DNA from: an uncultured Bacteroides sp.
Lineage (GTDB): Bacteria; Bacteroidota; Bacteroidia; Bacteroidales; Bacteroidaceae
Direction of reading: 5' to 3'
NCBI GenBank assembly: GCA_947074295.1
Contig: CAMTPC010000016.1
Span: 1 to 39,652, forward strand
DNA length: 39,652 bases
The position numbers and the translations under genes are program-made. A model generated the notes under the pieces. It did no database searches, was not told the DNA's origin, and worked only from the letters and a program-made list of their open reading frames with translations. This document shows, one piece after another, positions 1 through 39,652 of this stretch (the stretch's first letter is position 1; every line of letters begins with the position of its first letter).

Positions 1-813
1 AGCGAATACATGCCTATGATCGAGAGTGTGCTCCGCTTTTTTGATGAACACTATCGTCAGTTGGCTGCTCAACGTGGACGTCGTGACTTGGATGGAGAAG
101 GAAAGCTTATCATTTATCCCGGTACGGCTTGTGAAACGTATAAGATGGCTCATAATCCTGTAACGACTATTTCTGCACTACGTTCTGTTTTAGAATCATC
201 AGGCATCAACCCTGAGATGCTCGAACGTATTCCTCAAATAACTACACGTACGGTGAATGGAAAAGAGATGATAGCTCCTGCGCTATCATGGGAGCGTGTG
301 AACAATATAGAGACACCGCAACTATATCCTATTTTCCCTTGGCGTAATTATGGAGTGGGGCGCCCCGATCTGGAACGTGCCATTAATACATACTCTTATG
401 ACCCCGATGCTTTGAAGTTTAGAACACACATCGGTTGGAAGCAAGATAATATCTGGGCAGCTTGTTTAGGATTGACGGACGAAGCAGTGGATTTGACCTT
501 GAAGAAGATGGGAAATGGTCCTCATCGCTTTCCTGCCTTTTGGGGTCCTGGTTACGACTGGACTCCCGACTTGAACTGGGGTGGTAGTGGAATGATAGGT
601 ATGCAAGAGATGCTGATGCAGGAAGTAGGTGATCAGATTTTCATTTTACCCACATGGCCCACCACTTGGGATGTGCGCTTTAAGCTTCATGCTGCCCATC
701 AAACGACAGTCGAAGTGACATTGAAAGATGGAAAAATCACGCAGCTCGATGTGTTTCCGAAAGAGCGTGAAAAAGATATAGTGAACTACCAAAACTTAGA
801 AATAACAAAATAA
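1..813 (+). CDS. C-terminal part of a DUF5703-like glycosidase (5' end outside the window)
   Basis: The reading frame is open from base 1, so the start lies upstream; about 270 residues are visible. The Trp/Gly-rich stretch (WGPGYDWTPDLNWGG) followed by LPTWPTTWDVRFKLHA and a short beta-rich tail resembles the end of large bacterial (alpha/alpha)6-barrel glycosidase-like proteins of the DUF5703 type, related in fold to GH95/GH65 enzymes. In that group the barrel is followed by a small C-terminal beta domain carrying the 'P.WP..WDV.FKLHA' signature. The GH2 gene starts 12 nt after the stop, so the two are almost certainly co-transcribed. The likely role is hydrolysis of a side-chain sugar of a plant glycan, but the substrate cannot be read from this fragment. 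The family assignment is by recalled motif and the function is inference. Confidence 0.7.
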   Translation, partial: SEYMPMIESVLRFFDEHYRQLAAQRGRRDLDGEGKLIIYPGTACETYKMAHNPVTTISALRSVLESSGINPEMLERIPQITTRTVNGKEMIAPALSWERVNNIETPQLYPIFPWRNYGVGRPDLERAINTYSYDPDALKFRTHIGWKQDNIWAACLGLTDEAVDLTLKKMGNGPHRFPAFWGPGYDWTPDLNWGGSGMIGMQEMLMQEVGDQIFILPTWPTTWDVRFKLHAAHQTTVEVTLKDGKITQLDVFPKEREKDIVNYQNLEITK

Positions 814-825
814 AAGATACGATAC

Positions 826-3426
826 ATGAGAAAGATAACTGCACTATTCTTATTGATTCTGTCTGTGGCTCTTCATGCACAGCATAATATATCTATAGCG
901 GGTTTTTACCCATTGGATAACAGTGGCCGTATGGTCTATAACTTTAATCCAGGCTGGCGTTTTCATAAAGGCGATGTTCCTGGCGCTGGCGCTAAAGAAT
1001 TTGATGACTCGACTTGGGAGATCATTTCAACACCTCACACCGTGGAGTTAACTCCTGCAGAAGCGAGTGGATGCCGCAACTATCAAGGACCTGCATGGTA
1101 TCGCAAGCGTTTTGTTGTACCTACCGAAACAACTGGTAAAAATGTATCTCTCCATTTTGAAGCAGCTATGGGTAAACAAGAAATCTTTCTGAATGGAGAG
1201 AAGATTCAAGAACATGTAGGAGGCTATTTGCCATTTATTGTGAACTTGGATGAATATGGAGTGCAGGCGGGAGATAGCTGCCTGATTGCCGTGATGACCG
1301 ATAATAGCGATGATAGAAGTTTTCCTCCAGGAAAACGTCAATACACACTCGACTTCGCTTATCATGGTGGTATATATCGTGATGTATGGATGATCGCAAA
1401 ATCACCTATTGCCATAACGGATGCTGTTGAGGCAAATACCGTTGCCGGCGGTGGTGTCTTCGTGTATTATGATAATATCAGTAAAAAGAGTGCGGATGTA
1501 TTTGTGAATACTGAAGTGGCCAATAAAGAGAATGTATCACGCACAATAACAGTAGAGACAACACTAACAGATAGCACGGGAAAAGTGATTAAAAAGGTAG
1601 CAGAGAAAATCAATCTGAAACCAGGGGAAAATATAACGGCAAAACAAAAGATCGTTGTTCACAATCCACACTTGTGGTCACCACAATCGCCTTATCTTTA
1701 TCACGTGGAGTCGCGTATCAAACAAGGCAATCGTGTAGTTGATGGTGGAACGACTCGCATCGGTATCCGTAAAGCTGAATTCAGGGGTAAAGATGGCTTT
1801 TGGCTTAATGATGAACCTTATGGACAGTTAGTAGGGGCCAATCGTCACCAAGATTTTGCCTATGTGGGTAATGCTTCACCTAACTCTCAACAATGGCGCG
1901 ATGCAAAGCGTCTGCGTGATGCGGGTTGTACTGTTATCCGTACGGCACACTATCCTCAAGACCCATCTTTTATGAATGCTTGTGACGAACTGGGCCTCTT
2001 TGTGATTGTAGCTACTCCAGGATGGCAGTTTTGGAATAAAGACTCTATTTTCGGTGCGCGTGCCCATCAAAATACACGCGAAATCATCCGTCGTGACCGC
2101 AATCATCCCAGTGTGCTGATGTGGGAGCCGATTTTGAACGAAACACGTTTTCCTATGGAGTTCTCTATGGAGGCTTTGCAAATCACGAAAGATGAATTCC
2201 CTTATCCAGGTCGTCCAGTTGCTGCTGCCGATGTACATTCGGCTGGTGTAACCGAACATTATGATGTGGTTTATGCATGGCCAGGGGATGATGAAAAAGA
2301 AGATAAGCCCGAACAGTGTATCTTCACGCGTGAATTTGGTGAGAATGTAGATGACTGGTATGCGCACAACAACAATAATCGCGCCAGCCGCAGCTGGGGC
2401 GAGCGTCCACTTACGATACAAGCTTTGTCATTGGCTAAGAGTTACGATGAAATGTATCGCACGACGGGTCAGTTTATCGGTGGTGCACAATGGCATCCAT
2501 TCGACCATCAGCGTGGATATCATCCAGACCCATACTGGGGCGGTATCTTCGATGCTTTCCGTCAGCCTAAATATGCTTATTATATGTTCCGTAGCCAAAG
2601 CCCTGCTGATTTTGAATCGACAATCGTAGAAAGTGGTCCGATGCTATTTATTGCACACGAAATGTCTCAGTTCTCTGATAAGGATGTAGTGGTATTTACC
2701 AATTGTGACTCGGTTCGTTTGTCAATGTATGATGGCACAAAATCATGGACACTTCCTGTGGTTCGCGAGGAAGGCCACATGCAAAACCCGCCAGTAGTGT
2801 TCCCTGATGTTTGGGATTTCTGGGAAGCACGCGAGTATAGCTATCTACAAAAGAACTGGCAGAAAGTGAATATGGTAGCCGAGGGCATTATCAATGGTGA
2901 AGTGGTATGTACAGAAACTAAAATGCCATCGCGCCGTAGCACTAAGCTACGACTTAGAGTAGATACCAATGGTAAACAATTACTTGCCGATGGTTCCGAC
3001 TTTATCGTTGTAGTAGCCGAAGTAACAGATGATAACGGTAATGTACGTCGTCTGGCTAAAGAAAATATTGTATTCACAATAGAAGGTGAAGGTGAAATAA
3101 TCGGTGACGAAAGCATTCATGCCAATCCACGTCCAGTAGAATTTGGATCGGCACCTGTATTGATCCGTTCTACTCGTCAAGCTGGAAAGATAAAGGTAAA
3201 AGCCAATGTTCAGTTTGAAGGAACGCACGCACCCACTGAAGCTGAAATTGAGTTTGAAAGTATACCATCTGATTTACCTTTCTGTTTTATTGAAGAAGAA
3301 CAATCAAGAATTTCTCAAAACCGTTCTGGTGCTAATGCGACTGCCATACAGCTTACCGAAGAGGAGAAGCAAAAACTTTTGCAAGAGGTAGAACAACAGC
3401 AATCAGAATTTGGCATAGCCAACTAA
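826..3426 (+). CDS. Glycoside hydrolase family 2 (beta-galactosidase-like), exported
   Basis: 866 residues with an export signal (about 1-18, ending ALHA). The order is the usual GH2 one: sugar-binding jelly roll (about 40-190), immunoglobulin-like domain (about 195-310), TIM barrel (about 315-590), a DUF4982-like domain, and a GH2 C-terminal domain 5 (about 705-810) with ADGSDFIVVVAEV. The acid/base pair is Asn438-Glu439 in PILNET, after RRDRNHPSVLMW. The likely nucleophile is Glu503 in TREFGEN. Retaining GH2 enzymes remove terminal beta-galactose, beta-glucuronate or alpha-arabinose; which one cannot be told here. An odd Glu/Gln-rich tail (LTEEEKQKLLQEVEQQQ) follows the last domain. It sits 12 nt after the DUF5703-like gene. 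No GA(G/T)TAC-N16-CGTC element precedes it, so its promoter is probably outside the window. Confidence 0.9.
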   Translation: MRKITALFLLILSVALHAQHNISIAGFYPLDNSGRMVYNFNPGWRFHKGDVPGAGAKEFDDSTWEIISTPHTVELTPAEASGCRNYQGPAWYRKRFVVPTETTGKNVSLHFEAAMGKQEIFLNGEKIQEHVGGYLPFIVNLDEYGVQAGDSCLIAVMTDNSDDRSFPPGKRQYTLDFAYHGGIYRDVWMIAKSPIAITDAVEANTVAGGGVFVYYDNISKKSADVFVNTEVANKENVSRTITVETTLTDSTGKVIKKVAEKINLKPGENITAKQKIVVHNPHLWSPQSPYLYHVESRIKQGNRVVDGGTTRIGIRKAEFRGKDGFWLNDEPYGQLVGANRHQDFAYVGNASPNSQQWRDAKRLRDAGCTVIRTAHYPQDPSFMNACDELGLFVIVATPGWQFWNKDSIFGARAHQNTREIIRRDRNHPSVLMWEPILNETRFPMEFSMEALQITKDEFPYPGRPVAAADVHSAGVTEHYDVVYAWPGDDEKEDKPEQCIFTREFGENVDDWYAHNNNNRASRSWGERPLTIQALSLAKSYDEMYRTTGQFIGGAQWHPFDHQRGYHPDPYWGGIFDAFRQPKYAYYMFRSQSPADFESTIVESGPMLFIAHEMSQFSDKDVVVFTNCDSVRLSMYDGTKSWTLPVVREEGHMQNPPVVFPDVWDFWEAREYSYLQKNWQKVNMVAEGIINGEVVCTETKMPSRRSTKLRLRVDTNGKQLLADGSDFIVVVAEVTDDNGNVRRLAKENIVFTIEGEGEIIGDESIHANPRPVEFGSAPVLIRSTRQAGKIKVKANVQFEGTHAPTEAEIEFESIPSDLPFCFIEEEQSRISQNRSGANATAIQLTEEEKQKLLQEVEQQQSEFGIAN

Positions 3427-3452
3427 ATTAATCAAATCGAAATAATTTTTAA

Positions 3453-3495
3453 ATATAGTGAGTACGTATTAAAATGCTATACGTCCTCACTATAT
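3453..3495. repeat. Inverted repeat enclosing the promoter of the SusC1 operon
   Basis: The arms are 3453-3467 (ATATAGTGAGTACGT) and 3481-3495 (ACGTCCTCACTATAT): 14 of 15 bases pair around a 13-base loop. The -35-like GAGTAC lies in the left arm and the -10-like CGTC in the right arm. It may be the terminator of the GH2 gene (T-rich bases follow), an operator, or both. Confidence 0.7.
3460..3485 (+). promoter_or_regulatory. ECF-type promoter P1 (GAGTAC-N16-CGTC)
   Basis: GAGTAC at 3460-3465, 16-nt spacer, CGTC at 3482-3485; the ATG of the next gene is 45 nt further on. It is one of seven copies with identical spacing in this window and heads the isomerase-SusC1-SusD1 operon. Confidence 0.75.
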
Positions 3496-3530
3496 ACTTT
3501 TACGCCTTTAGGATTAACTAGAATCCAGAC

Positions 3531-4442
3531 ATGAAAAACAAGAACTGTAATAATTGTTATTTAATAATATGTTTTTTACTATCATTGCTATCTGTAGAAA
3601 ACGTCATAGCATCCAACGTAGCAGCGTCGAAATCTTCTGACAATTCACAAGATTATAAAATAGCTGTATGCGATTGGATGATTTTAAAACGCCAAAAGAT
3701 CGGTGTTTTCCAACTTGCCAATGAGCTGGGCTGCAATGGTATCGAGCTTGATATGGGTAGTCTTGGTACACGTGATTCGTTCGACAATAAGCTTCGTGAA
3801 CAACATTTTCAACAACTTTTCAAACAAAAATCTTCTGAATACAACATTGAGATTGCTTCTATAGCGATGTCTGGTTTTTATGGACAGTCGTTCGTGGAAA
3901 GAAGTAATTATATAGCATTGGTACAAGACTGCCTTAATACAATGGAGGTGATGAATGTATCAGTCGCTTTTTTGCCATTGGGCACAGGATGTGATTTGCA
4001 GAAAAATCCAGAAGTTCGTCCCGAGCTAGTAAAAAGACTTAAGGAAATAGGTGATATGGCGGCAGCTAGAGGTAAAGTGATAGGAATTGAAACTTCGCTT
4101 TCCGCAGCAGATGAAGTGAAATTGCTCAAAGAAATAGATTCGCCAGGTATCAAAATCTACTTTAAGTTTCAGAATGCTTTAGAAAACAACAGAAACCTTT
4201 ATAAAGAATTGCGCATTTTAGGCCGCGATCGAATTTGTCAAATTCATTGCACCGATACTGATGGGGTGACATTACGAAATAATGAAAGGATTGACATGCA
4301 AAAAGTCAAGAAAACATTAAATCGCATGCGGTGGACTGGTTGGCTAGTAGTGGAACGGTCGCGTGATAAAGATGATGTTCGAAATGTCAAAAAGAACTAT
4401 GGAGACAATGTAGAATATCTAAAAACAGTATTTCAGAAATAA
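3531..4442 (+). CDS. Exported sugar phosphate isomerase/epimerase-like TIM barrel protein
   Basis: 303 residues. The N-terminus is hydrophobic (about 9-28, YLIICFLLSLLSVENVIAS) and reads as a signal peptide. The rest matches the xylose isomerase-like/AP endonuclease 2 TIM-barrel fold: ELGCNGIELDMGSLG, IEIASIAMSGFYG, KVIGIETS, ICQIHCTDTDG and GWLVVERSRD are the usual strand-end segments, with Glu and His residues placed like metal ligands. Cytoplasmic members isomerise or epimerise sugars or inositols; exported Bacteroidales homologues are common in PULs and mostly uncharacterised. It is the first gene of a unit running into SusC1 (25 nt gap) and SusD1, behind promoter P1. The ATG start is supported by the signal peptide and the 45-nt distance from P1. 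The reaction and substrate are unknown. Confidence 0.8.
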   Translation: MKNKNCNNCYLIICFLLSLLSVENVIASNVAASKSSDNSQDYKIAVCDWMILKRQKIGVFQLANELGCNGIELDMGSLGTRDSFDNKLREQHFQQLFKQKSSEYNIEIASIAMSGFYGQSFVERSNYIALVQDCLNTMEVMNVSVAFLPLGTGCDLQKNPEVRPELVKRLKEIGDMAAARGKVIGIETSLSAADEVKLLKEIDSPGIKIYFKFQNALENNRNLYKELRILGRDRICQIHCTDTDGVTLRNNERIDMQKVKKTLNRMRWTGWLVVERSRDKDDVRNVKKNYGDNVEYLKTVFQK

Positions 4443-4467
4443 TAATTTGCCATTAATATTTAATTCT

Positions 4468-7400
4468 ATGAGTCAGAAAATAAGTAAAAATCGATTTACG
4501 CATGATACCAAAATGCGTAAATCTCTTTGTGCTGCTATGATTTTGTGCTCGTGTCTTATCGGTGCGCCAACAACAGTGATGGCGGCTGAAGATGTGACAA
4601 CGATACAAACCATTAATCAGCAGATTACCGTGAAAGGTACGGTAGTCGAACCCAATGGAGAACCCGTGATTGGTGCTAGTGTGAAGGTAGAAGGTGGCTC
4701 TCTGGGTACTATCACCGATCTGGATGGTAATTTTACGCTCTCAGTACCAGTCAACGCTAAACTAATTGTATCGTTTGTGGGATACCAAACCCAAGTAGTT
4801 CATGCTAAATCGGGTACACACCTACGTATTATACTGCAGGAGGATTCTAAAGTCTTGGATGAAGTCGTAGTGGTAGGATATGGAGCTGTGAAACGTGCCA
4901 ATCTTACTGGTGCCGTATCGAGTGTTAAAATGGACGAACTTGACGATATACCTGCTACAAACTTAACTTCAGTGCTAATGGGTACGATGGCAGGTGTGAC
5001 TGTTGGTGAATCAACAGGTAACCCCATTGCCGATGCTTCAATAAAGATTCGTACAAGTGGATCTTGGAACTCTGAACCTCCCTTGTATGTAATTGATGGT
5101 TTCATACGTGAGGCATCAGATTTTAACTTGCTTGATGCTTCCGAAATAGATAATATCTCTGTATTGAAAGATGCTTCAGCTGCCGTTTATGGTGTGCGTG
5201 GTGCGGGTGGTGTAATATTGGTTACTACAAAGAAAGGTAGCGAAGGTAAGACTACTATCAATTACTCAGGTTCAGTCGGCTTCTCTGACGGACTTTCTAT
5301 GCCCAAGATGATGTCGGCCTACCAACAAGCGTCTGCTTTAAATGATTTGTGGCGCGAAGAGGTATATAGTGGTTTGGGTGATTCGAGCAACTATAACTTC
5401 TTCTCAAACGATGAGTTAAATGATATGCAGGGTGTTGGCTATAATTGGCTAGATCAAGGATGGAAAACTGCTCTAAATACCCGTCATACATTAAACGTAA
5501 GCGGCGGATCTGATAAAGTGCGCTATTTTATTGGTGGATCTTATACTTTTGCCGATGGTAACTTCGCCGATCTTAATGCCAATCGTTTCAATGTACGTAT
5601 GGGCTTGGATGTGAAATTCACACAGAATTTACGTGGTTCATTTAATATGAGCTATGCAACAAAAAGCACTTCGATGCCTTTGAATAATAAGGATAAGGAG
5701 CCTCAGTTAATGTATGGTACATTTAGTGACTTAGCTCGTATGCCACAATGGATTCCTGCTTATATTGATGGTATGCCTGTTGGTAATGGTATGGACTCAT
5801 CGGATACGCATCCATTGGCTATTTTCGAAAGCGGATCTTCTAAAAAGAAACGCGATGATAACACTTCGATGAGCGCTAAGTTTGATTATGACCTGCCATG
5901 GGTAAAGGGATTGACAGTTAGTCTATCTGCTAATTATGCTCGCACTGGTGCTACTGGTCGTAATATTTATCGCCCTTATACAGTTTACAATTTTGAAAGT
6001 ATCCAATATCAAAATGCCGATGGTACTTACTATGATGGTCGTTTGACTAACAACACAGTTGCTAGCACTACAACTTTGAATAACGGTCAAAGCTATTATG
6101 ATAGTTCAGATTTCAGTTATTCTTATCAGATTAATCCGCAAGTAAACTATAACGTAAAGATTGGTGCCAATAACCTTTCGGCAATGTATGTATTCGAGGT
6201 AGCTGAGTCGAACTCTAATGTTTTGAGTATTACCGCACAAGATGTAGTGATTGACAATGTGAATTCGCTTCAAGGATTTAATACAAACAATTTGACAGGT
6301 ACATCATCTTATCAACCTTTGTCGCGTCGTTTATCTCATATCGGTCGTGTTAACTACTCGTATGCTGATCGCTATTTGTTTGAAGGAACATTGCGCTATG
6401 AAGGGTCAACGAACTTTGCTCCGAAACACCGCTGGGGTTTATTCTATGCTCTATCAGGAAGCTGGAGAATTTCTGAAGAAGTTTGGTTTAGAGAAAATGT
6501 TCGTGGTATCGAGAACTTAAAACTACGTGCAAGTTATGGTCGTATAGGTAATGATAAGGCTGTTCTTGGACAGTGGAGACAATCTTATGGCTTTGGATCG
6601 GGTAATTTATTGTTAGGTGGTGGAAACTCTCAGACAATTCTTGAACCTAATTTAAGTGGTTTGGTAGCCTTGAACTCTACATGGGAGAAGACAGATAGTT
6701 ATAACGTAGGTATTGACTTGATGTTGAATAATGGCTTCTCTTTTGAAGGAGATTATTTCTTTAAACACACATTCGATATCTTGGATGATGCTAAAAGCAC
6801 CTTCCCACAATCGGCCGGTATCTCAGGAAGCACACCTCGTATCAACTACGGTGCACAAAATGCTTGGGGTTTTGAGTTTGCTTTAGGCTATAGGAAACAA
6901 ATCAATCGCGATTGGTCGGTTAATGCAAAGGGTAACTTCTCTTTCTCTCGTAGTAAAGTGTTGAAGAAATATCAAAATCCTGGTATCATCGGTACATGGC
7001 AGGATGAGGAAAACCGTATTCGCGGCGGTGAAGTAGGTTATAAAGTGTGGAAGGGTGCCAATGGTAAAGGTGATGGTATGGCTCGTTCATGGCAAGATGT
7101 AAATGACTATATTGATTATTTGGCTGCGAATACTGCATCTGGTAACAAAGAAGACATTAACGTTTTGGGTTTGAGCTGGAATCAACTTCGTCCAGGTATG
7201 TTGATGTATCAAGATTTGGGAACTACTGTAAACAACCAGAGTCCTGATGGTATCATCAATTCAAGTGGTGATAACTGTATCATTAGCAAATATGATAGCG
7301 CACCCTACAATTATAGCTTTAACTTAGGTTTCAACTGGAGAGGATTATCTGTATCAGCATTGTTTACTGGACAGTTTGGTAATGATGTGGTATTTGATAA

Positions 7401-7812
7401 AGGATTCTATACAACCGCTTCTGGTGGTGGTCGTACAGGAGATTTCCTTTCTATCCGTTCAAATCAACTAAGTGAATGGTATGGCAACTATGCTACCTCC
7501 AATGAAGATGGTACGCTAGTTAATGCCAATGCAAAATATCCTCGTTTAGATAAGAACTCACTTCGAGGTGAACGTTCGGACTTCTGGATGCGTGATGGTC
7601 ACTCATTGCGTTTGCGTTCATTGAATATTTCCTATAACCTACCAAGTGGAATGTTGGCGAAAGCTAACATCGGTTCGTGTCGTGTATTCTTTACCGCGAA
7701 TAACTTATGGACAATCATCAATCCTTTCGATTATAAAGACGCTTATGTTGGATACTGGAGTGACTATCCTCAGATTCGTACATTTAACTTTGGTGTAAAC
7801 ATTGGATTTTAA
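4468..7812 (+). CDS. SusC1: SusC/RagA-type TonB-dependent outer-membrane transporter
   Basis: 1114 residues from the ATG at 4468; an in-frame TTG at 4447 is less likely because it only lengthens a polar leader. A signal peptide (about 1-40) is followed by a carboxypeptidase-regulatory-like beta domain (about 53-125, TVKGTVVEPNGEPVIGASV), the SusC signature DEVVVVGYG (131-139), the plug (about 145-255, with VLKDASAAVYGVRGAGGVILVTTKKG) and a large beta-barrel ending in FNFGVNIGF, with the terminal Phe typical of outer-membrane barrels. No STN signalling domain lies before the regulatory-like domain. It should import oligosaccharides, presumably pectic ones, with SusD1 as lid, powered by TonB. 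SusD1 follows after 15 nt. Confidence 0.96.
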   Translation: MSQKISKNRFTHDTKMRKSLCAAMILCSCLIGAPTTVMAAEDVTTIQTINQQITVKGTVVEPNGEPVIGASVKVEGGSLGTITDLDGNFTLSVPVNAKLIVSFVGYQTQVVHAKSGTHLRIILQEDSKVLDEVVVVGYGAVKRANLTGAVSSVKMDELDDIPATNLTSVLMGTMAGVTVGESTGNPIADASIKIRTSGSWNSEPPLYVIDGFIREASDFNLLDASEIDNISVLKDASAAVYGVRGAGGVILVTTKKGSEGKTTINYSGSVGFSDGLSMPKMMSAYQQASALNDLWREEVYSGLGDSSNYNFFSNDELNDMQGVGYNWLDQGWKTALNTRHTLNVSGGSDKVRYFIGGSYTFADGNFADLNANRFNVRMGLDVKFTQNLRGSFNMSYATKSTSMPLNNKDKEPQLMYGTFSDLARMPQWIPAYIDGMPVGNGMDSSDTHPLAIFESGSSKKKRDDNTSMSAKFDYDLPWVKGLTVSLSANYARTGATGRNIYRPYTVYNFESIQYQNADGTYYDGRLTNNTVASTTTLNNGQSYYDSSDFSYSYQINPQVNYNVKIGANNLSAMYVFEVAESNSNVLSITAQDVVIDNVNSLQGFNTNNLTGTSSYQPLSRRLSHIGRVNYSYADRYLFEGTLRYEGSTNFAPKHRWGLFYALSGSWRISEEVWFRENVRGIENLKLRASYGRIGNDKAVLGQWRQSYGFGSGNLLLGGGNSQTILEPNLSGLVALNSTWEKTDSYNVGIDLMLNNGFSFEGDYFFKHTFDILDDAKSTFPQSAGISGSTPRINYGAQNAWGFEFALGYRKQINRDWSVNAKGNFSFSRSKVLKKYQNPGIIGTWQDEENRIRGGEVGYKVWKGANGKGDGMARSWQDVNDYIDYLAANTASGNKEDINVLGLSWNQLRPGMLMYQDLGTTVNNQSPDGIINSSGDNCIISKYDSAPYNYSFNLGFNWRGLSVSALFTGQFGNDVVFDKGFYTTASGGGRTGDFLSIRSNQLSEWYGNYATSNEDGTLVNANAKYPRLDKNSLRGERSDFWMRDGHSLRLRSLNISYNLPSGMLAKANIGSCRVFFTANNLWTIINPFDYKDAYVGYWSDYPQIRTFNFGVNIGF

Positions 7813-7827
7813 TAAAGATACAGACTT

Positions 7828-9684
7828 ATGAAACTAAATAAAAAACTTATTGGATTGTTGTGTCTGTTGCCATTCTTTGCTGGATGTAGTGATTTTCTTG
7901 ATGTACAAAACGACTCAGAGATCAGTACCAATATTTGGAATAGCGAACAGTCAGCCCAATTATATGTCAACAATATATATGTGAAGACGCTTCCTGAGTT
8001 TGGAGGTGATTATGTTTATGGAACCGCTCGACCTACGGCATGCTCGGATGAGATTGGTGGTAACTTGAATACTCTTTTGGAAGGAACAATGGGCTTTGGT
8101 GCAGTAGGTACATTCTCTGCTGACAACTATGCTGTGATTCGTTATATCAATATCGCTTTTGATGAAATGAAGGGAAGCAGCATGTCCGCATCTGCCCGAA
8201 ACAATATTGAAGGACAGCTTTATTTCTTCCGTGCCTATCAGCACTGGAAAATTGTATTGAGCCATGGTGGTGTGCCTTACATGAAAGATGTAGTAGGCTA
8301 TACTACTGACGAAGAACTGAAAAATGCAAAACGTGATAAGACTTCTGATTGTATCCGCTACATCAAAGAAGACTTAGAAATGGCTATGGAAATGCTTCCT
8401 GCTAAATGGAGTGATGCACAATGGGGGTTGATGACTCGTTCGGCTGCTGCTGCAATGCTTGGTCGTATCTTGGTGTACTATGCTAGTCCACAGTTCACAC
8501 CTGATCAAGGTACACAAACTGCTCGTGACCGCTGGAAAGATGCTTATGATGCCAATAAGCGTGCTATGGATATTTGTGCTCAAGATGGTTTCAAACTACT
8601 TGATTGTACTACTGCCGTAACTACGCAGTGGCCTGCTAATACAGATATCAATAAGATTTTCTTTGAAAGTGGTTATGCCAACACGGAAGCATTGATGATA
8701 ACTGTATATGATGGATCTAAAAAATATCACGGTTATGAAAACAGTGTACGCCCTGGTGGTCAAACAGGTAATACCACATCACGTCCATCTAATATGCCAA
8801 GTTTGCCATTGGTGATGGCTTTCCCTAATGCAGATGGTACTCAATATACGAAAGCGGCAAATAACCTTTACTATTGGGAAAACCGTGATCCACGTTTCTA
8901 TTCTACAATTGTATATAATGGTTGTTATTTCCCTTATAAAGGCAATTCATCTTACAGACAATGGACTTACACGAATGGCGACCCTTCAGGTAATGCAACT
9001 ACATCGACAGGTTACTATTGCCGAAAGATGTTGAATGGCACTTTGGAAGATTTTACTAAGACCAACACGAACTGGATTGAAATACGTTATGCTGAGGTGT
9101 TACTAAATATGGCAGAGGCAGCTCTTGAAACTGGTGATGAGGCTACTATGTACGATTGTTTGGGACAGCTGCGTCAACGTGCTGGTATTCCTGTAGGTGA
9201 TTATCATTATGGACTTAAGGATCCAGCTAGAACATTTAGTAATCTAGAATTACTGATGAATGAACGCTTCATTGAAATGGCTTTCGAAGGTAAGCGTTTT
9301 TATGATCTTCGCCGTCGCAATATGTTTGCCAATGATCTAGGTGAGAACACAAAAATGATCAATGGTGAGAAAAAAGTTACATGGGCTATAAAGTATCAAT
9401 TAAAATTGGGTCAAAATGCCAATACCTTTGCAGGCATACGTGAGGGTTTGTCAATGACAGAAGTTACTAGCTATATGCGTGCTTCTCAAGGTACAGCTAC
9501 TGATGTAGCAGCAGTTATCAATTACCAGTGTGTTACTACTGAAGATGAACTTAGAAACACAACAACAGGTAATTATAATTTCTTTGATGTCACGGATGGT
9601 ATCTTGACTCGTAGTCCAGGTATATTGCAAACGATGGGCTGGTCATATGATACAGATAAGGGGTGTTTCAATCCGTTTGAATAA
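7828..9684 (+). CDS. SusD1: SusD/RagB-type surface glycan-binding lipoprotein
   Basis: 618 residues. A lipoprotein signal ends at Cys20 (PFFAGC), followed by SDFLDVQND, the common SusD start. The helical TPR-like core includes GQLYFFRAYQHWKIV, and the C-terminal SusD/RagB region includes WIEIRYAEVLLNMAEAALETG, LRQRAG and NERFIEMAFEGKRFYDLRRR. SusD proteins cap their SusC partner on the cell surface and bind the incoming glycan. The gene follows SusC1 by 15 nt and ends 30 nt before a strong terminator, so it closes the operon. Specificity cannot be read from sequence; pectin is inferred from the neighbours. Confidence 0.96.
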   Translation: MKLNKKLIGLLCLLPFFAGCSDFLDVQNDSEISTNIWNSEQSAQLYVNNIYVKTLPEFGGDYVYGTARPTACSDEIGGNLNTLLEGTMGFGAVGTFSADNYAVIRYINIAFDEMKGSSMSASARNNIEGQLYFFRAYQHWKIVLSHGGVPYMKDVVGYTTDEELKNAKRDKTSDCIRYIKEDLEMAMEMLPAKWSDAQWGLMTRSAAAAMLGRILVYYASPQFTPDQGTQTARDRWKDAYDANKRAMDICAQDGFKLLDCTTAVTTQWPANTDINKIFFESGYANTEALMITVYDGSKKYHGYENSVRPGGQTGNTTSRPSNMPSLPLVMAFPNADGTQYTKAANNLYYWENRDPRFYSTIVYNGCYFPYKGNSSYRQWTYTNGDPSGNATTSTGYYCRKMLNGTLEDFTKTNTNWIEIRYAEVLLNMAEAALETGDEATMYDCLGQLRQRAGIPVGDYHYGLKDPARTFSNLELLMNERFIEMAFEGKRFYDLRRRNMFANDLGENTKMINGEKKVTWAIKYQLKLGQNANTFAGIREGLSMTEVTSYMRASQGTATDVAAVINYQCVTTEDELRNTTTGNYNFFDVTDGILTRSPGILQTMGWSYDTDKGCFNPFE

Positions 9685-9714
9685 ATAGCCTATTCTGTTT
9701 ACTGAATATCTTGA

Positions 9715-9753
9715 GGGTAGAAGAATTGCTAATCGGTTCTTCTACCCTTTTTT
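9715..9753 (+). terminator. Intrinsic terminator after SusD1
   Basis: Perfect 11-bp stem GGGTAGAAGAA (9715-9725) / TTCTTCTACCC (9737-9747), 11-nt loop, then six T (9748-9753). Confidence 0.9.
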
Positions 9754-9802
9754 GTACCCGAGAATATATTTATAAAAAAAAGACGAATTTGTAGAATAAT
9801 AT

Positions 9803-9828
9803 GAGTACAAAATAAAAAGTCATTCGTC
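9803..9828 (+). promoter_or_regulatory. ECF-type promoter P2 (GAGTAC-N16-CGTC)
   Basis: GAGTAC at 9803-9808 and CGTC at 9825-9828, 43 nt before the ATG at 9872. A terminator just upstream makes this the start of a new unit. Confidence 0.75.
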
Positions 9829-9871
9829 ACTTAAAGTGAAAGGAAAAATAATATTAATCTTAAACATACGC

Positions 9872-12781
9872 ATGAAAAAGTATATACTACTATTTTGGGC
9901 CCTTTTTGCCTTTATGGGGGAAATGGCTGCGCAGCAACCCATTGTCTATGTGGTTGCAGCCGATAATACCGGCGATTTTACTACAGTGCAATCGGCTATA
10001 GACGCATGTCCCGAAAGCTCAACACAGCGCTGTATAATCTTTATAAAAAATGGCATTTACAAGGAAATGGTAAATGTACCTTCCGAAAAACTAATCAGCA
10101 TTGTAGGAGAGAATAAAGAAAAAGTTCTCATTACTTTTGATCGTGATCGTGGTGCTAACAGTGAATATACTGATTTTAGAGATATTACTACCTGTCAGTT
10201 TTATGGTAAAGATATGTATATCGAAGGTATTACCATCGAAAACTCTTCGGGCAATGTAGGACAGGCTGAAGCACACTATGTAAGTGGTGATCGTCAAACC
10301 TACAAAGATTGTCGTTTCTTGGGATATCAGGATACACAACGTACAAATAATGGATCACGAGCATATTTCAAGAATTGTTTCATCGAAGGTGCCACAGATT
10401 TTATCTTTGGTTCTGGAATGATGTATTATGATCAATGCATCATCAACTGTGTTAAAGGTGGTGGATATGTAACTGCACCAGCCGAATATGCATTTGCTTT
10501 AAGTAGAACAAATAACTCTACTGGGCGTGTTTTACGTGTTACATATATCTTCCGCGATTGTGATATCACTGCCGATCCTGGCGTTAGTGATGGAGCATAC
10601 ACCTTAGGTCGTCCATGGAAAGATTACTCAGGCGTATACTATCTGAATTGTAAGATGGGTAGTCATATCAATAAAGCTGGTTGGTCTGCATGGAGTGAAA
10701 GTGCTACTAACTCAGCTTGTTTTAGCGAATATGGTAGTCGCGACTTGGCTGGCAATGTATTGGATATTTCCAACCGTGTGGATTGGAGTTTTCAATTGGC
10801 GCAAGCTGATGCTGAGATGTTTACTCCAGAGTATGCTTTCAGTAAAGCAAACACAACTACCTTATTTGATCCTATTTCTCTTTGTGCTCCAGTTCAAGCA
10901 CCCAAATATGTGGAGCTTTCTGGCAATGAATTGTCATGGGTACCTGTGAACAATGCTGTTGCTTATGCTATTTTTAAGAACGGCAATTTCTTGACATTCG
11001 TGACAGACAATCATTATGTAGTTTCTGATGTCAATGGGCGTTATACAATAAAAGCAATGGCCGAACATGGTGCATTGAGTATGGCTGTACGTGCGGAAAA
11101 TATTGATGAAATGACATTGAAAGCATTCCCATCTGCTGAGGGCTTTGGCAAACTAGCTACAGGTGGCCGTGGAGGAAATGTAGTTACTGTAACTAATCTA
11201 GAAGATGATGAGACAGGCTCTATTCCAGGTTCATTGCGTTGGGCTTTGAATCAATATTCAAGTGATTTCACGGTAGTATTTGCTGTGTCGGGTCGTATTG
11301 AACTTGTTGCTCCTTTGAAAGTGCAAAAGAAAAACTTCACAATTGCAGGGCAGACTGCTCCTGGCGATGGTATTTGCATCACTAAGAACAAAGCAAACTT
11401 TGGTGGTTCAAGTAATTTTATCATTCGTCACATCCGTTTCCGTATTGGGGATAAAGATGCTGCCGGCGAAATAGTTCCTGAGAATGCTTTCGGAGCAGAG
11501 AATGCAGAAAATTTCATTATTGACCACTGTACTTTTGGCTGGTCTGTTGAGGAGAATATGAATACGTTCGATACTCATTTTCACACGGTGCAATGGTGTA
11601 TCATACATGAGGGATTGTATGATGCTGGTCACTCGAAAGGAGCTCGTGGATATGCTTGTCAATGGGGTGGCTCATCAGCTACTTACCATCACAATCTTTT
11701 GGCAAACAACTCTTCGCGTTCTCCTCGCTTTAATGGCTCTCGTGGAGGCACAGTTGGTCAAGATTTGAGCGTTTTCATTGAATATATCAATAATGTCAAT
11801 TATAACTGGGGACGTCGAAACTCTTGTTATGGTGGTGAAAATACATCTGAAAACAAGCGTTTCTTCGGTCATGAAGCCAACTTTGTGAATAACTACTACA
11901 AGCCAGGTCCAGCTACTCCAACCTCAACATTGATTTTCTTTAGTCAGTCGTTGGCTCGCGACGGTGTAACCTCTCTTGGCCCTTCTCAATGGTATTTTAA
12001 TGGTAATGTCATGGAAGGTTCTGCAAGTGTGACGGAGGATAATTGGAAAGGGTTTGAAAATGGCACTTCTTATGACATTAATACAATTCGTGTTGATACT
12101 TTGATTCAACCTCTTGGTACGATGGACCATTCACGCTATCATTATGATTGGAATCAATATTCTTATAAGAATTTCGAAACGGCTGAAGAAGCCTATGAAT
12201 CTGTATTGTCTGGAGCTGGTGCATGGCCACGCGACCTCATTGATGCGCGCGTGGTGAAAAACGTACGTCAAGGTACTGCACCTTTCGGTAATAATGGTAT
12301 TATCGATCTACCTTCACAGGCAGAAGGTAATATTGCTTATGATACATACAATAGAGTCGTAGATGCAGATGGTGATGGTATGGATGATGCATGGGAATTG
12401 GCTAATGGACTAGATCCTGAAGATCCAGAAGATAGAAATAAGACTAACGATTTGGGATACACCGCTTTAGAAATCTATTTGAACAGTTTAGTAGGCGAGA
12501 ATATTAAGCACACATTTATTTCTACCGGAATTCAAAATAACACGATTGAAAAGAATGCTTTGGAATTGGTATCGTCTTTCGTTACAGACCAGTTGGAAAT
12601 TATTGGCGGCGATAATCTGGATGGCGCATTTATCTATAGCGTGACTGGTCAAAAGATGGGATCAGAAAGATTCCATGGTCGATATACTATTGATGTTTCA
12701 CATTTACCTTCTGGCTATTACTTATTGATCGTTTACACCACAACTGGTGAGTCCAAGACTGCGAAGTTTATAAAAAAATAA
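9872..12781 (+). CDS. Pectin methylesterase (CE8) - pectate lyase (PL1) fusion with sorting-type C-terminus
   Basis: 969 residues from the ATG at 9872 (MKKYILLF, signal peptide to about 20). A GTG at 9836 is in frame but sits only 7 nt past P2. Residues about 24-335 are a CE8 pectinesterase: KNGIYKE, QDT with Asp154, DFIFG with Asp176, and LGRPW with Arg247 match the catalytic aspartates and arginine of the family. A short beta linker (about 340-410) leads to a PL1 lyase (about 418-800) with SAEGFGK, TIAGQTAPGDG (491-500), and IDHCTFGWSVEENM. Next come a calcium-loop-like segment (DADGDGMDDAWE, 831-842) and a C-terminal sorting-like domain (about 885-969, PSGYYLLIVYTTTGESKTAKFIKK). One chain can therefore de-esterify homogalacturonan and cleave the product, releasing methanol and unsaturated oligogalacturonides outside the cell. 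Confidence 0.92.
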   Translation: MKKYILLFWALFAFMGEMAAQQPIVYVVAADNTGDFTTVQSAIDACPESSTQRCIIFIKNGIYKEMVNVPSEKLISIVGENKEKVLITFDRDRGANSEYTDFRDITTCQFYGKDMYIEGITIENSSGNVGQAEAHYVSGDRQTYKDCRFLGYQDTQRTNNGSRAYFKNCFIEGATDFIFGSGMMYYDQCIINCVKGGGYVTAPAEYAFALSRTNNSTGRVLRVTYIFRDCDITADPGVSDGAYTLGRPWKDYSGVYYLNCKMGSHINKAGWSAWSESATNSACFSEYGSRDLAGNVLDISNRVDWSFQLAQADAEMFTPEYAFSKANTTTLFDPISLCAPVQAPKYVELSGNELSWVPVNNAVAYAIFKNGNFLTFVTDNHYVVSDVNGRYTIKAMAEHGALSMAVRAENIDEMTLKAFPSAEGFGKLATGGRGGNVVTVTNLEDDETGSIPGSLRWALNQYSSDFTVVFAVSGRIELVAPLKVQKKNFTIAGQTAPGDGICITKNKANFGGSSNFIIRHIRFRIGDKDAAGEIVPENAFGAENAENFIIDHCTFGWSVEENMNTFDTHFHTVQWCIIHEGLYDAGHSKGARGYACQWGGSSATYHHNLLANNSSRSPRFNGSRGGTVGQDLSVFIEYINNVNYNWGRRNSCYGGENTSENKRFFGHEANFVNNYYKPGPATPTSTLIFFSQSLARDGVTSLGPSQWYFNGNVMEGSASVTEDNWKGFENGTSYDINTIRVDTLIQPLGTMDHSRYHYDWNQYSYKNFETAEEAYESVLSGAGAWPRDLIDARVVKNVRQGTAPFGNNGIIDLPSQAEGNIAYDTYNRVVDADGDGMDDAWELANGLDPEDPEDRNKTNDLGYTALEIYLNSLVGENIKHTFISTGIQNNTIEKNALELVSSFVTDQLEIIGGDNLDGAFIYSVTGQKMGSERFHGRYTIDVSHLPSGYYLLIVYTTTGESKTAKFIKK

Positions 12782-12789
12782 AAAATAGA

Positions 12790-12843
12790 AAGTGTTTTGC
12801 TTTGTTTTGCGCTGACTTTAAGAGTACAACAAAGCAAACACTT
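12790..12843. repeat. Inverted repeat after the CE8-PL1 gene, overlapping promoter P3
   Basis: Left arm 12790-12806 (AAGTGTTTTGCTTTGTT), right arm 12828-12843 (AACAAAGCAAACACTT): 16 bp with one bulged T and a 21-nt loop. No T-run follows on the plus strand. The right arm is exactly the spacer between GAGTAC and CGTC of P3. It may be a weak terminator of the upstream gene or an operator. Confidence 0.65.
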
Positions 12844-12847
12844 CGTC
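12822..12847 (+). promoter_or_regulatory. ECF-type promoter P3 (GAGTAC-N16-CGTC)
   Basis: GAGTAC at 12822-12827 and CGTC at 12844-12847, 43 nt before the ATG at 12891. Confidence 0.75.
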
Positions 12848-12890
12848 TGAATTTATATAACTGTAATTTATTAACTGTAAAATGTAATTT

Positions 12891-14099
12891 ATGAAAAGTA
12901 TTACTAAATCTATTTTCGTAGGTGCAGCCGCTCTTATGGCATTTTCTATCGATGCATCTGCACAGTGTGCTAGCTATACCTATTATCCTATTGGACAGGC
13001 TATTGGTTGGGAGTCTTCTAACAACTATCTGATTCTTGATTTGGATGCTGAGAAATTGACTGATCCTTCATTCCCTCGTACTGGTGCTGATGATGGTAAG
13101 TCAGATAATCTGAACTATACAGGTGGTCCTGATAATACTACTAAAGCTCCTGTAGGTTCTGGAAATATAACCTTGCCTCTTATGGATTTTGTTGCTGGCA
13201 CAGGATATGTTGAATCAGGACATCACTATAATGTCGGATATGTGAATTGTGTTTTCGCTCCTGATCATTATGGTAGTGCTTATACAAAAGTAGAAGACTG
13301 GGGTGAAGAGCCATCAGGCAAGAACGATGCTTGTACTAAAAACGATAATTCAAGCTTAATTGGCAATGTATATGCTAAAAAAGGGTTTATAGAACTTAGC
13401 CGTCAAGTTGCTCCAACCGATCAGCCTATTAATGCGCTTTGTGGATATATTCAGTTGGATAATCTTCATGGTGTAGAAAAGATACAGTGGTCTTACTCTA
13501 GTACAAGTTGGAAGCGTGGTGTGATTTGTGAAGTTAGATACGGTGGAGAAGGAGAAGAATGGTTGCCTTCACGTATAATGCCAAGTGATGTGAATAACTA
13601 TTCCATTTTCTCAGAACAGGGTTATGAATTTGAAGAACTGATTGGTGCTGACGATCCAGAGGTATATGAAGTACCTGTTTCAGTGCGTTTCCGTATTTTC
13701 GATTGCGATACATTGACTTTCGCTCACGAGTACGAAATGGATGCTTCTGAAAGATCTCCAGAATATTACTATAAGCAAACTAGCAGTTTGCAAGTAGCTC
13801 GTATCCATCAAATCAAAGTGTTTTCAGCTTTGAAGGGTTCCGAAATGGCGGCTTATCTTGATGCTACAGGTATCGAAAATCAAGTAATCAATTCATTCGA
13901 AGTAAACAAGTTGGGTAATGTAGTAACTACAACAACTGAATGTGAGATTGAGCTTTACAACCTTGATGGGCAGCTTCTGAAGAAAGAACGTGGCACAAGC
14001 CTTGATACATGGGGATTACCTAGAAATGTATACATCGTAAAAGCAAGATCATTAAACAATGGCGATACTCAGAACGTGAAAATGCCATTAGGACTATAA
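12891..14099 (+). CDS. Secreted protein of unknown function with sorting-like C-terminal domain
   Basis: 402 residues. A clear signal peptide (about 1-24, MAFSIDASAQ) has no lipobox. I do not recognise the main part (about 25-320). It is rich in aromatic, Gly and Asn residues, and the segment GVEKIQWSYSSTSWKRGVICEVRYGG followed by ...QVARIHQIKVF reads as a beta-sandwich; I recall similar stretches attached to Bacteroidales pectin enzymes. Residues about 325-402 (IELYNLDGQLLKKE ... GLPRNVYIVKA) resemble a type IX secretion sorting domain. The gene is monocistronic, between P3 and a strong terminator, in the middle of the pectin enzymes. A pectin-binding or enzyme-accessory role is a guess from context; an uncharacterised lyase is also possible. 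Confidence 0.75.
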   Translation: MKSITKSIFVGAAALMAFSIDASAQCASYTYYPIGQAIGWESSNNYLILDLDAEKLTDPSFPRTGADDGKSDNLNYTGGPDNTTKAPVGSGNITLPLMDFVAGTGYVESGHHYNVGYVNCVFAPDHYGSAYTKVEDWGEEPSGKNDACTKNDNSSLIGNVYAKKGFIELSRQVAPTDQPINALCGYIQLDNLHGVEKIQWSYSSTSWKRGVICEVRYGGEGEEWLPSRIMPSDVNNYSIFSEQGYEFEELIGADDPEVYEVPVSVRFRIFDCDTLTFAHEYEMDASERSPEYYYKQTSSLQVARIHQIKVFSALKGSEMAAYLDATGIENQVINSFEVNKLGNVVTTTTECEIELYNLDGQLLKKERGTSLDTWGLPRNVYIVKARSLNNGDTQNVKMPLGL

Positions 14100-14125
14100 A
14101 GATATTTATTATAACAATGTAAAAT

Positions 14126-14167
14126 AATCCCCATTGGTCTAACTCTATTGGCCAATGGGGATTTTTT
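14126..14167 (+). terminator. Intrinsic terminator after the 402-residue secreted protein gene
   Basis: Perfect 12-bp stem AATCCCCATTGG (14126-14137) / CCAATGGGGATT (14152-14163), 14-nt loop, T-run to 14167. Confidence 0.92.
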
Positions 14168-14189
14168 ATGTAAATCTCGATGAGGTGTT

Positions 14190-14215
14190 GATTACAAAGT
14201 TTGTTGCTGTTCGTC
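14190..14215 (+). promoter_or_regulatory. ECF-type promoter P4 (GATTAC-N16-CGTC)
   Basis: GATTAC at 14190-14195 and CGTC at 14212-14215, 41 nt before the ATG at 14257, directly after a strong terminator. Confidence 0.75.
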
Positions 14216-14256
14216 TTTATATAAGTACTTTTAAAAATAATCTATTGAAAACTGTA

Positions 14257-15981
14257 ATGAAGAAGAGATTAGCTGTCGCAGCTTCTACTGCTCTATTTTT
14301 TGTGCCCGCTGTGATGGCACAATACCCTAACCTGACCCCTGAGGCCAAAGAAGAATACAAAACAATGATGACGCTGGAGAAGCAGCGCTCTGAAGAAGCA
14401 TGGCAAAAAGCATTGCCAATAGTAATAAAAGAAGCCGAAGAGGGGCGTCCTTATATACCTTGGGCGTCGCGCCCCTACGATTTACCTCAGGCCAAAATAC
14501 CATCTTTTCCAGGTGCTGAAGGTGGTGGAATGTATAGCTTTGGTGGACGCGGTGGGCAAGTGATCACTGTGACCAATCTCAATGATCGTGGGCCTGGGTC
14601 TTTTCGTGAAGCTTGTGAGACAGGCGGAGCCCGTATCATTGTTTTTAATGTAGCCGGTATCATCCGTCTTGAATCTCCTATTATAGTGCGTGCACCCTAT
14701 GTGACGATAGCTGGACAGACTGCACCAGGTGATGGTGTATGTATTGCAGGCGAGTCTTTCTGGGTGGATACGCATGATGTAGTGGTGCGTCATATGCGCT
14801 TCCGTCGCGGCGAAACCAAAGTGTCGCATCGTGATGACTGTTTTGGCGGCAATCCCATCGGAAATATTATGATAGACCATTGTTCCACCACGTGGGGTTT
14901 GGATGAGAATATCTCATTCTATCGCCACATGTACAGTCCTGGTGAAGGTTACAATGATGAAAAGTTGGCTACTGTGAATGTAACTATCCAAAATACCATC
15001 TCTGCTCAAGCTCTCGATACCTATAACCATGCTTTTGGAAGCACACTTGGTGGAGAGAATTGCGCTTTTATGCGCAATCTATGGGCTAGTAACTCTGGTC
15101 GTAATCCATCTATCGGATGGTTTGGTATTTTCAATTTTGTGAACAACGTAGTCTATAATTGGGTACATCGTTCGTCAGATGGTGGTGATTATCGTGCCAT
15201 GTTCAATATGGTCAATAATTACTATAAGCCAGGCCCGCTCACTCCAAAGGATCAGCCTGTGGGGCATCGAATCCTCAAACCTGAAGCCGGAAGAAGTAAA
15301 CTCAACTATAAAGTTTATGGTCGTGTTTATGCTGACGGAAATGTGATGGAAGGTTATCCAGAAATCACAGCCGATAATTGGAATGGTGGCATACAAATCG
15401 AGGGTCAGCCCAATACGGATGGTTATACCGCACAGATGCGTAGCTATGAGCCTTTCTTGATGCCATATATGCGAATCATGTCTGCCAATGATGCTTATGA
15501 TTACGTGTTGAAGAATGTTGGGGCTACTATTCCATCTCGTGATATTGTGGACCAGCGTATCGTGGATGAGGTTAGGACTGGTCAAGCCTATTATGTGAAA
15601 AATCTACCAAAGGATGCGCATGGTGATGTAGCTGGTCTAGCTGATAAATCGAAAAATGAAGATGGCCATTTCAAATATCGCCGTTTGCCTAAAGATTCCT
15701 ATAAATATGGCATTATCACTGATATTCGTCAAGTAGGTGGTTATCCCGAATATAAAGGCACCCCCTATATAGATACAGATGGAGATGGCATGCCTGATGA
15801 GTGGGAAATAGCTAATGGACTTAATCCTAATGACCCGTCAGACGCTAATGGCGACTGTACTGGTGATGGCTACACCAACATTGAGAAGTATATCAATGGT
15901 ATTAGCACAAAAAACCGTGTCGATTGGACCGATTTGAAAAACAACTATGATACTTTGTCTGAAAAGGGAAAGTTAATGTAA
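14257..15981 (+). CDS. Pectate lyase, PL1 family, secreted
   Basis: 574 residues from the ATG at 14257, with signal peptide MKKRLAVAASTALFFVPAVMA. The frame is open from 14155, but that ATG lies inside the preceding terminator and upstream of P4. The PL1 beta-helix is recognised by FPGAEGGGMYSFGGRGG (about 84-100), the TIAGQTAPGDG motif (about 150-160), IDHCSTTWGLDENIS (about 206-220) and FNFVNNVVYNW. Near the C-terminus DTDGDGMPDEWEIANGLNPNDPSD and DGYTNIEKYINGI (about 507-550) form a calcium-loop-like module that often ends Bacteroidetes PL1 proteins. PL1 enzymes cleave de-esterified or lightly methylated homogalacturonan by beta-elimination using calcium. It is a close paralogue of the gene at 23483 and lacks the sorting-like domain of the CE8-PL1 fusion. 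Confidence 0.92.
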   Translation: MKKRLAVAASTALFFVPAVMAQYPNLTPEAKEEYKTMMTLEKQRSEEAWQKALPIVIKEAEEGRPYIPWASRPYDLPQAKIPSFPGAEGGGMYSFGGRGGQVITVTNLNDRGPGSFREACETGGARIIVFNVAGIIRLESPIIVRAPYVTIAGQTAPGDGVCIAGESFWVDTHDVVVRHMRFRRGETKVSHRDDCFGGNPIGNIMIDHCSTTWGLDENISFYRHMYSPGEGYNDEKLATVNVTIQNTISAQALDTYNHAFGSTLGGENCAFMRNLWASNSGRNPSIGWFGIFNFVNNVVYNWVHRSSDGGDYRAMFNMVNNYYKPGPLTPKDQPVGHRILKPEAGRSKLNYKVYGRVYADGNVMEGYPEITADNWNGGIQIEGQPNTDGYTAQMRSYEPFLMPYMRIMSANDAYDYVLKNVGATIPSRDIVDQRIVDEVRTGQAYYVKNLPKDAHGDVAGLADKSKNEDGHFKYRRLPKDSYKYGIITDIRQVGGYPEYKGTPYIDTDGDGMPDEWEIANGLNPNDPSDANGDCTGDGYTNIEKYINGISTKNRVDWTDLKNNYDTLSEKGKLM

Positions 15982-16101
15982 ATCACTAAGTTATTAATGG
16001 CTTGTTGAGTAAGGCTATTCACAGCGGTGAGTACGCCTTGCCAGCATACCGATTAAGGCTACTCGGAATGTCGAGCACGCTTTATAGCTCTACCATGTCA
16101 T

Positions 16102-16142
16102 GGCTTATCCTTTTTTTATCTCGAATAAGCCTTCTTTTCTTT
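16102..16142 (+). terminator. Probable terminator after the PL1 lyase gene
   Basis: GGCTTAT (16102-16108) / ATAAGCC (16125-16131), a 7-bp stem with a T-rich 16-nt loop, then TTCTTTTCTTT. Confidence 0.6.
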
Positions 16143-16145
16143 AAA

Positions 16146-16153
16146 TAAATTTG
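16146..16153 (+). promoter_or_regulatory. Possible housekeeping -7 element (TAAATTTG) before the DUF3826 gene
   Basis: An exact TAnnTTTG match 27 nt before the ATG at 16181. No TTTG lies at the expected -33 position, so this is tentative. Confidence 0.3.
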
Positions 16154-16180
16154 AATAATCCCTCCCTAATATTTTTTAGT

Positions 16181-16861
16181 ATGAATACTCTACCCAGTTA
16201 TAAATATCTCTTCTTAGCATTCCTGTTATCATTTTCTACATTATCCATACAAGCTGTCGAACTAGATTCTATTAATCGTGATGCCGAATATGTTTCAGCT
16301 ATCCTGAAGCGTTCACAAAAGATCGTGGATGGGATGAATATCCAAGAAAAACAAGTGTATAATGAGGTTGTAACAATATTAGCCAACAGGTACTTTCAGT
16401 TAAATGATATATACCAGTCGCGTGACAGCAAGATAATAAAGGCAAAAGAAGAATTGACAGGTGAAGCCAAAGATATGGCTATTCATTCAGCTCGATCTGA
16501 AGCTGACGCAGCGCTTTATCGTTCACATTTTGCTTTTCCTGCTGCTTTGTCGCTCTATCTTGACAATGAACAGATTGATTTTATAAAAGACGGTATGACT
16601 TTCAATGTGGTCAGTGTCACTTATACAGCTTATCAAGATATGATACCAACACTCACAGAAGAAGAAAAAGCACAAATGTATGTATGGCTTGTGGAGGCTC
16701 GCGAATTTGCAATGGATGCCGAAAGTTCTAACAAGAAACACGAAACATTCAAAAAATACAAAGGTAGAATCAATAATTACCTATCGGCGCGGGGCTATGA
16801 TTTGACACAAGAACGCGAAGCATGGGCAAAAAGGGTTGCTGCACGTGGCGAAACTTTATAA
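16181..16861 (+). CDS. DUF3826 family secreted protein
   Basis: 226 residues from the ATG at 16181, with a hydrophobic signal (about 7-24, KYLFLAFLLSFSTLSIQA); an in-frame TTG at 16151 falls within the possible -7 element. The mature part is helical and charged: IVDGMNIQEKQVYNEVVTILANRYFQLNDIYQSRD, EADAALYRSHFAFPAALSLYL, and the VWLVEAREFAMDAESSNKKHETFKKYKGRINNYLSARGYDL segment that I recognise as DUF3826. DUF3826 proteins are found almost only in Bacteroidetes pectin and other PULs and have no established activity. Gene context (between two PL1-type or accessory units) says it acts outside the cytoplasm during pectin use. A degenerate GAGTAC site lies at 16029-16034, but without a proper CGTC. 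Confidence 0.8.
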   Translation: MNTLPSYKYLFLAFLLSFSTLSIQAVELDSINRDAEYVSAILKRSQKIVDGMNIQEKQVYNEVVTILANRYFQLNDIYQSRDSKIIKAKEELTGEAKDMAIHSARSEADAALYRSHFAFPAALSLYLDNEQIDFIKDGMTFNVVSVTYTAYQDMIPTLTEEEKAQMYVWLVEAREFAMDAESSNKKHETFKKYKGRINNYLSARGYDLTQEREAWAKRVAARGETL

Positions 16862-16911
16862 TGAGCAGGCTTTTATTTCCAATTTTGCAAAATCATAAAA
16901 AAATAATATAA

Positions 16912-16943
16912 AAAATAGTGTATTTCAGTGAGTACACTATTTT
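16912..16943. repeat. Inverted repeat after DUF3826, overlapping promoter P5
   Basis: Perfect 11-bp arms AAAATAGTGTA (16912-16922) and TACACTATTTT (16933-16943), 10-nt loop. It can end transcription from the left (A-rich before, T-rich end), while its right arm shares TAC with the -35-like GAGTAC of P5. Confidence 0.7.
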
Positions 16944-16955
16944 GAAGGCTTCGTC
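16930..16955 (+). promoter_or_regulatory. ECF-type promoter P5 (GAGTAC-N16-CGTC)
   Basis: GAGTAC at 16930-16935 and CGTC at 16952-16955, 48 nt before the ATG at 17004. Bases 16930-16941 are the same as in P7 (GAGTACACTATT). Confidence 0.75.
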
Positions 16956-17003
16956 TTGTTTATATCTCTTATATGAATATTTTGTTAAATTAAAATTTAA
17001 TGT

Positions 17004-18608
17004 ATGAAAAAACAATTTTTACTCTTGGCTGCATTTTGCAGCGTTTCGTTCGTATCTGTAAATGCACAGATGCAATACAATAAAGTAGATGCCAATATAG
17101 GTTTTACTGGTCAAGAAGCCTTGGAAAATGGTAATTATCGTATGACACATACTTTCAACCTTTCTGAAGGTTGGAAAGAATCCAAAAAACCAGTAACCGA
17201 GAAACTTTCTTCTTCAAACGGTAAAGGTATCTATGGTATGGCTATTACTACAGAAGGTATAGGGAGCAATGTAGCACAATGGATCAATAATGGTAAAACA
17301 CAAAACTCAGGCAGCAATTTGGCTGCAATTTGGGTGCCATCAGCTAGTGAATTGCGCGACTCACTTTCGAAAGATCCAAATGCTTTGAATCATGAATATT
17401 GGAAGCAAGCTAACTGTCTTTGGGATGTACCCGGAACAAACGGTGCCGATCAGGCCTTCACAGTGTGGCCAGGTATGGCAAAAAGAACCATCATTGGCTT
17501 CCAAGTGAAAGCACAAGATTTAATGGCGGGCCTTGTTTCTGATATTGAGTTTGAACTTCTTACTCTCGATCCAGGAAATACTGGTGTTGCAAGTACATAC
17601 AAAATGATTGTTGACTTGAGCAAACAACCTGCTTTCCCATGGTTTAATGCAACTTATAATGGCACAGGTGAGGATGTAGAGTTACTTGATAGAATCTCGG
17701 AGGCTTCTATCGCTGATATAAATGCCGAATTAGGATCAAAAATGTATGTAAAAGACAATGTATATGTTTCATCATTGGATGGCGATTTGAATCGTGTGAA
17801 AATCAATGTAGCAGAAGCTGTGGGTTTGTCTATGACTGATCTACGTGGAAAGAAAGTAATGGTAACACTCTATACTACTACTTCAGGTACAGCTGTTCAG
17901 CCAGGAATGTACGAACCAATCGTGGGTGTAGATAATGTAACTACTGAATATGGTACTGCTTCTTGGGTAGAGCCTGCTGTTGAAAACAATGGTCGCGAAG
18001 CATTGGCTACCACTGCTAATTATGGTGAAGAAACACCGATTACTTTCACTTTGAAAGGCAAAAATCGTTTCTCTGATCTTTCTATCGTAAGTGATGGAGA
18101 GAATAAGGCAAATACTGCATTCTACTTCAAGTCTGAAGGTTGTGTAATGGCGAAAGACGCAGAAGGTAACTATACAGTGCCAGTAGATTACACTTATACT
18201 CCTTCGGATGGTGAGTCGGCTCTTAGCATTGTGGTTCCAGCTGCAGCAAATGGTGAAGCAGTGGATGATGATTTGCAAGTTACATTGTTTGCAAACTTCG
18301 CAAAAGGCAACAGAACATATAGTTTAGAAATTAATAATGGCGCTCGTTTCTGGTTAGATCTTACTGTAACAGGACAAGAAAAACCAACATCAATTGAAAG
18401 TGCTGAAGTTAAGGCTTTCGAAGTATCAGTAGCAAACGGACAGATCTTTGTTAGCAATGCTGTGGAAAATGTAGCTCTTTATGATGCAACAAGTGGTCAG
18501 TTAATCAGAAATGTAAGTGCTGAAGCTGCTTCTAAAGGTATATCTGTAGCTAATGCAATCTATTTAGTAAAAGTAGGTGAAGAAGTAGAAAAAGTAATTG
18601 TAAAATAA
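17004..18608 (+). CDS. Large secreted protein of unknown function with sorting-like C-terminal domain
   Basis: 534 residues. The signal peptide (about 1-21, SFVSVNAQ) has no lipobox. I do not recognise the body. Residues about 22-250 include aromatic-rich stretches (NHEYWKQANCLWDVPGT, FTVWPGMAKRTIIGFQV) suggestive of a carbohydrate-binding beta-sandwich. Residues about 250-460 look like one or two immunoglobulin-like folds (TPITFTLKGKNRFSDLSI, GARFWLDLTVTG). Residues about 462-534 (ENVALYDATSGQLIRNV ... NAIYLVKVGEEVEKVIVK) resemble a type IX sorting domain. No catalytic motif is evident. The gene is monocistronic, with its own promoter P5 and a terminator at 18652. A pectin-binding or adhesin-like surface role is inferred from position only. 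Confidence 0.72.
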   Translation: MKKQFLLLAAFCSVSFVSVNAQMQYNKVDANIGFTGQEALENGNYRMTHTFNLSEGWKESKKPVTEKLSSSNGKGIYGMAITTEGIGSNVAQWINNGKTQNSGSNLAAIWVPSASELRDSLSKDPNALNHEYWKQANCLWDVPGTNGADQAFTVWPGMAKRTIIGFQVKAQDLMAGLVSDIEFELLTLDPGNTGVASTYKMIVDLSKQPAFPWFNATYNGTGEDVELLDRISEASIADINAELGSKMYVKDNVYVSSLDGDLNRVKINVAEAVGLSMTDLRGKKVMVTLYTTTSGTAVQPGMYEPIVGVDNVTTEYGTASWVEPAVENNGREALATTANYGEETPITFTLKGKNRFSDLSIVSDGENKANTAFYFKSEGCVMAKDAEGNYTVPVDYTYTPSDGESALSIVVPAAANGEAVDDDLQVTLFANFAKGNRTYSLEINNGARFWLDLTVTGQEKPTSIESAEVKAFEVSVANGQIFVSNAVENVALYDATSGQLIRNVSAEAASKGISVANAIYLVKVGEEVEKVIVK

Positions 18609-18651
18609 CGACTGTTAGTTTAATTAAGGGATAGTTAGTCCATTTTTTTTC

Positions 18652-18688
18652 AAGGCAGCTTTCGGCATAGACTGAGAGCTGCCTTTTT
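18652..18688 (+). terminator. Intrinsic terminator upstream of the HTCS region
   Basis: AAGGCAGCT (18652-18660) / AGCTGCCTT (18677-18685), 16-nt loop, T-run to 18688. Confidence 0.88.
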
Positions 18689-18997
18689 CGTATATAGGCT
18701 AGGTATATGTGGGGTGATGGTCTGCTACGATGTTGGATATTATGAACGTTGTTACTGCTACGATTGATAGGGGTGTATTTTTTTTGTCCGATTAAGTTTT
18801 TAATAATCAGCTATTCTGCTATTTTTGTGTAAATCTTGTAATATCAGAAAGCTATGAAAAATGCTCTCCTTTACACTTGTTTTAGACAATATTCTTAAGT
18901 GAGAAATATTGATGATATTGTAATGGGCTGATAATTACGGATATATAGATGAGTAATCTAACTGCATTGACTGATTGATATTTATATATTTTTACGT
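18689..18997 (+). promoter_or_regulatory. HTCS upstream region with a possible housekeeping promoter
   Basis: The gene-free stretch 18609-18997 holds the terminator at 18652-18688 and then AT-rich DNA. TATTTTTG at 18820-18827 fits TAnnTTTG, with TTTT at 18797-18800, 19 nt upstream, as a near -33 element. I find no GA(G/T)TAC-N16-CGTC element here and no small ORF or RNA that I can support. The leader would be about 160 nt, which is long; a second, poorer match sits close to the ATG. Confidence 0.35.
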
Positions 18998-21900
18998 ATG
19001 AAGAAATTGACCGTACTCCTTTTTGCTATACTGTTATCGATAACAGCTTACTGCTTCAATGCCAATATGATAGTAGAGCACTATTCGGTCGATGACGGCT
19101 TGCCCAATAATGTTGTAAATTGTTCTTTAAAAGATAAGGATGGATTTCTATGGTTTGGTACATGGTATGGGCTTTGTCGTTTCGATGGCGTAAAGTTTCG
19201 TACATACAATAAATTAGAGGATGAAGAATCAGCTCTACCTCCGCGAAAAATTCAAAGAATTGTCGAAGATAAAAATGGCTATATCTGGGTGAAAACCATA
19301 GATAGAAAGCTCTATGTCTTTAATAAAGAGAAAGAGACTTTCCACGCTGTGTTCGATGATATGAAAAACTATTCTGAAAATATTCAGGTCATCAAGCTCC
19401 AATCGACATTTGATGGGGATATATTGCTTCTCACCCGTGATAAGAATCTATTATTGGCACAGACAAACGAGGTGGGTAGTGTATCGATAAAACTCATTTT
19501 TGATTCGAAAGATGAAGTATCGCCTAGTACATATCGCATGAAAAACAATGTTTTAAGCGAGACGCGTGAGTATATATCATGGGTAGGTGTGGATTATAAA
19601 GTCTTGGCATTCAAGAAAGGCGAGTCATTGGCAGAGCGACCTGCCAATTATATCTTAAATAAGATGAATGTGACAAGCGATGCCAATTTTACATCAGTCT
19701 ATGCTGACGGAAAAAAGATGTGGGTAGGCGAAAATACGGGTATATTCTACTCCATAGATACACAAACTGGATCGGTGGATAAGTTTGTGCTTTCGGAGCT
19801 TAGAGGTAGTATCACTAGCTTGATGGTGACTCCTACGGGCTATGTTTATTTAGCACTGGCCAATAATGGCATTTATGAATATGACCTTAAAGAGCGTGTT
19901 CTTCAGAAGATCAATATCGATATCGACGATAGGCTAGTGGCCAATATCTATATGGATAAATATGATAAGATGTGGTTTCATGAGAATGAGAAAGCCATTG
20001 TCTATTACGATCCACAAAATAGAATCACAAAACGTTATCCCTTTAGTATCACTGGAAAAATAGGCCTTTTTCATGTCGAGGATGTTGGTGAAAGAGGATT
20101 ATTTTTCTTATCATCTACAGGCGAAGCGTGGATGTTTGATCGCGAAAATCTGAAAATGATCAAGATCAATGAAATCAAACAGATAGCAAATGCCGAAACA
20201 GAGCAGAGATTTTTCCATCTATTCCAAGATGGCGATGGTGGTATCTGGTTTTCATCGGCTACTCAAGGCGTGTATCAGTTAAATTTCCCGCGTAAGCAGT
20301 TTCGACTATTTGTTCCTCCTTTGCAGAATGTATCCCAACTGAATGAAGACTTAGGAATCAGAGCTTTGTATCAGGCCGAAAATGGTGATTTATGGGTTGG
20401 GACACGCAGTAAATACATTTATAAGCTAGACAAGGATGCCAATGTAAAACAGGTTTTTACGCCGGACACACACAATACGGGTGCCATCTATCATATCATG
20501 GAAGATCGCAAAGGCAATATGTGGTTTGCAACTAAAGGAAATGGGCTTATACGTGCCACGCCCGACCCTAAAGCAAAGGATGGTTATCGTTTCGAGCATT
20601 TTAAGCATAATATGAATAATCCTACAACTATCAGCGGCAATGATGTTTATTATGCCTTCCAAGATAGTAGGGAACGTATTTGGGTGGGTTTGCTCGATGG
20701 AGGTTTAAATTTACTTGTAGAGGAAAATGGAAAAGTAAGTTTCCAGAATATAAACAATGGATTCAAAAACTATCCAGGCTATGGTCTGTATATGGAGGTG
20801 CGAAATATATTGGAGGACGAAAAAGGACGTATCTGGGTAGGGACTATGGATGGACTGATGTCGTTTGATAGTAATTTCGACACGGTAGATCAGATTAAAT
20901 TTGAGACATACAGACAGAAAAACAGAAGAAGTTTTATCGACAGTGATGTATATACACTTTTCAAAGACAGCTACTCGCAAATATGGGTGTCTATGTTTGG
21001 AGGTGGGTTAAGCAAGCTAGTTGGGTATAATGTAGAAACGCATATGCCTGAATTTAAGTCGTTTGGATTGCGCGAGGGCTTGAACAATGATGTAATCATG
21101 TCGATGGTCGAAGATAATAATGATCATATTTGGTTTGCTACGGAGAATGGCTTATCGCACTATGACTTGAATAACGAACGGATTAGAAACTTTGATAAGT
21201 ATGATGGTTTTCCCGCTGTGGTCAACGAAGATAATGCTGCAATATTGACACAGGATGGAGATATCTGGATCGGGTGCAAGGAGGGTGTCTTGATTTTTAC
21301 ACCCGACAAACTGGAAAGCCAGCGCAAGAAATATGAAACATTCATAGTAGGTTGCCAAATATCCAATATTGATATACAAAACTTCACCGAAAAACCGATC
21401 ATCACTAAAGCTATCCCCTATGTGGATGCAATAGTGCTGAAGCACAATCAATCTATGTTTACCTTTGAGTTTGCAGCGCTCAACTTCAGTAATCAAAATA
21501 GAGTGTCTTATAAATATATACTTGAAGGCTATGAGAAAGAATGGCATTATAACGGCAAAAACCGTATTGCCTCATACACTAATGTGCCTCCTGGGAAATA
21601 TACATTTATAGTACAAACCATAGATGAGGCCAATCCAGACCTGATATCTTCGCGTGCCATGACTGTGACTATCTTGCCTCCTTGGTGGGCAAGTCCTTGG
21701 GCTTATGTTGTTTATACCATTCTTATAATTATAATTCTTGCTTTGGTCGTGAAATTCTCTCTCTTCATGATAAAGGTGAAGAATGATGTTTATATCGAAC
21801 AAAAACTATCGGAGCTGAAGATTAAGTTCTTTACCAATATTTCGCACGAACTACGTACTCCTTTGACACTTATCACTGGCCCTATTCAAGAATTGAAGGA

Positions 21901-23413
21901 GAAAGAGAATCTGACAGAAAAAGGAAAGCAGTACGTAGACTTGATGGAACGCAATATCATGCAAATGGTGCAATTGGTGAATCAGATTCTGGATTTCAGG
22001 AAAATACAGAATGGTAAGATGCGACTGCATGTATCATTGATTGATTTTAATGAACTTTTGGCTTCCTTCGAAAAGGAGTTTCGTGTGTTGGCCAATGAAA
22101 ACGAAATCAGTTTTCAGTTCCAATTGCCCGAAGAGGGGATCAAAGTGTGGGCGGATAAAGAAAAAATCGGTATTGTGGTACGCAATATCTTGTCGAATGC
22201 CTTTAAATTCACATCTTCTGGAGGAAGTGTGTTTGTGTCGGTAGGATTGAATGATGATAGCTCTCGTTGTATCATCCGAATCGAAGACGATGGTGTGGGA
22301 ATACCTCAAAATAAGCTTCCTGAAATATTTGATCGTTTCGCACAAGCTGATAATGCACGCAATAGCTACTATCAAGGGTCGGGTATCGGACTGGCTCTTT
22401 CAAAAGAGATCATCAATCTGCATCATGGACAATTGTATGTAGAAAGTACAGAGGGCAATGGTTCTACATTCGTGATAGAGCTGCAGATGAATAAAGAACA
22501 TTATAGATCGTCGGATGTGGATTTCTATATGGGCGAGAATAGTGAAGAAGAGATTACCACTAATGAGGCAATGGAAAACACCGATTCCGAACTGTTAGAG
22601 GATGATATTACTCCCGACTCATCTTTACCCAATCTATTGATCGTGGAGGACAATAAAGATCTATGCAATATGCTTAAATTGCAGTTGGAGGACCATTTTA
22701 ATATCTATACGGCCAATGATGGGGCTGAAGGATTGAAAAAAATACATCTGCATCATCCCGATATTGTGGTGACAGACCAAATGATGCCTAACATGGATGG
22801 ACTTGATATGCTGAAACGAATAAGAAATGATTTCCAAATCAGTCATATACCCGTAATTATTTTGACGGCTAAGGGCAACGATGAGGCAAAGACAAAGGCG
22901 ATCACTATGGGAGCCAATGCCTATATCATAAAGCCTTTCAGCAAAGATTATCTAATGGCAAGGGTGGAACAATTGCTTAATGAGCGCAAGCATTTTCAAG
23001 AACGCGTGTGGAAATCCAATCATGAAGTGGCTGAAGCAGAAAGCGCAGAAGATCATTATGAGCAATTCTTGGTGAAGAAAGATGTGCAGTTTATTGAAAA
23101 GATTCACCAAGTGATAGAAGGAAATCTGGAAAACAGTGACTTTAATATAGATACCATAGCATCGACTATCGGTCTTAGTCGTTCGGCATTTTTCAAGAAA
23201 CTCAAAGGATTGACAGGCTTTGCACCTGTAGACTTGGTGAAAGAGATTCGTTTGAACAAATCTATTGATCTGATAAAGAACTCCGATATGACGATATCCG
23301 AGATTGCTTTCGCAGTGGGTTTCAAAGATTCGGGTTACTTTAGTAAATGTTTCCGAAAGAAATATAACCAGTCGCCACGCGAATATATGAATGAGTGGAG
23401 AAAAGTAAAATAA
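18998..23413 (+). CDS. Hybrid two-component system sensor-regulator (HTCS)
   Basis: 1471 residues holding a full signalling chain. A signal peptide (about 1-19) precedes a periplasmic sensor of beta-propeller repeats (about 25-780; repeated DGFLWFGT, GYIWVKT, GRIWVGT, DHIWFAT blades) and a Y_Y_Y domain (about 815-885). One transmembrane helix follows (about 901-923), then a histidine kinase with His950 in FFTNISHELRTPL, an N box near NILSNAFKF and GSGIGLAL. The receiver (about 1213-1325) has Glu1217/Asp1218, phospho-acceptor Asp1260 (VTDQMMP) and Lys1312. An AraC-type DNA-binding domain (about 1368-1471) ends in GYFSKCFRKKYNQSPREYMNEW. HTCSs sense PUL-derived oligosaccharides in the periplasm and activate the locus. 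All catalytic residues are present. Its targets here are unknown, because most units carry an ECF-type promoter. Confidence 0.97.
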   Translation: MKKLTVLLFAILLSITAYCFNANMIVEHYSVDDGLPNNVVNCSLKDKDGFLWFGTWYGLCRFDGVKFRTYNKLEDEESALPPRKIQRIVEDKNGYIWVKTIDRKLYVFNKEKETFHAVFDDMKNYSENIQVIKLQSTFDGDILLLTRDKNLLLAQTNEVGSVSIKLIFDSKDEVSPSTYRMKNNVLSETREYISWVGVDYKVLAFKKGESLAERPANYILNKMNVTSDANFTSVYADGKKMWVGENTGIFYSIDTQTGSVDKFVLSELRGSITSLMVTPTGYVYLALANNGIYEYDLKERVLQKINIDIDDRLVANIYMDKYDKMWFHENEKAIVYYDPQNRITKRYPFSITGKIGLFHVEDVGERGLFFLSSTGEAWMFDRENLKMIKINEIKQIANAETEQRFFHLFQDGDGGIWFSSATQGVYQLNFPRKQFRLFVPPLQNVSQLNEDLGIRALYQAENGDLWVGTRSKYIYKLDKDANVKQVFTPDTHNTGAIYHIMEDRKGNMWFATKGNGLIRATPDPKAKDGYRFEHFKHNMNNPTTISGNDVYYAFQDSRERIWVGLLDGGLNLLVEENGKVSFQNINNGFKNYPGYGLYMEVRNILEDEKGRIWVGTMDGLMSFDSNFDTVDQIKFETYRQKNRRSFIDSDVYTLFKDSYSQIWVSMFGGGLSKLVGYNVETHMPEFKSFGLREGLNNDVIMSMVEDNNDHIWFATENGLSHYDLNNERIRNFDKYDGFPAVVNEDNAAILTQDGDIWIGCKEGVLIFTPDKLESQRKKYETFIVGCQISNIDIQNFTEKPIITKAIPYVDAIVLKHNQSMFTFEFAALNFSNQNRVSYKYILEGYEKEWHYNGKNRIASYTNVPPGKYTFIVQTIDEANPDLISSRAMTVTILPPWWASPWAYVVYTILIIIILALVVKFSLFMIKVKNDVYIEQKLSELKIKFFTNISHELRTPLTLITGPIQELKEKENLTEKGKQYVDLMERNIMQMVQLVNQILDFRKIQNGKMRLHVSLIDFNELLASFEKEFRVLANENEISFQFQLPEEGIKVWADKEKIGIVVRNILSNAFKFTSSGGSVFVSVGLNDDSSRCIIRIEDDGVGIPQNKLPEIFDRFAQADNARNSYYQGSGIGLALSKEIINLHHGQLYVESTEGNGSTFVIELQMNKEHYRSSDVDFYMGENSEEEITTNEAMENTDSELLEDDITPDSSLPNLLIVEDNKDLCNMLKLQLEDHFNIYTANDGAEGLKKIHLHHPDIVVTDQMMPNMDGLDMLKRIRNDFQISHIPVIILTAKGNDEAKTKAITMGANAYIIKPFSKDYLMARVEQLLNERKHFQERVWKSNHEVAEAESAEDHYEQFLVKKDVQFIEKIHQVIEGNLENSDFNIDTIASTIGLSRSAFFKKLKGLTGFAPVDLVKEIRLNKSIDLIKNSDMTISEIAFAVGFKDSGYFSKCFRKKYNQSPREYMNEWRKVK

Positions 23414-23417
23414 AATA

Positions 23418-23443
23418 GATTACAAATCACTTTTCCATTCGTC
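23418..23443 (+). promoter_or_regulatory. ECF-type promoter P6 (GATTAC-N16-CGTC)
   Basis: GATTAC at 23418-23423 and CGTC at 23440-23443, 39 nt before the ATG at 23483. It begins 4 nt after the HTCS stop codon, so this unit need not depend on HTCS read-through. Confidence 0.75.
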
Positions 23444-23482
23444 TTTCAAAGAAAGTATGTTTTTAATAAAAGACGATAACCA

Positions 23483-25168
23483 ATGAATACTATTCAAAAA
23501 GTGATGATCGCAGCTTTTTTTGCTGCCACAGCACAAACTATTTCGGCACAATATCCTACGATACCCGACTCAGTGAAGTCGAGAGGTAAAATGCAGGAAG
23601 CTGAGTTTGAACGAAAATCAGATGAGGCATGGGAAAAGGCACTTCCTATAGTCTTGGATGAGGCTTTGAAGGGAAGACCCTATAAACCGTGGGCTTCTAA
23701 ACCTGAAGATTTGATTCAAGCCAATATCCCGGCATTTCCTGGAGCGGAAGGTGGGGGCGCTTATACACCTGGTGGACGTGGCGGAAAAGTGCTAGTAGTG
23801 ACTTCGCTCGAGGATAGTGGACCAGGTACGCTACGCGAAGCTTGTGAAACAGGAGGGGCGCGCATTGTCGTGTTCAATGTAGCGGGTGTGATCAATCTAA
23901 AAAGCCCAATAAATATTCGTGCTCCCTATATCACTATCGCTGGTCAGACGGCTCCAGGTGACGGTGTTTGTGTGACAGGAGAATCATTCCTATTAGATAC
24001 ACACGATATTGTGATTCGCCACATGCGTTTTCGCCGTGGTGCGGTAGATGTAGCTTTCCGCGATGATGCTTTGGGCGGTAATTGTGTGGGTAATGTGATA
24101 TTGGATCACTGCTCGGCAAGCTGGGGTCTAGACGAAGTGATGTCTATCTATCGACATGTATATGATCGTGATTCTACAGGGCGTGGCTTGAAACTTCCTA
24201 CTGTGAATGTGACTATCCAAAATTCTATCTTCTCGGAAGGACTAGATACCTATAATCATGCTTTTGGCGCAACTATAGGTGGGCATAACAGTATGTTTGC
24301 TCGTAACCTTTTTGCCTCTAATATCAGTCGTAATTGTTCCATCGGTATGGATGGAGATTTCAACTTGGTGAACAATGTGACTTATAATTGGTGGAATCGC
24401 TCTGTGGATGGTGGTGATGAGAATAGCCGCTTGAATATCATTAACAACTACTACAAACCGGGTCCTGTAACTCCTGTGGACAAACCTATCGCTCATCGTA
24501 TAGTTAAGCCTGAAGCTAGTCGCGATAAGAATAAACCCGATGTTTTCGGTAAGGCTTATGTGGATGGAAATATTGTTGTAGGCAACGAACGCGTGACAAA
24601 GAATAACTGGGATGGGGGAGTACAGGTATATAATGAACCCAATGCAGATCGTTTTATGGACCAAATAAAGATGGATCAACCTTTTGATATGCCTCATGTG
24701 ACTATAATGGACGCAAAAACAGCCTATAATTTTGTGATGGATAATGTAGGTGCCAACTTCCCGAAACGTGATGCAGTGGATGCACGTGTGATAAAGACAG
24801 TACGCACGGGTAAGGCTATCTATTCTGCAGATGCCCAACCTTATGAAACTCCTTATGTGAAACGCCGATTACCGGCTGATTCATACAAACTGGGTATTAT
24901 TACTCATATCGATCAAGTAGGTGGTTTGCCCGAATACAATGGAGCACCTTATGCGGATACTGATGGCGATGGTATGCCTGATGCATGGGAAATAAAATAT
25001 GGTCTTAATCCAAATGATCCTTCAGATGCTATTCTTGATATGAATGGAGATGGCTATACAAACATAGAAAAATATATTAATGGTATAGATCCTACTATAA
25101 AAGTGGATTGGACAGATGTGAATAATAATCATGATACATTGGCAAAGCGCAAAAGCTTGCTTCAATAA
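23483..25168 (+). CDS. Pectate lyase, PL1 family, secreted (paralogue of the gene at 14257)
   Basis: 561 residues with signal peptide MNTIQKVMIAAFFAATAQTISA. It follows the plan of the lyase at 14257: a helical leader (EFERKSDEAWEKALPIVLDEALKGRPYKPWASKPEDL), FPGAEGGGAYTPGGRGGKV (about 86-104), the IAGQTAPGDGVCVTGESF motif (about 152-168), LDHCSASWGLDEVMSIYRH (about 207-225), FNLVNNVTYNWWNRS, and a calcium-loop-like end (DTDGDGMPDAWEIKYGLNPNDPSD, about 493-515). Expected activity is beta-elimination of homogalacturonan. Differences from its paralogue in the 225-235 loop and around 320-400 may tune methylation or chain-length preference. The beta-helix/DUF6298-like gene follows after 9 nt, so they form an operon behind P6. 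Confidence 0.92.
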   Translation: MNTIQKVMIAAFFAATAQTISAQYPTIPDSVKSRGKMQEAEFERKSDEAWEKALPIVLDEALKGRPYKPWASKPEDLIQANIPAFPGAEGGGAYTPGGRGGKVLVVTSLEDSGPGTLREACETGGARIVVFNVAGVINLKSPINIRAPYITIAGQTAPGDGVCVTGESFLLDTHDIVIRHMRFRRGAVDVAFRDDALGGNCVGNVILDHCSASWGLDEVMSIYRHVYDRDSTGRGLKLPTVNVTIQNSIFSEGLDTYNHAFGATIGGHNSMFARNLFASNISRNCSIGMDGDFNLVNNVTYNWWNRSVDGGDENSRLNIINNYYKPGPVTPVDKPIAHRIVKPEASRDKNKPDVFGKAYVDGNIVVGNERVTKNNWDGGVQVYNEPNADRFMDQIKMDQPFDMPHVTIMDAKTAYNFVMDNVGANFPKRDAVDARVIKTVRTGKAIYSADAQPYETPYVKRRLPADSYKLGIITHIDQVGGLPEYNGAPYADTDGDGMPDAWEIKYGLNPNDPSDAILDMNGDGYTNIEKYINGIDPTIKVDWTDVNNNHDTLAKRKSLLQ

Positions 25169-25177
25169 ATATTCTGA

Positions 25178-28100
25178 ATGAATAGAAGAATGAGAAATAA
25201 AATAGGCTTGATAGCCTTATTAAGTCTAGGGTTTGTGCATGGATTTGCACAAACCCTAGCTTTAGAGGTGAAGAATGATTCTATAATCTATAATAGGGAT
25301 GAGAAAGGTAATCAAGTAATTGACTTCTCTTATTGTGGTTATAGAAGTTCTGATGTGGATATACCCACCGTAAAGAATATGGTGGAGGTATCTTGGCAAG
25401 AAGGCGATAACTCGGCACGAATTCAGAAAGCGATTGACTATGTGTCGTCTTTAAAACTACAGAAAGATGGTTTTAGAGGAACGGTGTTGCTAGACGAAGG
25501 ATGTTTCGAACTAAATGAAAGTCTACGACTATCGACAAGTGGTGTGATAGTAAGAGGTAAAAGCAATACAAAGACTATACTGCAAAAAAATGGCGTTGAT
25601 AGAGGAGCGATTGTCTACATAGAGGGAGGGCGAATGATTAATCTTGAAAATGTTATCTTTGTTGAATCATCCTATGTACCTTTAAATAGTATGACGCTAG
25701 AATTGGCCAACACCAATGGATTGGAAGTTGGTGAGCGTATTAGAGTGGTACGACCATCTACAAAGGAATGGATAGAATCTATTGGTTGCCATATTTATGG
25801 TGGTGGCATCAGCGCATTGGGCTGGAAGCCTGGAGATACTGATCTGACGTGGGATAGAACAATCATCGCGATAGAGGGAAATGCTATCAAGATAGATGCA
25901 CCACTGACGATGGCTCTGGATAAGACATGGGGAGATAGCTATATAATTCCCTATGACTGGAAGGATCGAGTTGCGAATGTCGGAATAGAGAATTTGACGA
26001 TTGTTTCAGCTTACGATACAAATTATCCGAAAGATGAAGAGCACGCATGGACTGGTATTTCGATAGATAACGCCGAGAACTGCTGGGTGCGAAAAGTTGA
26101 CTTTAAGAATCTTGCTGGTAGTGCGGTATTCATTCAATCATTTGCCTCTAAAATCACAGTAGAAGATTGTATAGCTACAGATCCGGTTTCGGAAGTGGGT
26201 GGTATGCGTCGAGAAACGTTTCTTACTATGGGGCAGCAAACGCTTTTTCAACGATGCTATTCGGAAGGAGGTATCCATGATTTTGCAGTGGGCTATAATG
26301 CCGCAGGTCCTAATGCTTTTGTGCAATGTGAGGCGGTAAACACGAATGGCTTCAGTGGCGCTATCGGTGCACTAGCACCTGGAATACTTTTTGATATTGT
26401 CAATATAGAAGGAGATAACCTTGTTTTTAAGAATTTGGGGCAAAACAAGAATGGGGCAGGATGGAATACTGCTAATAGCCTTTTTTGGCAATGCACTGCA
26501 GCCGAAATAGAATGCTACTCACCTAGTGATGATGCAGTGAACAGGGCTTATGGCAATTGGGCGCAATTCTCTGGAAATGGCGAATGGGCGCAGTCGAATA
26601 ACCATATTCAGCCTCGTAGCTTCTTCTATGCACAGTTGGGTCAACGTCTTAGAATGGATATGACTGAACGTGCAAGACTTTTACCTCTTTCAACTAGCAG
26701 TACTAGTAGCCCTACTATAGAGCAAGCCGGGATCATGGCACAGCAATCCAAGGAACCTCGTCAGCAATTAGTTGACTGGGTTCGAAATGCTTCGTTAGAT
26801 TTAGCTAATCACCAATCTAAACTTTTGCAAGTAGATGATATAAAAGCCAAGAATGCGAATAGCACAACAAGAACTACTCCTGTATTTGCGGTGGAAAATG
26901 GAAAATTACTTGCTGATGGTGTACTGCTAACAGGTGGAAAACATGATGTGCCATGGTGGAATGGTAATCTAAAAAACACCTATCTGCCTAAATCTAAAAT
27001 GCACATCACTCGCTTTGTGCCAGGACGCGAAGGAAAGGGTTTAACTGACCGTATAGATTCGGTCGTAAACTATATGGCGGAAAACGATATACTGATATTA
27101 GATCACAACTACGGCTTGTGGTACGATCGTAGACGCGACGATCATCAACGTGTGAAAAGACGCGATGGAGATGCCTGGGGTCCTTTTTATGAACAGCCAT
27201 TTGCACGTAGTAGTGAAGGTGTAGCATGGGATGGATTGAGCAAATATGATCTAACGCGACCTAACGCTTGGTATTGGAGTCGATTAAAGGAATTTGCGCA
27301 GAAAGGAGCGCAGAATGGACAACTTCTTTTTCATGAAAACTATTTCCAGCATAACATATTGGAGGCAGGGGCACACTGGGTGGATTCGCCTTGGCGCTCT
27401 GCAAATAATATTAATAACACGGATTTCTTAGAACCTGTAAACTTTAGTGGCGATAAACGTATTTTTGTTGCGGACGAATTTTATGACATTAATCACCCCG
27501 TACGACGTGAACTACATCGTCAATACATTCATCAATGCTTGGATAATTTTGCGGATTCACCTAATGTGATACAACTTATTAGCGCTGAATATACTGGGCC
27601 TTTGCATTTCGTGGAGTTTTGGCTTGACGTCATAAAGGAGTGGGAACAGGAAACTGGAAAAAATACTTTGGTTGCATTGAGTACAACTAAGGATGTACAA
27701 GACTCTATCCTTAACAACCCCTCATATGTGGATTTAATTGACATCATTGATATTCGCTACTGGCATTATAATACAGATGGACTTTATGCGCCTGAAGGTG
27801 GAAAGAATCTTGCACCTCGACAACATGCGCGTAAAATGAAAGTAGGCAAAGTGACTTATGGAGAAACATACAAAGCAGTATCGGAATATACGAACCGTTT
27901 CCCGAATAAAAGTGTCACCTTCTTTGCACAAAATTACCCTAATAATGCTTGGGCAATTTTTATGGCAGGTGGTTCTTGCCCGCAAATTCCAATCAAAAAT
28001 AAGGCGTTTTTGAAGGCTGCAGCTCAGATGAAGCCGCAAATAACCTCAAATACAGAGTATGAATTATTGGTAAATTCTGATATTGGATGTATCATTTATT

Positions 28101-28276
28101 CCCATTATGCATCAATTATTCCATTGTCTTTAATGGCGGGAGAATACAGATTAAACTATGTAAACCCCTCTACTGGTGAAATGGATGTTGTCTATAAAAG
28201 ACTTAAAATCAATGGTGTATATGATTTAGATACATCGAAATATGGAAATGGTATTTATTGGTTGGAAAGAATATAA
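25178..28276 (+). CDS. Secreted beta-helix plus DUF6298-like two-domain protein, putative pectin-active enzyme
   Basis: 1032 residues, or 1028 from the second Met at 25190; the signal peptide ends near HGFAQ. Residues about 60-500 read as a right-handed parallel beta-helix (GVIVRGKSNTKTIL, NVGIENLTIVSAY, NAENCWVRKVDFKNLAGSAVFI, KITVEDCIATDP), the fold of pectate lyases and polygalacturonases. Residues about 575-960 resemble the DUF6298/DUF4955 type of C-terminal domain and look TIM-barrel-like: PWWNGNLKNTYLPKSKMHITRFVPGREG, DILILDHNYGLWYDRRRDDHQRV, LLFHENYFQHNI, LISAEYTGPLHFVEFWLDVIKEW. Glu in FHENYF and Glu in SAEYTG are candidate catalytic residues. No activity is established that I can name. 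It is co-transcribed with the PL1 lyase 9 nt upstream. A perfect 14-bp inverted repeat lies within the signal-peptide codons. Confidence 0.8.
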   Translation: MNRRMRNKIGLIALLSLGFVHGFAQTLALEVKNDSIIYNRDEKGNQVIDFSYCGYRSSDVDIPTVKNMVEVSWQEGDNSARIQKAIDYVSSLKLQKDGFRGTVLLDEGCFELNESLRLSTSGVIVRGKSNTKTILQKNGVDRGAIVYIEGGRMINLENVIFVESSYVPLNSMTLELANTNGLEVGERIRVVRPSTKEWIESIGCHIYGGGISALGWKPGDTDLTWDRTIIAIEGNAIKIDAPLTMALDKTWGDSYIIPYDWKDRVANVGIENLTIVSAYDTNYPKDEEHAWTGISIDNAENCWVRKVDFKNLAGSAVFIQSFASKITVEDCIATDPVSEVGGMRRETFLTMGQQTLFQRCYSEGGIHDFAVGYNAAGPNAFVQCEAVNTNGFSGAIGALAPGILFDIVNIEGDNLVFKNLGQNKNGAGWNTANSLFWQCTAAEIECYSPSDDAVNRAYGNWAQFSGNGEWAQSNNHIQPRSFFYAQLGQRLRMDMTERARLLPLSTSSTSSPTIEQAGIMAQQSKEPRQQLVDWVRNASLDLANHQSKLLQVDDIKAKNANSTTRTTPVFAVENGKLLADGVLLTGGKHDVPWWNGNLKNTYLPKSKMHITRFVPGREGKGLTDRIDSVVNYMAENDILILDHNYGLWYDRRRDDHQRVKRRDGDAWGPFYEQPFARSSEGVAWDGLSKYDLTRPNAWYWSRLKEFAQKGAQNGQLLFHENYFQHNILEAGAHWVDSPWRSANNINNTDFLEPVNFSGDKRIFVADEFYDINHPVRRELHRQYIHQCLDNFADSPNVIQLISAEYTGPLHFVEFWLDVIKEWEQETGKNTLVALSTTKDVQDSILNNPSYVDLIDIIDIRYWHYNTDGLYAPEGGKNLAPRQHARKMKVGKVTYGETYKAVSEYTNRFPNKSVTFFAQNYPNNAWAIFMAGGSCPQIPIKNKAFLKAAAQMKPQITSNTEYELLVNSDIGCIIYSHYASIIPLSLMAGEYRLNYVNPSTGEMDVVYKRLKINGVYDLDTSKYGNGIYWLERI
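25226..25259. repeat. Perfect inverted repeat inside the signal-peptide coding region
   Basis: CTAGGGTTTGTGCA (25226-25239) and TGCACAAACCCTAG (25246-25259): 14 perfect bp with a 6-nt loop, 48 nt after the start codon. No T-run follows. Confidence 0.85.
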
Positions 28277-28306
28277 CTGTGAGTAATCACAGGTTTTACT
28301 TCTTTT
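28277..28306 (+). terminator. Probable terminator after the beta-helix gene
   Basis: CTGTGA (28277-28282) / TCACAG (28287-28292) with a 4-nt loop, followed by GTTTTACTTCTTTT. The short stem makes it moderate. Confidence 0.6.
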
Positions 28307-28426
28307 AAATATAGAGTCAATAGCAATGAAGAAAATGTAATTTTAAATAAGATGTGTTCTACAACAGCTTATCTATAATTTCTGTTTCTGGATCAAAAAT
28401 TACCTAACGTAAACGGGCTAACTCTC

Positions 28427-28434
28427 TACTTTTG
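28427..28434 (+). promoter_or_regulatory. Housekeeping -7 element (TACTTTTG) before the ECF sigma gene
   Basis: An exact TAnnTTTG match 28 nt before the ATG at 28463, with no clear TTTG at -33. No GA(G/T)TAC-N16-CGTC element precedes this gene, so the sigma factor is probably not driven by its own promoter type. Confidence 0.4.
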
Positions 28435-28462
28435 TTTCATCAAAACTATTAAATGTACTGTG

Positions 28463-29017
28463 ATGAACAAATATTCAAACGATAGAGTAGTTAGCCTGAT
28501 TACAGATTTTCAGTCCGGAGATGTTACTGCATTTTCTACATTGTATGATATGCATATTAATATATTATTCAATTATGGTAGCAAACTCACAACTGATAAA
28601 GAATTGCTTAAAGACTGTATTCATGATGTCTTCGTTAAGCTATACTCTAAAAAGAATGAATTGGATATTATCAATAACTTAAAATCTTACCTTTTCATTT
28701 CACTTAAAAATAAAATCTTCGATGAATATCGCAAAAGAATGTATCTCTCTGAAACTGCAGTGGATGAGATGGGCACAGTGTGTGATAGCGAAGATTTGGA
28801 AAATAGCTATTTGGCTAAAGAGCAAATACAAATAGAAAATATGATGGTGAAACAATTATTAGTTCAGCTTTCACCCCGTCAGCGTGAAGTTCTCACACTT
28901 TATTATTTAGAAGAGAAAAAATATGAAGATATCTGTGTCATAATGAACATGAATTATCAATCTGTACGCAACTTAATGCATAGAAGCCTTACCAAATTGA
29001 GAAGTTTGGTGAGTTAG
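28463..29017 (+). CDS. ECF-type RNA polymerase sigma factor
   Basis: 184 residues from the ATG at 28463; a GTG directly before it is also in frame. Region 2 spans about 16-92 (SGDVTAFSTLYDM, LLKDCIHDVFVKLY, LKSYLFISLKNKIFDEYRKR). Region 4 spans about 125-180 (LLVQLSPRQREVLTLYYLEEKKYEDICVIMNMNYQSVRNLMHRSLTKLR), with the helix-turn-helix that contacts the -35 element. There is no region 3, as expected for ECF factors. It belongs to the Bacteroidetes group normally paired with a FecR-type anti-sigma factor and a SusC-like receptor. The next gene is an anti-sigma-like stub 89 nt downstream. I infer that it reads the GA(G/T)TAC-N16-CGTC promoters of this locus. Confidence 0.95.
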   Translation: MNKYSNDRVVSLITDFQSGDVTAFSTLYDMHINILFNYGSKLTTDKELLKDCIHDVFVKLYSKKNELDIINNLKSYLFISLKNKIFDEYRKRMYLSETAVDEMGTVCDSEDLENSYLAKEQIQIENMMVKQLLVQLSPRQREVLTLYYLEEKKYEDICVIMNMNYQSVRNLMHRSLTKLRSLVS

Positions 29018-29039
29018 TCCCACTTTTAATCTTATTATT

Positions 29040-29065
29040 GAGTACACTATTATTTTACTACCGTC
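29040..29065 (+). promoter_or_regulatory. ECF-type promoter P7 (GAGTAC-N16-CGTC)
   Basis: GAGTAC at 29040-29045 and CGTC at 29062-29065, 41 nt before the ATG at 29107. It lies between the sigma gene and the anti-sigma stub and would drive stub, SusC2 and SusD2. Confidence 0.75.
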
Positions 29066-29106
29066 TTTACAATAATATAAAGAACGAAAGTAATAAAGGA
29101 AAGAAT

Positions 29107-29343
29107 ATGTACAACAAGATAGAAGATTATCTAAAAGATGATGATTTCATAAAATATATTCTAGGAGAATCCAATGAATGGGATTATGCATCCAAAGAAA
29201 CTATAGACAATATATCGCTCTACGATGAAGCTAAACAGATAATTTTAGCCCCAGCTGATATTGACACTGATTTAAGTTCGAAAGAATGCGAAGAACTGAA
29301 AATGCAAATATTCAGCATGCTGGGCTTAGAAATCCAACAATGA
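29107..29343 (+). CDS. Short anti-sigma-like protein (N-terminal domain of a FecR-type regulator only)
   Basis: 78 residues from the ATG at 29107; a TTG 69 nt earlier is in frame but overlaps P7. The sequence (DYLKDDDFIKYILGESNEWDY ... LYDEAKQIILAP ... LSSKECEELKMQIFSMLG) matches the cytoplasmic sigma-binding start of Bacteroidetes FecR-family anti-sigma factors: acidic start, 'D.FI.YIL', a Trp, and a closing helix with 'LS..E...LK..I'. Normal relatives go on through a transmembrane helix to a periplasmic FecR domain of over 200 residues. Here the protein stops before any membrane segment, and SusC2 starts 35 nt later with no remnant between. It would be a soluble cytoplasmic partner of the sigma factor next door. 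The assignment is by motif and position; a different small regulator is possible. Confidence 0.68.
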   Translation: MYNKIEDYLKDDDFIKYILGESNEWDYASKETIDNISLYDEAKQIILAPADIDTDLSSKECEELKMQIFSMLGLEIQQ

Positions 29344-29378
29344 AAATAATTATTAATTAATTTGTTAACTGTAATAAA

Positions 29379-32300
29379 ATGAGAAAAGACATGATTAAGT
29401 GTCATGAAGCATTTTTATTAAGAAGAACAGCAAACACTGTCAAAGCTTTGTGCTTATCGGTGACGATGAGTTTATTTGCGGGTTTTTCTTATGCAAACGA
29501 AAATGTAAGCCATGATGTAAATGATGCAATTAGTCAAGATGTTAAACAAAGCCGTATTATCCGCGGACAGGTTTTAGACGAAACCGGAACTCCCTTGATT
29601 GGTGTCTCTGTGCTTATCAAAGGAACATCTGTCGGTACTGTTACCGATTTGGATGGAAACTTTACACTTGATATACCTTCAAATTCTAATACACTCGAAG
29701 TTTCTTATATAGGATATATCACAAAAACTATAACAGTAGGAAATAATCGTGAATTAAATATTCAACTTGAGCCTGATACTCAGGCGCTTGATGAAGTTGT
29801 GGTTATTGGTTATGGTACCATGAAGAAACGCGATTTGACAGGTGCGGTTTCTTCAGTTAAAAGCAGTGATATAACTTTATCGCCAAGTTCAAATCCAATG
29901 GCAGCTCTCCAGGGCCGTGTGGCTGGTCTAGATATTACTCAAACATCGGGTCAAGCGGGTGCAGGTGTTAATATGCAGTTGCGTGGTACTCGTTCATTCT
30001 CGGCTAGTGGTAATCCAATGTTTATCATCGATGGTATGCCAGGTGACTATACTACGTTGAACCCTAATGATATTGAATCTATTGAGGTGTTGAAGGATGC
30101 CTCATCTACTGCTGTATATGGTTCGCAAGGTGCAAATGGTGTTATTATCATCACTACAAAGAAGGGAAACGCTGGTAAAATGAGTGTTAACCTAAATATT
30201 CACGGGGGCTTTAACGGATGGTCAAAACTTCCAACAATGCGTATGGGTAATTCGTATGTAGACGTATTACGTCAGGCTAATCAGATTGCTGGTACATATG
30301 CTAACGATGAAGGTCTTTTTTCTTCACCAGAGGCCTATCAAGCTAGCTTGAACAATCAATATATCAACTGGGGAGACGAGCTTTTGCAAAATGGTTTTGT
30401 GCAAAACTATAGCGTTTCTGTATCGGGTGGTACTGATAAGACTAAAGCTTATTTCTCATTGAATTTCTCTGATGAAAAGGGTCAGTACTCTGGTGATAAT
30501 TATAAAGTGTACTCGACAAATATGAGTATAGACCAGAAGGTTACTAATTGGTTTAGTGCTGGTGTTAATATGCAAGCTGCTTATGTTTATCAAAACAGAG
30601 CTTACTCGCGTTTGATTAATGCTTTGACAGCTGTGCCATTGGGTACAACTCACAATGAAGATGGTTCATATAATATTACACCAGTAGCTGGTGATGGTAA
30701 TATGATTAATCTCTTGTTGAATCAAGACAGAAGTGTTTATCGCAACAACCAACAAAACTTTAAGATGTATCTTAGTCCTTATATTGAGGTGCGTCCTTTC
30801 AAAGGTTTTACTATCCAATCGCGTGTAAATGCAAGTTTGATATTTAACCGCACTAACTATTTCCAAGGTATTGGTTCTTATCAATATTATGCAGCCGATG
30901 GTCCAAGTGCTACGGGTACTTCAACTAACGTATTTGCACGTATCACCAATAACAGAACGTATAACTATAAATGGGAGAATATCTTTACCTATAATTTCGA
31001 TATCAACAACGAGCACAATTTTGCTATTACAGGCGTGACGTCTTGGAATCATAATCAAAACGATGTAGCTCAACAATATCAAGATAATATCAAGAATAAT
31101 TCTTACTTGTGGCACAATATGGATGGTACAGGTCAGGTGCATTCTAACTATACTATGTCTAAAGGGATGGGTATTGTAGGTCGTGTCAATTATTCATACC
31201 TTAGCAAATATCTATTCTCTGCTTCTGTTCGCCATGATGGATCATCTCGTTTATCTAGTGATAAGCGTTGGAGTACTTTCCCTGCAGTATCTGCTGGTTG
31301 GGTTGTGTCAGAAGAAAAATTCATGGAGTCTACTAAGAGTTTTATGGATAATCTCAAACTTCGTGTAGGATATGGTGTAACAGGTACAGCATCTATTAAT
31401 CCTTATTCTACTGTTGCTACTTTGGAAGATGGTTATTATAGCTTGGGTGGCGATTTGGTTTCTACCTATTTGTTTTCTAGAAATATCTCAAACCAAAACT
31501 TGATTTGGGAAAAATCATACAATACAAACATTGGTTTTGATGTATCATTCTTGAATCGCCGTATTGATTTGACAATGGATTATTACATTACTAAAACAAA
31601 TGGTGTAATCTGGAATCAAAGTCTTCCTATTGTAAATGGTGGATACAACGCTACTACACAATATACTATTGCGCGTAACATAGCGAAAACCAAAAACAAA
31701 GGTTTCGAGATGACATTGAATACCCACAATTTCTCAACAAGAGATTTCACTTGGGACACTACATTGACTTTCACTTTGAACAATGAAAAAGTAAAATCAT
31801 TGATTGGAGGTACTTCAGATCATATCAAAAATGCTAATACTGATTATTGGTTAAATATCGGTCATCCTGTAAACTCATTCTATGCCTATAAAATTGATGG
31901 AATGTGGCAAAATGGTGAATTGACTGATGCAGCAGCCTTTGGATGTACTCCAGGTGATATCAAAATCAATGTACCAGGTATGAAGAAATTTGCAGATGGC
32001 CAATTCTACAAAATTGGAGATGATGGTAAACCTATGACAGATGCTAATGGTGAAACAATCTACTACAACTCAGATAATCCATATGCTTATAGCGAAAACG
32101 ATAATCAAGTAATTGGTCATAATTCTCCAAAATGGACAATGGGTTTCCAAAACCGTTTTACTTACAAAGGTTTTGACTTGACTATTTATGCTTTCTTCCG
32201 TTGGGGACAAATGATCAAGTACGATATGATGGGTTATTATGACCCAACAGGTGTGGGCAATTTCCCAACTTATTTCAATTATTGGACTGAAGATAATCCA

Positions 32301-32600
32301 TCGAATGATTTCCCCGCATTGAATGCCAATCGCTCAATCAACAGTTATACTGGATATGGTTCTTTGAACTATGTTGATGGTTCTTACTTCAAGATTAAAA
32401 ATATCACCCTTGGTTATACGCTTCCACAGAACCTGCTTAAAAAAGCACAATTCAGTCAGTTGCGTGTATATGCTACGTTGACCAATCCATTGGTTATTGC
32501 AAAAAGTCATTTGCTAAAAGATTATGATCCCGAAATGAACGGTAGTTTTAACTATCCATTGACTAAGCAATTGGTATTTGGATTAAACTTATCATTCTAA
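29379..32600 (+). CDS. SusC2: SusC/RagA-type TonB-dependent outer-membrane transporter
   Basis: 1073 residues, starting at the ATG at 29379. A signal peptide with a long polar leader (about 1-40) is followed directly by the carboxypeptidase-regulatory-like domain (about 60-132, IRGQVLDETGTPLIGVSVLIKG), DEVVVIGYG (138-146), the plug (about 150-270, with IEVLKDASSTAVYGSQGANGVIIITTKKG) and a barrel ending in VFGLNLSF. There is no STN domain, although STN is what SusC-like receptors use to signal to FecR anti-sigma factors. The stub at 29107 precedes it and SusD2 follows after 23 nt. It differs clearly from SusC1, so the two pairs probably take up different pectic fragments. Confidence 0.96.
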   Translation: MRKDMIKCHEAFLLRRTANTVKALCLSVTMSLFAGFSYANENVSHDVNDAISQDVKQSRIIRGQVLDETGTPLIGVSVLIKGTSVGTVTDLDGNFTLDIPSNSNTLEVSYIGYITKTITVGNNRELNIQLEPDTQALDEVVVIGYGTMKKRDLTGAVSSVKSSDITLSPSSNPMAALQGRVAGLDITQTSGQAGAGVNMQLRGTRSFSASGNPMFIIDGMPGDYTTLNPNDIESIEVLKDASSTAVYGSQGANGVIIITTKKGNAGKMSVNLNIHGGFNGWSKLPTMRMGNSYVDVLRQANQIAGTYANDEGLFSSPEAYQASLNNQYINWGDELLQNGFVQNYSVSVSGGTDKTKAYFSLNFSDEKGQYSGDNYKVYSTNMSIDQKVTNWFSAGVNMQAAYVYQNRAYSRLINALTAVPLGTTHNEDGSYNITPVAGDGNMINLLLNQDRSVYRNNQQNFKMYLSPYIEVRPFKGFTIQSRVNASLIFNRTNYFQGIGSYQYYAADGPSATGTSTNVFARITNNRTYNYKWENIFTYNFDINNEHNFAITGVTSWNHNQNDVAQQYQDNIKNNSYLWHNMDGTGQVHSNYTMSKGMGIVGRVNYSYLSKYLFSASVRHDGSSRLSSDKRWSTFPAVSAGWVVSEEKFMESTKSFMDNLKLRVGYGVTGTASINPYSTVATLEDGYYSLGGDLVSTYLFSRNISNQNLIWEKSYNTNIGFDVSFLNRRIDLTMDYYITKTNGVIWNQSLPIVNGGYNATTQYTIARNIAKTKNKGFEMTLNTHNFSTRDFTWDTTLTFTLNNEKVKSLIGGTSDHIKNANTDYWLNIGHPVNSFYAYKIDGMWQNGELTDAAAFGCTPGDIKINVPGMKKFADGQFYKIGDDGKPMTDANGETIYYNSDNPYAYSENDNQVIGHNSPKWTMGFQNRFTYKGFDLTIYAFFRWGQMIKYDMMGYYDPTGVGNFPTYFNYWTEDNPSNDFPALNANRSINSYTGYGSLNYVDGSYFKIKNITLGYTLPQNLLKKAQFSQLRVYATLTNPLVIAKSHLLKDYDPEMNGSFNYPLTKQLVFGLNLSF

Positions 32601-32623
32601 CAAATTTATTAAAGCGTAAAACA

Positions 32624-34591
32624 ATGAAAAGTACAATATATAAAATAGCGATGTTTACGTGTTTGTCGGCTTCCGTCTTTTCGTGTAGCTTGGACGAATA
32701 CAATCCTAGTGATACATCGGGTGGTGAAGAACTTAAGACTGTTGAAGGTCTTAAACAATTGGGCACATATTGTTATACTCCACTCTACGAACAATTATTT
32801 TCTGCTTCCGATTATTTATCGGTAGCAGAAGCCGGAACTGATATCTGGTTGACTCAAAACAATAAAACTAATACACAGCAACTCTTCTATTATGAAGGTT
32901 TGACGACGAGTACAAATGGTACTAATAAGCTTTTCAATCAGGCTTATACAATGATCAATACTTGTAACGCTGTTATTAATCGTGCAGATGAAGTGACTAG
33001 TGGTGATATAAATACACTTGCTACGGTTGTGGCAGAAGCTAAATGTCTCCGTGCTTATTATTACCTAGTACTGGTTACACAGTATGGCAATGTGACACTT
33101 ACTACTACTGAATCATCTCAAAATCCAGTAATGAATCCAGAGCGTTCGACAGTAGAAGATATCTATGCATTGATCATCTCGGATCTGAAAGATGCTGCAG
33201 ACGTGTTGGGTGTGGCACCAATGGACGGGAACTATGCGCGTGTAAGCAAAAAAACAGCTCTAGGTTTAATGGCCAGAGCATATGCTCAAGGTGCTGGCGA
33301 AGGCCTTTCTGAAAATGGTGTCTCATACTGGCAACGTGCCAAAGAAGTGGCTGAAGATTTTATCACCAATCAATCGGCATATGGTGCTCACTTGTATGAC
33401 GATGTAGCTGATGTATGGAATCAAGCAAATAACCGTGACAATAAGGAAGCTCTCTTTGTAGCTTCTGGTCCTCAGGCTGGTACAGATGCCTATATTTATG
33501 GTTATAACTCAAACACGTTGTTTACATATACATTCTGTGATCCAAATCAGTTGAGTGATATATATCCTGTAGCTAGTCGTAATAACTATTATTATGGCCG
33601 TGTAAACAACAATCTTTATGCTCCTTCTAAGTATCTGATCGATTGTTTCGATGCTACATATGACAAACGTTGGGAAAACTCTTTCACTACTGCCTTCTCT
33701 CTATTCTCAATGGTACAAGTAGGTTGGAGATCTTATGAAGACTCAAATGCTACAATCACATTGACAGAAGCTCTTTGTACTAAATATGGTATTAATACAG
33801 AATTTGTAGGTAAGAAGATTTATCCTTATGTTGATGTTAATGCGATTAATTTAGGCTCAAATGGTGGTAACCAGTATGTAGCTTCAGTATGGCCAAAAGG
33901 TAATTACTCAGGCAGTATAGCCAACTTGGAGAAGGTGAAAAACGTCTATGCTACTCCTTATCCATTGGCAGAAGATGAAGATCGTTTCGTTCTTTATTTA
34001 TCGAAAGATTATCTTTCTGCAGAAGAAAAAGCTAAACGTCCTTATATCTGTGTAAACATCGACGATCTTTTCAAGGCTGATGGCACATATGTAGAAACAT
34101 TCATCGATGAAGCACAAACTCGTACTTATACTCAATACCCATCGCTGAATAAGTTTAATTTCAACTTTGAAGGTGGTTTTAATGGTAGCAACCTGCAACG
34201 CAAAACAGGCGATATGTTCATCATGCGTATGGCCGAAATCTATTTGATTGCAGCCGAGGCAAATGTACAATTGGGTAATGGTAGTGCAGCTGCTGAGCAA
34301 CTCAATGTTCTTCGTAAGCGCGCTTGTCGCAATGCTGCCGACTTTGATGCACACATGAAATTGACTACTGCTACTGAAAACGATATTTTCGATGAATATG
34401 CTCGTGAGTTATGTGGTGAGTTTAGCCGTTGGGCGCTGTTGAAGCGTCATAAAGCTTTCGAAACCCGCTTGTCTGCTTACAACCCACGTGCGGCACAAAG
34501 CTTTAGCGAGAAGAACTATGTTCGCCCTATCTCATTTACTTTCTTGAGTCAGATCGAGAATGCAGACGAATATGGCACAAATGGTTATTAA
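32624..34591 (+). CDS. SusD2: SusD/RagB-type surface glycan-binding lipoprotein
   Basis: 655 residues. A lipoprotein signal ends at Cys21 (SASVFSC), followed by SLDEYNPSD. Helical TPR-like segments include VVAEAKCLRAYYYLVLVTQYGNVTL, and the C-terminal SusD region includes FIMRMAEIYLIAAEANVQLGNGSAAAEQLNVLRKRA and YARELCGEFSRWALLKRHKAFETRL. It partners SusC2, which ends 23 nt upstream. The gene closes the operon, with a strong terminator 35 nt later. It should bind oligosaccharide at the surface; specificity is unknown. Confidence 0.95.
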   Translation: MKSTIYKIAMFTCLSASVFSCSLDEYNPSDTSGGEELKTVEGLKQLGTYCYTPLYEQLFSASDYLSVAEAGTDIWLTQNNKTNTQQLFYYEGLTTSTNGTNKLFNQAYTMINTCNAVINRADEVTSGDINTLATVVAEAKCLRAYYYLVLVTQYGNVTLTTTESSQNPVMNPERSTVEDIYALIISDLKDAADVLGVAPMDGNYARVSKKTALGLMARAYAQGAGEGLSENGVSYWQRAKEVAEDFITNQSAYGAHLYDDVADVWNQANNRDNKEALFVASGPQAGTDAYIYGYNSNTLFTYTFCDPNQLSDIYPVASRNNYYYGRVNNNLYAPSKYLIDCFDATYDKRWENSFTTAFSLFSMVQVGWRSYEDSNATITLTEALCTKYGINTEFVGKKIYPYVDVNAINLGSNGGNQYVASVWPKGNYSGSIANLEKVKNVYATPYPLAEDEDRFVLYLSKDYLSAEEKAKRPYICVNIDDLFKADGTYVETFIDEAQTRTYTQYPSLNKFNFNFEGGFNGSNLQRKTGDMFIMRMAEIYLIAAEANVQLGNGSAAAEQLNVLRKRACRNAADFDAHMKLTTATENDIFDEYARELCGEFSRWALLKRHKAFETRLSAYNPRAAQSFSEKNYVRPISFTFLSQIENADEYGTNGY

Positions 34592-34626
34592 TGATTAGTT
34601 AATAATATAATTAGTATACAATAATT

Positions 34627-34667
34627 GGAGGGAGTGTTTTGTGATAAAACACTCCCTCCTTTTTTTT
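34627..34667 (+). terminator. Intrinsic terminator after SusD2
   Basis: Perfect 14-bp stem GGAGGGAGTGTTTT (34627-34640) / AAAACACTCCCTCC (34646-34659), 5-nt loop, then eight T. Confidence 0.95.
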
Positions 34668-34678
34668 ATGCAAAGTAA

Positions 34679-34705
34679 TAGTACAAAATGCGCTTTGCAA
34701 CCGTC
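34679..34705 (+). promoter_or_regulatory. Relaxed ECF-type promoter P8 (TAGTAC-N17-CGTC)
   Basis: TAGTAC at 34679-34684 and CGTC at 34702-34705, 42 nt before the ATG at 34748. It differs from P1-P7 by one base in the -35 and one extra spacer base. Confidence 0.4.
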
Positions 34706-34723
34706 TATTATATGATAAATTTG
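34694..34723 (+). promoter_or_regulatory. Housekeeping promoter of the methyltransferase operon (TTTG-N18-TAAATTTG)
   Basis: TTTG at 34694-34697 and an exact TAnnTTTG match at 34716-34723, 18 nt apart, close to the usual spacing of the Bacteroides housekeeping promoter. The ATG is 24 nt downstream. Confidence 0.7.
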
Positions 34724-34747
34724 TGATCAATAAATAAACAATAGACT

Positions 34748-35758
34748 ATGAGTAAACGGAATATGAAAGAATGGGCAGATGGCATCATCGCTCAAAAAGA
34801 AGTGGTGGCAATCCCCATTATGACCCATCCTGGCATAGAAATGATTGGTAAGACAGTGCGTGATGCGGTTAAAGATGGTATGGTTCAATATGAAGCGATC
34901 AAAGCGTTAGCTGATAAATATCCCACAGCAGCTGTATCTGTCATAATGGATTTAACTGTTGAAGCCGAAGCTTTTGGCGCAGAAATTGTATTTCCAGAAA
35001 ATGAAGTGCCTAGCGTGGTCGGGCACCTACTCGACGATGAATCGGCTATTGATAAGCTCGAAGTTCCTGCGTTGAACAAGGGTCGTATACCTCAATACCT
35101 GAAGGCCAATATGATGGCTGCCAAGAACATCACGGATCGCCCTATCTTTGCGGGATGTATTGGGCCTTACTCTTTAGCGGGTCGTCTATATGATATGTCT
35201 GAAATCATGATGCTGATTTATATCAACCCTGAAGCTGCAGCACAATTACTTCGCAAATGTTCAGACTTTATACTGCGCTATTGCATGGCGCTTAAAGCTA
35301 CGGGTGTTGCTGGAGTGGTGATGGCAGAGCCAGCAGCTGGTCTACTCTCAAATGAGGATTGTCACAACTTCTCATCGGCTTATATCAAGGAGATTGTAGA
35401 CAAAGTACAAGATGATACCTTCATGGTGGTGCTACACAATTGTGGTAACACGGGCAATTGTACCGAGGCTATGGTCGAGAGTGGTGCTGCAGCCTTCCAT
35501 TTTGGCAATAAGATTGATATGGTTTCAGCCCTAAATGTAGTACCTGCTGATAAATTGGCTATGGGAAATCTTGATCCTGTAAGCTTGTTTAAGGGTGCAT
35601 CGCGTGATGAGATGTATAAGGCTACTCTGGATTTATTGGTGGCTACCAGAACCTATCCCAATTTTGTTCTATCTAGCGGCTGTGATACACCACCACACAC
35701 TCCTTTTGTAAATATTGACGCATTCTTCGAAGCTTTGCATGACTTCAATAAAGGTTGA
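34748..35758 (+). CDS. MtaA/MtbA-like corrinoid methyltransferase (uroporphyrinogen decarboxylase superfamily)
   Basis: 336 residues, no signal peptide, cytoplasmic. The zinc site of methylcobamide:thiol methyltransferases is visible: His230-x-Cys232 in VLHNCGNT and Cys312 in SSGCDTPPHTP. Other family segments are FAGCIGPYSLAGRLYDM and VVMAEPAAGLLS. True uroporphyrinogen decarboxylases lack this His-x-Cys...Cys site, so haem synthesis is unlikely. Known relatives move a methyl group from a corrinoid protein to coenzyme M. Bacteroidales have no known coenzyme M, so the acceptor may be homocysteine, another thiol or tetrahydrofolate (inference). It overlaps the reactivation gene by 20 nt, and it converges with the corrinoid-protein and symporter genes. 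Confidence 0.88.
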   Translation: MSKRNMKEWADGIIAQKEVVAIPIMTHPGIEMIGKTVRDAVKDGMVQYEAIKALADKYPTAAVSVIMDLTVEAEAFGAEIVFPENEVPSVVGHLLDDESAIDKLEVPALNKGRIPQYLKANMMAAKNITDRPIFAGCIGPYSLAGRLYDMSEIMMLIYINPEAAAQLLRKCSDFILRYCMALKATGVAGVVMAEPAAGLLSNEDCHNFSSAYIKEIVDKVQDDTFMVVLHNCGNTGNCTEAMVESGAAAFHFGNKIDMVSALNVVPADKLAMGNLDPVSLFKGASRDEMYKATLDLLVATRTYPNFVLSSGCDTPPHTPFVNIDAFFEALHDFNKG

Positions 35759-36434
35759 GAGAGAATTGTCATTGAATGATTTGTCCATCTCGTTGTCAGA
35801 AGTCCTGCTGGCAATGGGGTGTGACACTTCTTTTCGTGACTCTACCCTTGAAAATGAAACAGTAGCTCTATTGGATCAACTTTCAACTCTACTTCGTCCT
35901 CGATTCCAGTTCTTCACGACTAATGGTCGTTTAAATCTAGAAAAGAAACTTCTTCATATCGATGAAACAACATTATCTGTTGGACAAATCATATCACGTC
36001 AGATACGACAATCCGAGCAATTTCTGTTTTTTGTAGCCACTGCTGGAAGCGAATTTGAAGAGTGGCAACACACATCTGCAGTAAAAGACGATATGTTGAA
36101 AAGTTATATTGCAGATTCATTGGGAAGCATCATTGCCGAAAAGACTGCCGATATGATGGAGTTGCTTCTCGAGGATTTTCTTCAAACCGAAGGATTAAAA
36201 CATACCAATCGGTATAGTCCTGGTTATTGCGGTTGGCACGTATCAGAACAGCATTTACTCTTCTCACTGTTTGACGAACCAAATCCCTGCGGGATCACCT
36301 TGACAGAGTCTAGCTTGATGTTGCCCATAAAATCGGTAAGTGGTGTTATTGGTATCGGAAAAGATGTTCGTAAGCTGGACTACACTTGTGGAATGTGTAA
36401 CTATGAGAAATGTTTCCGTAGAAAGAAAGTCTGA
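35739..36434 (+). CDS. Corrinoid reactivation protein with MetH activation (AdoMet-binding) domain
   Basis: 231 residues from the ATG at 35739, which overlaps the upstream gene by 20 nt and suggests translational coupling; a TTG at 35715 is also in frame. Residues about 100-205 match the vitamin B12-dependent methionine synthase activation domain: RYSPGYCGWHVSEQHLLFSL (158-177), where RxxPGY corresponds to the AdoMet-binding motif of MetH, and PCGITLTESSLMLPIKSVSGVIGIG. The C-terminus has Cys217-x2-Cys220-x4-Cys225 (CGMCNYEKC), possibly a metal or iron-sulfur site. It probably reduces and methylates inactive cob(II)alamin on the corrinoid protein, using AdoMet. Unlike full MetH it has no methyltransferase or cobalamin domain. 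The cysteine tail is unexplained. Confidence 0.87.
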   Translation: MTSIKVERELSLNDLSISLSEVLLAMGCDTSFRDSTLENETVALLDQLSTLLRPRFQFFTTNGRLNLEKKLLHIDETTLSVGQIISRQIRQSEQFLFFVATAGSEFEEWQHTSAVKDDMLKSYIADSLGSIIAEKTADMMELLLEDFLQTEGLKHTNRYSPGYCGWHVSEQHLLFSLFDEPNPCGITLTESSLMLPIKSVSGVIGIGKDVRKLDYTCGMCNYEKCFRRKKV

Positions 36435-36513
36435 TGTCTGAAGGTTACAAACTGAAACACTAGTTTTATAACAAGTTGTATGCAATTTGCTGAATAATTA
36501 TAGTTCTCTAATG

Positions 36514-36563
36514 ACAAAACCCCGTTATTTCAAATGAGTATGAAATAACGGGGTTTTGTTTTT
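36514..36563. terminator. Bidirectional terminator between convergent operons
   Basis: Perfect 19-bp stem ACAAAACCCCGTTATTTCA (36514-36532) / TGAAATAACGGGGTTTTGT (36541-36559), 8-nt loop. T-rich ends serve the plus strand, and the A-rich left flank serves the minus-strand symporter gene. Confidence 0.93.
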
Positions 36564-36582
36564 ATATGTAAACCATTATATG

Positions 36583-38157
36583 TCAGCGACCGTTAAAGTA
36601 GATATAAAGTCCAATCATCACTACTGCAAGTAAACACCACACTGAAACTACCAATTGTGAGGTTTTCTCGGATACTGTCTCTATGCTCAGCGCATTGCCC
36701 ACTGGGTTCTTGTCAAACCATGAAATCAGCGTCATGCCAAGACTGATACATACAAAGATGTAGAAGGACAATAACATAAAGTGAGGCCATGCTTCGTAAT
36801 TCTCTGCAGGGAACACCCATAGATAGAGTATACCAGTTCCTATACTGAACAATGTGCCATAGATTAAGGCTGCATTGGCTGCGCGGGTAGTGGTTTTCTT
36901 CCAGAAGATACCGAATAAGAAAACTGCTGCCATCGGCGGAGCGATGAAGCCTAGAACTGATTGGAATACGTTAAATAGGTTCAATCCTTGAATGCTATCG
37001 ATAGCGATAGTTATCAGTATAGAGATAAGTGCGCCCACAACAGTAACGATACGTCCGACTTTAACTATATGGTCGTGTGCTGCATCAGGCTTAATCTTCT
37101 TTACATAGATGTCCATCGTAAACACGGTACTCAATGCATTGAGAGCAGAACCAATGGTGCTGACCAATGCTGCCACTAAAACAGCCAATACTAAACCTAC
37201 CATGCCCACCGGGAAGAGATTGGTTACCATAGTCATATAAGCTGCATCAGGATTGTCTAAATTAGGATAGAGGGCAAAGCAAATCACACCAGGCAGAATA
37301 TAGAGAGGCACATCAAGAATCTTCAACCAGCCAGTGAAGTTGGCCCCTAGTTGTCCTTCTTTCAGGCTCTTTGCAGCCAATACAGGTTGTACCATTGACT
37401 GATCTGTGCACCAGAACCAAACACCCATGATGGGGTAGCCCAATACGATAGGCAGCCAAGGGAAATCGGCATCTGTATTAGGACGGAATAGATTCCAATA
37501 GTCAGCAGGTATCGCATCGGCTAATGCACCAATGCCGCCTACTTTATAAATTCCAGCAATAGTTAATGTTGACGATACGAAGATCAATAGCAACATCTGA
37601 AATACATTGGTATAGGCTACTGCTTTCAGGCCGCCTGCCATCGTGAAGAAGGCTGCGATAAGTAGGAGGATGATAGCCGATTGCCACATGGGAATATCGA
37701 AAATCTGACGTATCAGAATACCTCCAGCGAATAGTGTCAAGGCTAGCCAAGAGATCAATATAGTAACGATGGTATACCAAGCCAGTATATTGCGTGTGGA
37801 TTCCCCAAAACGTCTGCCCATAAATTCAGGAAGCGTAGTAATATGCGTACCTAAATAGCGCGGAGCAAAAACAAATGCCAGTAAAGCTATGAATACGAAA
37901 GCATACCAAGCAAAATTGCCCGACACAATGCCCGTAGTGAAACCAGCACTGGCCGAGGCGATCAGCATTGATGGTCCCACATTGGTTCCCCACATAGAGA
38001 AACCGATGTGGTACCAGCGCAATGAACGTTCGGCAAGAAAGAGACTGCTCCCTTTCTTGCGTTTTAGGCTTGCCCAAATACCAATGCCTATCAATATAAC
38101 GAAATAGAGTATCAGAATACTCCAATCGAGTGTGTCTAAAAAATGGTTGTGTATCAT
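36583..38157 (-). CDS. Sodium/solute symporter (SSS/SLC5 family)
   Basis: 524 residues with about 13-14 hydrophobic segments. Family features are LDWSILILYFVILIGIGIWAS at the start, AERSLRWYHIGFSMWGTNVGPSMLIASASAGF, GGLKAVAYTNVFQMLLL, and STIGSALNALSTVFTMDIYVK, the usual SSS motif. It should carry a small solute across the inner membrane with sodium; members take sugars, inositols, uronates or carboxylates. It starts 40 nt after the corrinoid-protein gene on the same strand, so they are probably one operon, and the substrate could be the methylated compound used by that system or a galacturonate product. It ends at the shared terminator. Confidence 0.93.
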   Translation of the reverse strand: MIHNHFLDTLDWSILILYFVILIGIGIWASLKRKKGSSLFLAERSLRWYHIGFSMWGTNVGPSMLIASASAGFTTGIVSGNFAWYAFVFIALLAFVFAPRYLGTHITTLPEFMGRRFGESTRNILAWYTIVTILISWLALTLFAGGILIRQIFDIPMWQSAIILLLIAAFFTMAGGLKAVAYTNVFQMLLLIFVSSTLTIAGIYKVGGIGALADAIPADYWNLFRPNTDADFPWLPIVLGYPIMGVWFWCTDQSMVQPVLAAKSLKEGQLGANFTGWLKILDVPLYILPGVICFALYPNLDNPDAAYMTMVTNLFPVGMVGLVLAVLVAALVSTIGSALNALSTVFTMDIYVKKIKPDAAHDHIVKVGRIVTVVGALISILITIAIDSIQGLNLFNVFQSVLGFIAPPMAAVFLFGIFWKKTTTRAANAALIYGTLFSIGTGILYLWVFPAENYEAWPHFMLLSFYIFVCISLGMTLISWFDKNPVGNALSIETVSEKTSQLVVSVWCLLAVVMIGLYIYFNGR

Positions 38158-38197
38158 GGTTGTCGATTAGATATAAGATAAATAATGTCGTGTCTTT

Positions 38198-39652
38198 TTA
38201 TTGAGCTTTTCCTAACAGCTGCTTAGCTACAGCTACTGCCGAGTTAGCGTTGTCACTATAGCCGTCGGCACCAATCTCTTCGGCGAAATGCTGATTGACA
38301 GGTGCGCCCCCAATCATCACTTTCACCTCATCACGGATACCTGCAACTTTTAGTGCTTCTATCACCTCGGTCATATAGGTCATGGTAGTGGTAAGGAGAG
38401 CGCTCATACAAAGTATGTCCGCCTTGTGCTCTTTCACAGCCTCCACAAATTTATCTGCAGGTACATCGATACCGATATTCACTACTTCAAAACCACAACC
38501 TTCCAGCATAGACGCTACAAGATTCTTTCCGATATCATGCAAGTCGCCTTTCACAGTGCCGATCACAACTTTTCCGATAGTGGTAGATGCGCTACCCTGC
38601 AATAAAGGTTTAAGTAATTCTAAGGCACCTTTCATGGCACGTCCAGCCATCAAGAGTTGAGGTACAAAAGCTTTTCCATCTTGAAAACGCTGACCCACTT
38701 CGCCCATGGCCTTAATCATATAATTATTGATGATAGCCTGTGGCGCTACTCCTTCGGCGATAGCCTTTTGCGTCACTTCGACAGCTGCTTCCATCTTTCC
38801 GGCTACAATCGCGTCAAACAAAGGTGCAAGCTCTTCTTCTTTCGAAGTAGAATCGCTTTGTATTGTGATCGTTTCCTGCTCATCTTTAGCAGTATTTTCA
38901 GCAGATTCTTCTTTGCTTCCACTGGTTGTTGTGCTCCCTTGATACTCCTCAATGATGCGCATTGCTTCTTCCACCTCTTTCTCATTGTGGAAGTCCATTT
39001 CTAGATGTACACCTTCGCCACCGATATTGTCGAGCAAAGGGCGCAGTTCGTCTAGCGTCACCCAACAAGCCATGATGCTTTTTCCAGCGGCCAATATTTG
39101 CTTGTATAGATCATACCATTTGGCCGATCCTCCTTGAGGTTCGCCTACACCTGGTGTCCATTGGATAGCATTCAACTCTTTAATTTCGAGTAGGGCAGGG
39201 AGATGATGCATTGCACCTACACCATCGAGATGATACAGCGTATAGTCTATATTTTGACACTGTTCGCGGATAAATGGTTGTACGAATCTACGGAAATCAT
39301 CTTCGCTAATCATAGTCGAAATATCACTCTGTAGTTTGGTCATTCTTCCTGGTGCCCATGATGAGAAATAACAGAAAGCCATCTCGTCACCTTCACGAAT
39401 AATCTCATAAAGCTCATCAAACACACGGAAGTAAATATCGTTGATTTGTTGCATCTGTTGTTCAAGGACCTCGGGTTGCATCACTGTATCAAGCAATACC
39501 ATATCTGTACCTTTCAGTGCTGCCAAAACATCCAATCCTTCCATCAAGTCGGGCATACCCACATAATAATTACCGTTTGCTTTTGCTTTGCTAGCTTTCA
39601 GCAGCTCTTTGTGAAGCAACCAGTTAGGGTGATTCGGATCAAATGTGATTTC
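38198..39652 (-). CDS. Fused URO-D-like methyltransferase and corrinoid-binding protein (5' end outside the window)
   Basis: About 484 residues are visible; the frame is open to the window edge (EITFDPNHPNW precedes the first possible start), so the N-terminus is missing. The first part (about 1-240) is the end of a uroporphyrinogen decarboxylase-superfamily methyltransferase: YTLYHLDGVGAMHHLPALLEIKELNAIQWTPGVGEPQGG and LAAGKSIMACW. A Ser/Thr/Glu-rich linker (about 241-275) follows. The rest is an MtaC/MtbC-type corrinoid protein: helical cap (about 276-355), then a B12-binding Rossmann domain with GTVKGDLHDIGKNLV (Asp-x-His-x-x-Gly; the His is the cobalt ligand), SALLTTTM and MIGGAPV. A single chain could thus take a methyl group from its substrate and hold it on cobalt. 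The substrate is unknown; methanol or a methyl-ether sugar is inferred. Confidence 0.9.
   Translation of the reverse strand, partial: EITFDPNHPNWLLHKELLKASKAKANGNYYVGMPDLMEGLDVLAALKGTDMVLLDTVMQPEVLEQQMQQINDIYFRVFDELYEIIREGDEMAFCYFSSWAPGRMTKLQSDISTMISEDDFRRFVQPFIREQCQNIDYTLYHLDGVGAMHHLPALLEIKELNAIQWTPGVGEPQGGSAKWYDLYKQILAAGKSIMACWVTLDELRPLLDNIGGEGVHLEMDFHNEKEVEEAMRIIEEYQGSTTTSGSKEESAENTAKDEQETITIQSDSTSKEEELAPLFDAIVAGKMEAAVEVTQKAIAEGVAPQAIINNYMIKAMGEVGQRFQDGKAFVPQLLMAGRAMKGALELLKPLLQGSASTTIGKVVIGTVKGDLHDIGKNLVASMLEGCGFEVVNIGIDVPADKFVEAVKEHKADILCMSALLTTTMTYMTEVIEALKVAGIRDEVKVMIGGAPVNQHFAEEIGADGYSDNANSAVAVAKQLLGKAQ

What the first reader, a model, noticed from the sequence alone, without database searches (positions are those of the whole stretch)
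3460..29065. Seven-copy promoter element GA(G/T)TAC-N16-CGTC heading most PUL transcription units: a probable ECF sigma regulon
Seen: the element occurs at 3460, 9803, 12822, 14190 (GATTAC), 16930, 23418 (GATTAC) and 29040. The spacer is always exactly 16 nt, the strand is always the coding strand, and CGTC is always 39-48 nt before the chosen start codon. Six of seven have A after TAC, and most have TT before CGTC. Each copy begins a unit bounded by a terminator or regulator gene: isomerase-SusC1-SusD1, CE8-PL1, unknown secreted protein, PL1, second unknown secreted protein, PL1-beta-helix, and anti-sigma stub-SusC2-SusD2. My rough base-composition estimate is about 0.1 chance hits in the window on both strands. 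Known: many ECF sigma factors read a -35 containing AC and a -10 of CGTC. Inference: the ECF factor at 28463 controls the pectin locus as one regulon. PUL control is usually credited to HTCS or SusR-type proteins, so a multi-promoter ECF regulon with a readable consensus is unusual.
Basis: partly seen in the sequence, partly recalled or inferred. Interest (0 to 1): 0.95.

Follow-up and report, generated by a model that had tools for sequence, protein, structure and literature searches.

The report
Sensor-driven pectin sigma-factor promoter regulon
In this Bacteroides genome one promoter-like DNA pattern stands before seven groups of likely pectin-digestion genes and before seven more genes elsewhere, and a neighbouring sigma-factor gene that travels with the pattern across related species likely switches them all on, itself predicted to be switched on by a carbohydrate-sensing protein.

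Summary
The seven-copy element is real: seven exact + strand hits against 0.07 expected. It behaves as the promoter of the ECF sigma factor at 28463. In 47 loci holding the sigma orthologue it occurs 76 times forward and never reversed, mostly at two fixed places: after the sensor gene and after the sigma gene. Element exceeds reversed control in 41 of 42 genomes with the sigma orthologue and in 27 of 116 without. The regulon reaches further: 7 of 12 hits outside the window stand correctly before genes such as GH141, GH95, GH43, pectate lyase and SusC. The sigma gene's own promoter carries a Crp-type palindrome, a 21-bp direct repeat and a housekeeping box, conserved in 48 loci; the repeat is nearly unique genome-wide, so the neighbouring hybrid two-component sensor (HTCS) probably drives sigma. 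And sigma's partner is a free-standing 74-87 aa FecR cytoplasmic domain without a membrane span. The chain sensor, sigma, fourteen promoters is inferred; no start-site, binding or mutant data were available.

The parts
3460..3485 (+). element 1, before isomerase-like (3531-4442), SusC1 (4447-7812), SusD1 (7828-9684)
9803..9828 (+). element 2, before CE8-PL1 (start 9872, end 12781)
12822..12847 (+). element 3, before unknown secreted protein 1 (12891-14099)
14190..14215 (+). element 4, before PL1a (start 14257, end 15981) and probably DUF3826 (16151-16861)
   Evidence: PelZ profile match below its cut-off
16930..16955 (+). element 5, before unknown secreted protein 2 (17004-18608)
18998..23413 (+). 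HTCS sensor-regulator: Reg_prop, Y_Y_Y, HisKA, HATPase_c, Response_reg, HTH_18; proposed activator of the sigma gene
   Evidence: domains; linkage, co-occurrence, single repeat; the activator role is inferred
23418..23443 (+). element 6, directly after the HTCS gene, before PL1b (23483-25168) and DUF6298 (25178-28276)
28277..28292 (+). terminator-like hairpin between DUF6298 and the sigma promoter (weak: such hits are near the shuffled number)
28355..28366 (+). palindrome TGTTCTACAACA of the sigma promoter, resembling the published Crp (BT4338) consensus
28370..28404 (+). 21-bp-period direct repeat (half-sites 28370-28382 and 28391-28404); proposed HTCS site
   Evidence: binder inferred
28427..28434 (+). 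TACTTTTG, matching the Bacteroidota housekeeping -7 box TAnnTTTG
   Evidence: consensus named in PMC9723704 passages
28463..29017 (+). ECF sigma factor (regions 2 and 4)
29040..29065 (+). element 7, directly after the sigma gene, before stub, SusC2 and SusD2
29107..29343 (+). 78-aa membrane-free FecR-type cytoplasmic domain (stub), proposed sigma partner
29379..34591 (+). SusC2 (29379-32600; no STN signalling domain in the Pfam result) and SusD2 (32624-34591)

Best explanation
GAKTACA-N15-CGTC is likely the -35/-10 promoter of the ECF sigma factor at 28463, and that sigma factor is predicted to drive one pectin regulon of at least fourteen promoters, seven in this locus and seven elsewhere in the genome. 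The sigma gene itself has a housekeeping-type promoter with a Crp-type palindrome and a 21-bp direct repeat. The repeat is predicted to be the single target of the adjacent HTCS sensor, so the sensor would act on the whole regulon by making sigma. Sigma would then also transcribe its partner, a free-standing FecR cytoplasmic domain without a membrane span, closing a feedback loop whose sign (pro-sigma or anti-sigma) is not decided here. Shown: positions, conservation, co-occurrence, domain make-up. Inferred: who binds what, and the direction of each arrow.
For: Seven window sites against 0.07 expected. 47 orthologue loci: 76 forward, 0 reverse, controls 1 and 2; site after sigma in 41 of 46 loci with room, after the HTCS in 29 of 38. 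Element above reversed control in 41 of 42 sigma-plus against 27 of 116 sigma-minus genomes. 7 of 12 outside hits correctly placed against 0 of 11 controls, before GH141, SusC, pectate lyase, GH95, GH43 and others. Residue 89 of sigma is Ser in 12 of 12 loci that have a CGTT site and in 0 of 32 with CGTC only. Sigma promoter block in 48 of 48 loci, period 21 bp, found at one mismatch or fewer before sigma in 14 of 14 sigma-plus genomes and once elsewhere. HTCS and sigma orthologues co-occur: 42 genomes each, 40 shared, of 158. Stub aligned with FecR N-termini: 98.5% probability, score 80.8 against at most 14.9 in 30 controls. PUL 2 of B. xylanisolvens, with four elements, is up on citrus pectin (PMC4769552 passages).
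Against: No transcription start, binding or mutant data. Outside the window the raw hit count (12) is no higher than the control (11). 4 of 47 loci have no exact element; 5 of 46 lack the sigma-3' site and 9 of 38 the HTCS-3' site (five of those nine are one base off by eye). 9 of 47 loci show no orthologous HTCS within the fetched flank, among them P. vulgatus (L068), although the repeat is kept. The residue 89 link follows one clade, and three of its 12 loci have CGTC as well. The statistics ignore relatedness. AlphaFold of the stub is moderate (pLDDT 74, pTM 0.46) and gave no structural match, and no PDB sequence relative was found.
Confidence: 0.8

Rival explanations
1. The element is the binding site of the HTCS, not a sigma promoter, and sigma is a bystander.
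For: HTCS and sigma occur together in 40 of 42 genomes each, so presence alone hardly separates them; the element often lies right behind the HTCS gene.
Against: HTCS sites are described as direct repeats about 21 bp apart (PMC3878776 passages); the element is not one, while the block before sigma is. The element has an ECF-like -35/-10 shape and lies 39-48 nt before starts. P. vulgatus and P. sartorii loci keep sigma and the element but show no HTCS in the flank. Base four of -10 changes with a sigma residue. Paralogous sigmas have GAGTAT or GAGTAG at the like place.
Confidence: 0.06
2. Several paralogous ECF sigmas of the cell read the same element, so there is no single dedicated sigma.
For: Paralogous sigma loci show a GAGTA core in 16 of 33 sigma-3' regions examined; overlapping ECF regulons are discussed for a flavobacterium (PMC9723704 passage).
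Against: The sixth base of those 16 is T in 10, G in 4, A in 1 and C in 1, the last (L142) without CGTC at the spacing. Sigma-minus genomes, many of which have several other ECF relatives, show no excess of the element.
Confidence: 0.08
3. The element works in the locus but sigma activity is set by trans-envelope FecR signalling from a FecR encoded elsewhere, as in ordinary ECF-controlled PULs.
For: Many paralogous sigma loci do encode a membrane-spanning FecR-type protein (28 compared), and another FecR could cross-talk.
Against: The partner gene directly after sigma is the membrane-free stub in the 31 loci and the window where it was extracted; SusC2 shows no STN domain; the conserved sigma promoter points to control by synthesis.
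Confidence: 0.1

Closest known systems
PUL ECF-sigma/anti-sigma systems of Bacteroides (FecI-FecR type, trans-envelope signalling)
   Same: ECF sigma in a PUL, promoter behind the sigma gene, FecR-type N-terminal domain, SusC/D downstream.
   Different: No membrane span or periplasmic part in the partner, no STN domain seen in SusC2, a many-promoter regulon reaching other contigs, and an HTCS in the same locus.
HTCS_Rgu-1 pectin regulon (BT4111/BT4124; PMC3878776 passages)
   Same: Pectin genes, an HTCS, a repeat period of 21 bp, and Crp sites reported for pectin genes.
   Different: There the direct repeats were predicted before the PUL operons; here a direct repeat of that period is found before sigma, and the operons carry an ECF-type element.
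PorXY-SigP of Porphyromonas gingivalis (PMC7712824 passages)
   Same: A two-component system upstream of an ECF sigma in Bacteroidota.
   Different: PorX is reported to bind SigP and not DNA; here the predicted link is transcription of the sigma gene.
SigW-1 (BT1817) of B. thetaiotaomicron (PMC12596196 passages)
   Same: An ECF sigma that acts on a PUL at a distance.
   Different: Its motif was reported as not significant and centres on TGTT; here the element is exact, conserved and repeated.
FecR, FoxR and FiuR N-terminal fragments (PMC9249621 passages)
   Same: Similar size: fragments of about 59 to 93 residues act on their sigma as pro-sigma; the FpvR fragment inhibits.
   Different: Those fragments come from proteolysis or engineering; the stub is encoded as such.

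Membership tests
ECF sigma factors | sigma-70 regions 2 and 4 without region 3, ECF superfamily profile | tested here: met
   Pfam regions 2 and 4; NCBIfam TIGR02937 87.5 bits over a cut-off of 42.9
TIGR02985 Sig70_bacteroi1 (Bacteroidota subfamily) | score over the curated cut-off | tested here: not met
   90.2 bits against 126.4, so it is not filed there although it is the best match listed
FecI-FecR trans-envelope signalling | cytoplasmic FecR N-terminal domain | tested here: met
   profile alignment 98.5%, score 80.8, shuffled at most 14.9; no structural confirmation
FecI-FecR trans-envelope signalling | membrane span and periplasmic domain in the partner | tested here: not met
   74-87 aa, highest 19-residue hydropathy 1.27, against 1.5-2.7 in the 28 paralogue proteins kept
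FecI-FecR trans-envelope signalling | outer-membrane receptor with N-terminal signalling (STN) domain | tested here: not met
   no STN domain in the Pfam results of SusC1 and SusC2
HTCS | periplasmic propeller sensor, kinase, receiver and AraC-type DNA-binding domain in one protein | tested here: met
HTCS | direct-repeat target site, period about 21 bp | tested here: met
   the repeat exists before sigma; that this HTCS binds it was not testable
HTCS_Rgu-1 regulon | 12-9-12 bp motif of BT4111/BT4124 before the operons | not tested
   the motif letters are in a supplement that was not available
ECF promoter | transcription start shortly after the -10 | not testable with these tools

The most novel reading that the evidence does not exclude
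A PUL control circuit in which trans-envelope FecR signalling has been dismantled: an HTCS sensor, together with the global Crp-type regulator, drives one ECF sigma gene; that sigma switches on a genome-wide pectin and rhamnogalacturonan-II regulon through a readable promoter; and a genetically encoded, 'already cut' FecR domain made from the sigma's own promoter tunes it. Paralogous sigmas appear to use the same GAGTAn core with another sixth base, which would give a readable promoter code for Bacteroidota PUL sigmas.
Probability: 0.6. Interest if true: 0.88.

Novelty: new variant of a known kind. Interest (0 to 1): 0.8.

Why it matters
Predicting ECF-controlled PUL promoters was called a challenging task that needs transcription start data (PMC3878776 passage). 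Here one is readable from sequence and predicts members in named, cultured species. In B. xylanisolvens XB1A it places four promoters in PUL 2, a pectin-induced PUL for which the authors identified no regulator (PMC4769552 passages), under a sigma factor about 255 kb away. It also offers a direct test of whether a natural FecR fragment helps or blocks its sigma.

Tried and rejected
Chance or repeat artefact: rejected for the window and for the relatives; accepted for G035, whose excess is largely one repeated sequence. A locus-only regulon: rejected by the distant members. Element as HTCS site: disfavoured (see rivals). Sigma read through from DUF6298 or directly self-activated: disfavoured by its own conserved promoter and hairpins in some relatives; the hairpin in the window is weak, and none of the forward hits listed lies within 3 kb before a sigma gene. 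Structural proof that the stub is a FecR domain: not obtained. Rfam found nothing in the window at gathering scores. Alignment A1 was wrongly specified and not used. Rows dropped: for, 28 of the 38 paralogue downstream ORFs were kept; four fell out by length (L115, L131, L138, L139) and six were left out by hand as unlike FecR at the N-terminus or unrelated (L035, L036, L038, L039, L041, L044). In one search, 44 of 48 sigmas carried a site and were compared. Literature: eight searches of an open-licence library listed no paper that I recognised as reporting this element, this sigma regulon or the stub; most subscription journals are missing. Ten papers were seen as passages only, none in full; passages of PMC10994844, PMC10766802 and PMC11501099 gave nothing on this element.
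Full report
What was checked. The pattern GAKTAC-N16-CGTC occurs seven times in the window, all on the + strand at the stated places; 100 shuffles gave a mean of 0.07 and never more than one. The units it heads are: isomerase-like, SusC1, SusD1; CE8-PL1; unknown 1; PL1a and probably DUF3826; unknown 2; PL1b with DUF6298; stub, SusC2, SusD2. GH2 with the gene before it, the HTCS and the sigma gene have no element directly in front.

Close relatives. Among 60 relatives searched the sigma protein has eight orthologues of 60-81% identity. In 40-kb stretches around them the element stands at orthologous places: G004 has six of the seven window sites (no exact copy before Unk1), and the element follows the HTCS gene in all seven relatives that have the HTCS in the stretch (G004, G001, G021, G012, G003, G026, G036); G009 showed no HTCS there. 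In G003 and G026 both sites read CGTT. The genus is taken as Bacteroides because contig lengths and coordinates of G001 and G179 equal those of B. faecis MAJ27 and B. xylanisolvens XB1A.

Named species. A scan of one genome per species kept the best 80 of 82 relatives; 47 have at least 50% identity and come from Bacteroides, Phocaeicola, Mediterranea, Paludibacter, Proteiniphilum, Fermentimonas and unnamed relatives, two from one genome. These 47 loci hold 76 forward and 0 reverse elements (CGTC or CGTT) in 842,805 bases, with 1 and 2 hits of the reversed control; 43 of 47 have at least one. Two places recur: directly after the sigma stop in 41 of 46 loci with room, window included (32 with spacer 16, nine with 17), and directly after the HTCS in 29 of 38. 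The consensus of 101 non-redundant sites is T-GAKTACAaA-N11-t-N-CGTC-TT.

Genome-wide test. Of 158 genomes of the genus, 42 carry the sigma orthologue (245 bits or more, next 161). Element minus reversed control is positive in 41 of these 42 and in 27 of the 116 others (sums 617 against 318, and 610 against 886; Mann-Whitney p 2e-17, not corrected for relatedness). The one exception, G003, has CGTT sites. G035 (sigma-minus) owes its excess largely to a repeated sequence. G160 (sigma-minus) has the HTCS with the element close behind it, 4.3 kb from a contig end, so its sigma may lie in a gap.

A trans regulon. In the window's own genome 7 of the 12 outside hits are intergenic with an ATG 40-61 nt downstream, against 0 of 11 reversed-control hits. 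With the window they lie on eight contigs. Their products match GH141, a SusC-type receptor, pectate lyase, GH95, GH43 and GH20b; one matches no Pfam family. The other five lie inside ORFs. In relatives the element stands before GH127, GH106, GH43, GH2, a SASA esterase, isomerase-like, DUF4992/4957/5123 and weakly GH20b-like proteins; two PL1-like ones had no Pfam match. GH141, GH106, GH127 and GH95 point to rhamnogalacturonan-II, from recall. In B. xylanisolvens XB1A the GAKTACA form has 13 hits against 0 in the control: five at 412-504 kb, four at 759-772 kb, four scattered and not examined. In the five other named genomes of that call hits exceed control: 13/1, 11/5, 13/3, 7/3, 7/3. The second XB1A group lies where gene content and a 3786-nt stretch without an ORF of 220 aa (754,280 to 758,066) match PUL 2 of PMC4769552, which is up on citrus pectin, is compared there to a B. 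thetaiotaomicron PUL up on RG-II, and had no identified regulator.

What drives sigma. Upstream of sigma, 48 of 48 loci hold TAnnTTTG. Before it lie a palindrome, ATGTTnTAaAaCAt in the consensus, which fits the Crp (BT4338) consensus of PMC3878776, and a direct repeat whose profile autocorrelation peaks at 21 bp (12.4; next 6.9), the average HTCS period in that paper. A 38-column matrix, trained on 33 non-redundant rows, scores 25.8 or more at all 48 and above 12 at only five other places in 882 kb (highest 17.0); column-shuffled matrices gave 0-4. In 20 whole genomes a 35-base pattern with at most one mismatch hits before sigma in 14 of 14 sigma-plus genomes, once elsewhere (G026), and not in the other six; with two mismatches the totals, 62 against 58, equal the control, and P. 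vulgatus has extra repeat copies. The HTCS orthologue is found in 42 of 158 genomes (three candidates scored in each), 40 of them sigma-plus; G009 and G100 have sigma only, G120 and G160 HTCS only. It lies upstream of sigma in 38 of 47 loci; a 39th hit, L073, is a different HTCS.

The partner. Where it was extracted (31 loci and the window) the gene after the element encodes 74-87 aa without a hydrophobic span; 16 loci without an exact N16 site were not read. In 28 paralogous sigma loci kept for comparison the downstream protein has 326-419 aa with its hydropathy peak at residue 93-141. Stub and FecR N-termini align at 98.5% probability, score 80.8, against at most 14.9 for 30 shuffled controls. 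A database search found 54 proteins of 74-99 aa, none with a Pfam domain; longer proteins are not candidates in that search. In E. coli and Pseudomonas, N-terminal FecR, FoxR and FiuR fragments of such size activate their sigma and that of FpvR inhibits (PMC9249621 passages). The stub looks like a built-in, already-cut FecR.

Who reads the element. Twelve loci have a CGTT site (three of them also CGTC). Sigma residue 89, in region 2.4 by position (recalled), is Ser in all 12 and in none of the 32 others with a site; they form one group of relatives, so this is suggestive only. Of 33 paralogue sigma-3' regions, 16 hold GAGTA, with sixth base T in 10, G in 4, A in 1, C in 1; not all have a -10 at the spacing (examples). 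So the sixth base may tell sigmas apart.

Verdict. New are the HTCS-to-sigma step, the membrane-free FecR domain and the reach of the regulon; the arrows are inferred and testable.

Noticed in passing
L092 (G036; also L027): In this species two tRNA-Val genes lie downstream of sigma where the element and stub stand in others; the stub seems lost while sigma and HTCS stay.
   Followed up: partly
G035, contigs C2, C105, C107, C111, C134, C136, C178, C210, C212, C223: A repeated sequence (about GAGTACACAGAGAGGGCGACTACGTC, 12 near-identical copies listed) mimics the element in a genome without the sigma orthologue; nature of the repeat unknown.
   Followed up: no
window 12599-12778 and 13923-14060: Type IX secretion sorting-tail matches at the ends of CE8-PL1 and unknown 1 (the second below cut-off); the genome has 34 such matches, 32 over cut-off, which is more than I would expect of gut Bacteroides (recall).
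   Followed up: partly
window 34748-35758: A uroporphyrinogen-decarboxylase-family protein follows SusD2; in P. vulgatus a protein that looks alike stands directly behind an element (L215). It may act on O-methyl sugars; guess.
   Followed up: no
window 1-813: The first gene is cut by the contig end; in relatives the homologous stretch continues upstream as an open frame.
   Followed up: no
G160 contig C15, G120 contig C55: HTCS orthologue without a sigma orthologue found; in both, contig ends are near, so an assembly gap is likely.
   Followed up: partly
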